Source of the DNA: an uncultured bacterium
GTDB lineage: Bacteria > Hydrogenedentota > Hydrogenedentia > Hydrogenedentales > CAILVY01
DNA: 64,000 nt
Assembly (NCBI GenBank): GCA_937951485.1
Contig: CALEDJ010000009.1
Span: 84,155-148,154 of the forward strand
Reading direction: 5' to 3'
Below the pieces are notes generated by a model. It did no database searches. It saw only the letters and a program-made list of their open reading frames with translations, and was not told the DNA's origin. The translations under genes and the position numbers were made by a program. This document shows positions 1-64,000 of the stretch, in pieces (the stretch's first letter is position 1; each line of letters starts with the position of its first letter).

Positions 1-273
1 CGGCGGCATCCAGCGCTGTTCAAACGGCTGCTTCGCCTTGATGATCCGGCGCATACGGTTTTCCACGTCTTCGAGATCCGATTCCCCCAGCGGCGCGTCG
101 CCGAAATCGAAGTCGTAGTAGAACCCGTTTTCAACCGGCGGGCCGAAGGCCAGTTTCGCGTTCGGGCGCAATTCCAACACCGCCTGCGCCATGATGTGCG
201 CCAGTGAATGCCGCAACCGATACAAGAACTGATCCTCGTCGGACCCTTGGCCGCATACATCGTCCTGATTCAT
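1..273 (-). CDS. thrS: threonyl-tRNA synthetase, N-terminal part (runs off the window)
   Basis: Only the first 91 codons are present; the gene continues beyond base 1. Threonyl-tRNA synthetase charges tRNA-Thr in the cytoplasm. The translation contains RHSLAHIMAQAVLELRP, then FGPPVENGFYYDF and a stretch ending KAKQPFEQRW. These are the start of the second additional (editing) domain of ThrS, whose HxxxH motif is HSLAH. The ATG at 271-273 has AGGA about nine bases upstream. ThrS normally begins with a TGS domain of about 60 residues; here only about 20 residues precede the editing domain, so the protein appears to lack TGS. The family call is secure because the editing domain is distinctive, although it is shared with alanyl-tRNA synthetase-type editing proteins. 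Length and completeness cannot be judged. Confidence 0.85.
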   Translation of the reverse strand, partial: MNQDDVCGQGSDEDQFLYRLRHSLAHIMAQAVLELRPNAKLAFGPPVENGFYYDFDFGDAPLGESDLEDVENRMRRIIKAKQPFEQRWMPP

Positions 274-304
274 GGTCTTTTGTCCTGTTGCAATTGTGAA
301 GAAA

Positions 305-327
305 GCCGGTTTCTTCAAAAACCCGGC
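305..327 (-). promoter_or_regulatory. hairpin in the thrS leader
   Basis: GCCGGTTT at 305-312 pairs with AAACCCGGC at 319-327, with one bulged base, about 30-50 bases upstream of the thrS start. On the minus strand it is followed by a short pyrimidine run. It could be a leader or attenuator hairpin, but no T-box core sequence was recognised and the stem may be chance. Confidence 0.25.
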
Positions 328-489
328 CCTATGCATACCGGTGGTGAGAAGTTCCGAAAAGCCGCGCGCCGACATGGCGCGGGATGCCGCAAAGCATAGC
401 AGGCAGCCCCGGGGAAAATCCATTTGCAGCGAAGCGCCGATGCTTATTCCAAGTGCAACAACCGGATACAGCGGAGAGAATGGATGGCG

Positions 490-518
490 TGAGAAGGCGT
501 GGCGGTGTTTTGTATAAT
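490..518 (+). promoter_or_regulatory. sigma-70-type promoter for the 547 gene
   Basis: A perfect TATAAT lies at 513-518 with TGAGAA (4 of 6 to TTGACA) 17 bases upstream at 490-495. Transcription would start near 525, leaving a short leader with the ribosome binding site GAGGGA before the ATG at 547. A six-codon ORF starting at 530 ends in a TGA that overlaps that ATG. Confidence 0.55.
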
Positions 519-546
519 ACGCCGCACGAATGACGAGGGACAGCGC

Positions 547-1755
547 ATGAAGGCGACCAACCAACAGGAACAGGGGACATCCTCTGCGACGCAAGGGCGA
601 TATATACGGCGTCGCCTGCGGTTGTGGCTTGCGGTGAGCATTTTGCCGGCCCTTGCGGCGGTGTGCATCGGCGCCGTCTTCGGATGGTGGCTGCTGCGCC
701 CCAATACTGCGCGCATCAATCCCCGTCTGGCCATCGAGCACTGGCCGGTCGTCAGTGATGGCATGCACAATTCCAACACGGACCTGCTCTACTGGCGCGG
801 ACATTACTACCTCGTGCATGCCAGTTCGCCGTGGCATCTCGGCAGCACGAAGTGCCAGTTGCTGCTCTGGCGGTCGCGCGACGCGCGGGACTGGGAATCG
901 GTTCGAAGTTTCCATATCCCCCGCAGCGACATCCGGGACCCAAAGTTTGCCGTCATTCACGACCGACTGTTTCTTTATGTACTGGAGAACACCGGATTGA
1001 TGGCCACGCCCTTTGGCACAAAGGCGGCCGTCAGCGACGATGGCGAACAATGGACGGATTTCGTGGCCATCCATCCGGAGGGTTGGCTTTTCTGGCGGCC
1101 GAAAACATATGACGGCCACACCTGGTATGTGCCCGCATACTGGCGTGATCATGGAAAATCCATTCTGCTGCGGTCCGCCGACGGATGGACATGGGAGGAA
1201 GTCGGCGTCATTTACGAAGGCGACGGCAATGACGAGACGGCCATCGAGTTCTTTCCAGATGGACGCATGATCGCCACCGCGCGCCTGGAAATCAACGCGG
1301 ACAGCGTTTTCGGCCATCGCGAGGCATGCACGTGGATAGGCACGGCGGACCCGCCCTACACGCGGTGGAATGGCGTGAAGTGTTTTGTGACCCGCCTGGA
1401 TGGGCCGTGTCTTTTCGCCCATGGCGGGGCGGTGTACGCCGTAGGCCGCCACAATCCGCAGCCCGCGCGGTTTCCGGTGTATTACGGGAGCATTTTCGGA
1501 AAGAAACGCACTGCACTGTACAAAGTCCTGCCGGAAGGCCTGGTTCACCTGACGGACCTGCCGAGTTCCGGCGACACCTCCTACGCAGGCGTCGTATTGC
1601 GCGGCAATGACCTGTATGTGTCTTACTACACCAGCGACATCCACAGGGATTATCCCTGGGGCATCGGCATGTTGGCCGCCACAGAAATCCGAATGGCAAA
1701 AATAGACCTTCAGGAGGTGGAGGAACTGGCGAGGGCCAGGGTTTCCGGGAACTGA
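547..1755 (+). CDS. membrane-anchored beta-propeller (BNR/sialidase-like) protein
   Basis: The product has 402 residues. The start at 547 is chosen over an upstream in-frame ATG because GAGGGA lies seven bases before it and the promoter at 490-518 overlaps the longer form. An N-terminal hydrophobic segment (about residues 26-50, LWLAVSILPALAAVCIGAVF) follows an Arg-rich stretch, so the protein is probably inserted in the membrane with the rest outside. The body has Asp-box-like turns (RSRDARDWE, SDDGEQW, RSADGWTW) and repeated Trp/Tyr-rich blades, as in sialidase-fold and five-bladed glycoside hydrolase propellers. Catalytic residues could not be assigned. It converges with and overlaps the radical SAM gene by 46 bases. 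A carbohydrate-binding or hydrolytic role is inferred from the fold only. Confidence 0.6.
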   Translation: MKATNQQEQGTSSATQGRYIRRRLRLWLAVSILPALAAVCIGAVFGWWLLRPNTARINPRLAIEHWPVVSDGMHNSNTDLLYWRGHYYLVHASSPWHLGSTKCQLLLWRSRDARDWESVRSFHIPRSDIRDPKFAVIHDRLFLYVLENTGLMATPFGTKAAVSDDGEQWTDFVAIHPEGWLFWRPKTYDGHTWYVPAYWRDHGKSILLRSADGWTWEEVGVIYEGDGNDETAIEFFPDGRMIATARLEINADSVFGHREACTWIGTADPPYTRWNGVKCFVTRLDGPCLFAHGGAVYAVGRHNPQPARFPVYYGSIFGKKRTALYKVLPEGLVHLTDLPSSGDTSYAGVVLRGNDLYVSYYTSDIHRDYPWGIGMLAATEIRMAKIDLQEVEELARARVSGN

Positions 1756-2531
1756 GTCCATGTCGGCCCAGACGCGGCGCTGTCGCGCCGGCATTCGCTG
1801 CCGACGCACAGCCGGTCCCCCTCATACCAGAAGAAATCCACTGTGCGGGAGTGCTGCATGTCTTTGCGCTTGAACACCGCGTAGCCTTTCGCCGCCGCCT
1901 TCGCGTGCGCGCACGCCTTTTCATAAGTCGTCTCGCCGACCCGCAGGCGTGGCGCGTTCCGCGCGCCGCCGCGCCCCCGCGGGAGAAAACGATAGAGATG
2001 CCAAGCGTGCAGGCGGCCCCCCTCACGCGCATAGGCGTTGAGGAAATGCGCCAGCGACTCCAGTTCTCCTAGATTCAACGCCGTCACCACCGTGGACACC
2101 GTGACGGACTTGTCCGCCTCGCGCAGGCAAGCGAGGCGTTCCACGATGACCCGGTGGTGGCCGCCCGGATGATGCCGCAAGGCATCATGCGCCGACGCGG
2201 TTGCGCCATCGAGCGGCAGCACATAGCGGTCCACGGCTTCGGCGTGTTCGTAGTTCGGCGGCAACGCGACGCCGTTTGTGCCAATCTGCACGACAAAGCC
2301 CCGGCGCTTCGCCTCCCGCGCCAGGCGCATGGCGTCTGGAGGCCACGCGAACGGCTCGCCGCCGCCCAGCACTACGTTCCCGATACGGCGGCGGACCGCC
2401 TCGTCAAGCACACCCAGCGCCTGTTCGTAGCGCATTGAGGACATGCTGTTCTCCGTTACGCAATACGAGCACGACATGTTGCAGCCCGGGTGCAGCATCA
2501 GCACGGCGATGGAACACGCATCCATGCGCAT
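1710..2531 (-). CDS. radical SAM protein
   Basis: The product has 273 residues. The start at 2531 has AGGAG seven bases upstream; the longer in-frame ORF has no comparable site. The radical SAM cluster motif CNMSCSYC (CxxxCxxC, Cys17, Cys21, Cys24) is followed by the GGGEPF SAM-binding motif and a further strand at QIGTNG. This supports a [4Fe-4S], SAM-cleaving enzyme of the MoaA/PqqE-like half-barrel type. The C-terminal third has only scattered Cys (LCVGSEC near residue 245), so a full SPASM domain with two extra clusters is doubtful. The substrate is unknown. It lies upstream of the convergent propeller gene, and a CBM9-like gene lies upstream of it on the same strand; no functional link is evident. 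Confidence 0.8.
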   Translation of the reverse strand: MRMDACSIAVLMLHPGCNMSCSYCVTENSMSSMRYEQALGVLDEAVRRRIGNVVLGGGEPFAWPPDAMRLAREAKRRGFVVQIGTNGVALPPNYEHAEAVDRYVLPLDGATASAHDALRHHPGGHHRVIVERLACLREADKSVTVSTVVTALNLGELESLAHFLNAYAREGGRLHAWHLYRFLPRGRGGARNAPRLRVGETTYEKACAHAKAAAKGYAVFKRKDMQHSRTVDFFWYEGDRLCVGSECRRDSAASGPTWTQFPETLALASSSTS

Positions 2532-2593
2532 AAAACACTCCTGTCTGTGGTTTCCGCCGGGGTGAGTGCCGGAGTTTACGCGGTTCACGATAC

Positions 2594-3295
2594 TCAGGCA
2601 AAAAAAATCACCCCGAAGCGGTCCGGTTGGTGGAAATCGAGCCGGTCGCCAATCGGCGCCCATGCGGCCCAGTGCGGGTGGGAATTCTCCTCCGCGCACT
2701 TATAAAAATTTGCGCGCCATTGCCGCCCCGCAAGCGGACGCAAGGGCCCCAGATACGTTTCCAGCACCAGCACCGGTATGGTGAAGCGCAACCGCCACGT
2801 CACTGGTTTGACGATTTCTTCGGCAATCGGCCCTGAAAGCGATGTTTGGATGCGCGTCCGCGCCCCCAATTCCTGCGGGGCTTCTTCCTGCCGGGCAAAC
2901 CCGCCGTCCGGCAGCCGCGTGGGATTCTCCACATAACGCAGCAACAAGGTTCCGCAGCAGTTCATCTCGAAATTCATGTGGCCCTTTTCCGGAAACGGCT
3001 TGAAAAAACATTCGATGCAAGCGTCCTTGTACACTGCGCTCTGATAGGTCATGTGCGTGCACCGGACATAGCGATCCCGAACCATGAAAACGCCGTGAAG
3101 CGCTTCGTCATCGTGCAGCAATCGGAACAGCGTTTCTGGACGGTGTGCGCTGCTCGCGGGGTGGAAATGACCGATGCGCGCCCAATCCGCCGCCGCCCAG
3201 ACCGGATCATTCCAATCCCCGGAAGGAGCGCATGACACGCGATGAACAATATAGTGCGGAAGGACCGCACCATGCGCTTGAATACTTCCCGGCAT
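2594..3295 (-). CDS. carbohydrate-binding family 9-like protein
   Basis: The product has 233 residues, starting at 3295 where GGGGAGAAAGG precedes the ATG directly. The last third (RQWRANFYKCAEENSHPHWAAW, then a short stretch ending in DRFGVIFF) is the characteristic C-terminal strand pattern of CBM9-like/DOMON-like beta-sandwich domains. Related proteins in Bacteroidota and Planctomycetota are usually annotated as carbohydrate-binding family 9-like. No signal peptide is visible at this start, so the location is uncertain. It lies 62 bases upstream of the radical SAM gene on the same strand and may be cotranscribed with it. Ligand unknown. Confidence 0.65.
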   Translation of the reverse strand: MPGSIQAHGAVLPHYIVHRVSCAPSGDWNDPVWAAADWARIGHFHPASSAHRPETLFRLLHDDEALHGVFMVRDRYVRCTHMTYQSAVYKDACIECFFKPFPEKGHMNFEMNCCGTLLLRYVENPTRLPDGGFARQEEAPQELGARTRIQTSLSGPIAEEIVKPVTWRLRFTIPVLVLETYLGPLRPLAGRQWRANFYKCAEENSHPHWAAWAPIGDRLDFHQPDRFGVIFFA

Positions 3296-3383
3296 CCTTT
3301 CTCCCCATATCGAACCCTGCAGCATGGGCGATCATAGCGCCGCATGAGAAAATACGTCAATTGCGCAAGGTTGTGCCCGGCGC

Positions 3384-5618
3384 CTATCCGCGTCTCGCAA
3401 ACGCGCCGCGCGGCGCGCCCTGGAGGAATTCGTGGCGCTCGGCCATACGCGCGAGCGTACGCGCCGCATGGGCTGGACTGGAAAAGAGGTAGATGCCCAG
3501 CCGTTCAAGTTCGCGAATGGCGTTGTTGGGCGTTGCGCCATAGGCCAGGAGGGCCGTATCCGAGGCGGCGAGCAAAGGTTTTCCGTGTTCGGCGACGAAA
3601 CGGGCAATGCGCTGGATATCCTGCACTTCCATATGGCTGCCCATTTCGGCCAGTTTGTCGAGGCCGTGTTCCTGGGCGCGGCGCGACTGCGCCAGGCGCG
3701 CGATGCTGCTGGAAATGTAGCCGACACCCAGCAGGATCACCGCATCTACGGCAGGGCAACGCATCACCGCTTCGACCGTGCGCGAAAGCATCGTGATGTC
3801 GGTGCCCGCTACCAAATCAATGGGGTTGCCCCGGTTCCACCACGCGGGCAGGAACGCGTCCAGTTCCGCCAGCGTTTCCTCCGGCAGCGCCGCCACGTCC
3901 AATCCCGCTTCGGCGCAGGCGTCCGCCGCGATGACGCCCCAACCGCCGCCCTGGGAGACTATCCCCACGCGTCGCCCCTTTGGCAGCGGCTGCACAGCAA
4001 AAACGCCCGCGGCTTCCATCGCCTCGTAGGTGTCGTTAATAACCGTCGCACCGGCCTGGCGGCACGCGGCCTGAAAGAGCCGCACTTCGCTCGCAAGCGC
4101 GCCGGTGTGCGACCGCGCCGCTTTCATGCCCGCCTGGCTGCGCCCGCCCTTGATCAGCACCACGGGCTTGCGCGCGGCCGCCGCGCGCAGCGCCTCAAAG
4201 AAGCGCCGCCCGTCCCGCGCGCCCTCCACATAACTGAGAATGGATTGGGTCTGGGCGTCCTGCGTGAAAAAGGAAAGATAGTCCTCGGTCTGCACCACCG
4301 CTTCGTTGCCGCTGCTGATGAAGCGGCCGATGCCCACCTGATGCAGCGCGGCCCAGGTCAGCGCTGTGCCGCCCACGTTGCCGCTCTGCGAAACGATGGA
4401 CAGCGGCCCCGCGCCGGGATAGCGCGCGATCATGCCGCAATAAAGATGCTTCGGTGCGGGACTGGCCACGCCCGCGCAGTTCGGCCCCACCACCAGCATG
4501 CCGCTTTCGCGCGCCACGCGGACCAGTTCCGCCTGCGCGTCCCGCGCCGCCGCGTCGTCCAGTTCGCCAAAGCCCGCGGTGATCACCAGCACGGCGCGCA
4601 CGCCTCTCGCCGCGCATTCGCGCAGGCAGGCCAGCGCACCCTTGGGCGGCACGACAATGAGCGCCAGGTCCACCGCTTCTGGCAAGTCCGCCACGGTGGG
4701 AAAGCACGGCACGCCGAACAGTTCCTTGTGCTTCGGATTGACGCCGTACACGCGGCCATCATAGCCGCCTTCGAGGGTATTGAACAGAATCCGGAAGCCC
4801 CATTTTCCGGGAGAATCGGATGCGCCGACAATCGCCACGCTCTCCGGTTCGAACAATGCCCGGAACTGTTCGGGCGTCGGGCGCGATGCCTCCGGCGGTG
4901 CGGCCTCGTCGCCTTCGCGCAACGCGATGTGCGCATCCACGGCCACGGGGCGGCCGTCTTCCAGTACGAGCGGATTTACGTCAATCTGCGCGATGCGCGG
5001 ATGGTCCAGGAGAATTTGCCCCACAGCGCGGATGACGTGAACCAGCGCTTCCCGGTCTGCGGCGGCTTCGCCGCGAAATGCATCAAAAACCCTGCGCGCC
5101 CGCAACTCGTCCATCATTTCCAGGGCGTCCCGTTGGTCCAGCGGCGCCAGCCGGAACGACACATCGCCCAGCGCCTCCACCGCCACCCCGCCGACGCCCA
5201 GCATCACGCAGGGGCCGAACACCGCGTCGCGCAATCCGCCGACAATCACCTCCCGGCGGCCGCGCGCCTGCCGCTGCACCAGGAATCCATCCAGCGCACC
5301 GTCGCGATAAACGCCCTGCATAGTCCGCGCCGCTGTCACTACCGCTTCGCGGTCATCCAGATGCAACGCCACCAGCCCGACATCGCTCTTGTGCGCCACG
5401 CCCGCCGCGCAGCCTTTCACCACCACGGGATAGCCCATGGACTCCGCCGCCGCTGCCGCCGCTTCGGGGTCACGCGCGAAAAATTCCTCGATGACCGGCG
5501 CGCCACAGGCCGCGAGTAATCGTTTTGCATCATGCTCCGCAATGGCGTCGCGGCCTTCCGCGAACGCCGCATCAATGATGCCCTTTGTCGTCTCAATCGC
5601 TTCCGAAGAAAACACCAT
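3384..5618 (-). CDS. ADP-forming acetate/acyl-CoA ligase, fused subunits
   Basis: The product has 744 residues. This family interconverts acyl-CoA, ADP and phosphate with acid, CoA and ATP. Domain order is beta then alpha: an ATP-grasp domain at about residues 25-235 (PVVVKGCAAGVAHKSD, then IAQIDVNPLVL), a CoA-binding Rossmann domain at about 250-345 (SVAIVGASDSPGKWG), and two succinyl-CoA-ligase-like domains after 400. SHTGALAS at 503-510 carries the His expected to be phosphorylated. The start at 5618 has AAAGG five bases upstream. Such enzymes conserve energy by substrate-level phosphorylation in fermenting organisms or activate acids. Some protein acetyltransferases share this core, but no GNAT domain is present. 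Substrate not determinable. Confidence 0.85.
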   Translation of the reverse strand: MVFSSEAIETTKGIIDAAFAEGRDAIAEHDAKRLLAACGAPVIEEFFARDPEAAAAAAESMGYPVVVKGCAAGVAHKSDVGLVALHLDDREAVVTAARTMQGVYRDGALDGFLVQRQARGRREVIVGGLRDAVFGPCVMLGVGGVAVEALGDVSFRLAPLDQRDALEMMDELRARRVFDAFRGEAAADREALVHVIRAVGQILLDHPRIAQIDVNPLVLEDGRPVAVDAHIALREGDEAAPPEASRPTPEQFRALFEPESVAIVGASDSPGKWGFRILFNTLEGGYDGRVYGVNPKHKELFGVPCFPTVADLPEAVDLALIVVPPKGALACLRECAARGVRAVLVITAGFGELDDAAARDAQAELVRVARESGMLVVGPNCAGVASPAPKHLYCGMIARYPGAGPLSIVSQSGNVGGTALTWAALHQVGIGRFISSGNEAVVQTEDYLSFFTQDAQTQSILSYVEGARDGRRFFEALRAAAARKPVVLIKGGRSQAGMKAARSHTGALASEVRLFQAACRQAGATVINDTYEAMEAAGVFAVQPLPKGRRVGIVSQGGGWGVIAADACAEAGLDVAALPEETLAELDAFLPAWWNRGNPIDLVAGTDITMLSRTVEAVMRCPAVDAVILLGVGYISSSIARLAQSRRAQEHGLDKLAEMGSHMEVQDIQRIARFVAEHGKPLLAASDTALLAYGATPNNAIRELERLGIYLFSSPAHAARTLARMAERHEFLQGAPRGAFARRG

Positions 5619-5741
5619 CCAACCTTTCGTGTAGTAGAATCATAATTCATCCATCAGGAATATGGACATCGCCTCACGGATCAGCACTATAATCACCGGC
5701 GCCGCCGCGAAGCAAACCACCACCGTATTCCGCATCTATTC

Positions 5742-5819
5742 GGACTGCGGCGGCGTGCCGCCGCTTTCATGCGGGCGGGCCTGCCTGGACGCCAAACGTA
5801 GCCGCGGCGTCCCGCCGCG
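5742..5819. repeat. palindromic repeat family B, copy 1
   Basis: Contains GCGGCGGCGTGCCGCCGC followed by a GCGGGCGGGCCTGCC block, GGACGCCAAA, and a further GC palindrome. The same order of blocks recurs at 9279-9360, so this is a mobile or amplified intergenic element and not chance. It sits between the acyl-CoA ligase start and the end of addA; the 239-base gap holds nothing else recognised. Confidence 0.75.
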
Positions 5820-5857
5820 TGCGATCCATCCGCAACCAACGCGGCAGGATGCCGCGT

Positions 5858-8800
5858 CTACTGTGCATTGGAGACCTGCCAAAACGAGCGCACGATTTTG
5901 CGGACCGACTCAATCACGGCGGTCTCGTCCGCCTCGGACAGCCGCACCCGCTTTACCACGCCCTCATCCACGTAAGCGATGATGCCGGCGGGCGGCTGAA
6001 CACCCCGCAGGCGGCGCAGGGCCGCAGCATACAGCCGGATTTGCCATGCATAGTGCTCATGGACGCGGTCGCTGTAATGCCCGGTCTTGTAGTCGAGGAT
6101 CACCCCGTCGTCCAACACAGCATCCACCGTGCCGCTGATCACAGCGTCGTCCACGCACAGATGGAATGGCGCTTCGCGCTCCAGGCGTTCCTGGCGCGCG
6201 AGCAGCGCGCGCAGGTCGGATGCAGCGAAACGCTCCGCCATCGCGCGCAAATCCTCGGCCACCGCCGCTCGGCGCGACAGCCCCATCCCTGCTTCGGCGA
6301 GCATCGCCGCAAGTGGCGGCATATCCCGACGAAAATCCCAGCATTCGAACATGCGGTGCGCGAGTGTGCCACGCTGAAGCGCCCAGTGCCGCGCCCCGCC
6401 GGAGCGGCGCTCTGTGAGCGACTCAGCCTCCGCGGATTCCGCCATGTCTTTGTCTTCTTCCACGCCCATGTGGCGGAGCACGGCGGACACGGGAATCGTG
6501 CGGGACGGCGCGGCGGGCAGCGCGAGGGGCTGCACCTGGCGCGCCAGAATTTCCGGCGGCGGCGCCGCTTCCCGCGCGGCCGCGCGCGGCCCGGGTTCCG
6601 CCGCCTCCAGGCGACGGCGAATAGTCGCGCGCCAGCCATTGCCTCTTATGGTGGCTCGATGCGCCTGCGCAGCCACGGCGAACTCGTCGTCAATCGCCTC
6701 CAGCCAACTGCCGCTGTTTTTCCCTTCCAGCGATCCGCTCATCACCAGGTGGTCGCGTGCGCGCGTCAGCGCTACATACAACAGCCGGGCATGCTCGTTT
6801 TCCTCTTCTTCACGGATGCGCTGTTTGATCGCATCCACCATCGCAGATGGCGCGCGCAGGCCGGTGTCATCATCCGTGCGCAGCGCAAGGCCCAGATCGC
6901 GGTGCATCAGCAGCGGGTCGTGGTGCGCGCCCTTCGGCGGACTGCCCATGTCCACGACAAAAACCACGGGGAATTCCAGGCCCTTGGCCTTGTGAATCGT
7001 CATCAGCGTGACCGCGCCCGCGCCCTGCGGTTGCAGGAGCGCCTCGCCCTCACGCAGTTCCTGCCGTCCCACCTCGCTCAGGTAGCGCACGAAGGCGCGC
7101 AGGCTCGGCGGCCGCCGCCGCGCGAAGTCCTCGGCCAAGTCAATCAACTTGCGGACGTTCGACGCCTTCTGCAGACCGAGATGTCCCCCGAGCAGCACCG
7201 CCTCGCAGCCGGTCTTGTCCAGCACGGCGCGCAGGAAATCCGGGAGCGGCGCTTCCATGCGGTCGCGCAAATCGCGCATCATCGCGCGCGCGGCGCGCAA
7301 GGCCGCCGCATCGTCCGTGTTCTCCGGCAGCGCATCGCCCCAGAACGCCGCCGACAGGCTCCTGTTGCGCCCCATGTGGTATACCGTCGCGTCGCTGACG
7401 GCGCAGAGGGGACCGCGGAGAAACGCGAGCGCCGCGACATCGTTGCGCGGGTCGGTCAGCAGTTCCAGCAGGGTGAGCACGTCCACGACTTCCCGCTGCG
7501 CGTAAAAACCTTTTCCAGCCACCAGGGCGTAGGGGATTTTCGCATCCCGCAGGGCCTGCTCGTACAGGTGCACCGACGTGAACGCGCGGAACAGGATGGC
7601 CACATCGCCGTAATGCGCGGGACGCGGTGTGTGCGTATCGGGATCGCTGATTTCGAGGGGATGGTTCGGATCGCACAGCGCCAGGATGCGTGCGGCGATC
7701 AGTTTCGCCTCGGCGCGCCGCCAGTCTTCGCTCAGCGGCTTTGCTCCCGTTTTCGTTTCCGGGGTTTCCGGCAAAATGAACTCGATGCGCGGTTGGTCCA
7801 GCGCGGGCCGATGCGCCGCCATCGGCGCGTAGGCTTCCACGGCATGCAGGCAGCCCGACGCCGCGAAAAAGTCGTTGACAAACGCCAGCACGTCCGGCAG
7901 CGAGCGAAAATTGCGGGCCATCCGCGTCACATGGGTGGCCGCCGCTTTCTCCTGCTGAAAGACCTCCACCTCCGCCCCGCGAAAGAGATAGATGGACTGT
8001 TTCGCGTCGCCCACAAAAAACAACGACGGACCCGCAACGCCGTCGCCGGGCTCCACGATCAAACGAATGATCTCCAATTGGGTCGCGTCGGTGTCCTGAA
8101 ATTCATCCACCAGCAGGTGGCGCATGCCGCGCGCCAGTCGTCGCCGGAGTTCGGGAAAATCCCGCAGCGCATGCAGCGCCGCGTTGATGAGATCGTCGTA
8201 ATCCATCGCGTGCGCCTGCGCCTTGGCCGCCTGATATGCGGCGGCCGCCGCCTGCGCCACCGCAAAGGCATCGCAACTCAGCCGCGCCGCGCGCGATTCG
8301 TCGCGGTTTTCCGCGAGTTCTCTCGATTGCAACGTTTCCTTCGCGAATTTCTTGAGGGCATCCTGTAGTCTCGACAGGGCGTTGTACACCTCTTCCGACG
8401 GCCAGTTCTTTTTCGCACCGTGGGGCCATTTTTCCGTGAAGCGCGCCAGCGCGCGCTCGATCATTTCCGGATCAACCCCTCGCTGGATTTCCTCCAGCGT
8501 ATCCATCATCATCCGACGGCGTGTTTCCCGTCCGTCCGATGCGCTGGTGCAAAGGCCGTCGAAACTACGGAGTCGGCACAGATAATGCCGGAGGATGCTG
8601 CGCCGTCCCAGGACGGCCAGCCGCCGACGGTATTCCGCCGCCGCGATTTGCCGCCAATGCTTCAAGAGCGCCTCCGGATCGCGCAGCGGATGCGTCCCCT
8701 CCAGCCGTTCGAGCAACGCGGGTTTCTTCAACGCTTCGAGGATCATCCGATGCAGCGTGTTCAGCGGATAAGCCACCGCCAGGCGCGTCGCGCCTGCGTC

Positions 8801-9247
8801 CGCCTGTTCCAGCAGGTCATGGACTGTCTGCCGCGCCACCTGGTCCAGCAGCAGCGCCGCCTCCGCTTCGGCCAGCACCGTGAAGTCGGGATTCAGTCCG
8901 ATGAACAGCGCGTTTTCCCGCAGTATGGCGGCGCAGAAGGCGTGAATGGTCGAAATCCGCGCCGCGTCAATACGCCGTTCCATATCCCGCCACCGGTTCA
9001 TTTCCTGGGGATCGTCGCATGGCGCATTCCGGCGGAAGGTGCGCCGGAGGCGGTCCTTCATCTCCGCGGCCGCTTTGTCCGTGAACGTGATTGCGACGAT
9101 CTCATCCAGGTCCGCGCGCCGCGTCTCAATCAGGTGCGCGATGCGGTCCACCAGCACGCGCGTTTTTCCGGACCCCGCGCCCGCATCCACGCACAATCGC
9201 GGTGTGATCGTCTCAATCGCTTCAATCTGTTGTGGCGTCCGCTTCAT
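5858..9247 (-). CDS. addA: UvrD-family helicase-nuclease, AddA-like
   Basis: The product has 1129 residues. The start at 9247 (MKRTPQQIEAIE) has AAGGG seven bases upstream and places the Q motif and Walker A (VDAGAGSGKTRVLVDRIAH) at the expected N-terminal position. Further superfamily 1A motifs are VAITFTDKAAAEMK, LLVDEFQDTDATQ (Walker B) and LYVALTRARDHLVMSG. The C-terminus carries a RecB-type PD-(D/E)XK nuclease: GTVDAVLDDG, VILDYKTGHY and a following QIRLYAAAL helix. Together with the downstream-oriented addB-like gene at 10024-13227 it probably forms an AddAB complex that resects double-strand breaks for RecA. The two genes are separated by 0.8 kb of non-coding DNA, so coexpression is not assured. 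A stand-alone UvrD-nuclease is the alternative. Confidence 0.85.
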   Translation of the reverse strand: MKRTPQQIEAIETITPRLCVDAGAGSGKTRVLVDRIAHLIETRRADLDEIVAITFTDKAAAEMKDRLRRTFRRNAPCDDPQEMNRWRDMERRIDAARISTIHAFCAAILRENALFIGLNPDFTVLAEAEAALLLDQVARQTVHDLLEQADAGATRLAVAYPLNTLHRMILEALKKPALLERLEGTHPLRDPEALLKHWRQIAAAEYRRRLAVLGRRSILRHYLCRLRSFDGLCTSASDGRETRRRMMMDTLEEIQRGVDPEMIERALARFTEKWPHGAKKNWPSEEVYNALSRLQDALKKFAKETLQSRELAENRDESRAARLSCDAFAVAQAAAAAYQAAKAQAHAMDYDDLINAALHALRDFPELRRRLARGMRHLLVDEFQDTDATQLEIIRLIVEPGDGVAGPSLFFVGDAKQSIYLFRGAEVEVFQQEKAAATHVTRMARNFRSLPDVLAFVNDFFAASGCLHAVEAYAPMAAHRPALDQPRIEFILPETPETKTGAKPLSEDWRRAEAKLIAARILALCDPNHPLEISDPDTHTPRPAHYGDVAILFRAFTSVHLYEQALRDAKIPYALVAGKGFYAQREVVDVLTLLELLTDPRNDVAALAFLRGPLCAVSDATVYHMGRNRSLSAAFWGDALPENTDDAAALRAARAMMRDLRDRMEAPLPDFLRAVLDKTGCEAVLLGGHLGLQKASNVRKLIDLAEDFARRRPPSLRAFVRYLSEVGRQELREGEALLQPQGAGAVTLMTIHKAKGLEFPVVFVVDMGSPPKGAHHDPLLMHRDLGLALRTDDDTGLRAPSAMVDAIKQRIREEEENEHARLLYVALTRARDHLVMSGSLEGKNSGSWLEAIDDEFAVAAQAHRATIRGNGWRATIRRRLEAAEPGPRAAAREAAPPPEILARQVQPLALPAAPSRTIPVSAVLRHMGVEEDKDMAESAEAESLTERRSGGARHWALQRGTLAHRMFECWDFRRDMPPLAAMLAEAGMGLSRRAAVAEDLRAMAERFAASDLRALLARQERLEREAPFHLCVDDAVISGTVDAVLDDGVILDYKTGHYSDRVHEHYAWQIRLYAAALRRLRGVQPPAGIIAYVDEGVVKRVRLSEADETAVIESVRKIVRSFWQVSNAQ

Positions 9248-9278
9248 CCCATTACCCTTGTCATGAATCATCTCTTTG

Positions 9279-9360
9279 AACTGCGGCGGCTTGCCGCCGC
9301 TTTATTGCGGCCGGGCTTGCCCGGACACCAAATGCAGACACGGCGCTCCGCGGCGTCTAC
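9279..9360. repeat. palindromic repeat family B, copy 2
   Basis: AACTGCGGCGGCTTGCCGCC, then a short TGCGGCCGGGCTTGCCCGG block, GGACACCAAA and a GC-rich palindrome: the same block order as at 5742-5819. Copies flank addA on both sides. Confidence 0.75.
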
Positions 9361-9435
9361 TCTCGGGAGACCTTCAGTCGCATGCCATGACGCCTTCGAG
9401 AGACCCGGATAACACGAATGCCTGCGTTCCCGTTA

Positions 9436-9672
9436 TCAATAAAAACTGCGAACTCGAAATCGGGATTCCTCAACGGCAATCACCGCACCCACCTCCAGTT
9501 CGTTTGCGGCCTTTTGCACAACGTCGCTCAAACAATCTATCACATGTGTTACACGGGTGTTGTGCAGACGGAAAACAACGATACCAGTACCGCCTTCCCG
9601 GGAATGATCGGCAATTCCGCCAGAACCCAAGTCGAACGTCAGAAGAATGCGGTTTTCCGAGTGTTTTCGCAT
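9436..9672 (-). pseudogene. 5'-truncated DUF5615 (PIN-like) remnant
   Basis: The 78-residue reading frame shows ENRILLTFDLG, IVVFRLHNTR and a C-terminal VIAVEESRFRVR. That is the second half of DUF5615 PIN-like proteins, which usually read RILLTFDKDFG, then GVIVFRL and a terminal VVEEGRIRIR-like strand. The family's N-terminal LLDEN(L/V)P segment with its acidic active-site residue is missing, and a stop codon lies seven codons upstream of the ATG. DUF5615 proteins are commonly paired with a DUF433 antitoxin; none is next to it. It is best read as a degraded toxin-antitoxin gene, though a functional short form cannot be excluded. Confidence 0.55.
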
Positions 9673-10023
9673 TCTGGACCCCGTGAACGGTTACGGGAAA
9701 ATGTTATTCGATCAAACATTTTGCATATACTCACAGTTTTTTTATCAAACTAATTCTATAATTATAGAGTGCAATAATCTTCTTGCGCCGATGTCTCTTC
9801 ATGGTATATCAAAGAATGCCACAGGACGCTTGAATGGACTCGATTTTCAGGTCGAATATGTCGTGAAGCACGCCAAAAAGACAGACAACGCCGCGTTCAT
9901 TTACCGGAGCGCAAGCAAGGGATTTGAATTGCATTCTATTCGTATATATGCGTCTTCGCTTCCCGTCAGTCATAACTTGGCCCTTTATCCGCGTGATTGT
10001 GGGGTATCCGTTTCATGTGAGTC

Positions 10024-13000
10024 TTATTCTTCCCCATAGTCATTGGCTTCCTCGGCGGCCTCGCCGGGGGTGCGGCGGGGGCTTCCGGTTTTGTATTCGA
10101 TGCGGGTCTGGTCGTAGCGGCATGCGCGACGGTAGTCGCAGTAGTTGCAGCCGTTTTTCGTTGGGTAGGGGGGAAACGCCCCTGCGCGGATGCCGCATAC
10201 AGCCTCGGTGATGGCGCGCATGGCGTTGGCTTCACGGGGTTCCAAGAGCGCCTTGCTTCTTGCGGTATGGCCAAGCGCATCGCGGCGCTCAGCCTTGCCC
10301 ACGCTGATATAGAGCGCTTCGGCGCGGGACGCCTCGGGGAAAAGGTGTCGTGTGAGCGCCCAGGCATAGACGGTAAGTTGAAGAGATTCGCCACTGATGA
10401 TTTCGCCCGTTCCGGGGATGGCGCCGGCTTTGTAGTCCACAACACGCAGCGCATTTTCCTGCTGGTCCACGCGGTCCATGCGCCCGGAGAAATTTACGGG
10501 GCCGGCTTCGGTTTCCAGCACAAAGGGCGCATGACGACGCGCAACGGCGGCGTCTTCGCCGCCGGCCGGCCCGAACGCGAGTTCAAAATGCATCGCGCGC
10601 CAGGATTCGTCCAGCGTCGCTTCGCTCTGGATGTATCGCCGCAGCGCTTCGGCCATGCGTTCGCGCTCGACGGCGATCAATGCGCGGGATGCGGCGGCGT
10701 TGCGCCAGGCATGCGAATCAAAGGCGGCGTCCAGGGCCTGCATCATGTTGGTCTCCGCATCCGTTGCCGTGAAAACCTCACGAAGCGGCACGCCCTTGAA
10801 TCGTTCGTGAAAACGCTGTAAAGTCTCGTGCAGGATTAACCCTCGCAGCAAGGGGTCCAGCGCTTCGTCCGGGGCGTCCTCCTCCTCCACGCGCAGCAGC
10901 CGATCGGCGAAAAATCGGAAGGGACATTTGACGTAGCATTCGATCTGGTTCACGCTGAAGCAGTGCTCCGGCCCGAATTGCCGCGCGATCGCCGCGACGG
11001 TGGCGGGATCGTCCAGCATGCCGTCGAACGCATCGAACGGTTCTTTCCCATGGCGTCGCTGTTCGATCTGCAGTGCGCGGGCAGGAGCGGCGAATACGTC
11101 AGAGAACGCACCGCGGAGTTCCGGATCATACAGGAAGGCGGCGTTGCGCAAATCCCGCCAGGAGGCGGCATCGTGCGCACGCGGGACAAAACAATCCGAG
11201 AGCGGCATTGGTTCGGAAATTTCGCCGTGGCCGTAGAAGAGTTCCAGCAGTTCCGAAAGGAATTGACTGGATACTGTTTCACGACCGCCCGGCCGCAGCA
11301 CCGGCCAGGAGAGGGTCACGCCCTTTTCGGCCGCCTGCAGCACATGGTGGAAGAGCATGCGTTCGCGGGCGCTGTGTTCGCGGCGGCCTTCCATCACGAT
11401 GCCTGCATTCCTGAGGCGGACGCGGTCCGATTCGGGGTAAATCGCATCGGCGGGGGCGGGCATCGGCACGATGCCCTCGACCAGCCCGCCGAAGAAGACG
11501 TAATCGAAGGAAAGGTTGCGGATGTGCAGGGGATCGCAGCACAGGACGCCATTCGGAGGGTCGGGCCAGTCGAACGGGGTTTCGCGCATGCCCTGCTCCA
11601 GCCGACCCAGAAAGACCGGCCACTCCAGCGTTTCCCCGTCACAGGCATCGGCCAGCGTAGCGATCAGACGGTCCAACGCTGTGCGTGCGTTGTATTGCGC
11701 TTCGCCAAAAACGCGGTCAACGAACGCTTCGGTGACGCGGTCCACGGCCAGGGTCAACAACAACGCATCCAATGCTTGGGCATAGGCGCGCTGGGCGCCC
11801 TTCGGCGCAAAGTGTTCGGCCAAATCCATTAGTTTGTGCGCCAGAAATTCCACGCCGTGCAGCGCCTGCAAGGCGTCCGGCATGCGACGGAGCAGTGCGC
11901 GGTCGGCCTCGTCCCGGGGATTCTCAAGACGGATGCGCAGGATCTGGAGGCGTGTGTGCCACTCGTCACGGCCTGCGATAATTCGCGCCGCGCGCGACAG
12001 TTGCTCCAGCGCATCGCGGCCCAGCGCCACTTCCGGGGTCTGGTCTGCGCAAAACCACGGCGACGCCAGCGTCTCCACCACTGCATCGCGCTCCCAGTGC
12101 TGCATGGCGTCGAAGAGCCGCAGCAGAAACGCGCCGAGGGCGCTGTCAATGAGGCGCGGCGCACTGGTAACGCGCACGGGGACACCCGCCGCCCCGAAGA
12201 TGGACCGCAGCAGCGGCGCCGTTTCCGCAAGGTTGCGGAAGACCACGGCGATACGGTCCGGTGTCGTCGCCCCCGCCAGCAGCAGCCGCTTGACGCGCCG
12301 CGCAATGGTCTCGATTTCATGCTCCACATCCGCGCAGGGGACGACCGTGAGGTCCGCTTCCAACGATTCCGGGAAGATCGGCGGATCACGCCAGAACAGG
12401 ACCGATGCGACGAATTCGCTGTATCGGCGCGGCGCAGCGGGGGCCACCTCGACGGGCGTCACGCCGAAGTGCGCCGCGAGCCGGTCTGCGGCGGCCACGG
12501 AAAGTTCGTACAGATCGCGACGGCTGGGCCGCAGTTCACAGTTCAGGCCGATGACCAGTTCCTTGATATGCCGCGACAGGGATTTCAGCAGCCGAAACTC
12601 CGACGGGGTGAAGTCGTCGAAGCCGTCAAAAGCGACCAACTCCACGCCGGACAGCGCACGCGGCGGACCGGCTTCACAGCGTGTGACGGCTTCCCAGTAG
12701 AGACCGGGCACGTCATACACCCCGACATCGAGCAGTGCCTGCTGGTACTCCGCATAGACCGCCGCGACCAGCGGGTCCAGCGGGGAACTTTCTTTGACCT
12801 GTGCCAATCGCTCACGGAATGTATCCGGCTCGATGGCCGCCTGCTTGAGTTGCGCGATGATGTGCAGGAGATGCGCGGCAAGACCGCTGTTCTCTGGAGA
12901 AATGGCCGCGCCGGCAAAATCCCCGCGCGTGATGACCCGGTGCAGGCATCGATCCATCAGCATGCGCCGTTCGGCGTCTGTAATGCGGCGCACGTGAACG

Positions 13001-13227
13001 CCCTCGCAGGTGAGCAGCCACGCCGCGAAGTCGCTGAAGGAACGCACGGGCCTTCCCCACGCGCCCTGCAGGGCGCCACCAGACAACAGCGCGTCCCGGC
13101 GGTGCGTCGCGTATGCATGGGTCGGCGTGACCAGTAGCGCCCGGCCCCAGTGTTCCTTGAGCAGGGCGTCTATGCGCCCGGCGCGGGGCGACCGGCACGG
13201 GCCGCAGAATATCTGAATACGGGCCAT
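10024..13227 (-). CDS. addB: AddB-like helicase-nuclease with iron-sulfur staple
   Basis: The product has 1067 residues. The N-terminal helicase-like region lacks a true Walker A (GPCRSPRAGRID, no Lys), as in inactive AddB-type helicase modules. The C-terminal nuclease begins with CYVKCPFRFFADRLL and a following LILHETLQRF helix, then GRMDRVDQQ, RVVDYKAG and finally CNYCDYRRAC. The single Cys before PF and the CxxCx5C near residues 1036-1046 match the four-Cys 4Fe-4S staple known from B. subtilis AddB. Partner of the addA gene at 5858-9247; the pair processes double-strand ends. The order is addB then addA, as usual, but separated by 0.8 kb. Sequence divergence in the middle third is normal for the family. 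Confidence 0.8.
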   Translation of the reverse strand: MARIQIFCGPCRSPRAGRIDALLKEHWGRALLVTPTHAYATHRRDALLSGGALQGAWGRPVRSFSDFAAWLLTCEGVHVRRITDAERRMLMDRCLHRVITRGDFAGAAISPENSGLAAHLLHIIAQLKQAAIEPDTFRERLAQVKESSPLDPLVAAVYAEYQQALLDVGVYDVPGLYWEAVTRCEAGPPRALSGVELVAFDGFDDFTPSEFRLLKSLSRHIKELVIGLNCELRPSRRDLYELSVAAADRLAAHFGVTPVEVAPAAPRRYSEFVASVLFWRDPPIFPESLEADLTVVPCADVEHEIETIARRVKRLLLAGATTPDRIAVVFRNLAETAPLLRSIFGAAGVPVRVTSAPRLIDSALGAFLLRLFDAMQHWERDAVVETLASPWFCADQTPEVALGRDALEQLSRAARIIAGRDEWHTRLQILRIRLENPRDEADRALLRRMPDALQALHGVEFLAHKLMDLAEHFAPKGAQRAYAQALDALLLTLAVDRVTEAFVDRVFGEAQYNARTALDRLIATLADACDGETLEWPVFLGRLEQGMRETPFDWPDPPNGVLCCDPLHIRNLSFDYVFFGGLVEGIVPMPAPADAIYPESDRVRLRNAGIVMEGRREHSARERMLFHHVLQAAEKGVTLSWPVLRPGGRETVSSQFLSELLELFYGHGEISEPMPLSDCFVPRAHDAASWRDLRNAAFLYDPELRGAFSDVFAAPARALQIEQRRHGKEPFDAFDGMLDDPATVAAIARQFGPEHCFSVNQIECYVKCPFRFFADRLLRVEEEDAPDEALDPLLRGLILHETLQRFHERFKGVPLREVFTATDAETNMMQALDAAFDSHAWRNAAASRALIAVERERMAEALRRYIQSEATLDESWRAMHFELAFGPAGGEDAAVARRHAPFVLETEAGPVNFSGRMDRVDQQENALRVVDYKAGAIPGTGEIISGESLQLTVYAWALTRHLFPEASRAEALYISVGKAERRDALGHTARSKALLEPREANAMRAITEAVCGIRAGAFPPYPTKNGCNYCDYRRACRYDQTRIEYKTGSPRRTPGEAAEEANDYGEE

Positions 13228-13253
13228 GTTTTCCGGCGTTTCCTTCGCTTATC

Positions 13254-13315
13254 CCTGGGACTGCGAACGTCACGCTCGCATTTCTTTTGCAGGCTGAAGC
13301 CTGTTCTCCAGAACT
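13254..13315. repeat. repeat family A with its companion block
   Basis: Two adjacent elements: CCTGGGACTGCGAACGT, then CACGCTCGCA (13254-13280), and CAGGCTGAAGCCTG with TTCTCCAGAACT (13290-13315). The same pair, in the same relative orientation but opposite order, occurs at 38872-38968. Located between addB and the ntrC-type gene. Confidence 0.75.
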
Positions 13316-13329
13316 GTTTGCAGAGGCAT

Positions 13330-14694
13330 TCACACCGCATCAGAGAAACGGTGTTGCATGCCGTATTCCTTGAGTTTGTTACGCAGGGTGCGGACGGAAA
13401 TTCCGAGCATGGCGGCGGCGCGGGTTCTGTTGTCGCCGCAGTGCGCGAGCGTCCGCAGAATGAGTCGCTTTTCCGCCTCGGCGACGGTCATGCCGGGGAC
13501 AAGCCCGTTGTCCTGACGGCTTGCCGGCGACGCGTTCAACTGAAAGTGTTCCGGAGTCAGCATGGCATCCGTGCTGAGCACGACGGCGCGTTCGACGGCG
13601 TTCTGCAATTCGCGCACATTCCCCGGCCATTCGTAGTCCAGGAAGAGTTTGCGCGTTTCCTCGGTGAATCCCCGGACATTTCGACCGTTTTCCCGGTTGG
13701 ACCGCGCGAGAAAATGATCCATCAACGCGGGAATATCCTCGCGGCGTTCGCGCAGCGGCGGGAGGGTGATCGTGATGACATGGAGGCGGAAGAAGAGGTC
13801 CTCGCGGAACACGCCCTTTTCCACGGCCTTTTCCAGGTCGCGGTTGGAGGTGGCGATGATGCGCGTGTCCACCGGGATGGTCTGGGTGCCGCCGACCCGC
13901 TCGAACTCGCGCTCCTGCAGGGCACGCAACAGTTTCGATTGCAGTTCCACGCCGATTTCGCTGACTTCATCGAGCATCAGCGATCCGCCGTCGGCCAGTT
14001 CGAAACGGCCGATTTTCCGCTCATGCGCACCGGTAAATGCGCCACGCTCGTGGCCGAAGAGTTCGCTTTCGAGAATGCCGGCGGAGAGCGCCGCGCAGTT
14101 GACCTTGATGAAGGGCTTGTCGCGCCGCGCGCCGGTCTGGTGGATGGCCTGGGCGGCCAATTCCTTGCCGGTGCCGGTTTCCCCGCGAATGAGCACCGTG
14201 GCGCGGCTGTCGGCAACCCGCTTGATCTGGGCAAAGACTTCTCGCATCGGGGCGCTGTCGCCCACGAGCGTGCCGGCTTGGCCTGCGCGCAGTTCGTCGC
14301 GCAGAAAGCGGTTTTCCGCGGCCAGGCGACTGCGTTCGAGGGCGCGGCTCACCGCCACCTCGACGGCGTCCGGAGCGAATGGCTTGAGCAGGTAGTCGGC
14401 CGCGCCCTGTTTCAGCGCCGCCACCGCCGTCTCAATCGTTCCATAGGCCGTCATGATGATGACCAATGCGGCGGGGTCAATCGCCAGAACCCGGCGCAGC
14501 ACCTCCAGTCCGTCCATCGGCGTCATGCGCAGATCAGTGATGACGACATCATGGCGCTTCGCATCAAAGACCGCGACACCCTCTTCGCCGCCGCCCGCCA
14601 TATCCACCCCATGGCCCGCGCGGACCATCGCCTCCTCCACGTACTCGCGCATCAACGGCTCATCGTCAATGACCAGGATTCGGTGCTTCGGCAT
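13330..14694 (-). CDS. NtrC-family sigma-54-dependent response regulator
   Basis: The product has 454 residues. The start at 14694 is preceded by GGGAGGGG ten bases upstream; the longer ORF reads through the promoter region. Receiver domain 1-120 with acidic pocket D10/D11 and phospho-acceptor D54 (VITDLRM); AAA+ domain with Walker A GETGTGKE (171-178), the sigma-54 contact loop GAFTGA (218-223) and Walker B SLMLDEVSE; Fis-type helix-turn-helix at the end (TRAAAMLGISVRTLRNKL). It activates RNA polymerase carrying sigma-54 after phosphorylation. No histidine kinase is adjacent, so it is an orphan here. Divergence from a GspF-domain gene and the nearby pilus genes make a PilR-like role possible, but no convincing sigma-54 site was found in the window. 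Confidence 0.92.
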   Translation of the reverse strand: MPKHRILVIDDEPLMREYVEEAMVRAGHGVDMAGGGEEGVAVFDAKRHDVVITDLRMTPMDGLEVLRRVLAIDPAALVIIMTAYGTIETAVAALKQGAADYLLKPFAPDAVEVAVSRALERSRLAAENRFLRDELRAGQAGTLVGDSAPMREVFAQIKRVADSRATVLIRGETGTGKELAAQAIHQTGARRDKPFIKVNCAALSAGILESELFGHERGAFTGAHERKIGRFELADGGSLMLDEVSEIGVELQSKLLRALQEREFERVGGTQTIPVDTRIIATSNRDLEKAVEKGVFREDLFFRLHVITITLPPLRERREDIPALMDHFLARSNRENGRNVRGFTEETRKLFLDYEWPGNVRELQNAVERAVVLSTDAMLTPEHFQLNASPASRQDNGLVPGMTVAEAEKRLILRTLAHCGDNRTRAAAMLGISVRTLRNKLKEYGMQHRFSDAV

Positions 14695-14784
14695 ACGCTG
14701 GCAACCCCTCCCGACGCACAGCGCGAACCGGCAATTTGCTTCGGACGCGCGCGTCGCAGATACTTGTCTTCGTGAACACCGCCC

Positions 14785-14814
14785 AACATACCGATTTCGA
14801 TGGGATGCCGTCAA
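14785..14814 (-). promoter_or_regulatory. promoter for the ntrC-type gene
   Basis: On the minus strand TTGACG (14809-14814), an 18-base spacer and TATGTT (14785-14790). Transcription would start near 14778, giving a leader of about 80 bases. Confidence 0.5.
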
Positions 14815-14886
14815 CTGAGCACAACCCAACACAAACAAATTCACATTGAATGCGGGATTGCAGCCTAGCCGTCTCGACAAGGGTGA

Positions 14887-14915
14887 TTGGCCCGGCTGCT
14901 GGAAAATGCTACAAT
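14887..14915 (+). promoter_or_regulatory. extended -10 promoter for the GspF-domain gene
   Basis: TTGGCC (14887-14892), a 17-base spacer and TACAAT (14910-14915), with an upstream TGC giving an extended -10. The start site would be near 14922, about 57 bases before the ATG at 14979. Confidence 0.55.
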
Positions 14916-14978
14916 AATTGTGACAATCGGTCGCAGCGTGTGGAAGATCCGCTGCAAAGACCGAAAAGAGAGGTTGCG

Positions 14979-15173
14979 ATGCCGACCTACGAGTATCATG
15001 CAATTCGGGCCGAAGGTGACGACGAGAAGTCTTTTGTGGGCGGCGTGGTCGTGGCCAAGGACCGCCATGACGCTAAGCAGAAACTGAGGGAGCAGGGTCT
15101 GAAAGCCACCATGTTGAAGCAGGCGCGCGGCGTCATGGCGGTCATCAAATGGCTCGACGCGGATATCCGCTGA
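14979..15173 (+). CDS. free-standing GspF/PilC N-terminal-like domain
   Basis: A 64-residue protein with GAGAGG five bases before the ATG. Its first 45 residues follow the pattern of the N-terminus of the GspF encoded at 51988-53226. Here MPTYEYHAIRAEGDD is followed by GGVVVAKDRHDAKQKLREQG; there MPKYAYKALNKEGQE is followed by GIVQAESQALAINDVRTLG. This short beta-alpha segment opens type II secretion and type IV pilus platform proteins, before the first membrane domain. Here it stands alone with no transmembrane segment. It is divergent from an NtrC-type regulator. It could modulate platform or ATPase assembly, or be a relic of a truncated gspF; a well-placed promoter and ribosome binding site argue for expression. 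Function is inference. Confidence 0.65.
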   Translation: MPTYEYHAIRAEGDDEKSFVGGVVVAKDRHDAKQKLREQGLKATMLKQARGVMAVIKWLDADIR

Positions 15174-15255
15174 TGCGATCCGGGATAAGCGGTTCCGATG
15201 TAACGACCGCAGGCATATCCCCGCCTGCGTTTCGCCCCCAACCCAAAGAATAGTA

Positions 15256-15261
15256 TAGAAT
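15256..15261 (+). promoter_or_regulatory. -10 box six bases from the start codon
   Basis: TAGAAT ends six bases before the ATG at 15268 and no ribosome binding site lies between. No good -35 is visible. See the leaderless-gene finding. Confidence 0.35.
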
Positions 15262-15267
15262 CGCCGC

Positions 15268-16185
15268 ATGAAGATTGTGTTTGTCATTCCCGTCTTCAAC
15301 GAATGCAAAACGGTGGAAACGCTCGCAGAAGGCATCGCGCGGCACGCGCAAGGATTGGATTACCGTATCCTCTTCGTGGATGACGGCAGCACGGACGGTT
15401 CATCGGAAATTCTATCCCGCCTGTGTGAAGGCTCCGAGACGATTGGTCTCATCAAACTCAAGGGCAACCGTGGAAAGAGCCACGCACTGGCGGCGGGCTT
15501 CGCCCGCGCCGAAGGCGATATCGCGGTGATGATGGATGCCGACCTCCAGGACGACCCGGAGGAGATTCCGCGCATGCTCGCCAAACTCGATGAAGGCTAC
15601 GACCTGGTCTGCGGCTGGAAGCAGACGCGCAACGACCCGTGGCACAAGACCATTCCCTCCAGAATCTACAATTGGGCGGTGTCGCGCGCCTTCGGCTTTT
15701 CGCTGCACGATATCAATACGGGTTTCAAAGCGATGCGGATGGAAGTGGCCAAACGCCTGCCGCTGGTGGGCGACATGCACCGGATGATCGCGGTGTTCGC
15801 GGCGGGGATGGGCTATCGCGTCACGGAGATTCCGGTGGTGCATCATCCGCGCCGTTTCGGCCGCTCCAAATACGGTTTCAGCAGGTTTTATGGCGGGGCG
15901 GCGGATGCCATTGCCGTGTGGCTGATGCGCGGTGACGTGAAGCGTTACGGACAGCGTCTTGAACGTATCAAGATGTTCGTCGGCGCATTTTGCCTCATGG
16001 CGGCTGCAGGCGCCATTGCCGCCGCTTTCTCGCGGCATCCGTTCATCGCGCTTGGATGCGCCCTCGTATCCGCAGTATGCGCTGGGATTATGGCCTGCAC
16101 CGAAAGCATTCTCGTTCGCCTCCGCAGACGCCCCCTTTCCGCCGCAGAGATAGACGCATCCATCGAATCAGCGACCGTCCGATAG
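15268..16185 (+). CDS. family 2 glycosyltransferase with C-terminal membrane hairpin
   Basis: The product has 305 residues. GT-A fold: IPVFNECKTVETL, ILFVDDGSTDGS, KGNRGKSHALAAGF and the metal-binding MMDADLQDDPEEIP, with a later KTIPSRIYNW stretch. This is the dolichol-phosphate mannosyltransferase/DPM1-like subgroup that moves sugars from nucleotide donors to polyprenyl phosphate or other membrane acceptors. Two hydrophobic helices at about residues 236-280 probably anchor the C-terminus in the inner membrane. It follows the GspF-domain gene by 95 bases; cotranscription or its own leaderless promoter are both possible. Donor and acceptor cannot be read from sequence. Confidence 0.88.
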   Translation: MKIVFVIPVFNECKTVETLAEGIARHAQGLDYRILFVDDGSTDGSSEILSRLCEGSETIGLIKLKGNRGKSHALAAGFARAEGDIAVMMDADLQDDPEEIPRMLAKLDEGYDLVCGWKQTRNDPWHKTIPSRIYNWAVSRAFGFSLHDINTGFKAMRMEVAKRLPLVGDMHRMIAVFAAGMGYRVTEIPVVHHPRRFGRSKYGFSRFYGGAADAIAVWLMRGDVKRYGQRLERIKMFVGAFCLMAAAGAIAAAFSRHPFIALGCALVSAVCAGIMACTESILVRLRRRPLSAAEIDASIESATVR

Positions 16186-16332
16186 CGCAAGCGAATTTGG
16201 AATGTGGAATGCAGCATGAAGCGCAGGCGGAGGGCCTGCCTCATCGGGGGGCGGGAAGTTTGTCTTTCAGGGTTGCGTGTCTGCCACTGGAGTTGGCATG
16301 CCAGCAGTGACTTCGCATCTCGTGGTTCTGCC

Positions 16333-16368
16333 GCTGTCCCTGCCGTCCCTGCTGTCCCTGATGTCCCT
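16333..16368. repeat. 9-bp tandem repeat, four units
   Basis: Four units of GNNGTCCCT (GCT, GCC, GCT, GAT as the opening triplets) in the gap between the glycosyltransferase and thiE. Two degenerate units (GTCCTTGCT, GTCCTTATG) occur at 39316-39333. A different 9-bp array with a two-base variable position lies at 39409. Confidence 0.7.
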
Positions 16369-16389
16369 TTTGCCGACGGGACGCCTGCG

Positions 16390-17046
16390 CTACGATGCCG
16401 TGTCAGCGCCCATAGCGGCGCGCAGCGCCGCAGCGGCGGCGCGGACATCAGGCGCGGCGGTCACTGCGGTCACCACAGCGACATGCCGTGCACCGCGTCG
16501 AAGCACCTCGGCGATGTTGTGGGCCTTGATGCCGCCCATGCAGGTGAAAGGGATGCGCAGCAGCGGCGCGACGCGCGTGATCATTTCCGGGCCGACCGGC
16601 CCGGCGGACGCGGCCTTGGTATCCGTGGCGAAAACAGGCCCGATATTCACATAACTGGCGCCGGCGTCCTGTGCGGCGGTCGCTTGTTCCGGCGAATGCG
16701 TGGACGCGCCGATAATCAGGTCCGGCGCAATGCGACGCGCGGCGGCAATGGGCAAGTCCTGCCGGCCAAGATGCACGCCGTCCGCCCCCGCTGCAAGCGC
16801 CACATCCACCCGATCGTCAATGATGAGCACTGCGCCGGCCGCCGCGGTCATTTCCCGGAATTGCTCGGCGCGGCGGAACAATTCGCGGTCTTCGAGCGAT
16901 TTCTCGCGCAACTGGACGAGACGCACGCCCGCATCGAGACACGCTGCGAGGATATCTGAGGCCGGGCGTCCAGCGCAGAACGCCTCGGTGATCACCACAT
17001 AGAGGTCGCTCGCGTGGAACCGCGCCATGCGCGCCGCGTGGTCCAT
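16390..17046 (-). CDS. thiE: thiamine phosphate synthase
   Basis: The product has 218 residues. ThiE joins HMP pyrophosphate and the thiazole phosphate to give thiamine phosphate. The TIM-barrel motifs are clear: VRLVQLREKSL, LIIDDRVDVALAAGADGVHLGRQDLP, IIGASTHSPEQATAAQDAGASY, GPVFATDTK and MGGIKAHN. The ATG overlaps the thiS stop by one base (TGATG), so translation is probably coupled. The last 20 residues are Ala-rich and diverge. No other thi biosynthetic gene lies in the window. Confidence 0.93.
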   Translation of the reverse strand: MDHAARMARFHASDLYVVITEAFCAGRPASDILAACLDAGVRLVQLREKSLEDRELFRRAEQFREMTAAAGAVLIIDDRVDVALAAGADGVHLGRQDLPIAAARRIAPDLIIGASTHSPEQATAAQDAGASYVNIGPVFATDTKAASAGPVGPEMITRVAPLLRIPFTCMGGIKAHNIAEVLRRGARHVAVVTAVTAAPDVRAAAAALRAAMGADTAS

Positions 17047-17246
17047 CAGCCGCCTCCGACAAAGCGCACGATTTCCACCTCGTCGCCGTCCGCCAAGCGC
17101 ACCTCGTGAAACAATTCGCGCGGCACAATCTCGCCATTGCGCTGTGCAACGACGGTCTTGGGATTCAGCGCCAGTTGTTCAACCAGTTCGCCGACCGTCA
17201 GGTCGGCCGCGACATCTCTTGATTCGCCATTAACCGTCACCAACAT
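17046..17246 (-). CDS. thiS: sulfur carrier protein ThiS
   Basis: A 66-residue beta-grasp protein: MLVTVNGESRDV, then a TVGELVEQLALNP helix and VVAQRNGEIVPRE, ending in GDEVEIVRFVGGG. The C-terminal Gly-Gly is the site of adenylation and thiocarboxylation. It donates sulfur to ThiG for thiazole synthesis. The ATG has GAAAGG about nine bases upstream. First gene of a two-gene operon with thiE. Confidence 0.92.
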   Translation of the reverse strand: MLVTVNGESRDVAADLTVGELVEQLALNPKTVVAQRNGEIVPRELFHEVRLADGDEVEIVRFVGGG

Positions 17247-17263
17247 TTTCGCTGCCTTTCCGG

Positions 17264-17292
17264 ATTATATTGATGTTTCAGCAGACTGAAGA
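17264..17292 (-). promoter_or_regulatory. probable thiS promoter
   Basis: A perfect TATAAT (17264-17269, minus strand) with a weak TCTTCA 17 bases upstream. The leader would be about 10 bases, too short for a TPP riboswitch, and none was seen. Confidence 0.4.
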
Positions 17293-17416
17293 AATCATTG
17301 CTTATACACCCGTCATTGCGAATCTCCCACCTCCCTCAGCGGCAATTCGCTGAAGAAAGGAAACGCACTTTCCTGGCAATGCAACGATTTGAACCTGCCC
17401 GCCAATCCTGCATCCT

Positions 17417-17447
17417 CGTCTTCGCGAGCGAAGCGAAGCAATCTCGG
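17417..17447. repeat. repeat family C, copy 1
   Basis: TTCGCGAGCGAAGCGAAGCA followed by ATCTCGG. Matches the widespread bacterial palindromic type containing ATTGCTTCGCTCGCAATGAC. Confidence 0.6.
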
Positions 17448-17474
17448 ACATCATGAGGCCGCCGTTATTTTCAA

Positions 17475-17520
17475 ATTGCTTCGCTCAACGGCGCTGTGCG
17501 CCGCTTCGCTCGCAATGACG
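17475..17520. repeat. repeat family C, copy 2
   Basis: ATTGCTTCGCTC, a GGCGC-N-GCGCC inverted repeat, then GCTTCGCTCGCAATGACG. The same frame TTGCTTCGCTC, then ACGGCGC, then CGCCGCTTCGCTC recurs at 33769-33804. Confidence 0.65.
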
Positions 17521-17595
17521 AATACAAAACTGGTACGACATTAGACCCATCTCTTGCGCCAGGCAGTGAAAATCTTACAGTTGTTATGATGATCT

Positions 17596-18990
17596 TCACG
17601 GGCTGTAGTAATTGTACGTCATTTTTGCGCGGCGGTAGTGCTGCTGCCTCCACAGCCGGGGCTGATCCGGGCGGGGATTGGGTTCCGGGTTGTGGTAGAT
17701 GCGCAATGTGTTGCCGCTGAGCACAATGATCTCTTCGCGCCAGTCGCCGGAGACATCGGCCACATAGAGCCGGTCCGCCTTTTCCGGGATGCGGTGCAGG
17801 AATTCTCCAGAGATGGGGTCGAACACCGCGACATGGCCGCTGGTGTGCCGCTCCTTGGCGGCCGCCAGTTGCTTCACTTCGCCTGTCCAGTCAATGGTGT
17901 TTATCACCTCGACCCCTGATCGCGTCCAGTCTTCCGGGGCCGCCTTCGTCATTTCATATTCGGCGATCAGGCGGCCTTCGGCGTCGAAAACGAAGGGTTT
18001 TTGATCTACGTTGTAGCGGCTTCGGCACCATATCTGAAGGCCGGGGCGTTCCGGATCAAAACGGCCGACAGCGGCGTTCTGCGGTTCCTGATTCCTGTGA
18101 TGCGTTTCCCAGATCAACCCTTGGGCATTGTACAGGAAGACCCGCTGCGGGCCGCCTTCCTCCAGGGCGATGACCTCTAAACCGGGGAGGTCAGGGCGCA
18201 CATTGGCGGCCATGATGGCGTCAATGTGGCCGCGCAGGGGAACCTTGAACAGCAAGTCGCCGTTTGGTCCGATAATGTCTCCGCCGAGCACCTCGTCTCG
18301 CCCGTCGCCCGTGATGTCTGCGACGCGTGCGCCGTTGTGCGCGCAAGCCAGGAAATCATTGCGTGTCCACAAAGGGTCCTTCCTGCCCTGGCGCAGGTCT
18401 TCCAGGCGGAATGCGGACAGCATGTGGCCCACCCGGTAGCCTTCTTTGTTGGTGGCTTGGAGGAGAATGTCGCGGTCGCCCTCGCCTCTGAAATTGGCAA
18501 TCACCAGGTGCTCCCAGCGCTCTGCGATCTCCGGCGCTTCGATTACGATGCGCCATTGTTCCTCGCCGGTCTTGCCGTCCACCGCGTGCAACGCCCCGTC
18601 CTTGGTCAGATACAGCACTTCGGGGCGTCCGTCGCCGTCAATGTCACCCGCCACAACCCCCGGCCCGTGGTGCCCCGGCAGGCCATAAGTTTCAGAAGAA
18701 CCCGTGACCTGCACGTCCACAGGATGCACCCACAGTTTCCGGCCATCGTGCGCGTAACAGGCGACATGACCGGGGACCGTGACAAGGTAGTCAATGCGAC
18801 CGTCGCCGGTCACGTCGGCGGCAACGATACCACCGGCACTCTCCTCCAGCGGGGAGATTGGCGGAATATCCAGAACGATTTCAAATGGGTTGCTGTCATA
18901 CTGCGGCCAGTCTGCAGCAGCCGCGGGGGAAGCCGCCAGCGCAAACATCAGCGCCGGCAAACAGACATGGGAAAAAACGCAGCGTCGCAT
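17596..18990 (-). CDS. secreted FG-GAP / rhamnogalacturonan-lyase-like propeller protein
   Basis: The product has 464 residues. The start at 18990 (MRRCVFSHVCLP) has GGAGG nine bases upstream and gives a clean signal peptide ending SPAAAA before DWPQYDS. Repeated calcium-binding turns (DVTGDGRIDY, DIDGDGRPEV, DITGDGRDEV, DVSGDWREEI) mark an FG-GAP/VCBS beta-propeller. The C-terminus (RLWRQQHYRRAKMTYNYYSP) resembles the family 11 rhamnogalacturonan lyase tail. A periplasmic or extracellular polysaccharide-binding or lyase role is likely; catalytic residues were not verified. It follows the TPR gene on the same strand by 99 bases. Confidence 0.7.
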   Translation of the reverse strand: MRRCVFSHVCLPALMFALAASPAAAADWPQYDSNPFEIVLDIPPISPLEESAGGIVAADVTGDGRIDYLVTVPGHVACYAHDGRKLWVHPVDVQVTGSSETYGLPGHHGPGVVAGDIDGDGRPEVLYLTKDGALHAVDGKTGEEQWRIVIEAPEIAERWEHLVIANFRGEGDRDILLQATNKEGYRVGHMLSAFRLEDLRQGRKDPLWTRNDFLACAHNGARVADITGDGRDEVLGGDIIGPNGDLLFKVPLRGHIDAIMAANVRPDLPGLEVIALEEGGPQRVFLYNAQGLIWETHHRNQEPQNAAVGRFDPERPGLQIWCRSRYNVDQKPFVFDAEGRLIAEYEMTKAAPEDWTRSGVEVINTIDWTGEVKQLAAAKERHTSGHVAVFDPISGEFLHRIPEKADRLYVADVSGDWREEIIVLSGNTLRIYHNPEPNPRPDQPRLWRQQHYRRAKMTYNYYSP

Positions 18991-19089
18991 GGAGCCGGTC
19001 CTCCATTGGGCCGCACAAGTTCGGCGCATCGGGCGGCATCAGCGGGGGATGCGCCTGACGGCCGCTCCCGGCTCCGTTGTGAAAGCGAC

Positions 19090-19572
19090 CTAACGGCGCG
19101 CTACATAATCGAAGAAGTCGTCCGCGGCCCGTCGTTGTTTACTTTTCACCAAATCCAGTTTCGCCTGGGCGATGGCGGCCGCTCTGGAGCCGGGGTCCGC
19201 GTCCATCGCACGCCTCCAGTATAACATCGCCTCCTCCACCCGCGCGAGATGATACAGCGTATGCCCGAGATAGGCGTTGGCCCAGGCATCGTGGGGGTCG
19301 GACGCGAGCGCTTCGCGAAAGGACTGTTCCGCCTTTTCATAGTGATGCGCGTTGAAATGGCGGCGTCCCTCTTCGACCTGTTCCCTGGCCTGCCGCACCC
19401 ATTCATCGCTCAGCGTCCGCTTGCTCCGGAAGACATGGCGGAGTTTGGCAATGTCCCGGCCGGTCTTGACCCGAAACGTCGTCCACGTGACACGTTTCGC
19501 CCACAACCATCCAAGGTTCTTGGACAAGTTATGCGCAAAGGTCTTCAGCGAAGCCAGTGGAGTCTTTGCCAT
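19090..19572 (-). CDS. small TPR protein
   Basis: The product has 160 residues with about two and a half tetratricopeptide units between residues 60 and 145: ARRHFNAHHYEKAEQSFREA-like helices (AGRR replaced by EGRR), DPHDAWANAYLGHTLYHL, then EEAMLYWRRAMDADP. The N-terminal 55 residues are basic with a Trp-rich amphipathic stretch (NLGWLWAKRVTW). No signal peptide, so probably a cytoplasmic adaptor. It lies 15 bases after the small Cys-containing gene, probably one operon. Partner unknown. Confidence 0.65.
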   Translation of the reverse strand: MAKTPLASLKTFAHNLSKNLGWLWAKRVTWTTFRVKTGRDIAKLRHVFRSKRTLSDEWVRQAREQVEEGRRHFNAHHYEKAEQSFREALASDPHDAWANAYLGHTLYHLARVEEAMLYWRRAMDADPGSRAAAIAQAKLDLVKSKQRRAADDFFDYVARR

Positions 19573-19587
19573 ACTCGTTTATTCCGG

Positions 19588-19974
19588 TCAGTGCGCGACT
19601 GCCGCCGCTCTGAGAGGCACGACGGTATGCCCCACCAGCAGGTCCCGTTGTCCGTCATGCACCACCACCATCATTACCCGCGGGCGCTGGTCCAATTCCC
19701 GGCACACCCGCTCCGGCCGCTGGCAGTCGCAGACTGCCACACAAACCATCCCATAGGGATGCTCTGGATTATAGCGCACACAAAGTCCGGAACACGAGGG
19801 ACACCCCGTTTCGAGGCGTTTTGCCGCCGCCGCGAAACTGCCCGTCCAGTATTGGTCGCGTCCGCCTTCTTTGCTGCGCAAGAAAAGTTCGCATCGCGCC
19901 TTTGGAAAACGACGTTGAAAATCCATTTCAATCATCGCCGCCGCATTGGAGTTCAAGGAAACCCTTTTCCACAT
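19588..19974 (-). CDS. hypothetical Cys-containing protein
   Basis: Not recognised. The start at 19974 has AGGAGCGAGG just upstream and gives 128 residues. The centre carries CPSCSGLC, then VCVAVCDCQ and ERVCREL within about 40 residues, which could bind metal, followed by a hydrophobic strand (RVMMVVVHDG). It is 15 bases upstream of the TPR gene on the same strand, and the tight spacing and ribosome binding site are the main evidence that it is real. Confidence 0.45.
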   Translation of the reverse strand: MWKRVSLNSNAAAMIEMDFQRRFPKARCELFLRSKEGGRDQYWTGSFAAAAKRLETGCPSCSGLCVRYNPEHPYGMVCVAVCDCQRPERVCRELDQRPRVMMVVVHDGQRDLLVGHTVVPLRAAAVAH

Positions 19975-20437
19975 CCGCCTCGCTCCTCTACGTGGCACCG
20001 CCTGAAAAGACCCCCTTTTCGGCCATGCCCCCATTGTTCTGCGTCTTTATGTTATCCGAACGCCTGATATGGAAGCAATTTTCTTGCCAACCGTGACTTT
20101 CCCGCACTATCTTCGCGGGGCATTGCGGCACAATGCTTTCTTTCGTCATTCTTTTCCAATGGGCGAATTTCCGCAGCATCCTATCATTCCTGTATTCCGA
20201 AATCCGGAATGGGATTTTCCGAAATTCAGAATCATTCGAGGCCCTTGCAAAACCCCCTGTCAGCCAACGTGGCAAGGGCATCCTGCCCGTGTTTCTTGGA
20301 CAGGACGCCATGCCACGACAGGTATTGCATGATCCTCGTTCCTGAATTTTTTTCCTTGACGCTGCCTGGGCGGTTGCCTATACTAGCGATGGTTCTGGAA
20401 GGGAAAAGGTTTTATTCATTGCGATGGGGAGGTTGTC
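19975..20437. other. 463-base gap, divergent promoter region
   Basis: Upstream of both the minus-strand small genes and the plus-strand gene at 20438. It holds a good plus-strand promoter (20356-20384), an imperfect palindrome around 20270-20318 (GGCAAGGGCATCCTGCCC, then GGACAGGACGCCATGCC), and an ATTCCG-N4-CGGAAT inverted repeat near 20192. No gene seen. Confidence 0.55.
20356..20384 (+). promoter_or_regulatory. strong promoter for the 20438 gene
   Basis: TTGACG (20356-20361), exactly 17 bases, TATACT (20379-20384). The start would be near 20391, about 47 bases ahead of the TTG start codon. Confidence 0.7.
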
Positions 20438-20668
20438 TTGAAAGAAGAAATCCGCGAAGGATACTACAAAGACCAGAACGGTGAATGGCAATTGGACCGC
20501 CGAAGCGGCAAAGACCGCCGGCATGGAAAGAAACAGAAACCGCTGGACCACGAGCGGCGGTGTCTGTTTCGGCGGAAGGCGGACCGCGAACTCTTCGACA
20601 AAGATCACAAGACGATGATTGACGAAGCGTTGCAGGAGTTCGCGGAAGAGCATGGCGGCCATTTGTAG
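20438..20668 (+). CDS. small highly charged protein
   Basis: Not recognised. The product has 76 residues and very few hydrophobic ones: KEEIREGYYKDQNGEW, then LDRRSGKDRRHGKKQKPLDH and an acidic C-terminal helix. The TTG start is chosen because GGGGAGG lies five bases upstream, while the nearby ATG (20424) hits a stop after five codons. RRSGKDRR resembles the RRxGxDRR-type turn seen in small cytoplasmic proteins and next to PilZ-like domains, but no domain can be named. A strong consensus promoter suggests abundant expression. It converges with the ABC substrate-binding gene. Confidence 0.6.
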   Translation: MKEEIREGYYKDQNGEWQLDRRSGKDRRHGKKQKPLDHERRCLFRRKADRELFDKDHKTMIDEALQEFAEEHGGHL

Positions 20669-20724
20669 GCGTGATGCGAATTGGCCGGCCTCACGCGCCG
20701 GGGGCGAATCGGTAAGAGAAAGTC

Positions 20725-22044
20725 TCAGTTGCGGGCCAACACGGCGTCGGCGGCGCGTTTAAGGTCGAGAGCGGCCTGGCGTCCCGGTTTGATGCGGGCA
20801 AGCACCTCCGTTTCCGCTTGCGCCACCAGATCGCGCACCTGCTGCCACCCCGCGATGTTGGGCTCCGGCCTTGCGAAATGCAGGCAATCGTAAGCGGCGC
20901 GGTTGTATTCCCACTCCGACCAGAACTGCTGCATTTCCGGATGGTTCAGTGCGGATTTTCTGACGGGCATATAGCCGGTTCCCAACGCCCAACGCACGGA
21001 TATTTCCGTAGAAGTAAAGAATCTGATGAATTCCCACGCGGTGCGCTGGTGTTCCGGAGTGGTGTTGAAAATCACGACATTGGGTCCGTAAAGCACCGTG
21101 ACAGGTCGTGAAGGGTCGCCTTGCGGAATCCGGGTAAGTCCCCAGCGTGCAGGGTCATTCATCATCAGAGCGAGATTGGCGCGGCTGGAACTGCTGCGCA
21201 GTGTGAAGGCGACCAAGTCGTTTATCAACGCCACCTCATCGTCATAAGACCCCGGCGTTATCTGATAGGCAAGGTCTTCTTTTGCGAGCGTTTCAAGCAG
21301 TTCAAACACGCGGATGGATGCCGGGCTGTCGTAAAGGGTTTCACGGCCACGCAATACTTCGCCGCCGAGACTGAAGATCATCGCGTTGAACGTGGAACAG
21401 TCCACATTAACCGCATAGGCATGCTTACCGGTCTTCGCCTTTATCCGCCGGCATTGTTCCAGAAATTCGTCCCAAGTTTGCGGCGGCGCCGTGATGCCGG
21501 CGGCCTCAAGCACGCGCCGGTTGAAATACAGCATCAACACGCTTTTCGCAAAAGGAAATGAATACATTTTCCCGCCGAATTCGGAGAAGGTATTGGTTTC
21601 CAGGGCCACGGGGAAGAAATCTTCCAGGTCTTCGCGGATCAGCCCGATTTCCGGGTCGTGGATGAAGGGATCGAGAGGCGCCACCGCGCCCGTCGGGATG
21701 TATTCGGCGGTCATGCTCTCGTAGGAGACCGCCATGGCCGGCAGGGTGCGCGCCCGGATGCTTGCGGACACCTTCCGGAAAATCTCGGCATAGCCGCCGC
21801 TGCGTTCCACCTTGATAGGAAGCCCTGCGCGGTTTTTGTTGAACTCACCGGCCAATTGCTGCAACAGTGCTGCACTCTCCGTCGTCTGGCGGTCCCAGAA
21901 CACGGCGTTGTCGGGATCAATCGGACGGAATTCGGCGTTCTGCGGCGCGCCGCCACAGCCCGCCGCAAGCAACGCAACAGAAATCGTCAGCACCACCGCG
22001 GCGACGACCGCGTGGTACGGTATTCCATGGTTTTGTTTTATCAT
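20725..22044 (-). CDS. sugar ABC transporter substrate-binding lipoprotein
   Basis: The product has 439 residues. Signal peptide with lipobox LAAGC (Cys30), so the mature protein is lipid-anchored. The body is an extracellular family 1 solute-binding fold: ESAALLQQLAGEFNKNRAG, YTPTGAV-like YIPTGAVAPLDPF, PFAKSVLMLYFNRRVLEAAGI, TWDEFLEQCRRIKAKTG and a late TPEHQRTAWEFIRFFTSTE. It delivers an oligosaccharide or related polyol to the permeases encoded 69 bases upstream. AAGGA lies six bases before the ATG. No ATPase subunit is encoded here; such systems often share one MsmK/UgpC-type ATPase. Substrate unknown. Confidence 0.9.
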   Translation of the reverse strand: MIKQNHGIPYHAVVAAVVLTISVALLAAGCGGAPQNAEFRPIDPDNAVFWDRQTTESAALLQQLAGEFNKNRAGLPIKVERSGGYAEIFRKVSASIRARTLPAMAVSYESMTAEYIPTGAVAPLDPFIHDPEIGLIREDLEDFFPVALETNTFSEFGGKMYSFPFAKSVLMLYFNRRVLEAAGITAPPQTWDEFLEQCRRIKAKTGKHAYAVNVDCSTFNAMIFSLGGEVLRGRETLYDSPASIRVFELLETLAKEDLAYQITPGSYDDEVALINDLVAFTLRSSSSRANLALMMNDPARWGLTRIPQGDPSRPVTVLYGPNVVIFNTTPEHQRTAWEFIRFFTSTEISVRWALGTGYMPVRKSALNHPEMQQFWSEWEYNRAAYDCLHFARPEPNIAGWQQVRDLVAQAETEVLARIKPGRQAALDLKRAADAVLARN

Positions 22045-22113
22045 CCGCTTTCCTTGCCATGCGGGCGCAGGCGAACACTGTTGTCTTGTTCGAGTCGGAC
22101 GTTTTTTGCAGTC

Positions 22114-22923
22114 TCAACCTTTGATGCCGGCGCTCAGGGATTCCTCGACCACGTGGCGTTGCGCGGCGAAGTATAGCGCCACGGTCGGCAGAATCACAAT
22201 GGCGGAAGCGCACATCAGCAGATTGAGACGGACGCCCGCGTCGCCGGAAAAGGCGGTCAGTCCGACCTGCACGACGCGCATGGCTTCGTCGGTGGTGACC
22301 ACCAGCGGCCATAGCACCGCATTGTAACTGCCGAGAAAGGCGAAGAGGCCCACCGTCGCCAGCATGGGCTTCACCAGCGGCGCGGCGATGCGGAAAAGAA
22401 AGCGCAGATGGCCGCATCCGTCCACCTTGGCGGCGTCGAAAAAGTCTCCGGGCAAGCCCAGGAATGCCTGCCGCATGAGGAAAATAGAGAAGGCGCTGGC
22501 GCACCACGGCACGATGAGCGCCCAATAGGTGTTGTACCAGCCGAGTTTGCCAATCAATACGAAGTTGGGAATCAGCGTCACCTCGAAGGGCACCATCATG
22601 GTGGCGAGCACCAGGGCGAAGATCGCCGTTCTGCCGCGGAATTCAAGCCGGGCGAAAGCATAGCCCGCCATCAGTGAAGTCAACATCACCGCCGCCGATA
22701 CAGAACCTGCGACGAAGAAGGAATTGAAGAAATAGCGCCCGAAGGGCGCGGCGCGGAAAGTATCTGCGATATTCCGCCATTGCCATTGCTGGGGAAAGAG
22801 GGTCAGGCCGGGCGTGGTGGCCTCCGGCAGGGTCTTGAAGGCCGTGCCGACCATCCAGAGAAACGGGTAGGCGCTCAGCGCCGCTCCCGCGCACAAGACC
22901 AGGTATAACGGCAGTTTCCTCAT
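22114..22923 (-). CDS. sugar ABC transporter permease, MalG/UgpE type
   Basis: The product has 269 residues and six predicted helices. Its ATG overlaps the stop of the MalF-type gene by four bases (ATGA). The cytoplasmic EAA loop reads DAAKVDGCGHLRFLFRIAAPLVKP, matching the EAAxxDGA-N9-IxxPLxxP consensus that docks on the ATPase. The reading frame extends upstream, but the longer form merely overlaps the neighbour. Forms the translocation channel with the MalF-type partner. Confidence 0.9.
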   Translation of the reverse strand: MRKLPLYLVLCAGAALSAYPFLWMVGTAFKTLPEATTPGLTLFPQQWQWRNIADTFRAAPFGRYFFNSFFVAGSVSAAVMLTSLMAGYAFARLEFRGRTAIFALVLATMMVPFEVTLIPNFVLIGKLGWYNTYWALIVPWCASAFSIFLMRQAFLGLPGDFFDAAKVDGCGHLRFLFRIAAPLVKPMLATVGLFAFLGSYNAVLWPLVVTTDEAMRVVQVGLTAFSGDAGVRLNLLMCASAIVILPTVALYFAAQRHVVEESLSAGIKG

Positions 22924-23918
22924 GAGTAGTGCACCCGCCGGCCGATGATGCGCCATTGAATGACCGTCAGCGCGATGATGGCCGAACTGAGCAAAACGGC
23001 GACCGCCGCGCCATAGCCCCAATAGCCGTATTCGTAAAAATTGGAGTAGATATGAAGCACGAGGTTTTCCGTAGTGCCCAGGGTGCGACCGCCCTGTGTG
23101 AGCGCGTAAAAACTGTTGAAGGCCTGGAAGGCGCGGACAGCCCCCACCACACCGAGAAAGAATATTGTCGGGGAGAGCAGCGGAATCACCACATGGCGCA
23201 CGATGCGCAACCCGCCCGCCCCGTCCATGCGCGCGGCCTCTTCGAGTTCGCGGGGAATCGCCGCAAGCCCCGCGAGAAACACCACCACCATGAATCCGCT
23301 GCCATGCCATATGTCAAAGAGGATGATACAGCACAGGGCGAGGCTGGGGCCGAGTTCGGGGGGAACCCAACCGCCGGTGATCAGGTGCAAGACGCCCCGA
23401 GGCTCCAGCAGCCATTGCTGCGCGGGAAGCCCGATGCGCACAAACAGCACGTTGACGATGCCGGTCTGGGGGTTGAACAGGGCGCGCCATACCATCGCCG
23501 CGGCGACGGCGCTGGTCACATAAGGGAGGAAATACAGTGTGCGCAACAGTCCGCGTCCGCGCACAATCCGGTGCAGCCCATAAGCAATCAGGAAACTCAG
23601 AAGCAAGGTTGTGGGCACGGTGCCCACCGCATAGTACACGGTCACCAGGAAACTGCGGCGAAATACGGGGCTTTGCAGCGCTTCCACATAATTTGCCAGT
23701 CCGACAAACGGCCCCATGCCATGCTTGCCGCCATAAAGGCTCATATACGCCGATACTACGAGCGGCGCCATGCCGAATACTACGAGAATTGTCAACGCCG
23801 GAAACAGCAGGAGGGCGGCGGTGGGCGCATCGCCCCTTCCCCGGCGACGCAGCCGGTCCAGTCCGTTATCCAGATGCGCCAAAACGCCATCCACGGCATC
23901 CGCAATCAGTCCCAGCAT
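22920..23918 (-). CDS. sugar ABC transporter permease, MalF/UgpA type
   Basis: The product has 332 residues, with a cytoplasmic N-terminal tail rich in Arg and then six to seven helices starting with LLLFPALTILVVFGMAPLVV. The EAA loop is LEEAARMDGAGGLRIVRHVVIPLLSP. The ribosome binding site GAGGG sits directly after the waaA stop, six bases away, so waaA and the transporter are read as one operon. Confidence 0.9.
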   Translation of the reverse strand: MLGLIADAVDGVLAHLDNGLDRLRRRGRGDAPTAALLLFPALTILVVFGMAPLVVSAYMSLYGGKHGMGPFVGLANYVEALQSPVFRRSFLVTVYYAVGTVPTTLLLSFLIAYGLHRIVRGRGLLRTLYFLPYVTSAVAAAMVWRALFNPQTGIVNVLFVRIGLPAQQWLLEPRGVLHLITGGWVPPELGPSLALCCIILFDIWHGSGFMVVVFLAGLAAIPRELEEAARMDGAGGLRIVRHVVIPLLSPTIFFLGVVGAVRAFQAFNSFYALTQGGRTLGTTENLVLHIYSNFYEYGYWGYGAAVAVLLSSAIIALTVIQWRIIGRRVHYS

Positions 23919-23924
23919 GCGCCC

Positions 23925-25193
23925 TCACTTTGCATGGTTGAGCACATCGGCGATCAAGTCAATAGTACGCTGCACGGCGCCCTGCTTGTCCAAGACGGCT
24001 TTGCGGCCGCGCGTGCCAAGTTGCCGTTGCCGTGCGGGGTCGCGCAGCAGCGCGCGCAGGGTTTCGCAGAGTAATTCCGGACTGCGCAGTTGGATGGCGC
24101 CGTGAGCATCGGTCAGGGCGCGGGCGGGGTCGGTGAAATTGCTCATGTAGGGGCCGAAAACCGTCGGGACGCCAAGCGCTGCCGGTTCCAGCGGGTTGTG
24201 TCCATTCACGCCGGGGAAGAAACTGCCCCCCACCACCGCCACGGATGCGATGGCGTAGAATTGCACCAGTTCGCCGACCGTGTCGAGAAAGAAAACCCGC
24301 TCCCCTGCGGGCATCCTGCCCTGTTGCACTTCGGAACGCCGGAGTATCGGGTCGTCAAACGGCGCCAGGGCCTCTTCCAGGCGGTCCAGGTGGCGCGGCG
24401 CCACCACGAGACGCAGCGAGGGGAACTCCTCGCGCAGGGCGCGCCAACACTGCGCGGCGAGGGCCTCATCGCCCGGGCGTGTGCTGCCGAAAAGCAGGAT
24501 AGGGTGGTCCGGGGGAAAACCGTTCTCGGCCTTGGTTCGGGTGCGCGTGCGCGGGTCAACGGATGTGATGACGCCGTCGAATTTTGTGTTGCCGGTCACC
24601 TTCACTGCAGCGGGGTCCGCTCCGACTTCAATAAAGCGACGCGCATGGTCGTCGTTCTGCGCACCGACGGCGCTCAGTTGTCCAAATACGGGTGCAAAGA
24701 AAAGACGCCAGCGCCGGTAGCGGGCGATGTGCTTGTCACTCAGGCGTCCGTTGACTACGATGACCGGCGCGCCGAAGCGCCGCGTTTCCCGCACCACATT
24801 CGGCCAGATTTCCGTCTCAATGAGGATGAGCGCGCGTGGGTTCGCGGCCTCAACGAAGCGCTGCACCGACCTCTTCACATCGAACGGAAACCAGGTCAGG
24901 CGGGCGCCTGCGGCGTCCTTTTCGGCCAGTGCGCGGCCGGAGGCGGTGGAAACGCTCAGCAACACCGGGGTGTCGGGGAAACGTTCCCGGATGGCGCGGA
25001 TGATGGAACGGGCGGTATTCACTTCGCCCACGCTGCAAGCATGCACCCACAGGGGCGGCGCGCCGGATGGCGGCACATCGGGACGAAAGCGTTGCAGTAA
25101 TTGCCGGTGCTTCGGATGGACACACAGCCACACCCGCCCCGCGACGGCGATGATCGGAACCACGCTGTTATACAGCCGGTAAGTCATAGGCAT
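23925..25193 (-). CDS. waaA: Kdo transferase (3-deoxy-D-manno-octulosonic acid transferase)
   Basis: The product has 422 residues. Adds Kdo from CMP-Kdo to lipid IVA at the inner membrane, the first step of LPS core assembly. Family features: one N-terminal hydrophobic anchor, LWVHACSVGEVNTARSII with the catalytic Glu, LSVSTASGRALAEK, ILIETEIWPNVVRE, VVNGRLSDKH, GNTKFD, LFGSTRPGDE, and AVVGGSFFPGVNGHNPLEPAALGVPTVFGP (donor site) read as consecutive motifs. Mono- or bifunctionality cannot be inferred. Its presence shows a diderm LPS-type envelope. No clear ribosome binding site precedes the ATG at 25193; the in-frame ATG at 25187 is an alternative. Confidence 0.92.
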   Translation of the reverse strand: MPMTYRLYNSVVPIIAVAGRVWLCVHPKHRQLLQRFRPDVPPSGAPPLWVHACSVGEVNTARSIIRAIRERFPDTPVLLSVSTASGRALAEKDAAGARLTWFPFDVKRSVQRFVEAANPRALILIETEIWPNVVRETRRFGAPVIVVNGRLSDKHIARYRRWRLFFAPVFGQLSAVGAQNDDHARRFIEVGADPAAVKVTGNTKFDGVITSVDPRTRTRTKAENGFPPDHPILLFGSTRPGDEALAAQCWRALREEFPSLRLVVAPRHLDRLEEALAPFDDPILRRSEVQQGRMPAGERVFFLDTVGELVQFYAIASVAVVGGSFFPGVNGHNPLEPAALGVPTVFGPYMSNFTDPARALTDAHGAIQLRSPELLCETLRALLRDPARQRQLGTRGRKAVLDKQGAVQRTIDLIADVLNHAK

Positions 25194-25200
25194 ACAAAGC

Positions 25201-25229
25201 GGGCGGCCGCCTGTGGTGCGGGGCCGCCC
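25201..25229 (-). terminator. stem-loop between secretin and waaA genes
   Basis: GGGCGGCC (25201-25208) pairs with GGCCGCCC (25222-25229). On the minus strand it follows the secretin stop by 37 bases and is followed by only GCTTTG, so it is a weak intrinsic terminator or an intergenic repeat. Confidence 0.35.
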
Positions 25230-25265
25230 GGGGGTGTTCCCAATCGTTCCTTCACAGTAGCCGCA

Positions 25266-28073
25266 TCATCCTCCCGCGCCGATCGCGACCGGACGGCCAC
25301 CTGATGAGGCAGTAATATCGAAGAAGCGCGCGCCGGTCGCGTCAACAATGGTCGGCGTGACGAATATCAGCAGGCTGGACTGCTTCACCTCGCGCGACTT
25401 GCCCTTGAAGAAGAAGCCGATGACCGGGATGTCGGCGATATACGGCAACTTGTGCTGCGTGTGGCTGCTCTTGTCCTGCACCAGCCCGCCCAGCACCAGC
25501 GTGTCGCCGTCATGCACGATCACATTGGTCCACACCGCCTGCCAGGAGGTGCTGGGCAGGTTGATGACGCTTTCCACGGTGTTGTCATTCACAATGGATT
25601 TCTGTGTAAACGACTTTTCGCCGGTGCGCGTACGCACTTCGGGGTTCAGCCACAAACGCACCTGATCGTTGTCGCGGATTTGCGGCGTGACCGAGAAGGC
25701 GATGCCGAAATTGAAGGAGACCGGCGTGATATTCTGCACATAGGAGGTGACGGGCGTGCCGCCGAAGCCGGCTTCGCTGGTGAACACCTGTGTATTGATG
25801 CTTGCCACGAAGTATTCGGTGGCGAAGTCGGCAATCACGGCCGGTTTGCGGTTCATGGTGGTGACGCGCGGCGCGCTCAGCAACTCGGATTCTGTCAAGG
25901 CGTCCAGGAAGTCGAATGCCACGCCCAGGCTGTCGCCGTCGCGGTTTTGCAGAATCTTGCTCGCAAACTGGAAGGTGGGCAACGCCCCCGCGGCGGCCGG
26001 ATTCACCAGTCCGGCCAAGGTGCCTTCCGTGATGGTGTTGCGGATTACGTTGCTGCCGTCCGGCCGCGTATAGAAGGGCACCGGCTCATCAACCCCGTCG
26101 GCATTGATATCATAATCGTAAGTGTAATCCTGGAGGCCGGGGATTTGCCGTGTGCGGTTGTTGAGGTCGGACAGTTTTACGTTCCACTCAAAACCGATCT
26201 TGTCCAAATCATCCACACGCACTGTTACGAATTTCGCTTCGATGCTGACCTGTTTCGGCGTGACGTCCACCTCTGCCAGCATTTTTTCGAATTCATCCAG
26301 ATTGCTCTTGGTGTTCTTGACAACCAGGACATTCGTGGCCGTATTGTAGAATTTGCTGGAAAGGACCTCGCCGGTGTATGGCTCATAGACATCCGGGAGC
26401 GATTGCAGCAGGATGTCGAGGCTGTCCAGAACGCTCATACCGGATTGCGTGGTAAACCCGCCCAATTGCTGCTGCTGTTGCTGCAGTTGTGCGGTCTGAT
26501 AGCCCGCGCCCATCCCGCGGCTCTGCATTCCTGTGCCGCTATTGCTCAGACCGAGAGCGCCAATCGTCGCAGGGGATTCGCCCACCATCTGGTCCGGGAT
26601 GGTCGTGAACAAATCGGAGATGTTGCTGATTGCGGTGACATCGCCGCCCATGCCGCCCATCATGCCGCCGCCGTAGCCGCCCATGCCGCCGCCCACAGCG
26701 CCGAAACGATTTCGCAGCACAATCTTAAACAGGGTTTCCGCGCCGGCGTTTCGCAGTTCGTAGTAACGTGTCTCAAGGGGCTCGAACGTCTCCTGGCGGA
26801 TAATCTCCGGCTTACTGACCCAGATGAATCCCGGCTGCACGGAGTAGTCCAATCCAAGGGGACGCAGCAGCGCCTGCAGCGCCTCCGCCAAGGTCACATT
26901 CTTAAGATTGATATACGGCACGATGCCGTCGGACTTGAATCCATAATAGACGTCTTGCGTCGCTCCCGACACCTGATATCCAGTCACTCCCGGCTGGGCG
27001 GGCGCGCCAAAGGGAGTAATTTGCTGTTGCTGCCCGATGCCCAGTCGCGGTTGCTGCTGTTGGAACTGCCCGGGGCGAAACTGACCCGGTGGCGCATACG
27101 GCGCCGCCTGGGGATAAGCCCCGGGCATTGGCGCGCCGGGCGCCGGCGGCGCACCGGGCGTCGCGACCGGCTGGGGTTTCCGTGGCGGTTCCACGGCTCG
27201 CAGGTCTATGACGATGTTGATGCCCCAACTGTCGGCGATGAATTCCACGATATCGTTGATGTGGATATCTTCAAACTCGACGCTGACCGGCGATTCCAGG
27301 GTGCGTTCGATCTCCGACTTGATCACCGCGGGGGCATATTCTTCTTCAATTTCGGGCACCGCGAGCCGGTATTGCTTTATGCCGGTGGCATCGGCGCCTT
27401 CCGGCAACCGTTTCTGCTGCTCGATGAAATCGCGGATCATCGCGCGGTCTTCCTTCACCACCAATCGTGATTCCCGCATGGAATCCTCGCGCGCGCCCAA
27501 GGTGGCCTTGTGCAGCCCTTTCCGCGCTTCCTGATTGTTGGGATCAATCAGCAATACGTTGCTGTAAATGCCGACAGCCTCCTGGAAACGGTCGGCTTCG
27601 AGGTAGCGCGCCGCATCCCGGAGAAGCACCTTCACCCGTTCGCGTTTGATTTCCTCCGCGCTCAGGGGCGGGGTTTCGCCGGGGCCGGGCAGCGACTCAG
27701 GATCGAAGGTTTCAAAAGTGGGGATTTCGGGCGGCCCCTCCTGGGCGGCGCTTAACTGAAGTTTTGCATTGCACTTTTCCTGGAATGCGCGCGCCTCTTC
27801 AAGCCCGGGATCAAGCGCCAGCGCCCGGTTGAATTCCGTCAGCGCTTCCCGATACAAGTCGCGTTTGTAGAGGGCCACGCCCCGCCGCAGATATTCCTGC
27901 GCATCGGCGACTGCCGGTGCGCCGAATCCGGTTTCGGCGGGCATGCCTTCTTCCGCGATCAGGGCGGAGACCGCCGCCGTTTCAGGCGTTTCTTGACCCG
28001 CCGCAAGTGGCGTCAAGAGCAAAAGAGCCGCCACCCATTGCGCGGTGACGCTTCGCAGGTAGCCGGTACGCAT
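25266..28073 (-). CDS. TPR-containing secretin (GspD/PilQ-like)
   Basis: The product has 935 residues. The start at 28073 (MRTGYLRSV) has GGGAGGG ten bases upstream and gives a signal peptide ending PLAAG. Order: two TPR-like helix pairs (about residues 58-110 and 155-205: LRRGVALYKRDLYREALTEF, YLEADRFQEAVGIYSNVLL), an STN/N0-type domain (FEDIHINDIVEFIADSWGIN), a Pro/Gln/Gly-rich linker (about 325-390), N-domains with a Gly/Met-rich insert (GGGMGGYGGGMMGG), and a C-terminal secretin domain (LSAPRVTTMNRKPAVI, then GDTLVLGGLVQDKS). It forms the multimeric outer-membrane gate of the secretion or pilus machine. Last gene of the pilMN-pilO-pilP-secretin unit. Family call secure; GspD versus PilQ is not resolved. 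Confidence 0.92.
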   Translation of the reverse strand: MRTGYLRSVTAQWVAALLLLTPLAAGQETPETAAVSALIAEEGMPAETGFGAPAVADAQEYLRRGVALYKRDLYREALTEFNRALALDPGLEEARAFQEKCNAKLQLSAAQEGPPEIPTFETFDPESLPGPGETPPLSAEEIKRERVKVLLRDAARYLEADRFQEAVGIYSNVLLIDPNNQEARKGLHKATLGAREDSMRESRLVVKEDRAMIRDFIEQQKRLPEGADATGIKQYRLAVPEIEEEYAPAVIKSEIERTLESPVSVEFEDIHINDIVEFIADSWGINIVIDLRAVEPPRKPQPVATPGAPPAPGAPMPGAYPQAAPYAPPGQFRPGQFQQQQPRLGIGQQQQITPFGAPAQPGVTGYQVSGATQDVYYGFKSDGIVPYINLKNVTLAEALQALLRPLGLDYSVQPGFIWVSKPEIIRQETFEPLETRYYELRNAGAETLFKIVLRNRFGAVGGGMGGYGGGMMGGMGGDVTAISNISDLFTTIPDQMVGESPATIGALGLSNSGTGMQSRGMGAGYQTAQLQQQQQQLGGFTTQSGMSVLDSLDILLQSLPDVYEPYTGEVLSSKFYNTATNVLVVKNTKSNLDEFEKMLAEVDVTPKQVSIEAKFVTVRVDDLDKIGFEWNVKLSDLNNRTRQIPGLQDYTYDYDINADGVDEPVPFYTRPDGSNVIRNTITEGTLAGLVNPAAAGALPTFQFASKILQNRDGDSLGVAFDFLDALTESELLSAPRVTTMNRKPAVIADFATEYFVASINTQVFTSEAGFGGTPVTSYVQNITPVSFNFGIAFSVTPQIRDNDQVRLWLNPEVRTRTGEKSFTQKSIVNDNTVESVINLPSTSWQAVWTNVIVHDGDTLVLGGLVQDKSSHTQHKLPYIADIPVIGFFFKGKSREVKQSSLLIFVTPTIVDATGARFFDITASSGGRPVAIGAGG

Positions 28074-28140
28074 TGGAGTGTTTCCCTCCCGGTGTTTTCG
28101 CGAACTATACCCAAATCGGCACACGTGACTCAAACTCCCC

Positions 28141-28659
28141 TTATTCTTTCGATAGGGTGAAGCGCCTCGCATAGCGCTCCGCATAGACCACTACAGTGTT
28201 GCTCTCCGGATCGATTTCCTGCAATTCATATTCCTCGAACTGCTCTCCTTCGTCATACCATCTTCTTTTGACGGACATCGTGCTCAGTTGCGCCCGAAGG
28301 CGTCCCCCCACCTCCCGTATTGCGTGCAGGCTCAATCCCAAATCTTTGGGCGTTATCTCCTTCTGCTGTTCGCCTCCCTGCGCTCTGGCATGGTACCAGA
28401 AAGGATTGCGATTGTATAGTCCCGCATAGGCGCCCGGCAAATCGCTCGGCATACGGGTGCGCGGCTGCGGCGGAACGAACGAGGGGTCCACGTCTTCCAG
28501 ACTCTTCTTTGGAAACTCCAGCCGCTTTTCCGGCGGCGGCGGCGGCGGATAGAACACCTCGTAGGCCCGATAGCACAAAATGCAGAACATGGCCGCCAGC
28601 ACCATGCGCTCCTTGGCGTTCCAAAGCCATTTTCCGATTTTCAGCAGTTTGTCAACCAA
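28141..28659 (-). CDS. GspC/PilP-like inner-membrane linker protein
   Basis: The product has 172 residues. Start codon is TTG, supported by AGGAAG six bases upstream. One transmembrane helix (about residues 18-34, MVLAAMFCILCYRAYEVF) is followed by a Pro run (PPPPPPE) and a soluble domain of about 110 residues with strands GLSLHAIREVGGRLRA and ESNTVVVYAER. This topology, cytoplasmic stub, single helix, Pro-rich periplasmic linker and small beta domain, is that of GspC homology-region or PilP proteins that connect the inner-membrane platform to the secretin. Position directly upstream of the secretin gene supports the role. Sequence identity alone would not place it. Confidence 0.6.
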   Translation of the reverse strand: MVDKLLKIGKWLWNAKERMVLAAMFCILCYRAYEVFYPPPPPPEKRLEFPKKSLEDVDPSFVPPQPRTRMPSDLPGAYAGLYNRNPFWYHARAQGGEQQKEITPKDLGLSLHAIREVGGRLRAQLSTMSVKRRWYDEGEQFEEYELQEIDPESNTVVVYAERYARRFTLSKE

Positions 28660-28704
28660 GCGGAACTTCCTGCAACGCTGCGGCGCATCGCGCCGGCGTC
28701 TGCC

Positions 28705-28730
28705 CTAGTTGGTATACCTAGTTGGTGTAC
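28705..28730. repeat. 13-bp tandem duplication at the pilO-like stop codon
   Basis: CTAGTTGGTATAC followed directly by CTAGTTGGTGTAC (one mismatch). On the minus strand each unit contains CCAACTAG, so the TAG stop of the upstream gene and its last two codons are duplicated. Confidence 0.7.
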
Positions 28731-29728
28731 AACACATAGCGTTTGAACCATTTCCACATTTTACCAAAAAACCCCGGCTCTTGATACTGCTGCGCCCGGC
28801 GGCGTTCCCGCATCCCCTGGTCATCGAAGACCTGCGAAGCGCGCGGTTGCATCATGCCCGGCGGAGCCACGCCTATCATGCCCGGAACTCCCGGGGCGCC
28901 CTGCGCGGCGGCCAATTGTTCCGGCGCGGCCGGCGCCTGGCGCGGTTCATAGCGCGCCATCGTCAACAGCATTTCCACATTCAACTGCGGGTCCACGTTG
29001 TAGGCGATATACGGATAGGTGATGCGCAATCCATCAATCGTGAAATAGCGGTCCGCTGTTCGCAGTTGTTCATCAATGAACCGGACCAGGTCCCGCGCAC
29101 CCATGGAGAACGCCAAACCGACCGTCTGCTTGCGCAACAACTCGTCTTCGATGCGCTGGGGCCATATCGCCACGCGGCTGATGCGCGTGGCCTTTGCATC
29201 CAGCATCATTTCACACACGCGAATGCCGAAGGCCAACCGGCTGAGCGCCTCGGAGACCAAGGCTTCATTCACGTCAATCCCGGCCCAGTCGTCCACAGTG
29301 GGCACGCCCAGTTCCGCGCGGATGTCCGGCGGAAACAGGTCATAGCGTCCCATCCGCTCCACCACTTTCTGGTACAGCGCCAAAATCATTTTGTTGGATT
29401 GCTCGTCGTACCAGAACTTGAGGATGGGGCCTTCCTGGGGCGGCCGTTCATGGACAAACCATCCTGCGAAGTTGAAATAACGCCCGCGCTCCGTCACGGC
29501 GTCGGTCCAAGGCTGGATTTGTGCGCGCCATTCGCGCGTGAGCATATCGGGATCCACCCCGGCAAAGGCCTGCCGCAACTCCTCGTAGGTGCGGTCCAGC
29601 ATCTGCTTCAACTCTTCGTCCCGGCGGTAACTGGCCAGTTTTTCCCTGAAATAGAACTGATATACCGCGGCATATGCGCCCAACACGGCAAATAACACAG
29701 CCGCATATATAATACGTACTTTGGTCAT
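28718..29728 (-). CDS. PilO/GspM-like assembly protein
   Basis: The product has 336 residues. An N-terminal transmembrane helix (residues 5-22, RIIYAAVLFAVLGAYAAV) is followed by a coiled-coil-like charged stretch (EKLASYRRDEELKQMLDRTYEEL), a large soluble part, and a basic amphipathic C-terminus (KMWKWFKRYVLY). The middle region (RISRVAIWPQ, then VRFIDEQLRTADRYFTIDGLRI) resembles the ferredoxin-like fold of PilO/GspM. It overlaps the pilMN stop by four bases (ATGA), so it is translationally coupled. Longer than typical PilO (about 200 residues) because of extra helical segments and a Pro/Gly/Met-rich region near 265-300. Assignment rests on topology and position. Confidence 0.6.
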   Translation of the reverse strand: MTKVRIIYAAVLFAVLGAYAAVYQFYFREKLASYRRDEELKQMLDRTYEELRQAFAGVDPDMLTREWRAQIQPWTDAVTERGRYFNFAGWFVHERPPQEGPILKFWYDEQSNKMILALYQKVVERMGRYDLFPPDIRAELGVPTVDDWAGIDVNEALVSEALSRLAFGIRVCEMMLDAKATRISRVAIWPQRIEDELLRKQTVGLAFSMGARDLVRFIDEQLRTADRYFTIDGLRITYPYIAYNVDPQLNVEMLLTMARYEPRQAPAAPEQLAAAQGAPGVPGMIGVAPPGMMQPRASQVFDDQGMRERRRAQQYQEPGFFGKMWKWFKRYVLYTN

Positions 29729-31899
29729 TGTATGGGCAGGCTTCCCGGCGGCGCCGCCGGAGCGGGCGGCCTTGTTCTGTCTGCAAACTGCACGACGATG
29801 GTGAAGGAATACACGCTTCGATCATAAGCCGGATTGTACACGCCGCCCGTGTCTCGCGCAGTACGCGGACCCATGTCGTCCAGGGGCGCATCATACAGCG
29901 TTTCCCAGGGATAGCGTTGCACGCTCGCTTCACTGAACAGTACTTGAGTCACTTTCAAGACCTGCCCATTCGGAAAGGTCCGCTCGGCCTTGCGCAAAGC
30001 CGCCACAAAATCTTTGATGACCACGTCGGATTCCGAGAATCCGAAGACTTTCAGCGCATTCGGTTTCGCAATGGGGGGGGCTTGTTGTGGATCCACGCCG
30101 CCCCTGCGGGCCGCCGCACGTCCGCCGAAACCTCCTGCGTCGCCGCCGGCCGGGCCGAACCCTCTGAAGCCGGCGCCGCCCGGCGCCGCGCCGCCAATGC
30201 CACCACGAGGATCCACCCCCGGAAACCCGCTGATGGGAACACCGAAGGCCCCAATGCCGCCACGGCCAATGCCGGCCTGGGGAGCAAGACTACCCCTGCC
30301 GAAACTGGCGCCCAGGCGGGGTCTTTCCTCATCCTGGAATTGAGGAACGCTCATGGGTTGTTGGGGCATGCCCCCGAAGCGCTGTCCGGGCGCCTGTCCG
30401 GCATCTTCCTGGCCGACGCGGACGGTTTCAATGGAACTGAACCACATTTGCGGGCCGGTGGTGGGGCGCAACTCATTGATCAAATCTATTTCATCCAGCC
30501 AGAACATGCGGCTCTCACGGGCGCGGTCGAGAATCTCCACATCGCGCTGCAGCGCGCGGATCACGCCCTGGGCTTCCATGAAACGCGCCCGGTACGCCGA
30601 ATTCGGCGGGGACGTCATCTCGGGGCGGATGCGCTGGGCCATTTCCGGGTCGTATGCGCGGATAACCGTCTTCAACTGCTCAATACGCGCCTGCACCGCC
30701 TTGTTGTCATTGGCGCTGACCGGAATGATGGAGGCCATCACCACGGCCAACGCGGCCAGCGAAATCGCCCAATAGACCGCCTGTTGCTTGCGGCGCGCCA
30801 TTTCCAAGACGCGCGGCGGGATGAGATTGAGTTCTATCGGGGGGGGCTCACAGGTGCGCAACGCCAGCCCCAGGACCACACACGCCTGTTCCGGTCGCTC
30901 ACTTACCTGCTGCGCGGCGGGGGAGATGGCCAGGCCGGCGAGCGGTTGCGCGATACGCACTTCCACGCCCAGTTGCCGCTGCATGTAGGGGATGATGTTG
31001 CGCAGGCAGGCGCCGCCGCCGCAAAGGATCACCCGGTTCACCTGGCCGCCGCCGGGCAGCGACCGAAAATAGGAAAATGAACGCAGGATTTCCGAGACCA
31101 TGCGCTGGAGCACATTGCCAATCACCTCGCCGCCCTTGCCGTCGCGCTTGGGGTCGCCCGTCGGGGCGAAGCCGCGCTCCCGCTTCAGTTTCTCGGCATC
31201 GCTGAAATTCACGCCCAGCGCCGAGGCCAGCGCCTGTGTGATGTCATTGCCGCCGATATTCAACGGCCGGGTGAAACGAAACTGATTTTCCCGCTCGATC
31301 ACAATGTCCGTGGTCGCCGCGCCCATGTCTATTAACGCGACGCAATCCCCCTGGTCGCCGAATTCGCCCGTGGTCTTGAGCCAATTGTAGGCGGCAATAG
31401 GGCTTACATCCACCACGTCAATGCTGCACTTGGCCTCCAGGAGGATGTCCATGTGCTTTTCAACCACATCCACCTTGATGGCGGCCATCATCACATCGTA
31501 GCCGCCCGCTTCGGTGCGGTCGAGCACCTGGTAGTCCATGGCGATCTGGTCCAGCGAGAAGGGGATTTGCTGCTGGATTTCGTAGCGGACGATCTGGTTG
31601 ACCTTATATTCCGGAACAGGCGGCAGGGTGCGGCTGCGCGTGAAAACCGACTGGCCGGGCACGCCGAATATCACCTTGCGCGTGCGTACCTTTGCCTCCT
31701 TGAGCAACTGCGCCAGGGCTTTGCGTTTCAGATTCTTGCGCACCTCCTCGTCCAGCGAGGGGTCCGCATTGAATTCCCGCTGATAGTATTTGGTGAGTTG
31801 ATACCCGGACTTGGTCTGGGCCAACTCGCACAAGCGAATCGCGCTCGCGCCAATGTCCAACACCAGTCGCTTTTTACGGCTTCGCAACAGATTGGCCAT
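29725..31899 (-). CDS. PilM-PilN fusion (GspL-like) with Gly-rich insert
   Basis: The product has 724 residues. Residues 1-350 form an actin-like PilM: LDIGASAIRLCEL, the PPVPEYKVNQIVRYEIQQQI segment, CVALIDMGAATTDIVI, NIGGNDITQALA and VILCGGGACLRNI. At 355 the PilN hallmark IELNLIPPR begins, then one transmembrane helix (about 375-394) and a periplasmic coiled region. Residues 504-602 are a Gly/Arg/Pro-rich insert before a C-terminal ferredoxin-like domain (EASVQRYPW at 657-665). PilM recruits the ATPase from the cytoplasm and PilN anchors it; normally they are separate proteins, fused in GspL. AGG lies seven bases before the ATG. First gene of its operon, with a consensus promoter at 32049-32077. 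Confidence 0.88.
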   Translation of the reverse strand: MANLLRSRKKRLVLDIGASAIRLCELAQTKSGYQLTKYYQREFNADPSLDEEVRKNLKRKALAQLLKEAKVRTRKVIFGVPGQSVFTRSRTLPPVPEYKVNQIVRYEIQQQIPFSLDQIAMDYQVLDRTEAGGYDVMMAAIKVDVVEKHMDILLEAKCSIDVVDVSPIAAYNWLKTTGEFGDQGDCVALIDMGAATTDIVIERENQFRFTRPLNIGGNDITQALASALGVNFSDAEKLKRERGFAPTGDPKRDGKGGEVIGNVLQRMVSEILRSFSYFRSLPGGGQVNRVILCGGGACLRNIIPYMQRQLGVEVRIAQPLAGLAISPAAQQVSERPEQACVVLGLALRTCEPPPIELNLIPPRVLEMARRKQQAVYWAISLAALAVVMASIIPVSANDNKAVQARIEQLKTVIRAYDPEMAQRIRPEMTSPPNSAYRARFMEAQGVIRALQRDVEILDRARESRMFWLDEIDLINELRPTTGPQMWFSSIETVRVGQEDAGQAPGQRFGGMPQQPMSVPQFQDEERPRLGASFGRGSLAPQAGIGRGGIGAFGVPISGFPGVDPRGGIGGAAPGGAGFRGFGPAGGDAGGFGGRAAARRGGVDPQQAPPIAKPNALKVFGFSESDVVIKDFVAALRKAERTFPNGQVLKVTQVLFSEASVQRYPWETLYDAPLDDMGPRTARDTGGVYNPAYDRSVYSFTIVVQFADRTRPPAPAAPPGSLPIQ

Positions 31900-32048
31900 G
31901 GCTTTACCTATCTATCCCTTCTTCTTCCCGGCGCACGCTCCACGTCCGGGAAAATCCGCTGCCTTGTCCGGTAACGATTCCTCTCTGGCAACATGGTGAA
32001 TACTGTGAAGACGCTGATACTCCCCGGTTTCGTAAACCCTTGGAAAGT

Positions 32049-32077
32049 ATTGTAGTATAGAACAAAACCCTTGTCAA
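32049..32077 (-). promoter_or_regulatory. near-consensus promoter of the pilMN-secretin operon
   Basis: Minus strand: TTGACA (32072-32077), 17-base spacer, TACAAT (32049-32054). The start would be near 32042, giving a leader of about 140 bases with AT-rich DNA upstream. Confidence 0.75.
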
Positions 32078-32158
32078 GACTTAAAGTTGTTTGACAATAA
32101 TTTCCCATTGCATGCATGGCCGCCCCGGTGCGGCGCAGAAGGTCCTTTCAAAAGGCTG

Positions 32159-33550
32159 CTATTTTTCCACATCCTTTACGCAACGGAAGCCATAGTCGGC
32201 GCGTTGCGCATCCATGCGATCGAAATGCCGTCGGGCGCAACGGGCGTGAAAGCGTCCGGTCATGTAGGAACCGCCGCGCAGCACGCGGTACACCTGCCCA
32301 TAGTCCTTGGTGACGAGGGTGTTTCCGGGATAGGCTTCGTACCAGTCGGCCACCCATTCATAGACATTGCCCGCCATATCGAGGCAGCCGTAGGGCGAGG
32401 CACCGCCCACGAAGCGCCCCACCGTCGTCGGACCGCCGAGTTCCAGTTCTGTCGTGTTGCAGAGAGACTTGTCAAAATCAGCGCCCCACGGATATTCCCG
32501 CCCGTCTTCGCCGCGCGCCGCCTTTTCCCACTCCGCTTCGGTGGGAAGCCGTTTGCCCACGGCCTGTGCGTACTGCGTGGCCTGTGTCCACGAGACGCCC
32601 GCAACCGGAAATTGCTCCTTGCCCTTCGGGAAGGTGTGCCCGGGGAAAACCTTTTTGAACTGTTCGTTGGTCACTTCATGCCGGTCAATATAGAATGCGT
32701 CGAGGAAGACTTCACGCTTGGGGCTTTCATCGGGAGAACGTCCGTCTTCGCCCATCAGAAACAGACCGGCGGGAATCAGCACCATGCCGGGCGGCACTTC
32801 GCCCTGGCGCATGCGCAAGGTCACGGATTTTTCGGCATTCGGCTCCAAAACCACCCGCTCGTCTTCCTGGATGAAGCCCTTGGAATGCACGCTGACGAGA
32901 TAGAGTCCCGGAGAGAGCCGGAAGCGCGCGGGCGTCTTGCGGTCCTGCAGTTGGTTATTCAGCCATATCCGGGCGCCCGTCGGCTGCGAAAGCACCGAGA
33001 GCGTCGCTTCCATGGGACGCAGCCGGTGCTTGAATTCATACTGAAAATCCTCCTGGACACTCAGGGTTTCACGCACAGGGTGATGGTTCGCCAGACGCAA
33101 TTCATACACATGTTCACCGATGGGCAGCGGGATGCGGAACATGGGCGTTCTCCCGACGATTTCCCCGTTCACCAGAATCTCCGCGCCGCTTGGTTCCGAT
33201 TCCAGGGTGAGATGGCCCACCAGCGGATCCATTACCAATACAAAGGTTTCTTCCATCCCCTCCTTCACCAGAATACGCTCAGTGGCCCGCCGATAGTTCT
33301 CTTTCCGCACCAGGACATCCACCCAGCCCGCCCGCACCCCTTCGATGGTCACCGGGGTCACGCCGCATTCGACGCCGTCCAGAAGCACGTGCGCGCCCTG
33401 TTCGGGCGCGCTGTCAATGGTGACGCGCGTTTTGGGAACATCCCGCCCGGGGCCGCCGCAAGCCGCCAGCACCGCAATCGCCAACACTACGGCCAGCCCC
33501 CTGCTGGCGCCGCGCGCCGGGATTGCGGTGTGCCCCGCTGCATATGCCAT
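32159..33550 (-). CDS. PEGA-domain lipoprotein with formylglycine-enzyme-like domain
   Basis: The product has 463 residues. The start at 33550 has GGAAGGA eight bases upstream. Lipobox VLAAC (Cys31) indicates lipid anchoring. Three PEGA-type beta domains follow (about residues 42-110, 112-180, 185-250: APEQGAHVLLDGVECGVTPV, SEPSGAEILVNGEIVGRTP, SQPTGARIWLNNQ), typical of surface or peptidoglycan-associated stalks. Residues about 255-463 are a SUMF1/FGE-sulfatase domain: GMVLIPAGLFLMGEDG, EVTNEQF, PVAGVSWTQATQYAQAVGKRLPTEAEWEKAARG in succession, GNVYEWVADWY, RVLRGGSY and GFRCV. Most such bacterial domains bind ligands and do not convert sulfatase Cys; the catalytic Cys pair was not verified. 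It lies between the two pilus gene units, so it may be an accessory surface protein. Confidence 0.85.
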   Translation of the reverse strand: MAYAAGHTAIPARGASRGLAVVLAIAVLAACGGPGRDVPKTRVTIDSAPEQGAHVLLDGVECGVTPVTIEGVRAGWVDVLVRKENYRRATERILVKEGMEETFVLVMDPLVGHLTLESEPSGAEILVNGEIVGRTPMFRIPLPIGEHVYELRLANHHPVRETLSVQEDFQYEFKHRLRPMEATLSVLSQPTGARIWLNNQLQDRKTPARFRLSPGLYLVSVHSKGFIQEDERVVLEPNAEKSVTLRMRQGEVPPGMVLIPAGLFLMGEDGRSPDESPKREVFLDAFYIDRHEVTNEQFKKVFPGHTFPKGKEQFPVAGVSWTQATQYAQAVGKRLPTEAEWEKAARGEDGREYPWGADFDKSLCNTTELELGGPTTVGRFVGGASPYGCLDMAGNVYEWVADWYEAYPGNTLVTKDYGQVYRVLRGGSYMTGRFHARCARRHFDRMDAQRADYGFRCVKDVEK

Positions 33551-33621
33551 GTCTGGCGTCCTTCCGTCGGCTCCGCCTCTCATGCGCGACAGGAGGCACG
33601 TATCGCCTCCCGCCCCTTGTT

Positions 33622-33649
33622 TGTATACACGTCACCCACTATTTAACAA
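33622..33649 (-). promoter_or_regulatory. weak promoter for the PEGA/FGE-like gene
   Basis: Minus strand TTGTTA (33644-33649), 16-base spacer, TATACA (33622-33627). Confidence 0.4.
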
Positions 33650-33768
33650 CATGCTTTGTAAAAGCGCAACTGTGTGACATTTCAGCCGACTGAAGCGATC
33701 ATGGCCCACAATGTATTCATTGCATGCGCAGCACAGCGCAGCGGTCCGGACAGACAGCCCGCCTCCCC

Positions 33769-33804
33769 TTGCTTCGCTCCACGGCGCAGTACGCCGCTTC
33801 GCTC
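33769..33804. repeat. repeat family C, copy 3
   Basis: TTGCTTCGCTC, ACGGCGC, then CGCCGCTTCGCTC, as at 17475-17520. Confidence 0.65.
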
Positions 33805-33889
33805 CCCATGCCGAAAAGAAAGCGTTGTATGTATTGATTCCAATGGTTACGCCAGTCGGCTTAAATGTTATGCAACTGTTATTCCCCGG

Positions 33890-36800
33890 TCATTCTCTCA
33901 TATAGACCTTGATGGGTTGTTCATCACGCAGGTCACCCGGCACAAACACCGTGAATTGCACCGAAGCGGGCGTCTGATCCGCATAAAGCGGCACGACATC
34001 CGGGTTGAAAATGTCGGGTCTGTCATAATACGCGGCGCGCACATTAAACAAATAATGGACATCCCGCCGCCGGAATCGCTGGTCCGGCGCATCGCCCGGA
34101 CACGGCGGATCAACCCCATACACGCCGCCGTCGTCACCCAGGCGGTCCTGCTTACAGCCGCAACGCCCCGGAGTTCGGTTCAGGAAATCGGCGCCGCCGG
34201 CGCGCAACCCGGTGAAATAATCCTCCAGGTTTTTGAGGGGCGTGTAGAGGCGCCCTTCCAGCATGAGAATATCATGGGGGATGCGCAACTTGACCACGTT
34301 GCGCCCGTCAGAGTGCCATGTCAGGCCCTCGGCCACCTTGCGGTTGTCCTCGTACAACTCCCACCAGGCGAGTATTTGGCGCGGGTCCAGGTCGCCGGCA
34401 TGTTCCATGGCGATGGTGAACTCCGCTTCGATGCGTTCGTTGCAGTTTTCCGCCGGTACCAAAGGAATGCGCGTGCTTGCGCCGAAATCGCGCTCGCCGG
34501 GGTCAACGCTCAGGATGTTGCCCGGCTCAGGCAGGATTTTTCTCGGATCACGGTTGTTGTACCAGAAGCGGGCCTGCACCGAGGTGTCGAGCCGCACCAT
34601 CGAATCCGGCACATACCAGATGCGGCTGTCGAGTTGGAAGTAGGGATCACTTTCAAGCACGAAACGATTGGGCAGGGTGTCGCCCGCGGCAACCGCGATG
34701 GGCTGCACATTGCCCGCCTCGTCCGCGCCTGCAATGGTGATCATCAGCAATTCGCCGCCGCGCAATTGGTTGCGCAGCACCTCGTCCAGTGTGGTTCGGT
34801 TATTGTAGCGGTCATAGACCGGCGACGAACGGTCAATGGTCGGACTCTTCGTCCAGGGGCTCCAGTTGGTCAACGCTTGCCACGGGGTGCCTTCAGGAGA
34901 CTGCGGGTTGTCCGCGCGCCACACCCGGAATTGCGCGATCGGCTCGCACGGAAACGCATCCAGCGGCACCTCCGCCCCGGCACGGTCTAATGTCCAGGAA
35001 AACACCGGGTCCGCTGTCAATGTGCCTTCCGGCCCCGAAGTGAACACCGCCTGGGGCAAATACTGCCACCAGAAGGAGAAAAGGTCGGTCTGCGCCACAT
35101 TCCCCGCCAAATCCGCCATCTCAAAATACGTCGGCAGGTGCCAACTGCGACCGCCCTGCCAGGGTACGTCCGCCAGCAGCCATTGCGCTTGCGCACGAAT
35201 GCCGCCCTCGAACCAGGGGAATACGGCTCCGACGATCGGCCCGAAATCAAAAGCGTTCCCGCCCGTTCCGCGCACCCAGGCGCCCGTGCCCGGGGGATAC
35301 GGCAACCCGGCATAGGAACCCAAAGCAGCGACCGTGCTTCCGATTGGGTAATAGTCGGCGGAATCCGGATACCGCCAGACGCCCGCACTCCGCACCGGCG
35401 TCAGCGTATTGGACCAGAATCCGGCGCGCATCACAGGGTACATCATGCCGTCCGGGTCAACCGGCAACGGGTCCACGAAGGGAATGACCACCGTGAATTG
35501 AAGCGGGTTGGGCAGGTTCGGGTTGATGCTCGTGTTAAAGAACACCTGCGGACCTCTGGCGGCCATCGTGCTGTCGAGCGTACCCGCGCTCGACGGCCAC
35601 CGCCCGACGCCGGGCCAGCCCGGCACGTAGGGTCCGCGGTCTGGCGGCGCACTATAGATATCCAGGTCGGTGCTGGAATCGAAAAGATACGCCGCGGCGC
35701 GGCTGTTCGCCGTCCACAGACTGCCCGTCAACCCCACATCCAGCACCGGCGGCGTCGTATCAATTACAAAGTACGACGACTGCCGCGCCGCAGGCGTGGA
35801 CGGCACATTCTCCACGGAGAATACCCGGTCGCCGAGAATCACCTGCACCAGCGCCAATCCGTCCAGGCACCAATAGCCATTACCGACCGGGATGAAAGGC
35901 CCGGGCGTGGTGAACTGCGCCCGTAATCTTCCGGGCGGGCTGAATTCGGTATCGTCGGCAATAAACACCTCCGGCAATAACGTGGTGCCTCGCAGCCACT
36001 CCGGACGAAGCGCAAGTTGCGGAACTCCTGTGATTGCGCCCGCAAAATCCACCTCCACATTAAATGTGCGGCCCACGCCGACGTATCGCCCGTCCGGCGG
36101 CCGGAAAATCACCGGGCTTGCCCGCACCCCGGTAATTGCCGAAATATAACCGCCGCTGCCGCCGTCGTTCAGGCATATGTCATCCAAATGGAACTCCGTG
36201 CCATTAAACCGCGAAACGAGCGCGGCGGTGAAGCGTACCCACGCGTTGCCGGGCGTTGTAACGGTGCCGCGCAGATCAACATCCACCCGACTATACTCGC
36301 CGACAACAAAGAATGTCTTCCCTTCATTCGCGGCTTCATCCTGGTCAAACGTCGCGTTCTCCGAGAAGGACCAATGCTTCACGCCCGCGAAATAGAACTC
36401 GAAATCTTCAGCGTCCAGCGGATCGCCGGTAACTTTCAGATGGAAAGACAACGATACCGGGAACCGCACAGAAACCTCCTGGGACAAATCACCCCCGCCG
36501 GACATCAACAGCGGCTTGTCGCCAAATCGCGCAAAGCGGGTGGTGCCGCAGGCATCTGCATCGGGGTCATCCACGATGATTCTGACAGGAAGGTCTGCGG
36601 GGAACTCGTTCCAGCCCGCCCCCAGCGGTTCATCTTCGAAACCGCCGTTCTCGAAACCCTGCACGGTTCCCACGCCGGAAACCGTATCCAGCGTCACGTC
36701 ATCGAGGATGAAAATCGCGCCTTCCGGTCCGCGGCGCGTGTGCGCCGTGAATTCGATTTCCTTGTCGCCCTGCGCCCACACGCCCGGAATGATGACCGTG

Positions 36801-39043
36801 ACTTCGGTGCAGTCGTCAAAATTGCCGCCGATGGGAGCGCAGATAACCCCACCGTCGGAATTACACACCACCGACCCGTCGCCCCATATGCGTATCAATT
36901 CATCGCCTGCGAGGTTCGCTGCCAGATAATCCGATGCATTCTCGCGCTCGATTTTCACTTGGAAAGTCAGTTGGACGGCGTCGCCGCTGAAGCGCGCCGA
37001 ATTGGGTTCACTCACCACGCGGCCCGGGCCGTGCGGCCCGATGATCGGCGACCCGGCCGGAAGAGGCTCCCACATTGTAAGGTCCGGACCGTCGAAATCA
37101 CCGTTCTGTACGTTGTTGACCAGCGGGCAACTGCCGCGCGCGGCATAGCAGACATCGTCCACGTAGAACACCGTGCCGCCGGAACTGCGCGAAATAAACT
37201 GAACCCTTGTGGTTCGCGCAGGCGTGGGTGGCACGCCAAGATGCAGGCGCACCTCCCGGAATTCGGGACCATACACGGTCCCGGCGTCCATGTCGGGCGT
37301 AGTCCAGGGCGCCAAAGACGCCCATGTGCCGTCCGGATTCACCAGGAAGACCGGCTGACCGTAAATCCATGCAGTGAACCCATCGCCGGGAACGGCAGCG
37401 GGATTCTCGATCATCAGCGAGAAGACCAGTTCCGTCGGCATGGGCGCCGCCGTGAAACGCGCCACCCAGTCGCCCGCTATCGCATCGGGGTCCTCGCGGA
37501 TGATGTGCGAAACCATGCGGTCATCTTCGTCATGGAACCAGCCCGTCGGTCCCGCCTCGAAGCCGCCATTGTCCACAGCCTCACCCGTCAGTCCTGTGAT
37601 GCTCACACTGTCCACATGGAATGTGGTATGCACCGGCAACGCCGGGTTGTACTGGTAGGAAAACTTGATTTCATACTGTTTGCCGCCGAATGATCCCGGC
37701 AAATTCCATACAAATTCCATGTCGGTGTCCGGAAGAATCAGCGGGGGAAAACTGGTCGGCGGCGGACCTGACAGCGGGATCGGCGCACCTGTGCTCGGTA
37801 TTTCCAGGCGTATCACATAAGAGCCGTCTTCAATCAAATCAAAGCGGAGTGCTTCACCCGCCACAGGGTCCTTGACTTTGACATGGAACCGGAGTTCATA
37901 TTCGTACTCATCCTGACGCGGCAGGCCGAAGCGGATCGCACGGTTGTAGGGCGGGTCATAGGGGATGATCAAGTCGGTGCGGCCCTTCCAGCCGCCGAGG
38001 TTTTCGTCCGCCAGCAGGTTGGCGCCGCCGCTTTCCACATCCGCGACAATGAAGCGCGTGCCGCCCGGCGCGGACGCCTCAAACTCAATCTGCTCCGTGC
38101 CAACGGGCAACGGGATCGTTGGCTGAACGTTGTTGAGAGGCGGTGGCAGAAAATATGTGCTGTCTGCTCCGCCGAAGGTTCTCAAAGGAGGCCCAAGCGG
38201 ATTCCCATCCCTGTCCTGCGCCCACACCTGCAAGGTATCTCCCGGCGCCGGGGTCGGGGGATCGCCGGGGCGGTCAATGCCCAGTTTGAAATCCAGGTTC
38301 GACCCCAGCGGTGCGGTATTTTTGCCCGGCTCCAAGGGGGGATCCTTTTCCGAGAATGCCATGAAACCGTCGGGACTGAGTTTCATCGGCCCCGTGTTGT
38401 AGCGCAATTCCTGCGGCCACTCGTCGCCCCCGCCGGGTACAGCCAGAAAAACCTGCTGTCTCAGGTAAATCTCATCCATCCCCATGCCCGGCACGGGCAC
38501 ATTCCGCTGTTGGAGCGCTTGCGTGGGGTCCAGCCCCATGACAGAGAAACCCTGCGCTATGGTCTCGTCGAGGTCCTCCACGGGGCGGCCGCGGAAACGG
38601 CCATACCATTCGCCGTCGCGTGCATTGGCGGCATCCTGCGTGATGATTCCATCCGCCGGATCCTCCACCCACGCTTCATGGCCTTCTTCAAAATCGGGAT
38701 TCTCCAGCACGCATGGATTGCCCTGCGCCCCGGCGAAGCCCGCCAGCAGCATCAGCCCAAGACTTACGCACCATCCGATGACCCGCGCGAATGCGGAATG
38801 CGGCGTTCCGAATGCGGCATGCGGCATGCGGCATGCGGCATGACGGCGCGGTGGTTTGTTGCCTGCGCCGGACAGGCTGAAGCCTGTACTCCAGAACTTC
38901 CGCAGGCAAGAGCCTGTACTCCGGAACTCCGATCCTGGCGATCCCGGGACCGCGAACGTAGCGCTCGCAAGCGGCGCAGGCGTCCCGCCTGCGCCGGCGA
39001 CACAAGTGGCCCGCTTGCGCCGCGCTATGTTTCTGCCCTGCAT
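33890..39043 (-). CDS. giant secreted protein with repeated jelly-roll domains
   Basis: The product has 1717 residues from the ATG at 39043, which has a strong AGGAGG seven bases upstream. Residues 5-86 are translated repeat DNA (families A and related palindromes, plus a 7-bp tandem repeat); the hydrophobic signal (VIGWCVSLGLMLLAGFAGAQG) comes only at 88-108. The in-frame ATG at 38827 (residue 73) would give a more normal signal peptide. The mature part has at least four related modules opening with NPDFEEGHEAW, NGGFEAGPTGW, NGDFDGPDLTMWEP or NGGFEDEPLGAGW and closing with F-x-V/L-DDV-type strands. These resemble CBM4/9 or galactose-binding jelly rolls. A long C-terminal part holds further beta-rich segments. 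No anchor is visible at the C-terminus. Located just after the giant GspK gene, so a secreted substrate or surface adhesin is a reasonable inference. Confidence 0.75.
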   Translation of the reverse strand: MQGRNIARRKRATCVAGAGGTPAPLASATFAVPGSPGSEFRSTGSCLRKFWSTGFSLSGAGNKPPRRHAACRMPHAAFGTPHSAFARVIGWCVSLGLMLLAGFAGAQGNPCVLENPDFEEGHEAWVEDPADGIITQDAANARDGEWYGRFRGRPVEDLDETIAQGFSVMGLDPTQALQQRNVPVPGMGMDEIYLRQQVFLAVPGGGDEWPQELRYNTGPMKLSPDGFMAFSEKDPPLEPGKNTAPLGSNLDFKLGIDRPGDPPTPAPGDTLQVWAQDRDGNPLGPPLRTFGGADSTYFLPPPLNNVQPTIPLPVGTEQIEFEASAPGGTRFIVADVESGGANLLADENLGGWKGRTDLIIPYDPPYNRAIRFGLPRQDEYEYELRFHVKVKDPVAGEALRFDLIEDGSYVIRLEIPSTGAPIPLSGPPPTSFPPLILPDTDMEFVWNLPGSFGGKQYEIKFSYQYNPALPVHTTFHVDSVSITGLTGEAVDNGGFEAGPTGWFHDEDDRMVSHIIREDPDAIAGDWVARFTAAPMPTELVFSLMIENPAAVPGDGFTAWIYGQPVFLVNPDGTWASLAPWTTPDMDAGTVYGPEFREVRLHLGVPPTPARTTRVQFISRSSGGTVFYVDDVCYAARGSCPLVNNVQNGDFDGPDLTMWEPLPAGSPIIGPHGPGRVVSEPNSARFSGDAVQLTFQVKIERENASDYLAANLAGDELIRIWGDGSVVCNSDGGVICAPIGGNFDDCTEVTVIIPGVWAQGDKEIEFTAHTRRGPEGAIFILDDVTLDTVSGVGTVQGFENGGFEDEPLGAGWNEFPADLPVRIIVDDPDADACGTTRFARFGDKPLLMSGGGDLSQEVSVRFPVSLSFHLKVTGDPLDAEDFEFYFAGVKHWSFSENATFDQDEAANEGKTFFVVGEYSRVDVDLRGTVTTPGNAWVRFTAALVSRFNGTEFHLDDICLNDGGSGGYISAITGVRASPVIFRPPDGRYVGVGRTFNVEVDFAGAITGVPQLALRPEWLRGTTLLPEVFIADDTEFSPPGRLRAQFTTPGPFIPVGNGYWCLDGLALVQVILGDRVFSVENVPSTPAARQSSYFVIDTTPPVLDVGLTGSLWTANSRAAAYLFDSSTDLDIYSAPPDRGPYVPGWPGVGRWPSSAGTLDSTMAARGPQVFFNTSINPNLPNPLQFTVVIPFVDPLPVDPDGMMYPVMRAGFWSNTLTPVRSAGVWRYPDSADYYPIGSTVAALGSYAGLPYPPGTGAWVRGTGGNAFDFGPIVGAVFPWFEGGIRAQAQWLLADVPWQGGRSWHLPTYFEMADLAGNVAQTDLFSFWWQYLPQAVFTSGPEGTLTADPVFSWTLDRAGAEVPLDAFPCEPIAQFRVWRADNPQSPEGTPWQALTNWSPWTKSPTIDRSSPVYDRYNNRTTLDEVLRNQLRGGELLMITIAGADEAGNVQPIAVAAGDTLPNRFVLESDPYFQLDSRIWYVPDSMVRLDTSVQARFWYNNRDPRKILPEPGNILSVDPGERDFGASTRIPLVPAENCNERIEAEFTIAMEHAGDLDPRQILAWWELYEDNRKVAEGLTWHSDGRNVVKLRIPHDILMLEGRLYTPLKNLEDYFTGLRAGGADFLNRTPGRCGCKQDRLGDDGGVYGVDPPCPGDAPDQRFRRRDVHYLFNVRAAYYDRPDIFNPDVVPLYADQTPASVQFTVFVPGDLRDEQPIKVYMRE
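38818..38841. repeat. 7-bp tandem repeat carrying ATG codons
   Basis: On the minus strand ATGCCGC is repeated so that ATGs begin at 38841, 38834, 38827 and 38820, covering all three frames. Only 38827 is in frame with the large gene. Confidence 0.75.
38872..38995. repeat. cluster of repeat family A inside a coding frame
   Basis: Two copies of family A (ACAGGCTGAAGCCTGTACTC with CAGAACTT at 38872-38899; AGAGCCTGTACTCCGGAACT near 38909-38930), the companion block CCCGGGACCGCGAACGTAGC (38943-38962), and a GGCGCAGGCG-N3-CGCCTGCGCC-type palindrome (38973-38995). All lie within the 5' end of the reading frame of the 33890-39043 gene. Confidence 0.75.
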
Positions 39044-39047
39044 GATA

Positions 39048-39203
39048 CTACCTCCTCCTCATCGGCACGCGACGAAACCCGGCGACGCGGCCGCCCCCGG
39101 CCGTTGCGTCGCAGACAGCCCCCTGCGCAGCGCATCGCGCCGGATGATGCCGGCAATGCCCCAAGTGCCGCTTCGCAGGTCGGTTCCGCCGCGTTTCCCT
39201 CAT
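39048..39203 (-). CDS. Arg-rich 51-residue upstream ORF
   Basis: Not recognised. The ATG at 39203 has GGAGG five bases upstream and TATACT about 30 bases upstream. The product is very basic (MRETRRNRPAKRH, ending PMRRR) with several Cys. Its last codons, ATG AGG AGG AGG TAG, contain the ribosome binding site of the 1717-residue gene, whose ATG follows the stop by four bases. It may act as a coupled leader ORF. It could equally be chance in GC-rich DNA. Confidence 0.35.
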   Translation of the reverse strand: MRETRRNRPAKRHLGHCRHHPARCAAQGAVCDATAGGGRVAGFRRVPMRRR

Positions 39204-39352
39204 GAAAACCTCCATACCATTCATTGTCACAGGCAGTATATATTAATGCAATCCTGCATCGCGTGTCGTCCGCTGTCACCCTCACCTGATTGTATCTTTT
39301 TTGGCCGTTCTTTGCGTCCTTGCTGTCCTTATGTACGCGAGCCTGCGCTCCG

Positions 39353-39378
39353 GTTCTGGAGTACAGGCTTCAGCCTGT
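39353..39378. repeat. repeat family A copy
   Basis: GTTCTGGAGTACAGGCTTCA followed by GCCTGT: the plus-strand orientation of the element, with the ACAGGCT-TC-AGCCTGT palindrome. Confidence 0.75.
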
Positions 39379-39408
39379 CCCATGCAGGAGTGTCGCCTTC
39401 GCTATATC

Positions 39409-39489
39409 GTCGGACCAGTCGGACCGGTCGGACCGGTCGGACATGTCGGACCAGTCGGACGTGTCGGACGTGTCGGATATGTCGGGCCA
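39409..39489. repeat. 9-bp tandem array GTCGGACNN, nine units
   Basis: Nine contiguous 9-bp units. The first seven bases are constant in seven of them (GTCGGAT and GTCGGGC in the last two), while the final two vary: CA, CG, CG, AT, CA, GT, GT, AT, CA. No CDS covers it. Confidence 0.85.
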
Positions 39490-39523
39490 TTGTCTTCGGC
39501 AATACTTCCAAATCAACTTCTAC

Positions 39524-39666
39524 ACTCCGCATTCCGCGTTCCACACTCCGCGTTCCGCGTTGCGCGTTGCGCATTCCGCATTCCGCGTTCCGCGTTCCAC
39601 ATTCCGCGTTCCGCACTCCGCGTTCCGCGTTCCGCGTTCCGCGTTCCGCATTCCGCATTCCGCATT
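39524..39666. repeat. 7-bp tandem array CCGC(A/G)TT
   Basis: About twenty units of CCGCGTT/CCGCATT with some ACTCCGC and GCGCGTT variants run right up to the TAG stop (39667-39669) of the GspK-like gene. On the coding strand the units read AATGCGG and AACGCGG. Confidence 0.85.
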
Positions 39667-42600
39667 CTACCTCATGGCTGCTTCGTCGGCGCGGGCAGCG
39701 GGCGCGCGACGCTCGTAAACGAGCCGTGTTTTCGTTTCGGCCGTGGTGATGAACTCCTCGTTGCTGCGGTAATTGATGAATCCATCGCCGTTGAGGTCCA
39801 CGCCGTAGCCGGCCTGGACGGTGGCGATAATCTCAAAAACGTCCGACCGCACGGTGATGAGGTTGACGATTTGGCTGAATCGGCGCAGCACCTGGTCAAA
39901 GCGTTCCCGCGGGTCATCTTCGTTGCTCAATGGGTAGATCGGGCTGATGCCGCCTTCGGGAATGAATCCGTTTTCGCTCAGCAGTTCGGTGACGCTTTTG
40001 TAATAGCGCCCATCAGGATGCTCCGGACGGCCCGCCATGATCTGCGCCGCAAGCCGCATCGCCGCAATGCCGGTGTCTCCTGGATCGGCCAGTAGGTCCA
40101 GGAATTCCGTTGTATTGCGCGTGGGCGGCACGGCTCGGCCACCAACGAATGCCGACGGCGGCGGCAGCGGGGTGGTCACCGGCCCACTGGGCAAACCGAT
40201 GTCGTCGGTCGGGCCGATGGCGCCGCCGATGATATTGCCCGTTCTCGGGTCGCGGACCGATTCCAGCGCGCGTACGACGCCCGGCAAGCCCATGATCGGG
40301 TTGAAAAACTGATATCGCGCACCCACTTCCACCAGGTGGTTTTCGGCGGTGTTGATGTTGATTTTACCGGGAACGCGCTTGCGCGGGGTGAGGACGATAT
40401 GGGTCAGCACGGCGACGTCGCCGGGAAGACCCACATTGCGCACGCGCAGCGCCAGGAAATTGTTTGTGACGCGGACGGTGCGCGGAAGCCAGGTTCCGGA
40501 CCCGGTGTCGCCGTAGGGGATCAGCCCGTCCGGGCGCGGCTCGTAACGAAGCGGCGGCATCCAGAGCGGGGGCGGCGTCAGCCCCGCCACGCTGCCGGCC
40601 CCGCCCAGGCCCTGCGCCTGTGTCGGGTCGGTGATCACTTCCAGCGCAAGCGCCGGGCGGAACGGCCCGGCGGGACTGTCGCTCTTCAACAATCCCCGGA
40701 TCACAAAATCGGCATCGCCCTGCCACAACATGGAAGAAACCTGCTGCAACTGTTCGCGCATTTTCGGGATAAATGTGCCGACGTAGAGGTAGTAATCGCC
40801 GTTTTCGAGTCCGGTTTCCGCGTCCCACGTGAACAGCGCCTCCGGCGCGACAGGCTCATTGGGCCGCCCTTCCACGCCGATGCGCGCCTCGCTCACATAC
40901 ATCGCCGCGCGCCGCGCCAGCGGCCACCTCTCCGCCAATTGCGCGGGGGTCAATGGCCCAAACAGGCGCACAGTGTTGAAAAGGTAATCGGTGTCGAACA
41001 GATAGCGGCGGTCGAAGATGACCCCCGGCAGTGAAAAACCGTCGGGGAACGGGGGCAGCCCCACCTGGTTGACATCGCCCGGCAATTCAAAGAGATAGAC
41101 CGGCGCCCACAGCGCCGGCGCGCGCCAGACCCCGCTTTCACGACGCCATTGCAACAATTCGTTCAGGCTTGGGGAAGAAGCAACATAACGCGGGTCGGGC
41201 CGGATCGGGATGTATCTTGCCTCGGCCACGGTCAGCACCACGGAATCCTGGGTGGCGGATCCGGTCAGTGTTTGCCACACCGCATCCGGCATCGGGTCGC
41301 TCTGACGCGCCATCAGCGCCCCGCGCAGGGGCGTCGCCTGGAACGCCAGCGGCGTGTTGCTCGATTCATCATAGCCCCCCTGGACGAAGGCCATATTCGG
41401 ATTCCACCCTGTTTGCAGGAAACGACGTTCCTGCAAAAACCCCGCCGCGAAGGTATTGAACAGGGTGTGTTTGTGCGAGAAGAGCGGCAGGCGCGCAATG
41501 TCACCCGTTTCGATCGGCGCGTTGGGGAACAATACCCGCGCAATCGCCCAGTCCTGATTCGGGTGGGACTGCGTTTGGCGATTCGGCGTTTCCGTCGGAT
41601 ACTCGAATCTGAACCAGGGATTGTCATAAGCGTCGAATTGGCCATAAGGCCGATCGGACGGACGCCCCGGCAGGTCCACCCTCAGTTCCGGCCCGACCAC
41701 CCGCGCCAGGTCGGGCGGATTTTCCGCAACGCGCGCGGCGAAATTCATGCGCAGCGGAGAAGCAAAGAACGCATGCCGCTGCAGTCTGTTTACGTCACGG
41801 GACAATCTCGCTTCAAAACTCGTGAAGCGGTTGAAATTGCCGATCTCAAGAACCGCATTCAGCCCCGCTTCCGGTGTAAGTATTTCCAGGAAAACGCTCA
41901 TGCTGTCCGCCCAGTCGTCGTAGTTGCCGTCGGTGGGGGTCCAGCGGTTTGCGGTGCCGAAGCGGTCGCCCGTGTGAAGCGGGTGCTTGCGCTCCAGCGA
42001 GCGGTAGAAGTCCAGGCCCATGTGGTCCGGCAGCCACAGCCGCGGATAATCGGGGTGCAGACCGACGGGATTGCCCGCCGAATCGGCGTACGGCGTAGGC
42101 AATACGTCATCCACGGTGCGGTTGATCACGTCATACTCGCGGTAGGTCACCCGGTCCGCCACGCGGCCCTGCTCCGCCGGTCCCTCGTACAAGGTCACGA
42201 TCACGTTGTCGCCGGGGTTCCAGCGCCGCTCCACAAACGCCTTCCACTCCAGCGGGTCCTCGTCCGTGCCCAGATACCGCGCATCGTACAGGCTCCCGTC
42301 CTGCCGCGCATCACCCATGCGCCATAAGCGCCCCGCCGCCGCCGCCAACGCCGTGTTAATCCCCTTCGGACCATGCACCGGCCGCACGCTGATGCCGGTC
42401 ACCTCGCACACGGTCCCCGGAGCGGCGATGATGTAGAGGGTTGCTTCATCAGTCGCATCACAAGTGAGGGTCTCTCGGTAAATGCCCGGCGCCGTGCGCC
42501 ACAGACCGGTATTGCCAAGTCCCCCGACCGTGTCCCCCAGGCGTACCTGCACCGCACCCGGGTTTACAGGTCCATCCAACGTAAATGTGACCAGATACTT

Positions 42601-45600
42601 CCGGCCCGGCTGCATGACGTAAATCATCTCGGATTGCCGCTGAAAGAAAAAAACTTCCGCCGGTGCGCCCGGAAATCTTGGGAAGTCCATCCCGGGCGAT
42701 GACCGCCATGCATCGGGCAAAGGATTCACATGTTCGGCGGCTGGATCATCGGTATAGTTGTCATAGGTAAGAAATTTCGCTGGGGAATCCGTCGAAGAAT
42801 TAAATGCACCGTAATCGTTGTATTCCTCGCGGGTGGGGTATGCGGCGCGGGAGTTGAAGAACACGGCGGGGAGGGTGCCGGGTTCGTAGGAGCCGGGGCC
42901 GTATCGGCGGAAGGCGTTGGGGCGGCCTTCATCCACGCCTTCGCTGAGGAAGGGGTTGTGGGGCAGGTCACCGGCGTATTCGTTGACGTAATACCGGAGA
43001 TTGCGGGGCACGCCGACGCCGCGTTCGTCCACCAGGCCGTTGAGGTCGTTGTCAACCATGTCAAGATCGAGGATGCCGGGCACATAGCGGGTGGGGACGC
43101 GGTCGGGGTTGCCGTCGCCGGTGAGATCGAGGAAACCGCCGATATCGGGGTCGGGATGCGGGACGAAGCCCCACTCCAGGTACGCGCCGTCGCCGTCGTT
43201 GTCAATCCCGTCACGTTCGGGGTAATTGGGGAGAATGCCGCCCCGCAGCACCATCCGCGCCACCATGTCCACCGTGGTGATGTCATCGAGCGTGATCGGG
43301 CGCGACTTCGGGTCGATCGGATTCTCCCGCCACAGTTGCAGGTTCTCCAGCGCCACGATGCGGTCCCAGGGCTTGTTCCCGCGCGGCGTCACGTTAGGCC
43401 CGTCATTGCGCGTGGACACCAGACCCGCATCACGCATGAATTGGTCGCGGTTCACCTGCGCCGCCTCCGCCACTTCAGGATTGTTTGATGTGGCGATAAG
43501 CGTCTGAAGGCGCGCGAGCACCTGGGTGTGTTGCGCCGAAATGCCGTCGCCGTGGTTGTCCACGTAATCCCGGAAATTCGGGTTCTGAATGTTATTGATC
43601 GGGTCAATCCAGTAATCGCGCCGGAACACGCTGCCCGTGAGATCGTAGAAGGGATGGTCCGTTGGCCAGGCAATTGCCGAGGTGTCGAAAATCGGCGGGA
43701 CAGTCACCCCGCTGATGTCCGGAATCACCGATTCACCCGGCGCGAGAATGCCTGCGGCCAGGCCGATACCGTTGGCGTTGATTTTGTTCGTGTCGAAGCC
43801 CAGCGCGGGATCAGCCGAGATGTCCGGCGTCTTGTAACGGTCAAATTTCGCGTTGTTGATCTGGCCCCGCTGCCCCACGGAGTCGAAGCCCAGCAGCAGG
43901 TAGCCCTTGGGCGCGATCCGCGTGCCGTTGGGCACGCGCCACCGCGATTTGAAAGCGTCCAGCGGCGGATCAACCAACTCGTTCACGTTCGGCGGATCCG
44001 GTATCCCGACCTCCAACTCCCACCCGCTCAAATCCACCGGATCATCGGATATGTTCGTAATTTCGATCCACTCGTGGTCCGGCTCCTGGCTGAAATCAAA
44101 GAAATTGATCGCCAGCGGCCCGCCGTCCACCCGACGCAACGCCACGCACAACGCATAGCCCGAATCCGCCGGCGGCACCCACACCGTATGCGTGCGACGA
44201 CCAAGCCCCGGCGGATCGCCCGCCTCCAACGGCCCGCCATCACGGAAATAGTTGCGGTAGGGGTAAAATGGGTCTGTGGGATCATCAACATCCGGTGGAT
44301 CAATGGCCGTGCCATCCAAGAACACCCAGCCCTCCGGCTCTCCAGGACGCCCGCCGATATGCGCAGCGGGCACGGACACCCAAGGCGGACCAGTCGTTGC
44401 ACTGGCCACATCTTGGAGAATGGTTGGATCGCCAGCCGCAGTATTCACGTACTTGATCACATATTGCAACTGCCCGCCACCGTTGATGGTGGGATACGGA
44501 TTACCGTTGACGTCATAGTCTATGGTGTTGACTTTGAGATAGTAGCGCCCCGCGGGCAGGCCGGTACTCTCTTGAAAAATGAATTCGATGGGGTCATCGG
44601 TTCCGTCATTACGCAAGACGGTGCGGTCGCCGAGAACGGTCTCATATGCGCCGGTCCAGGGGTTGTAAGCGCTGACACGGCGCCACGGCTCGGTTGTATC
44701 GTTCACGGCATATGGCAGCCCGTATGCCGATCCGTTCCATTTCGTCTGCATTACCGTAAGGATGAAGCCCACCATTCCGCCGTAGGGCTGCGGATTGAAG
44801 TTGAATTCGCCATAGTTCATTTCCGCTTCGACGCGCCGGACGGGCCGGACCATCATTTCGTTGATGCGGATGGATTCGATGCCGGCGACGGTGTGCTGGA
44901 ATCGGCGGCCTTCGGGGAGCGGATTGCCGTTGCTGTCGGTCTGGTCGCTTTCGACGAATCTGGCCCACCAGTTGTCTTCGTTGTCTACGTTGAGGTTGAT
45001 GCCGAGGGTATTGAGGTGGGCTTCGATTTCCTCGGCGGGAAAGACGGATTCCTGGGCGACGCGCTCACGGAGGCTGAATTCCGTGGGCCAGGGCGCGTAG
45101 GGTGAATTCCACGCGATGCGGTCGTCGCGGGGTGTGGTGAGTTCGGTGCGGGCGTGGTCGGCGTCGCGGGCATCCACCACGGTCACGGCGGCCTGCAGGG
45201 CGGCCAGTTGCGGGTCGCCGGGGATTTCGTCGGTGGTTGCGCCGTCAGTCGCGGTGCGCAGCATGCCGTCGCGCGGCGCGCGAAGGGTGTCGTGCATGCG
45301 CAGCCCCTGGGCAAAGTAAAGCGCGTTCGGGTCCAGACCTCTGAAGTCCCACGCACCTGATCGGAAGAACGGCACGAATTCGCCCTGCCTGATGAGGTGG
45401 GCGGCGATTTGCTGCGCCGTGGTCTGATTGTAGTCGAGTTGGTTGACTGCGCGGATCACCCCCGACGTGTCCCGCAGGAAATCCACGTTGCGGTCCGTGC
45501 TGAAGACGGTAACGAAGGGGCGCAGATCATTGAAAATTCCGCTGCCGATTTGATTCGCCTGCCTGATTTGTTCGATGTTCTGGAGTTGTCGGTCGCCGAG

Positions 45601-48000
45601 TTCGCCCGGCTCGTCGGCGACGCCGCTCCTGTTGTTGTCCACGCCGTCGCGCTCTGCGATCAGGTTGCGGCGGGGATTGTACCGGCGCAGTTCCTGCGGG
45701 TCGTCAATGCCTTTGAAAAGCCCCAGCGGATCCATCGCGAGATCCCGGTAAATCTGGTCCGGGTCGCGCCGGTCCCGCTGGGGATCGGTATTGGGCAGGC
45801 GCAGGTAATTGGGCGCGCCGGTGAGCGCGGCCAGCAGCGCCGTGCCGCTGTCGTCCACGCGGCCATAGCCCGGCAGGCTCACGTCGTACTGGTAGGGAAT
45901 CGCATTCGGATTGATGTCGGCGTCGCCGAAGGGGCGGCCGTCGGGCGAACCCATCAGCAGTCCCCAAAGATTTGCAGCGCGGACAATGCCCATATGCGGC
46001 AACATGCGTGTTTCGTATTCCCAGGGACCTGCGCCGTCGCCCAGCGCGCGCCAGAGGCTCGGCGGGGGCACGGGGTTGCCGGCATTGTCGAAAGGCGTAT
46101 AGACGTGCGCGCCGGCGATGTTGAGGTTGACCTTGCTGGCCTCGTCAATGATGAGAATCGCCGCGCGCCCCGCCAACTCGCAGACCGGCTCCCCGGAATG
46201 CGTGATCCGCAGGCTGTTGCCCAGCAGCGCGCGGGTGGGGACGGTTTGCGCTTGTGTAATGTCGCGGTCGGGGGCATAGGCATACACGATGAACTCAGGT
46301 CGGTATTCCAGCGCGCCGTAGCCGCCCATGACCATGTCAATGTTGATGTCGGTGTACGCGGCGGCACGTTGCTGGTCATAGAGACTGGAATCGTTACCAA
46401 ACCAGTTTTTGGGATGCTGCCACCCTATTTCATAGCGACCGTCATAGTTGTTGTGCGGGTCATCGTTGTCGTTTCGAATGGAAACAAGGCCGTCCTCATT
46501 CTTTTGCGCGGAAGAATTGACTCCTAGCGGATTTATTTTGACGGTCACATCCTGACCAGATATTTCAAAGCCCTGAACCCGGTACGGCGGCGCATAATAG
46601 TTATCGGCCGGGGGGAGGTTCCCCGGCAAAAGATACGCAGGAATTTGGAATTCATCCAAACGAGGATTCGTGTTGTTCGGGCCGACGTAGGCGTAGGTGT
46701 TGTAGTTGTTGATGAACATGTCGTAGTCGTTGTCAATCACGTCCACTTCTTCGGGGCCAAGCAGACGGTAATAACACCAAATCGTCCGCCATGCGTTATC
46801 TATAAATCTATCTTCCAGCGTCTCTATCAACTTCGCTGGGGTGCTATACGCACTGGGGTCTTCATAGGAGACATTGCCAAGCGCATCTTCGTACACGAAG
46901 AAACCTTCTGGAGTGCGGACAGCCGGCAGTTGGGGGTCGCGCAAATCTCGAACGGGATTAACCTCGACTCTGATAGAATTTGGCACCTTCACCATCAGCG
47001 GCACCAACGCCGGTCCCTCGTTTCCCATGATCGGCACCATGTCGGGGATGCCGTCGCCGTTGAGGTCCACGGGAATCCAGATGCCGGGCAGGGGCGCGGT
47101 CAGGAAGAGTTTGTTTTCCGACGGATCATCCACCAGTCCGTTGCCGTTGTTGTCCAGGCCGTCGCAGCAGCCGTTGTATACAAAGACGCCGGTCTCGACG
47201 GGCAGGTCCGGCGGCTCGCCCTCGACGGACGGGTCCGGCGGCTCATCTACAAGCCCGTTCAGGTTGTTGTCAACGCCGTCATCTGGGAAGAACACATCGG
47301 CGGGGATGGGAATCCACATGGAATCGCGCAGACCATCGCCGGAATTGTCCACATCCGCCCACTGATGCACCTGCTCCGCCGGATAGCCGGTCATCCCGAA
47401 AGGATTCGTGCCGTAAATATCCGAGGTGACGAAGGGAGGACTGTTCGGATTGTCGCGATCATAGTTGGCGACGGGAAAAGGAAAACCGAGGTTTTGGTTT
47501 TCCAGGGGAATCGGCAGGGATGGATCGACCCGCGTGACGTCGGCGTACAGGATTCGCGTACCGCCTTCTGAGCGCGGAATGAACAGCCATGGGCGGGTGC
47601 GTTCGCCGCGGTAAAGTTGTTCGACGTGGCCGTCGTTGAATTTCACCCAGATGGGTTGGGTCATATCCACTTGCGGGATGCCGCCGGCCGCGAGCCATTG
47701 TGCGCCGCGCATGGCCCATTGTTTTCCGGCGAAGGCGGCGCCGTTGAAGAAGGACCTCCAGGCGTGGTCGGTGGAGGTGGCGGCGGGGTTGCGCTCGAAA
47801 TCTTCGTTGAGCATGTGGACGGCGATGGCGATCGCGGCCTCGGCGAGGTGGTCGGCGCGGACGCTGTGGGTGACGTTGGTGGCGGTCTGCAATTCGACGC
47901 GGGTGAGCGCGAAAAAAGTGAGCGCGATCGCCAGCAGGATGGTCATGATCGAGATGGCGATGACGAGAGCCGCGCCCGTCTCATGTCGTTTACTGCTCAT
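39667..48000 (-). CDS. giant GspK-like minor pseudopilin
   Basis: The product has 2777 residues, against about 330 for typical GspK. The N-terminus (RHETGAALVIAISIMTILLA, then a helix to about residue 35) is the pilin-like start of GspK/PilX proteins, with cleavage expected after the Gly. EF-hand/thrombospondin-3-like Ca sites occur at DDGVDNNLNGLVDE (about 245), CDGLDNNGNGLVDD (about 282), RDGVDNNRSGVADE (about 787), RDGIDNDGDG (about 1600) and LDMVDNDLNGLVDE (about 1647). A lamin-tail-like domain (HEWIEITNISDDPVDLSGWE) lies near 1305. Near 2545 GKININTAENHLVEVG is the helix-hairpin signature of GspK. AGGAG precedes the ATG. Last gene of the pseudopilin operon. In T2SS, GspK caps the pseudopilus; this version could present a Ca-stabilised tip. 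Confidence 0.8.
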   Translation of the reverse strand: MSSKRHETGAALVIAISIMTILLAIALTFFALTRVELQTATNVTHSVRADHLAEAAIAIAVHMLNEDFERNPAATSTDHAWRSFFNGAAFAGKQWAMRGAQWLAAGGIPQVDMTQPIWVKFNDGHVEQLYRGERTRPWLFIPRSEGGTRILYADVTRVDPSLPIPLENQNLGFPFPVANYDRDNPNSPPFVTSDIYGTNPFGMTGYPAEQVHQWADVDNSGDGLRDSMWIPIPADVFFPDDGVDNNLNGLVDEPPDPSVEGEPPDLPVETGVFVYNGCCDGLDNNGNGLVDDPSENKLFLTAPLPGIWIPVDLNGDGIPDMVPIMGNEGPALVPLMVKVPNSIRVEVNPVRDLRDPQLPAVRTPEGFFVYEDALGNVSYEDPSAYSTPAKLIETLEDRFIDNAWRTIWCYYRLLGPEEVDVIDNDYDMFINNYNTYAYVGPNNTNPRLDEFQIPAYLLPGNLPPADNYYAPPYRVQGFEISGQDVTVKINPLGVNSSAQKNEDGLVSIRNDNDDPHNNYDGRYEIGWQHPKNWFGNDSSLYDQQRAAAYTDINIDMVMGGYGALEYRPEFIVYAYAPDRDITQAQTVPTRALLGNSLRITHSGEPVCELAGRAAILIIDEASKVNLNIAGAHVYTPFDNAGNPVPPPSLWRALGDGAGPWEYETRMLPHMGIVRAANLWGLLMGSPDGRPFGDADINPNAIPYQYDVSLPGYGRVDDSGTALLAALTGAPNYLRLPNTDPQRDRRDPDQIYRDLAMDPLGLFKGIDDPQELRRYNPRRNLIAERDGVDNNRSGVADEPGELGDRQLQNIEQIRQANQIGSGIFNDLRPFVTVFSTDRNVDFLRDTSGVIRAVNQLDYNQTTAQQIAAHLIRQGEFVPFFRSGAWDFRGLDPNALYFAQGLRMHDTLRAPRDGMLRTATDGATTDEIPGDPQLAALQAAVTVVDARDADHARTELTTPRDDRIAWNSPYAPWPTEFSLRERVAQESVFPAEEIEAHLNTLGINLNVDNEDNWWARFVESDQTDSNGNPLPEGRRFQHTVAGIESIRINEMMVRPVRRVEAEMNYGEFNFNPQPYGGMVGFILTVMQTKWNGSAYGLPYAVNDTTEPWRRVSAYNPWTGAYETVLGDRTVLRNDGTDDPIEFIFQESTGLPAGRYYLKVNTIDYDVNGNPYPTINGGGQLQYVIKYVNTAAGDPTILQDVASATTGPPWVSVPAAHIGGRPGEPEGWVFLDGTAIDPPDVDDPTDPFYPYRNYFRDGGPLEAGDPPGLGRRTHTVWVPPADSGYALCVALRRVDGGPLAINFFDFSQEPDHEWIEITNISDDPVDLSGWELEVGIPDPPNVNELVDPPLDAFKSRWRVPNGTRIAPKGYLLLGFDSVGQRGQINNAKFDRYKTPDISADPALGFDTNKINANGIGLAAGILAPGESVIPDISGVTVPPIFDTSAIAWPTDHPFYDLTGSVFRRDYWIDPINNIQNPNFRDYVDNHGDGISAQHTQVLARLQTLIATSNNPEVAEAAQVNRDQFMRDAGLVSTRNDGPNVTPRGNKPWDRIVALENLQLWRENPIDPKSRPITLDDITTVDMVARMVLRGGILPNYPERDGIDNDGDGAYLEWGFVPHPDPDIGGFLDLTGDGNPDRVPTRYVPGILDLDMVDNDLNGLVDERGVGVPRNLRYYVNEYAGDLPHNPFLSEGVDEGRPNAFRRYGPGSYEPGTLPAVFFNSRAAYPTREEYNDYGAFNSSTDSPAKFLTYDNYTDDPAAEHVNPLPDAWRSSPGMDFPRFPGAPAEVFFFQRQSEMIYVMQPGRKYLVTFTLDGPVNPGAVQVRLGDTVGGLGNTGLWRTAPGIYRETLTCDATDEATLYIIAAPGTVCEVTGISVRPVHGPKGINTALAAAAGRLWRMGDARQDGSLYDARYLGTDEDPLEWKAFVERRWNPGDNVIVTLYEGPAEQGRVADRVTYREYDVINRTVDDVLPTPYADSAGNPVGLHPDYPRLWLPDHMGLDFYRSLERKHPLHTGDRFGTANRWTPTDGNYDDWADSMSVFLEILTPEAGLNAVLEIGNFNRFTSFEARLSRDVNRLQRHAFFASPLRMNFAARVAENPPDLARVVGPELRVDLPGRPSDRPYGQFDAYDNPWFRFEYPTETPNRQTQSHPNQDWAIARVLFPNAPIETGDIARLPLFSHKHTLFNTFAAGFLQERRFLQTGWNPNMAFVQGGYDESSNTPLAFQATPLRGALMARQSDPMPDAVWQTLTGSATQDSVVLTVAEARYIPIRPDPRYVASSPSLNELLQWRRESGVWRAPALWAPVYLFELPGDVNQVGLPPFPDGFSLPGVIFDRRYLFDTDYLFNTVRLFGPLTPAQLAERWPLARRAAMYVSEARIGVEGRPNEPVAPEALFTWDAETGLENGDYYLYVGTFIPKMREQLQQVSSMLWQGDADFVIRGLLKSDSPAGPFRPALALEVITDPTQAQGLGGAGSVAGLTPPPLWMPPLRYEPRPDGLIPYGDTGSGTWLPRTVRVTNNFLALRVRNVGLPGDVAVLTHIVLTPRKRVPGKININTAENHLVEVGARYQFFNPIMGLPGVVRALESVRDPRTGNIIGGAIGPTDDIGLPSGPVTTPLPPPSAFVGGRAVPPTRNTTEFLDLLADPGDTGIAAMRLAAQIMAGRPEHPDGRYYKSVTELLSENGFIPEGGISPIYPLSNEDDPRERFDQVLRRFSQIVNLITVRSDVFEIIATVQAGYGVDLNGDGFINYRSNEEFITTAETKTRLVYERRAPAARADEAAMR

Positions 48001-48247
48001 ACGCTCCTACCTCTTCAGCGTCGCAACGCAACGCGAATCAACCCGAGCCGCGCCGCTCTGCGACACGCGCTTCGCGCAGCGCGTCGCCTTACGACGTCTG
48101 CCTCACACCAGCCATGCCTGCCGCCAACCCGACGCTCGCGCCGCCGCGTCGGTTCCGGAGTCCCAGGCTTCAGCCTGTCTCCCGCGCCGTACCGGCCGCC
48201 AGGCGCCCGACAAGCCCCCTTGTCGGGCGGCGCGGAGGCCGGCGCAT
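48001..48247. other. gspJ-gspK gap with hairpins and a repeat
   Basis: Within an otherwise tight operon, 247 bases hold a family A copy (48152-48179) and a perfect 11-bp stem with CCCC loop at 48204-48229 (CGCCCGACAAG with CTTGTCGGGCG), plus a GCGACACGCGCTTCGCGC palindrome near 48060. No gene. Confidence 0.6.
48152..48179. repeat. repeat family A copy
   Basis: GTTCCGGAGTCCCAGGCTTC followed by AGCCTGTC. Same orientation as at 39353. Confidence 0.65.
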
Positions 48248-49645
48248 TCACTGCCGGCGCACCTGCAACTCACCAACGGGGGCGCGCGTGAAGGCGCTGG
48301 GCACATGCACCATCTGGCTGAACCAGCGGCGCGAATCCGCCATGCCGATTTGCGGCCGCTCCATCATTATCCAGAATCCCGGGACCACGACGTAGGGCAA
48401 AGCCGGCTCCAGCGGCGACCCGGCCAGGGACGACCTGCTCTTGTCCTGCCGCGCGCGCGTCAACGTGCGGTCGAAGGCGACCAGCATGTCGGGGCTTGGC
48501 GTCCGCATGAAATCCAGGTAGCCGACATCGCCCCCGCCCATGTCCAGCGGGTCCAGATTCTCGTTCGCATTAAAATATGATTTCAACAGCACCTGGCGGT
48601 CGCTGCCGATGTCGCCCTTGCCATAATGAAAGTAAGCGGGCAGATACATGATGTCCATCGGGATGCCCGGCGGCAGCGGCGGCGGCAAAAACATCGGCGC
48701 GCCCGTGTTCGGGTCCAGCACGTTCGCCGCAAGCAAAATGCGGTCCGCGATGACAAAATCATTGGGGACCTTTCCGGTGACAACCGGGAATTCGTGGGAG
48801 AGCCTGTACAGCCATAGTTCCCGCCGTCTTGCGTCCAGCATCGTCTGAATCACCCCGGCGTCAATGGTATGGAGTTGCCGGTCGGGGTTTGCGGCCGTGC
48901 GCACCAGTTGCGCCAGTTGATGCATCGCGAACAGTTCCGGAAAGAACAAGAATTCGCCGCCTTCGTCAAGCCAGACCGCCGGAATGCCGTCAAAGGAGTC
49001 CAGGTTGTTTTTCGATTCCTCATATCGCAGGACCGATCCGGTGTTCACGATGACCTGATGTTCGATGAGCACCGATGCCGGCCTAAGGCCCGAAGAATCG
49101 ACGGGAATATCAAATGCGGCAAGATAGGCTTGCAGGGCGGTCTCCGGGGCAAGTTCCTGGTCTTCCCTCGGCAAGTTCAGCCGGGCGGCCGTCTCGCGCG
49201 CCTGGGACTGGATGCGCTGGGCCACATCCGAGGCCCGTTCGATTATCACGGTGCGGAACTGATCGTTCGTGACGCCGGGACCGCGGTAGATGACGTAATG
49301 GACGCGGCCAAGGCCGCCGCCGGGACGCATGCCGATGAGCATGAAGCCGTCGGGACGCCCGTAGAACTGGTATTTGTCGCCGTGCTCGCGCGCGGTGAAG
49401 GCGGTGGTCAGGTCCTGCTGCATGACATGGAGCAGGCTGCGCCCAATCTCGAAACTCTCCGTAACAGCGGTGGTCTGGCGCACCGTGCGGTTGACGCCGT
49501 TGAACATGAGGAACAGTCCGCTCATGATGGTGGCGAAAATCGCCAGCGCCACCAGCAGTTCCGGCAGAGTGAAGCCGGCTGTGGCGCTTCCCTGGCGCGG
49601 TCGGGAGACCGGCCACAACGGGACTATGTCGCGCTCACGCCGCAT
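48248..49645 (-). CDS. GspJ-like minor pseudopilin
   Basis: The product has 465 residues, about twice the usual GspJ. A prepilin leader of about 24 residues precedes AGFTLPELLVALAIFATIMS: Gly before Phe and Glu at mature position 5, as prepilin peptidase requires. The hydrophobic helix is followed by a conserved alpha region (TTAVTESFEIGRSLLHVMQQDL, then GFMLIGMRPGG) as in GspJ. Its ribosome binding site TAGGAG includes the stop codon of gspI, so translation is coupled. With GspI and GspK it should form the pseudopilus tip. Confidence 0.8.
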   Translation of the reverse strand: MRRERDIVPLWPVSRPRQGSATAGFTLPELLVALAIFATIMSGLFLMFNGVNRTVRQTTAVTESFEIGRSLLHVMQQDLTTAFTAREHGDKYQFYGRPDGFMLIGMRPGGGLGRVHYVIYRGPGVTNDQFRTVIIERASDVAQRIQSQARETAARLNLPREDQELAPETALQAYLAAFDIPVDSSGLRPASVLIEHQVIVNTGSVLRYEESKNNLDSFDGIPAVWLDEGGEFLFFPELFAMHQLAQLVRTAANPDRQLHTIDAGVIQTMLDARRRELWLYRLSHEFPVVTGKVPNDFVIADRILLAANVLDPNTGAPMFLPPPLPPGIPMDIMYLPAYFHYGKGDIGSDRQVLLKSYFNANENLDPLDMGGGDVGYLDFMRTPSPDMLVAFDRTLTRARQDKSRSSLAGSPLEPALPYVVVPGFWIMMERPQIGMADSRRWFSQMVHVPSAFTRAPVGELQVRRQ

Positions 49646-49654
49646 GACGCGCTC

Positions 49655-50086
49655 CTATAACTCGGTCACATAGGTGACAAATTTTTCCTCGCGCCCGTCG
49701 AACAACTGGACGCTGAAGGTGATCCGATACAAATCCGTGCCCAGGGCGCCGCCGCTCACGCGCTGCACCGACGCGCTCCAGCCCTCGTACATGGAATAGG
49801 CCCGCTGCGCCTCGGTCAGGCTGCGCACGGCGTTTTGCCGCGCCCAGTCCCGCATCCACGGCTGGAACTGGTCCTGGCTGTACACGCCGCCCGCGCGCAC
49901 CCGGCCCAGTTCCATCCGCGCCAATTGCGCCACCGTTGTCCGCTGCGCCGCCCGGTGCGACTGCTGCAGCGACATCGGAAACAGCCGCATGATCGCCACG
50001 ATGCCCACCCCCAGTATCAACAACGCCACCAGCACCTCCACCAGGGTGAAACCGCCGCGTGATGTCTCGTTGCGATGTTTTCTCAT
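49655..50086 (-). CDS. GspI-like minor pseudopilin
   Basis: The product has 143 residues. The start at 50086 overlaps the gspH stop (ATGA). Leader RKHRNETSRGG precedes FTLVEVLVALLILGVGIVAI with Glu5. The rest (RMELGRVRAGG and a C-terminal RITFSVQLFDGREEKFVTYV strand pair) fits GspI. Inner-membrane pseudopilin that nucleates the tip with GspJ and GspK. Confidence 0.8.
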   Translation of the reverse strand: MRKHRNETSRGGFTLVEVLVALLILGVGIVAIMRLFPMSLQQSHRAAQRTTVAQLARMELGRVRAGGVYSQDQFQPWMRDWARQNAVRSLTEAQRAYSMYEGWSASVQRVSGGALGTDLYRITFSVQLFDGREEKFVTYVTEL

Positions 50087-50898
50087 GACGCCACCTTTAC
50101 GCGCCCCGTCGCCCGGTATATCTCGATGGGAATGTGCATCAGGTTCGACAAGGTCCGCTCCCCTTCCGGGTTGACCAGCCGCAGGTCCGGCGATTCGTTC
50201 GGCGACGGCGCCACCAGGATCACATAGCGTTCTCTGTCGCCTGCTGCCAACTGGCCCGACGGCTGAAACACATGGGCCGGCATCCACGCATACACGCCGC
50301 AGGGGTCCCCGGTGTAAGGCCCGCCGTCGATCCAGACCTTCACCGGTTTCAGTCCCATCGCGCCGACTTGCGTGTCGGCGGCTTCGAGGCGCGGCCGGAT
50401 TCCCGCATCCACCACAGACAGGTATTCATCATCCATGAAGAAAGGAATCACCATCCGTCCCGGGAACTCCTGAAACACACTGTCCGGACGGTGCATGGAC
50501 ACGTAGTCCCCTTTATAGGGATCACGGGGATACGCGTACATGATTGCCGCGGCGCGCAATACGCGCACCATCTGCCCCGAAACGCTGTCCATCACCGGTG
50601 CGGCCAATCCCGGGACATTCGTGTTATCGGGTCCGAAACAAGTGTCCAGCGGGTCCACCCAGTTATCCATGACATATACCACGGCGGTGTCCACGCGGTA
50701 CGTGGCGGCATAGATGCGGGCGGCCTTGAGCATGCTGTGGACGGTGCGGGCGGTGTTGCGCAGTTCACTGCGGGAAAACATGCCGAGCCGGGAAAAGGCG
50801 GGAACGGCCACCACCGCCATGATGGCGATAATGGAAATCACCACCAGCAGTTCCGGCAGCGAGAGGCCGGCCGCCCTCTGTTTTCCCTTATTCATCAT
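50083..50898 (-). CDS. GspH-like pseudopilin
   Basis: The product has 271 residues (two adjacent ATGs, 50898 or 50895). RAAGLSLPELLVVISIIAIM carries the type IV pilin cleavage site and Glu5. ARTVHSMLKAARIYAATYRV matches the helix after the anchor in GspH/FimT. Loop regions are long. It overlaps gspI by four bases and follows gspG by 70 bases that contain two hairpins. Confidence 0.75.
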   Translation of the reverse strand: MMNKGKQRAAGLSLPELLVVISIIAIMAVVAVPAFSRLGMFSRSELRNTARTVHSMLKAARIYAATYRVDTAVVYVMDNWVDPLDTCFGPDNTNVPGLAAPVMDSVSGQMVRVLRAAAIMYAYPRDPYKGDYVSMHRPDSVFQEFPGRMVIPFFMDDEYLSVVDAGIRPRLEAADTQVGAMGLKPVKVWIDGGPYTGDPCGVYAWMPAHVFQPSGQLAAGDRERYVILVAPSPNESPDLRLVNPEGERTLSNLMHIPIEIYRATGRVKVAS

Positions 50899-50911
50899 TA
50901 TCCGCCTCGTG

Positions 50912-50959
50912 CCACGGGCGCCAGGCCCGTGGTATCGTTGCCATGGGCAAAATGCCCAT
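50912..50959. repeat. two adjacent hairpins between gspG and gspH
   Basis: CCACGGGC-GCCAG-GCCCGTGG (50912-50932) and ATGGGC-AAAAT-GCCCAT (50943-50959). On the minus strand they sit between the gspG stop and the gspH start; no T-run follows in that direction. They could be mRNA-processing or attenuation hairpins, or intergenic repeats of the GCCACGGGC kind. Confidence 0.55.
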
Positions 50960-50968
50960 CCCTGTTTT

Positions 50969-51817
50969 TTAATTATACAGGCGCTCCCAACTGCGCGCGC
51001 TGTCCCAGTTGTTGATGTCGTCGCCGCCGCCCATGTAAATCAAATCCTGTTCCTGCCTGTAGTATTGGGACGGATCACCGGTATAGCCGGTGTTTCGATA
51101 GATTGCCTGGCCGCTGATCATGTTTTCGCCGAAGGACCAGATAAAAGCCAGCATGTCGCGCGGCGCGGCAAAGCCGATTTCAATCGGTTGCCCGGTCACC
51201 TCATCAATCACCCGGTAATCACCATCAGGTCTTTGGGAAAAGGTCAGCGTGTCTTTTCGCGCCGCGCCGCCGGAACCGGGAAGGTTCTGGTCGTTGGGAG
51301 GCACTTGATAGATGCGGAAAATCGGTGGATTGATGTCCACGTTGCCCTCCATTCTTCGGCCGGGCCACGGCCCCGGGTAAATCTGATAAAGATTGCCCCA
51401 GGGATCGCGGCGGATGTCCGCCAGATAACTCGTGCCCAGGCGGCTTATCACGTTGGCGTCCAGAATTCCGGCGATATCGGGGTCTGCATCCGTCAGGGCC
51501 GCCCGGCCGGTGCGCAGCAACGCATAGAAGGCATTGGTATAAAGGCCAAGGGCGGCATTAATATTGGACAGATCCCCGATTCTATTTTTCACCGCTTCGG
51601 AATTGAACAACTGGTGCAGGCTGCTCCGGTCGGCATCGGCGAGCATGCCGGTGAGCGCGAGTTCAATACTCTTCACCTCCGCCAGCGCGCGCGTCATGCG
51701 CGACTTGCGGATATACTTGGCCACGTTGGGCACGACGATGGACGCCAGGATGGCGATAATCGCCATCACGACCAGCAACTCCACCAACGTGAAGCCTTTT
51801 TGACGTTTTCTGAACAT
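50969..51817 (-). CDS. gspG: major pseudopilin, GspG-like
   Basis: The product has 282 residues, twice the usual GspG. FRKRQKGFTLVELLVVMAII has the prepilin cleavage site after Gly8 and Glu5 of the mature form. The core signature YLADIRRDPWGNLYQIYPGP is the GspG calcium-loop region. The C-terminal half (from about residue 165) is an extension with a Tyr-rich end. AAGGAG lies eight bases upstream of the ATG. In T2SS the GspG fibre pushes substrates through the secretin; in T4P-like systems the same class makes thin pili. Confidence 0.88.
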   Translation of the reverse strand: MFRKRQKGFTLVELLVVMAIIAILASIVVPNVAKYIRKSRMTRALAEVKSIELALTGMLADADRSSLHQLFNSEAVKNRIGDLSNINAALGLYTNAFYALLRTGRAALTDADPDIAGILDANVISRLGTSYLADIRRDPWGNLYQIYPGPWPGRRMEGNVDINPPIFRIYQVPPNDQNLPGSGGAARKDTLTFSQRPDGDYRVIDEVTGQPIEIGFAAPRDMLAFIWSFGENMISGQAIYRNTGYTGDPSQYYRQEQDLIYMGGGDDINNWDSARSWERLYN

Positions 51818-51987
51818 GTTTGCGTCTCCTTCTTTGGCCGCCCCCTTTGGCGCGGGCGCCGCATCTGCCTGGTTACACTCCTGGTTGCCCGGATATTCCT
51901 GACAATTCCAATTCTAATGCTTCAACTATGCGAATCCCTGCGTTGCCGCACGGGTCACGGTTGCTTGCAACGCCGCCACCGCCCGCC

Positions 51988-53226
51988 TCACATGCCGCTG
52001 ATCTGGTCGCCGAGGGTGAAGATGGGCAGGTAAAGGGATACAACGATGAATCCGATGACGCCGCCGAGAAAAACAATGATGGCCGGTTCGAGCAGGGTCA
52101 GCATGGCCTCGACCGCCGCTTCGACCTCCGCGTCGTAGATGTCGGCGACTTTCATGAGCATGGCGTCGAGATTACCGGTCTCCTCCCCGACGTCAATCAT
52201 GTTGACGACCATGGCGGGGAAGACCTTGGTCTCATCGAGCGGCGCGGCGATGGTGTCGCCTTCCTTGATGCTGTCGTGCACCTTGTCCACGGCGTCCTGG
52301 ATGATTTCATTGCCGATGGTTTCCTTGGTGATCTTGAGCGCCTGGAGGATGGGCACGCCGGAGGTGATCAGGGTGCCGAGGGTGCGCGCGAAGCGGGCCA
52401 CCGCCACCTTGGTGACGAGGTCGCCGATGAGGGGGATTTTCAGGACGACACGGTCCCAGGTGCGGCGGACGGCATGGACCTTCATGATGAGTTTAAAGGC
52501 GATGATGGTCCAGCCGACAATGGCGAGCAGCATCCACCAGTTATAGACCATGAAATCGCCGGCGGCGATAAGGAATTGCGTGGGCGCGGGCAGTTCGCCG
52601 CCGAATTCACGGAAAATGTCGGCGAAAACAGGCACCACCTTCACCAACAAAAAACTCACGATGCCGGTGGCGATGATAATGACCGCGATGGGGTAGATGA
52701 GCGCCCCCTTGACCCGACGCTTGAGGGCTTCCCGGCGCTCCATGAAGACCGCAAGCCGGTTGAGCACCACTTCGAGCATACCGCCCACCTCGCCGGCGCG
52801 GACCATGTTCACGAAGAGCCGGTCGAACTGCTTGGGGTGCTTGGCCAGCGCCTCGGAAAAGGTGGATCCGGACTGGATGTCAGAAGATATCTCCCGCAGG
52901 ATGTCGCGCAGTTTACACGGTTTCAACTGGGCGATGAGCACGTTGAGTGACCGCAGCAACGGCAGTCCAGCGTCAATCAGCGTGGACAACTGGCGGGTCA
53001 TCACCACGATTTCTTTGTTCTTGACCCCGCCGAAGTAGAGTTCATTCAGGCCCCGCTTTTCCCTGCGGGCGCGGCGTTCGTCGCTCTTGCGCGCCTCGCG
53101 CACGCTGGTGGGGTAGAGTCCCAGCGTGCGCACATCGTTGATGGCGAGCGCCTGGCTTTCCGCCTGCACAATCCCGAAGACTTCTTGGCCTTCCTTGTTC
53201 AGCGCCTTGTAAGCATACTTGGGCAT
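51988..53226 (-). CDS. gspF: inner-membrane platform protein GspF/PilC
   Basis: The product has 412 residues. Starts MPKYAYKALNKEGQEVFG, followed by two T2SSF domains (TRQLSTLIDAGLPLLRSLNVL and a second ARTLGTLITSGVPILQALKI) and three membrane helices, the last being PAIIVFLGGVIGFIVVSLYL. GEVGGMLE and GEETGNLD are the paired family motifs. It transmits ATPase rotation to pilin insertion. AAGGA lies seven bases before the ATG; gspE-1 is 19 bases upstream. Confidence 0.95.
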   Translation of the reverse strand: MPKYAYKALNKEGQEVFGIVQAESQALAINDVRTLGLYPTSVREARKSDERRARREKRGLNELYFGGVKNKEIVVMTRQLSTLIDAGLPLLRSLNVLIAQLKPCKLRDILREISSDIQSGSTFSEALAKHPKQFDRLFVNMVRAGEVGGMLEVVLNRLAVFMERREALKRRVKGALIYPIAVIIIATGIVSFLLVKVVPVFADIFREFGGELPAPTQFLIAAGDFMVYNWWMLLAIVGWTIIAFKLIMKVHAVRRTWDRVVLKIPLIGDLVTKVAVARFARTLGTLITSGVPILQALKITKETIGNEIIQDAVDKVHDSIKEGDTIAAPLDETKVFPAMVVNMIDVGEETGNLDAMLMKVADIYDAEVEAAVEAMLTLLEPAIIVFLGGVIGFIVVSLYLPIFTLGDQISGM

Positions 53227-53245
53227 AGCCGTTTCCTTCGCTGCG

Positions 53246-55006
53246 TCAGTCGTCGTATTTGTCAGTGTGCGCGATCACTTCTTCCGCGCTGGTCACGCCC
53301 TGCACGCACTTCATCATGCCCTCTTCCCGCAGCGTGCGCATGCCCTGATGCTTGCGCGCGTATCGGCGGAGATCAAAGGACAGGGCGCGGTCGAGAATCA
53401 TCTCGCACACCGTTTCGTCCACCATCATCATTTCAAAAAGGCCGGTGCGGCCCATGTAACCGATGTAGTCACAGGCCGGACAGCCCTTGGCCTTGAACAT
53501 GCGCAGATTCGGGTCTTCGCGCCATTTCCTGGGCACGCCGAGCAGTTCCATCTCGTCCTCGTCGGGCTGGTAGCGCACGCGGCAGTGGCGGCAGAGCACG
53601 CGCACCAGGCGCTGCGCCAGGACCGCCTCCAGCGAGGCCGTGATCAGGAACGGCTCGACATCCATGTCCAGCAGGCGCGTGATGGTTTCGGGCGCGCTGT
53701 TGGTGTGGAGCGTGCTCAGCACGAGGTGGCCGGTAAGCGATGCCTCGACCGCGATCTGGGCGGTTTCCAGGTCGCGGATTTCGCCCACCATCACGATGTC
53801 GGGGTCCTGACGCAAAATGGAGCGCAGACAGCGCGCAAAGGTGAGGCCTATCTCTTCGTTCACGTGGCACTGGATGATCCGGTCTATCTGCAATTCCACC
53901 GGGTCCTCGGTGGTGATGATCTTCACTTCTTCAGTATTTAAGGTGTTCAGGCAGGCGTAAAGGGTGGTGGTCTTTCCAGAACCCGTCGGCCCCGTCACGA
54001 GCATGATGCCGTTGGGCTTGTTGATGACCGTAGTGATTTTTTCGAGAATGTCCGGACTGAAGCCCAGTTTGTCCAGATCAATTTTGACGGCGGTCCGGTC
54101 GAGAATGCGCATCACCACGCCTTCGCCGAAGAGCGTCGGCAAGGTCGCCACGCGCACGTCAATCACGGTGTCGCCCACCTTCAATTCAATGCGCGCGTCT
54201 TGCGGCAGGCGGCGCTCGCCGATGTCCATGTTGGAGATGATCTTGACGCGGGAGACCAGGGCGATCGCAAGCATCTTGGGCGGACTGACGATCTCGTGCA
54301 GCACGCCGTCAACGCGGATACGGATACGGAATTCCTCTTCATAAACCTCGAAATGGATATCCGAGGCGCGCTTCTGCACCGCTTCCAAAAAGACGAGGTT
54401 GACAATCTTGATTACTTCGGGCTGCTGCGCCAGTTCCACGAGGTTGTCAATGTCGCTGACCACCTCCTGCAACCCCAATTCCTCCATGGTCAGTTCGGCG
54501 GTGCCCACCTTGTCCTTCAGGTCTTCGAGCATCTCGTGAATCGAGTCGGTCTCAAAGGAATAGTTCGCTTTCCAGGCCGCCTCCACGTCCTTGGCGTTGC
54601 TTACCGCGCCGCGCACATGCTGGCCCGTGATTTGTTGAAGATCGTCGAGTATCTGAAGGTTTAACGGGTCGGCCATCGCGACGATCAGGGTGCCGTCCAC
54701 CTCGCGCACGGGAATCACATTGTAAAATTTCGCCACGTCGGGCGTGATTTTCCGGATGATATTCTCGGGAATCTTTATCCGGCTGATATCAATCCGTTCC
54801 ATACCCGCCTGGACGCCGAGCGCCTCGATGATGTCCTGCTCCTCGCAGTATCCCATCGAAACCAGCACCCGGCCCAGCAGGTCACCGGTCAGGCGCTGGC
54901 GCTGAAGCGCTTCGTCCAGTTGCAGCGGCGTGATGACGCCCTGCTCCACCAGCAGATCGCCGATCTGACGCTGTGTCGTTCGCCTTGGTTGTTGTGCTAC
55001 CGCCAT
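53246..55006 (-). CDS. gspE: assembly ATPase GspE/PilB (first copy)
   Basis: The product has 586 residues from the ATG at 55006 (AGGCGG eight bases upstream); a GTG at 55015 is the alternative. N-terminal MshEN-like tandem motif (QIGDLLVEQGVITPLQLDEA, then LLGRVLVSMGYCEEQD), N2 domain, then the ATPase: Walker A GPTGSGKTTTLYACL, Asp box EDPVELQIDRIIQ, Walker B DPDIVMVGEIRDLETAQIAV and His box HLVLSTLHTN. Zinc tetracysteine CRHC, then CPAC. It drives pseudopilus or pilus assembly from the cytoplasmic face. Differs from the 56164-58011 copy in the N-terminal domain and linker. Confidence 0.93.
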   Translation of the reverse strand: MAVAQQPRRTTQRQIGDLLVEQGVITPLQLDEALQRQRLTGDLLGRVLVSMGYCEEQDIIEALGVQAGMERIDISRIKIPENIIRKITPDVAKFYNVIPVREVDGTLIVAMADPLNLQILDDLQQITGQHVRGAVSNAKDVEAAWKANYSFETDSIHEMLEDLKDKVGTAELTMEELGLQEVVSDIDNLVELAQQPEVIKIVNLVFLEAVQKRASDIHFEVYEEEFRIRIRVDGVLHEIVSPPKMLAIALVSRVKIISNMDIGERRLPQDARIELKVGDTVIDVRVATLPTLFGEGVVMRILDRTAVKIDLDKLGFSPDILEKITTVINKPNGIMLVTGPTGSGKTTTLYACLNTLNTEEVKIITTEDPVELQIDRIIQCHVNEEIGLTFARCLRSILRQDPDIVMVGEIRDLETAQIAVEASLTGHLVLSTLHTNSAPETITRLLDMDVEPFLITASLEAVLAQRLVRVLCRHCRVRYQPDEDEMELLGVPRKWREDPNLRMFKAKGCPACDYIGYMGRTGLFEMMMVDETVCEMILDRALSFDLRRYARKHQGMRTLREEGMMKCVQGVTSAEEVIAHTDKYDD

Positions 55007-55027
55007 GGGATACACCGCCTATGCCTG

Positions 55028-56152
55028 TTACATTGCCTTTGCCGCCTTCGGGCCGCCTGGCGCGCCTGCGCCCGGGCCGCCCTCCAGCCCCAGCGCCCGC
55101 GCATTCTGCTCGAATTCATCCGGCAATTGCGCCTTCACCGCCACATCTTCATATTTGCAAATGCCTTTGCGATAAAGCAGCAGCAGATGCTCGTCAAGCA
55201 GGTTCATGCCGTACTTGTGGCCGGTTTGAATCGCCGACGTGATACGGTAAGACTTGTTTTCGCGAATCAGGTTCTGAATGGCGGGCGTGCTGATCATGAT
55301 TTCAAAGGCCGCCACGCGGCCGAAACCGCTCTTGCGCGGAATCAGCGTCTGCGAAATCACCGCTTTCAGGTTGCCTGACAACTGCGTCCGGATTTGCTCC
55401 TGCTGGTTGGTGGGGAAGGCGTCCACAATGCGGTCAATCGTGCGGACCGCGCCCGTCGTATGCAGCGTGGCGAAAACGAGGTGGCCCGTTTCCGCTGCGG
55501 TGATGGCCGCTTCGATCGTTTCCAGGTCGCGCATTTCACCCACCAGGATCACGTCGGGGTCCATGCGCAGCGCCCGCCGCAACGCCTCGGCGAAGGTGGG
55601 CACGTCCACCCCCACTTCGCGCTGATTGACGATGCTTTTCTTGTGCGTGTGGTAGTATTCGATGGGGTCTTCAATCGTGATGATGTGCTGGTCCAGGTTG
55701 GTGTTGATCCAGTCAAGCATCGTTGCCAGCGAGGTCGTTTTTCCCGACCCGGTAGGCCCCGTCACCAGAATCAGCCCGCGCGGCAGTTCCAGCAGTTTCT
55801 TGATGTGCTCAGAAAGACCCAGTTCCTCGAAGGTCAGAATCTTGCGGGGGATCAACCGCAGCACCAGCCCCACATATCCGCGCTGGCGGAAAATGGATAC
55901 GCGGAAACGGGCCACGTCTTCAAACGCAAAGCCGAAGTCCGCACCGCCCACCTCCTGCAGTTCCTGCTGGTTGTCCACCGAAGCGATGCTCTTCATCAGA
56001 CGCTCGGTATCCTCCGGGGTGAGGGGGTCGTCGCCGAAAAAATGCAGCCGTCCATGCACACGGCCCACCGGGGGATTGTCCACCGACAGATGCAGGTCTG
56101 ACCCTTCCCGGTCAATGAGCATCCGCAACAAACTCACCATTTCATACGCCAT
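55028..56152 (-). CDS. pilT: retraction ATPase PilT
   Basis: The product has 374 residues. N-terminal PAS-like region (GSDLHLSVDNPPVGRVHG), Walker A GPTGSGKTTSLATML, Asp box EDPIEYYHTHKK, Walker B DPDVILVGEMRDLETIEAAI, His box TGHLVFATLHTTGA, and the PilT signature AIQNLIRENK (AIRNLIRE in E. coli-type PilT). A zinc motif is absent, as expected. PilT depolymerises type IV pili and is not part of a classical T2SS, so its place between two assembly ATPases argues for a dynamic pilus. The C-terminus is Gly/Pro/Ala-rich. Ribosome binding site AGGAG eight bases upstream of the ATG. Confidence 0.95.
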   Translation of the reverse strand: MAYEMVSLLRMLIDREGSDLHLSVDNPPVGRVHGRLHFFGDDPLTPEDTERLMKSIASVDNQQELQEVGGADFGFAFEDVARFRVSIFRQRGYVGLVLRLIPRKILTFEELGLSEHIKKLLELPRGLILVTGPTGSGKTTSLATMLDWINTNLDQHIITIEDPIEYYHTHKKSIVNQREVGVDVPTFAEALRRALRMDPDVILVGEMRDLETIEAAITAAETGHLVFATLHTTGAVRTIDRIVDAFPTNQQEQIRTQLSGNLKAVISQTLIPRKSGFGRVAAFEIMISTPAIQNLIRENKSYRITSAIQTGHKYGMNLLDEHLLLLYRKGICKYEDVAVKAQLPDEFEQNARALGLEGGPGAGAPGGPKAAKAM

Positions 56153-56163
56153 AAGTCGTTCTC

Positions 56164-58011
56164 CTAGACCGCTGCCGCCGCTTTCCGGTGCAGGGGCTCG
56201 TCCACCCGCGTGCGCCGGTTGACTTCCTCGATTGTGGTGATTCCGTTCAACGCCTTTCGCCAGGCGTCCTCGCGCATGGTTACCATGCCATCCAGCCGCG
56301 CCTGCCGCCGGATGGCTGTGGCCGACTCGCCGCGCATCAGCATCTCTCGGATTTTATCCGTCGTCAACAGCAACTCATACGCGCCCAAGCGCCCCTGATA
56401 GCCTGTCTGGTTGCAGTTGTCACAGCCCGCCCCATGGTACAGCGTCACCCTATCCAAGTCCACATGGAAACCGAGCCGTTTCAATTCAAAATCCGATACC
56501 TCCGTCGGCTCCTTGCAGGCCGTGCAGATCGTCCGCAACAGGCGCTGCGCGAGAATCGCCCGCACGCCCGAGGCCACCAGGAAAGGCTTGATCCCGATGT
56601 CAATCAGGCGGATAAACGAACTCGCCGTGTCGTTGGTGTGCAACGTCGAAAACACCAGGTGGCCCGTCAGCGCCGCCTTGATGGCAATCTCCGCCGTCTC
56701 CAAGTCGCGAATCTCGCCCACCATTACGATGTCGGGGTCCTGCCGGAACATCGCGCGCAGCGCGCGCGCGAAATCCCACCCGATCTCGTGGTTGATCTGC
56801 ACCTGATTGATGCCGGTCAACTGATATTCCACCGGGTCCTCGACAGTGATGATTTTGCGGTGGGGCTGGTTCAGCGTATGCAGCGAAGCGTACAGCGTGG
56901 TCGTCTTGCCCGAACCCGTCGGCCCTGTCACCAGCACCACCCCCGTCGCATGCTTCAACAGCGCCTCCCAGTTCCGCTGCTCTTCGGGGCTGAAGCCCAA
57001 CTGGCCAAGACCCAGCATCAGCCCGCTCTTGTCCAGAATACGCATCACCACGCTTTCCCCATAAACCGACGGCAACGCGCTCACGCGCAGGTCAATCAAC
57101 TTCTGATTGATGGTCATCTTGATGCGGCCGTCCTGCGGCACCCGCTTCTCGCTGATGTCCATCCCCGACATGATCTTCAGACGCGAGATGATCGCGGCCT
57201 GGGCGCGTTTGGGCGGCAACGGCATCAAATGCATGACGCCGTCAATCCGATACCGCACCTTCACATCCGTCTTGCCCGGCTCCACGTGAATATCGCTCGC
57301 GCGCAGCCGGAACGCCTCCAGAATCATCTGATGCACATACCGCACCACCGGATTGTCCTGATCCTCCTCATCCACCCCGTCCATCGAAATTTTGCCCTTC
57401 TCCTCCTCCACCCCGTCCAGTCCAATGCTGCTCATGCTGATGTCGCTCGCGCTCATGCTTCCCATGCTGCTGAGCGAACTCTCCAGCGACCCCACATTCG
57501 ACATCGAACTCAGCGTGCTCATGGTGCTTGCGCTGCTCGCCGTCGAAAGCATCGTCTCCACCGTCGTCTCCTGCAATCCGTAATATTTGTTCAGCGCAAA
57601 CGAAATATCCTCAGGCATCGCCAGCACCGGCTCCACCGGACGGTCAATCAGACGGGACAAATTGTCCAGATTGTTGATATTCGTCGGGTCCGCCGTGGCC
57701 ACCACCAGCGTCTTGCCTCGCTCTTCCACCGGGATCACCCGGTACAGCGTCGCAATCCCGCCGTCCACCAGACTGCGGATCCGCTCCGGTATCTCCCGCT
57801 CGGACAATTTGATGATGGGAATGCCCAACTGATCCGCAAGCCCTTCCGTGATGTGGCTCTTACTGATATGCCCCAAACGGACCAGAATTTCCCCCAGTTT
57901 CCGGTGGGCCATCGTCGTCTGTTGCTTGTGAATCGCTTCATCCAACTGCTGCTGCGTGATGATGCCGCGTTCCACCAGCCGCTTGCCGAAAAGCGCATAG
58001 CCGCCTTGCAT
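56164..58011 (-). CDS. assembly ATPase GspE/PilB (second copy)
   Basis: The product has 615 residues. MshEN-like tandem motif (ALFGKRLVERGIITQQQLDE, then KLGEILVRLGHISKSHITEG); a Ser/Met-rich low-complexity linker at about residues 152-198; ATPase with Walker A GPTGSGKTTTLYASL, EDPVEYQLTGINQVQ, Walker B DPDIVMVGEIRDLETAEIAI and HLVFSTLHTND; Zn motif CTACK, then CDNC. First gene of the large operon, with GAGGTGAG before the ATG. Two assembly ATPases in one operon suggest either two fibre types or a division between pilus and secretion modes. Confidence 0.93.
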   Translation of the reverse strand: MQGGYALFGKRLVERGIITQQQLDEAIHKQQTTMAHRKLGEILVRLGHISKSHITEGLADQLGIPIIKLSEREIPERIRSLVDGGIATLYRVIPVEERGKTLVVATADPTNINNLDNLSRLIDRPVEPVLAMPEDISFALNKYYGLQETTVETMLSTASSASTMSTLSSMSNVGSLESSLSSMGSMSASDISMSSIGLDGVEEEKGKISMDGVDEEDQDNPVVRYVHQMILEAFRLRASDIHVEPGKTDVKVRYRIDGVMHLMPLPPKRAQAAIISRLKIMSGMDISEKRVPQDGRIKMTINQKLIDLRVSALPSVYGESVVMRILDKSGLMLGLGQLGFSPEEQRNWEALLKHATGVVLVTGPTGSGKTTTLYASLHTLNQPHRKIITVEDPVEYQLTGINQVQINHEIGWDFARALRAMFRQDPDIVMVGEIRDLETAEIAIKAALTGHLVFSTLHTNDTASSFIRLIDIGIKPFLVASGVRAILAQRLLRTICTACKEPTEVSDFELKRLGFHVDLDRVTLYHGAGCDNCNQTGYQGRLGAYELLLTTDKIREMLMRGESATAIRRQARLDGMVTMREDAWRKALNGITTIEEVNRRTRVDEPLHRKAAAAV

Positions 58012-58039
58012 AATCTCACCTCTTCATCCACACACCTTA

Positions 58040-58068
58040 AATGTACCAGAGAACAGCCCAAATGTCAA
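58040..58068 (-). promoter_or_regulatory. near-consensus promoter of the gspE-pilT-pseudopilin operon
   Basis: Minus strand: TTGACA (58063-58068), exactly 17 bases, TACATT (58040-58045), with AT-rich DNA upstream. The start would be near 58033, about 22 bases ahead of the ATG at 58011 and its GAGGTGAG site. It could drive nine genes down to 39667. Confidence 0.75.
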
Positions 58069-58635
58069 TGTAAATAGTGTAAACTTATATTGATATTACT
58101 GGACTTACAAAAGATTTTGTCAACAATTTACCTATAAGCCCTTTCTCGCCCTCCCCACACCCGCGCCATCCCGAATCTGCCACCTCACACCAAACCTCCC
58201 ACGCCGCCGGCAGTCCAGTCACTGACCGCGATATAAAACGCGCCACTTGCACATCTCCTCGGCGGAACACGCGCAAGCCCAGCCGCCCTGCACTCATTGG
58301 GGCGCGCACTGTGCGCCCCCACAAATGTCGCACCCCGTATTCTCCCCTACCCGCCGCCCGATGTCAAGTACTTTCTGTGCCCGGAAAAAGACTGTCAACA
58401 CAGCGGCGCGCCCACACCTGAGGCATTGCGCCGACACGTTTTTCCCTGTGTATGCGCGCCGCTGTCGTTTCCGCTCAGGCAATGGACGCGAAAAGTCATT
58501 TGTTTCTTTTGCGATTGGCTTTAATCCACAAGGCGAAGAACCAGGCACCAAGGACAAGTGCGGAGGCGTCCCATCCATTTTGATACGATAACGCGACATT
58601 ACCGCGTTGCGCTTTCCGCAACAATTGAGAAATAT

Positions 58636-58664
58636 TTTATATCAGTGTGTATTAGTGATATAAT
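58636..58664 (+). promoter_or_regulatory. promoter-like element overlapping an inverted repeat
   Basis: TATATCA (58638-58644) and TGATATA (58656-58662) form a perfect inverted repeat with an 11-base spacer. It overlaps TTTATA (58636-58641), 17 bases, TATAAT (58659-58664). This layout suits a dimeric repressor acting on a promoter; the nearby XRE regulator is a candidate. The transcript has no obvious gene. Confidence 0.4.
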
Positions 58665-58911
58665 GTTTTTGTACGGCTGCCTGTGTTCCCGGTTTGCATC
58701 AGGGGGATGGGATGTCAAGAATCGAGGTCGCGCCATTCAGTCAAGCAGATGCTCATTCTGCGGCAACAAACGCGCTGCAGGCACTCTGTTGTGCGATGAG
58801 GTATTTGCGAAAGGGACTGTTTCTGCCCATTAGAACACGAGATATTCGGGATGTTGGTGGGCACCTGGGTCAGGAACCGCCATTTCGAAAATGCCGCTAC
58901 ATGGCCATCAC

Positions 58912-58940
58912 TTGACAAACCGCACAGCAATTGATAAACT
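58912..58940 (+). promoter_or_regulatory. promoter of the XRE gene
   Basis: TTGACA (58912-58917), exactly 17 bases, TAAACT (58935-58940). The ATG at 58947 begins six bases after the -10, at the expected transcription start, so the mRNA is probably leaderless; no ribosome binding site is present. Confidence 0.7.
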
Positions 58941-58946
58941 CTTGAC

Positions 58947-59252
58947 ATGAAAGAGAATAACGGAATAACGCTGAAAAATCGCGTCCGAGAATTCCGCTTG
59001 AAGGCCCACCTGCGCCAAGCCGACCTCGCCCATGCAGTGGATGTAACCCGCCAGACCATTCTTGCGATTGAAAAAGGGCGATTGAACCCTTCCATGCTCT
59101 TGGGACTGCGCATTGCGCAGGCGCTGGGGGAACCTGTCGGGAAAATATTTTTGCTGGAAACGATGCCCGGAGAACCGCAGGAGGCGAACCCCTGCGGACA
59201 GACGTGGACGAACACAGACGGGGTCGGAGCCCCAAGTGCGCCCGGGGATTGA
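58947..59252 (+). CDS. XRE-family helix-turn-helix regulator
   Basis: The product has 101 residues. Residues 8-66 form a compact Cro/C1-type domain: LKNRVREFRLKAHLRQADLA, VDVTRQTILAIEKGRLNPSM, then LALRIAQ-like LGLRIAQALGEPVGKIF. This is close to the short YozG-like regulators. The last 30 residues (CGQTWTNTDGVGAPSAPGD at the end) look like unstructured or read-through sequence. Expressed from a near-consensus leaderless promoter. It may control its own promoter or the inverted repeat near 58650; no target is proven. Confidence 0.85.
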   Translation: MKENNGITLKNRVREFRLKAHLRQADLAHAVDVTRQTILAIEKGRLNPSMLLGLRIAQALGEPVGKIFLLETMPGEPQEANPCGQTWTNTDGVGAPSAPGD

Positions 59253-59455
59253 AGAGCCGGCCCTATCTGCGGCGCGGGGGCCGGAGGCATGGCATGCTTG
59301 TCGCACAGCCCTGACACGAATGAATGACATGTTTTGCCCCGGTGCAATCCGCAGAAAACACGTGTCCTAACCCCGGCCCTCCAGCGCAGATAAGCGCCGA
59401 TGAGCGTTTCTCTTTGCCGGGCCGGCGTCGGACCCTCATCATGCGCGTTCGGTCA

Positions 59456-59464
59456 TGCTATAAT
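59456..59464 (+). promoter_or_regulatory. extended -10 of the amrS-like gene
   Basis: TGCTATAAT, a perfect extended -10. The ATG at 59471 lies six bases after it (GGCGGC between), predicting a leaderless transcript. The -35 is weak (TCATCA at 59436-59441). Confidence 0.6.
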
Positions 59465-59470
59465 GGCGGC

Positions 59471-60586
59471 ATGAAGATGCGGATGCCGCTGCAATCGCTG
59501 CTGGAGGAGCACACAATGGCCGGCGCTCCGGAGTTGTGTCTTCGGGAGGCGGATGGGGCGGTGCGTTGCGTGGCGTGCGGGCACCGGTGCCTGATCCGCG
59601 AGGGGCGCGCGGGGGTATGCCGGGTGCGCTTCAACAAAGGCGGGGAACTGCGCGTGCCGGGCGGCTATGTGGCGGGACTGCAGGTGGACCCCATCGAAAA
59701 GAAACCCTTCTACCATGCGTTTCCCGGACGTGATGCGCTGTCGTTCGGGATGCTCGGCTGCGACCTGCACTGCGCCTACTGTCAAAATTGGATCAGCAGC
59801 CAGGTGCTGCGAGACGAACGCGCCGTGGCGCATCCCCACATCTGCAATGCGGACCACATCGTCAATCTGGCGCTGCGCCAGGGCGCGCCGGTGGTGGTGA
59901 GCACTTACAATGAACCGTTGATCACGGCGGACTGGGCAGCGCAGATATTCCAAATCGCCCGGGAAAAGGGGCTGGTCTGCGGCTTTGTCAGCAACGGCAA
60001 CGCCACCCGCGAAGTGATTGACTATCTGAAGCCGCTGCTGTCGCTGTACAAAGTGGACCTCAAAAGTTTCAACGACCGCAATTATCGAAAACTCGGCTGC
60101 AAACTCAGCACCGTGCTGGAGAGCATCGAATACCTCAAGGCATCGGGATTCTGGGTGGAGATTGTCACGCTCGTGGTGCCCGGATTCAACGACACCGAGA
60201 CGGAACTGGCGGACATCGCGAAATTCATCGCCCGGGTTTCGCGCGACATCCCCTGGCATGTCACCGCGTTTCATCCCGACTACCAGATGGCGGACACCCC
60301 CCGCACCCCCGCCGAAACCCTGGAAACGGCCTACCTGGCGGGCAAGGAGGCCGGGTTGCATTTCGTCTATGCCGGCAACCTGCCCGGGCGCGTCGGCAAC
60401 CGCGAAAACACCTATTGCCCGCAATGCGGCGCGTTGCTCATCCGCCGCTACGGCTTCTATGTGCTCGAAAATCACATGCGCGGCGGCGCCTGCCCGGAAT
60501 GCAACACCGCCATCCCCGGCGTCTGGGAAAAAACCCCGCCCCGACAAAGCACCGGCACCGGCATCCCCCAGGCTTTGCGACCATGA
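59471..60586 (+). CDS. amrS: AmmeMemoRadiSam system radical SAM enzyme
   Basis: The product has 371 residues from the ATG at 59471; a longer ORF reads through the promoter. N-terminal Cys motif CVACGHRCLIREGRAGVC, then the radical SAM motif CDLHCAYC (CxxxCxxC), STYNEPL, FVSNGNAT, KVDLKSFNDRNYRKLG, VPGFNDTETEL and PWHVTAFHPDYQM; a C-terminal CPQC, then CPEC pair adds a second metal site. This matches the AmrS/PflA-like family that co-occurs with Memo and AMMECR1 proteins. Those partners are not next to it here. The reaction is not established for the family as a whole. Upstream 218 bases hold only its promoter. Confidence 0.9.
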   Translation: MKMRMPLQSLLEEHTMAGAPELCLREADGAVRCVACGHRCLIREGRAGVCRVRFNKGGELRVPGGYVAGLQVDPIEKKPFYHAFPGRDALSFGMLGCDLHCAYCQNWISSQVLRDERAVAHPHICNADHIVNLALRQGAPVVVSTYNEPLITADWAAQIFQIAREKGLVCGFVSNGNATREVIDYLKPLLSLYKVDLKSFNDRNYRKLGCKLSTVLESIEYLKASGFWVEIVTLVVPGFNDTETELADIAKFIARVSRDIPWHVTAFHPDYQMADTPRTPAETLETAYLAGKEAGLHFVYAGNLPGRVGNRENTYCPQCGALLIRRYGFYVLENHMRGGACPECNTAIPGVWEKTPPRQSTGTGIPQALRP

Positions 60587-60697
60587 CCGATCGGAATGAT
60601 CGTAAGACAGCGACGACCGCTGAATTCACGTCCGGCCAACACATAGTTTCGTATTCGGCTGACACACAGTTTTTTATTGAGCGGAAGGGCGGAAAAC

Positions 60698-61822
60698 ATG
60701 GCACGGATTCCCTGGTTGCCGATGTGCGCGGCGGGCATTGCGTGGGCCGCAACGGCGTGGACGGACCCGCTGGTCCAGACGGACCTGTTCCTCTCCGGGG
60801 AAGGCGGCTACCATACCTACCGCATCCCCGCGCTGGCGCTGACCCGCGAAGGCACGGTGCTCGCCTTCTGCGAAGGTCGCCGCGACGGCCAGGGCGATTC
60901 CGGCCAGATTGACATGCTCCTGCGCCGCAGCGTAGATGGCGGCGCGACGTGGGGACCGCTTCAGGTGGTCTCCTCGGCCAAGGGCTATACCACGGGGAAT
61001 CCCGCGCCGGTCGTGGACCGCGAGACCGGAACCATCCTTCTCCCGCTCACCCGCAACCGCGCCGAAGACACGGAACCGATGATTTTGCGCGGGGAAGCGC
61101 CGCCACGTACCGTATGGATCACCCGCAGCCGCGACGACGGCCTGACCTGGGAGGAACCGCAGGAAATCAGCGACAGCGTGCGCCGGGACGACTGGCGCTG
61201 GTACGCCACCGGCCCGTGCCACGGCATCCAACTCGCTTCAGGCCGCCTTATGATCCCCTGCGACCACGCGCGCAGTCCCGCGTTCAAGGATTGGCACTCG
61301 CACGTCATTTACAGCGACGACGGCGGCGCGACATGGCAGATCGGCGGCATTGCCGACGGATTCACCAACGAATCCACCGTGGTCGAACTAACGGACGGCC
61401 GCCTCTGCCTCAACATGCGCAACTACCGCACCTCCAAACGCCGCGCCATCGCCTTCAGCGACGACCAGGGTATGACCTGGTCACCGGTGCACGATGACGA
61501 CGCACTGATTGAACCGCGCTGTCAGGCAAGCATCATCCGGTATTCCACCGAATCAAGCGTCGGAAAAAACCGCGTGCTTTTCTCCAATCCCGCCTCGGAA
61601 AAACGGGAAAACATGACCGTCCGCGTGAGTTATGACGAATGCCGGACATGGCCCGTCGCGCGCAGCCTCCACACCGGACCCGCCGCCTATTCCGACCTCG
61701 TCGTCCTGCCCGACGGCGCCATCGGCTGCCTCTACGAACGCGGCGATACGCATCCCTACGAACGCATCACCTTCGCCCGCTTCTCCCTCCAATGGCTCAC
61801 GGAAGATTCGGATACGCCGTGA
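60698..61822 (+). CDS. secreted exo-sialidase (GH33-like)
   Basis: The product has 374 residues. The start at 60698 has AAGGG eight to twelve bases upstream and gives a short signal-like segment (MARIPWLPMCAAGIAWAATA). YRIPAL is the FRIP-type motif with its arginine, and four Asp boxes follow: SVDGGATW, SRDDGLTW, SDDGGATW and SDDQGMTW. EPRCQASI and YSDLVVLPDGAIGCLYE carry the expected catalytic-site neighbours (Glu/Arg and the Tyr/Glu region). The enzyme would release terminal sialic acid outside the cytoplasm, although some family members act on other sugars or as trans-sialidases. It is 111 bases after amrS, and a repeat follows its stop. Confidence 0.85.
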   Translation: MARIPWLPMCAAGIAWAATAWTDPLVQTDLFLSGEGGYHTYRIPALALTREGTVLAFCEGRRDGQGDSGQIDMLLRRSVDGGATWGPLQVVSSAKGYTTGNPAPVVDRETGTILLPLTRNRAEDTEPMILRGEAPPRTVWITRSRDDGLTWEEPQEISDSVRRDDWRWYATGPCHGIQLASGRLMIPCDHARSPAFKDWHSHVIYSDDGGATWQIGGIADGFTNESTVVELTDGRLCLNMRNYRTSKRRAIAFSDDQGMTWSPVHDDDALIEPRCQASIIRYSTESSVGKNRVLFSNPASEKRENMTVRVSYDECRTWPVARSLHTGPAAYSDLVVLPDGAIGCLYERGDTHPYERITFARFSLQWLTEDSDTP

Positions 61823-61828
61823 CCGAAA

Positions 61829-61854
61829 GTTCTGGAGTACAGGCTTTAGCCTGT
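61829..61854. repeat. repeat family A copy
   Basis: GTTCTGGAGTACAGGCTTTA followed by GCCTGT, seven bases after the sialidase stop codon. In the plus orientation its ACAGGCT-TT-AGCCTGT stem could act in termination but has no T-run. Confidence 0.75.
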
Positions 61855-61902
61855 GAGGAGACAGGCGCGACCTCTGCACTACCTTAAGCACCCGGCATTC
61901 CT

Positions 61903-61932
61903 TTGATCGTTCCCAAAGCGCTCTGTTACACT
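61903..61932 (+). promoter_or_regulatory. hisS promoter
   Basis: TTGATC (61903-61908), 18 bases, TACACT (61927-61932). The start would be near 61939, about 30 bases before the first ATG. Confidence 0.5.
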
Positions 61933-61969
61933 GACACCGCCTTCTCCTTCCCTGAAATGACAATCACAA

Positions 61970-63436
61970 ATGCACCATGGGAAATGCCCAATGCCCAACG
62001 CCAAAAACACCGTCGAACCCGTGATATTGAAGGGGTTTCAGGACTTTTTTCCCGAGGACCTGATCGCGCGCCGGCAGATCATCCGGACCATTGAGAGCGT
62101 CTTTGAACTGTACGGCTTCGCGCCGCTCGAAACGCCCGCGATGGAATATCTCGAAGTGCTGCTGGGTTCCGGCGGCGAGGCCGCGAACAAGGAACTGTTC
62201 CGCCTGGAAAGCCCCGAAGGCGACGCGGTGGCGCTGCGTTTCGACCTGACCGTTCCCTTTGCCCGCATGATCGCGCAGTATCCCGACCGCCTGAAACCGC
62301 CGGTCCGGCGCTACGCCATCGGACCGGTCTGGCGCGCCGACAAACCGGGGCCGGGCCGGTTCCGCCAGTTCGTGCAGTGCGACGCCGACATCGCGGGTGC
62401 GGCGAACATCGCAGCGGACGCCGAAATCATCGCCCTCATGGCGGCGATCATGGACGCGCTCGGCGCGCGGGACTACGCCATCCTCATCAATAACCGTAAA
62501 CTGATTGACGCCCTGCTCGACCACTGCGGCATCGTCGAGGAGGCGCGGCAGAAGCACGTGCTCCGCGTCATTGACAAACGAGAGAAGGTCGGCGTGGATA
62601 AAGTGCGCCTGGAACTCGGCGAAGGCCGCGTGGATGAATCCGGCGACCCCATCCCCGGCGTGCACCTTGATGACGCGACCATTGACGCCATCCTCGCGCT
62701 CGTCGCCATCGCAGGCGACTCGCGCGCCGACACCGTCGCGCGGCTGGCCGACGCGCTCCCGGACACGTCCGCCGCCCGCGAAGCCCTCCAGGAAATGCGC
62801 GAACTCGCCGACATCCTCGCCGCCATCGGCGTCCCCGAAGCGCATGCGCGCTTCGAGCCGAGCCTCGCGCGCGGCCTCGATTACTACACCGGCGCCGTCT
62901 TCGAGACCGTTTTCAGCAACGCGCGGGAATTCGGCTCGGTCATGGGCGGCGGCCGATACGACGGCCTCACCGGGCGCTTCGCCGCCGACCGCGCCATCCC
63001 CTGCACCGGCACCTCCGTCGGCCTCGACCGCTTCTGCGCCGCGCTGAAACACCTCGGACTGCTCGAATGCGCCGCCACCCCCGTCCAGGTCCTCGTCGTC
63101 ACCATCGGCAACGTGCCCAAAGCCGAAACCATGCGCCTCGCAGCGGAACTGCGCGCCGCCGGCATCCGCACCGAAACCTACTTCGCCGCCCGCAAAAAAA
63201 CGCAGATGGGCGCCCAACTCTCCCACGCCGACCACTACGGCATCCCCGTCGCCGTCATCGTCGGCGAAGACGAACTCGCCCGCGGCCTCGTCTCCGTCAA
63301 AGACCTCCGCGCCGGCAAAGCCCGCCGCGCCGACATCACCGACCGTGACGCCTACCGACAGGCCGGTAAAACGGCCCAGGTCACCATCCCCCGCACCGAA
63401 ATGATCGCCGAAATCCGAAGGATTTTGGTAATGTAA
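61970..63436 (+). CDS. hisS: histidyl-tRNA synthetase
   Basis: The product has 488 residues from 61970; the ATG at 61991 (MPNAKNTVEP) is an equally good start as neither has a clear ribosome binding site. Class II motifs are present: GFQDFFPEDL, motif 2 RRYAIGPVWRADKPGPGRFR, then QFVQCDADI, the histidine loop LARGLDYYTGAVFE, and motif 3 GGGRYDGL with GLDRFCAAL. The C-terminal anticodon-binding domain begins near VQVLVVTIGN. QCDADI and LDYYTG are features of the archaeal/eukaryal-like HisRS branch, in contrast to the E. coli type. It charges tRNA-His. Confidence 0.95.
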   Translation: MHHGKCPMPNAKNTVEPVILKGFQDFFPEDLIARRQIIRTIESVFELYGFAPLETPAMEYLEVLLGSGGEAANKELFRLESPEGDAVALRFDLTVPFARMIAQYPDRLKPPVRRYAIGPVWRADKPGPGRFRQFVQCDADIAGAANIAADAEIIALMAAIMDALGARDYAILINNRKLIDALLDHCGIVEEARQKHVLRVIDKREKVGVDKVRLELGEGRVDESGDPIPGVHLDDATIDAILALVAIAGDSRADTVARLADALPDTSAAREALQEMRELADILAAIGVPEAHARFEPSLARGLDYYTGAVFETVFSNAREFGSVMGGGRYDGLTGRFAADRAIPCTGTSVGLDRFCAALKHLGLLECAATPVQVLVVTIGNVPKAETMRLAAELRAAGIRTETYFAARKKTQMGAQLSHADHYGIPVAVIVGEDELARGLVSVKDLRAGKARRADITDRDAYRQAGKTAQVTIPRTEMIAEIRRILVM

Positions 63437-63443
63437 ATTGCGC

Positions 63444-63575
63444 ATGCCATCGCAAGTCGTGCTGGGCGATGGAGAACGATTGACACAATTGATGATTGAA
63501 CACGGCGTGGGCGTTACGCACTATCGCGTTCTGCGTCTCCCAAGGATTGATGGCGATTACTTTGATGCAGAATGA
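63444..63575 (+). pseudogene. 3' remnant of an Mrr-type restriction endonuclease gene
   Basis: A 43-codon frame reads QVVLGDGERLTQLMIEHGVG, then a short segment, then RIDGDYFDAE and stop. Mrr-family endonucleases end with (I/V)LIDGxxLAxLMIExxVGV, then a short variable stretch and RIDxDYFE-type residues. Only this C-terminal tail is left, starting seven bases after the hisS stop. The catalytic PD-(D/E)XK core is absent. The rest was probably deleted when hisS and this tail were brought together. Confidence 0.6.
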
Positions 63576-63647
63576 CCCGTATAGCATGCGAAGTGGTGAC
63601 CCGATTAAGTGAACATTGTATCTGTGTTGCGCGGGGGAGATTCGTTA

Positions 63648-63831
63648 ATGACGGCCAAGACAGCAATGCCGGAAGCGCCGATCGCGGGTTTTTGCCGGCG
63701 CTGGCAGGTGCTGGAACCGGCGTTGTTTGGGTCCGAATCGGGACGATTTTGGTCCGGAAAGGGGTGAGAACGTGCTGGTCCGATTTGATCCAGCGGTACG
63801 TGAATGGTTTGGCGAGTGGTTCTCGTTGTGA
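63648..63831 (+). pseudogene. frameshifted MntA-like nucleotidyltransferase
   Basis: In frame 1 from the ATG at 63648 (GGGGGAG upstream) IAGFCRRWQVLEPALFGSES matches the start of minimal nucleotidyltransferases (IxxFCRRWxxxELALFGS). In another frame RDDFGPERGENVLVRFDPAV continues the family pattern RDDFxPxSDVDVLVRFDP and ends EWFGEWFSL. The two halves join after a net two-base deletion near the Gly-Ser motif. The catalytic S-D-x-D of the family is replaced by R-G-E-N, so both the frame and the active site are lost. MntA normally pairs with a HEPN (HepT) toxin, which is absent. Confidence 0.6.
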
Positions 63832-63873
63832 TCCAGCGCAGGATGCGGGGGAAAAGCCACCCTCACCCCACCC

Positions 63874-63894
63874 CTCTCCCGGAGGGAGAGGGAG
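63874..63894. repeat. CCCTCTCCC/GGGAGAGGG palindrome
   Basis: CCCTCTCCC, GGA, GGGAGAGGG with CCCTCACCCCACCC before it, a REP-like element common in many bacterial genomes. Confidence 0.6.
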
Positions 63895-64000
63895 TAAGAC
63901 CCGTTGCAATGCATATGTTTCTCCAGATGGTGGACAGGTTGAGGCGGATTTTTCAGTTCTTCGGGGTAAGGACGAGACCAATCGCAATCTCCCTGTCACT

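Follow-up and report, generated by a model that had tools for sequence, protein, structure and literature searches.

A 15-gene type IV pilus family run with a predicted giant tip pilin in Candidatus Hydrogenedentota

The minus strand between positions 25266 and 58011 of the window, which is the whole 64,000-nucleotide stretch of Candidatus Hydrogenedentota DNA analysed here, contains a run of 15 genes of the type IV pilus family. The window lies on contig 9 of an assembly of 4.5 Mb in 77 contigs. The machine is best filed with the type IVa-pilus lineage rather than with the T2SS, with some T2SS-like traits, and it probably builds a retractable pilus whose giant tip pilin (K) would present a large surface protein (JR) for attachment to, and pulling on, surfaces or insoluble polymers. 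The machine is well supported, and the function is what we infer from its sequence. The giant size and the phylum-wide conservation of the tip are striking; the motor and gate are familiar. A sequence-only reading of the window had listed the genes of this region, and all of them are present, as indicated by profile matches and prepilin N-termini. In order of transcription, the run is composed of the following genes:

56164..58011, minus strand: PilB-type assembly ATPase 1 (PilB-1), 615 aa, with an MshEN c-di-GMP domain (T2SSE, E 1.4e-135)
55028..56152, minus strand: PilT retraction ATPase, 374 aa (TIGR01420, 462 bits)
53246..55015, minus strand: PilB-type assembly ATPase 2 (PilB-2), 589 aa, with an MshEN domain (T2SSE, E 1.1e-136)
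51988..53226, minus strand: GspF/PilC inner-membrane platform (T2SSF, 9e-66)
50969..51817, minus strand: major pilin G, GspG type (DPWG and GGGDDINNWD motifs, Glu5)
50083..50898, minus strand: minor pilin H (prepilin N-terminus, Glu5)
49655..50089, minus strand: minor pilin I, PilV/GspI type (prepilin N-terminus, Glu5)
48248..49645, minus strand: minor pilin J, 465 aa (prepilin N-terminus, Glu5)
39667..48000, minus strand: giant K, predicted GspK-type tip pilin, 2777 aa (pilin helix without Glu5, GspK blocks)
33890..39043, minus strand: giant putative surface protein JR, 1717-aa ORF (Sec-type hydrophobic leader, repeated N-terminal modules)
32159..33583, minus strand: PEGA(x3)-FGE lipoprotein (FGE-sulfatase domain and three PEGA domains, lipobox LAAC)
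29725..31899, minus strand: PilM-PilN fusion, 724 aa (PilM_2, 6e-48; NLIPPR motif)
28718..29728, minus strand: PilO-like protein (position, size and topology only)
28141..28659, minus strand: PilP-like protein (position and topology only)
25266..28184, minus strand: secretin with N-terminal TPRs (secretin domain, 2e-34)

The listed ORF for the I gene (49655–50287) begins too early, with a probable start near 50089, and the true starts of JR and the secretin are probably downstream of their listed ORF starts.

The first three genes of the run encode the motors. ATPase 1 exhibits higher scores to PilB chains in the PDB than to GspE chains (490 and 398 bits), and the same is seen for ATPase 2 (492 and 441 bits). 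The NCBIfam PilB model gives the best score for both proteins (635.6 and 607.2) under its cut-off of 675.65; for ATPase 1, the scores of 635.6 with TIGR02538 and 578.8 with TIGR02533 are both below the cut-offs of the models. The Walker A, Walker B and zinc-finger cysteine motifs are retained in both proteins by inspection. In the ATPase tree, whose deep branches around the reference sequences are long and poorly resolved, ATPases 1 and 2 both fall outside the T2SS GspE clades of the phylum, ATPase 2 forms a clade distinct from ATPase 1, and PilT joins the PilT references. The PilT score with TIGR01420 exceeds the cut-off of 319, and orthologues are found across the phylum (61 of 68 genomes), which upholds the earlier suggestion that PilT points to pilus dynamics. 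The platform protein passes the GspF model TIGR02120 (432.7 against a cut-off of 424) and scores higher with the PilC model NF052606 (451), but below the cut-off of that model. The assignment to the type IVa-pilus lineage is based on the retention of PilT and on ATPase scores that are nearer to PilB than to GspE.

At the other end of the run, the PilM part of the PilM-PilN fusion exhibits a TIGR01175 score of 168.8, above the cut-off of 133, and matches PilM chains in the PDB at 2e-33. The NLIPPR motif follows the PilM domain and is itself followed by a membrane helix; the PilN part has one PF05137 match (0.036). The next two gene products gave no Pfam or PDB profile match and are assigned as PilO and PilP from their position and membrane topology, and for PilO also from its size. 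The sequence-only reading had named both genes; the PilP-like gene is the TTG-start ORF at 28141–28659 instead of the one at 28253–28630. Homology of the PilO-like protein to Amuc_1100 was considered and found no support, with no hit for the PilO profile against the PDB. The secretin scores are close together for PilQ, Amuc_1098 and GspD (147, 141 and 140 bits), all below cut-off. The PEGA/FGE lipoprotein is strongly conserved beside JR (46–62% identity). Its FGE-like domain is common to the T9SS ring lipoproteins PorK/GldK, far below cut-off. A possible role for the lipoprotein is that of an outer-membrane ring protein or pilotin.

The best NCBIfam name for the major pilin G is GspG, with 46.9 bits against a cut-off of 88.85. 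Glu5 is present in all G sequences and in nearly all H, I and J sequences read; the automatic reading gave a few exceptions, one of them a misplaced match in the J of the window, which reads GFTLPE. The genome encodes one prepilin peptidase.

Tip subunits of the type IV pilus family usually have a length of about 300–400 aa. The 2777-aa frame of K is unbroken in the window and is a long open frame in most relatives, as is the 1717-aa frame of JR. The origin of the two giant frames by chance or through a frameshift artefact is ruled out, since other genera and families have them too, as conserved open frames. The N-terminus of K is composed of a prepilin peptidase site and a pilin helix, with a hydrophobic residue in place of Glu5 at position 5 in 17 of 17 motif-readable sequences. 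A pilin without Glu5 is the hallmark of a tip cap (PMC10191384). HMM-HMM comparison of K with the ordinary GspKs of the phylum and of E. coli identified three blocks in the same order. The N-terminal helix block aligns with a probability of 95.8%, while the alignments of IDEASKVNLN with IADEYGKINLN of GspK (46%, 12 columns) and of GKININTA with GRVNINTA (8%, 18 columns) are weak singly and are supported by their collinearity and by their conservation in the K alignment. These last two blocks lie near residues 620 and 2545 of K, and about 120 and 245 residues into the ordinary 402-aa GspK of the same genome. The shifted positions suggest that K is a GspK-type pilin into which stretches of roughly 500 and 1,800 residues have been inserted. 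The N-terminus matches the NCBIfam GspK model at 6.6e-8, and since the score of 32.4 bits is below the curated cut-off of 130, K is named GspK-type and not a GspK equivalog.

The second insertion of K contains a lamin-tail domain at residues 1296–1386, which is found in eight of ten members and, judging from motifs, probably spans about 1044–2030 with insertions of its own. Motifs of the Ca-loop-like form DxxDNNxNGxxDE are featured in both insertions. The K profile showed no match to PDB sequences up to E = 1, and no match to K was found in plasmids. AlphaFold models of K 2036–2777 and JR 1041–1717 are of low confidence (pLDDT 57 and 53, respectively). Fold searches provided a weak CBM-like sandwich for K 2250–2545 (best Z 7.8, generic beta-sandwich matches only) and an Ig/macroglobulin-like match for JR (Z 7.7, rmsd over 12); the generic beta-sandwich matches may reflect just a common arrangement, and other parts of the models are barely covered. 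The termini of K would form a pilin core within a giant tip.

The N-terminal half of JR consists of repeated modules that start with N-[GP]-[DG]-F-[ED] at residues 115, 492, 647 and 799 and match one another with E values of about 3e-6 and 5e-6. The "jelly-roll" description given to this protein from sequence has no support from Pfam. Between relatives, the N-terminal 1000 residues mostly exhibit 7–16% identity with 25–66% gaps, and the C-terminal part 14–31% identity. Other modules of JR in relatives include beta-helix (10 of 12), TIG (three) and CHRD (one) domains. The JR profile gave no match to PDB sequences up to E = 1. PilC/PilY1 has been described as a conserved carrier to which exchangeable effector parts are joined (PMC8179133), and by architecture only JR may be a PilY1-like partner; a relation of JR to PilY1 in sequence or fold was not found. 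A search of the genome with PF05567 (PilC/PilY1) gave no match, which is a weak test as control genomes also lacked a match.

The gene order and orientation of the run are kept in many other genera and families among the loci read, consistent with one conserved machine as first proposed. K and JR are neighbours in 14 of 14 loci where both are callable. The two genes are separated by −35 to 322 bp, except in one locus with an apparent frameshift in K, where the distance is 1198 bp. The giants are thus not unlinked in relatives, and the proposal that they belong to the machine held in this synteny check. In these loci, K ranges from 2005 to 3036 aa and JR from 992 to 2373 aa; the longest K called has 3067 aa. 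Of 40 relatives searched, 36 have an identified K and 16 an identified JR, the JR count being held down by divergence and contig ends; JR is present in one copy per genome where found. PilMN is present in 59 of 68 genomes of the phylum and in all 38 of the good ones; for the K C-terminus, the counts are 49 of 68 and 32 of 38, respectively. Genomes lacking the K C-terminus are often fragmented, and some show the K N-terminus only. In one family, the genes from PilM to the secretin are located away from those of the K half. The K alignment was also used to scan about 85,000 species genomes, with two conserved K peptides as seeds, so that giants of greater divergence elsewhere could have escaped. 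Of the 24 loci obtained, nearly all bear the title Candidatus Hydrogenedentota. The exceptions carry the titles "uncultured bacterium" and "Rhodothermaeota", one each. The entry titled "Rhodothermaeota bacterium" (VFKU01000230.1) carries a Hydrogenedentota giant K, and its title is probably wrong since its 662-residue frame is equal in length to one in a genome of the same order.

In the mechanism that we consider likely, the pilins would be processed by the prepilin peptidase encoded elsewhere in the genome, and K, lacking Glu5, would cap an H-I-J-K priming complex, so that one giant head would start each filament. JR would be exported via Sec and dock through its conserved C-terminal half on K or on the priming complex, exposing its variable N-terminal modules in a division of labour like that of PilC/PilY1; the contact between K and JR is suggested by the adjacency of their genes. 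The lipoprotein would be located at the outer membrane close to the secretin. The filament would be extended by one or both PilB ATPases, possibly under c-di-GMP control via MshEN, and retracted by PilT. This agrees with the earlier suggestion that K may belong to the tip and that JR may be its partner. A stronger form of this proposal is possible, if unlikely: the operon would represent a distinct retractable type IV lineage, found throughout the phylum, whose defining features would be a pair of assembly ATPases and a giant tip, always present, of about 4,000–5,000 residues (K and JR). Such a filament would serve to pull in large polymers or particles and would not be an ordinary adhesive pilus.

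The T2SS-like traits of the machine are the GspG-like major pilin, the fusion of PilM and PilN as in GspL and the passing of the GspF model. Together with the GspK-type K and the placement of JR, with its Sec-type leader, in the adjacent gene, these traits would fit a T2SS variant in which a short pseudopilus capped by K drives JR, and possibly also the lipoprotein, out through the secretin while PilT resets the pseudopilus. We regard this as quite unlikely. The T2SS is thought to derive from the type IVa pilus via the loss of PilT, which defines the T2SS branch (PMC10191384), yet PilT is encoded in this operon and its orthologues are widespread in the phylum. The genome also encodes a full canonical T2SS elsewhere, on contig C5 (8420–19485 of the locus read there), with D, E, F, G, H, I and J, the 402-aa GspK and a GspC-like ORF identified by reading, which makes secretion by the present machine less likely; several relatives have a canonical T2SS a few kb upstream of their giant operon. 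No GspC match was found among the operon proteins scanned, the PilP-like gene occupies the GspC place, and JR is one linked gene per genome instead of a dispersed set of substrates. The H-I-J-K minor pilins with a Glu5-less cap are a type IVa trait found here. As H-I-J-K are common to type IVa pili and T2SS (PMC10191384), the G-H-I-J-K set alone is no sign of secretion, contrary to the sequence-only reading. The term "hybrid" used there is a fair description of the traits and not evidence for two merged functions. Two further GspE/PilB-type ATPases with long tree branches are encoded outside the operon and the T2SS (contigs C38:79493–83647 and C60:1–3363) and represent further type IV filament-like systems in the genome.

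A DNA-uptake pilus, in which K or JR would bind DNA as is thought for ComZ of Thermus, is very unlikely. ComZ is a precedent for a pilin with an inserted domain (PMC8179133), type IVa pili often serve transformation, and PilT is present, but neither the operon nor the flanking genes read include competence genes, and the weak fold hints for the K model are carbohydrate-binding-like, not DNA-binding. It is extremely unlikely that K and JR form a coat or matrix left on the outer membrane, with the pilus incidental, as their giant size, the lamin-tail domain, the Ca-loop-like motifs and the distant PorK/GldK-type domain of the FGE/PEGA lipoprotein might suggest, because K is a pilin by its termini and should join the filament.

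The retractable adhesive pilus that we favour shares PilB-type ATPases, PilT, PilC/GspF, PilM, a secretin and the H-I-J-K minor pilins with the type IVa pili of Pseudomonas, Neisseria and Myxococcus. It differs from these in the two PilB-type ATPases of the operon, the M-N fusion, the GspG-type major pilin, the giant K and JR and the additional FGE/PEGA lipoprotein, and in the lack of a PilY1 match (a weak test). GspF and GspG-type components, a GspK-type tip and an M-N fusion like GspL are shared with the T2SS, from which the operon differs in the presence of PilT, in the lack of a detected GspC in the run and in the coexistence of an ordinary T2SS in the genome. The nearest relatives found are the pilus genes of Akkermansia and Verru_Chthon cassette protein A. 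Akkermansia muciniphila encodes the same kind of secretin and PilM-like cluster (Amuc_1098–1102) within its described pilus cluster (PMC10688800). The best NCBIfam model for PilMN is the Amuc_1101 PilM-like protein (264 bits), and the Amuc_1098 secretin score is close to that of PilQ, both far below cut-off. The N-terminus of cassette protein A (TIGR02600, 1,296 positions) resembles that of K; matches at E<=0.001 are found in 33 of 68 genomes of the phylum, nearly all of them N-terminal and none above the cut-off of 332 bits. A second collinear block (227–261) falls on the GR..DE..K.N motif in two relatives. The link is weak, and K is about twice the length of the model.

The operon had been put forward as an undescribed system, which, taken strictly, is not supported. 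Its motors, platform and PilM fall within the radiation of type IVa pili and T2SS, and large modular or inserted tip pilins have precedents in GspK, ComZ and S. sanguinis PilB (PMC8179133) and in Verru_Chthon cassette protein A. As in GspK, Thermus ComZ and S. sanguinis PilB/PilC, a functional domain appears to be grafted on or inserted into the tip pilin, but in K the inserted residues number more than 2,000, and the insertions are conserved across the phylum. What a type IV filament touches is determined by its tip pilin, and here that position would be taken by 2,000–3,000 residues with the pilin core kept. K makes it testable how large a cargo is tolerated by the minor-pilin priming complex and the secretin gate. 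The operon likewise makes testable whether its two PilB motors divide the work between them and whether T2SS-like traits (the GspG pilin and the M-N fusion) exist side by side with a retraction motor. A literature search found no paper devoted to the pili of Hydrogenedentota.

Elsewhere in the window, an AddA-like UvrD helicase-nuclease and an AddB-like nuclease form a pair (5858–13227) that is adjoined by a sigma-54 response regulator (13330–15003). An ABC sugar-type transporter with a solute-binding protein and two permeases (20725–23918) is adjoined by a Kdo transferase (23925–25193).
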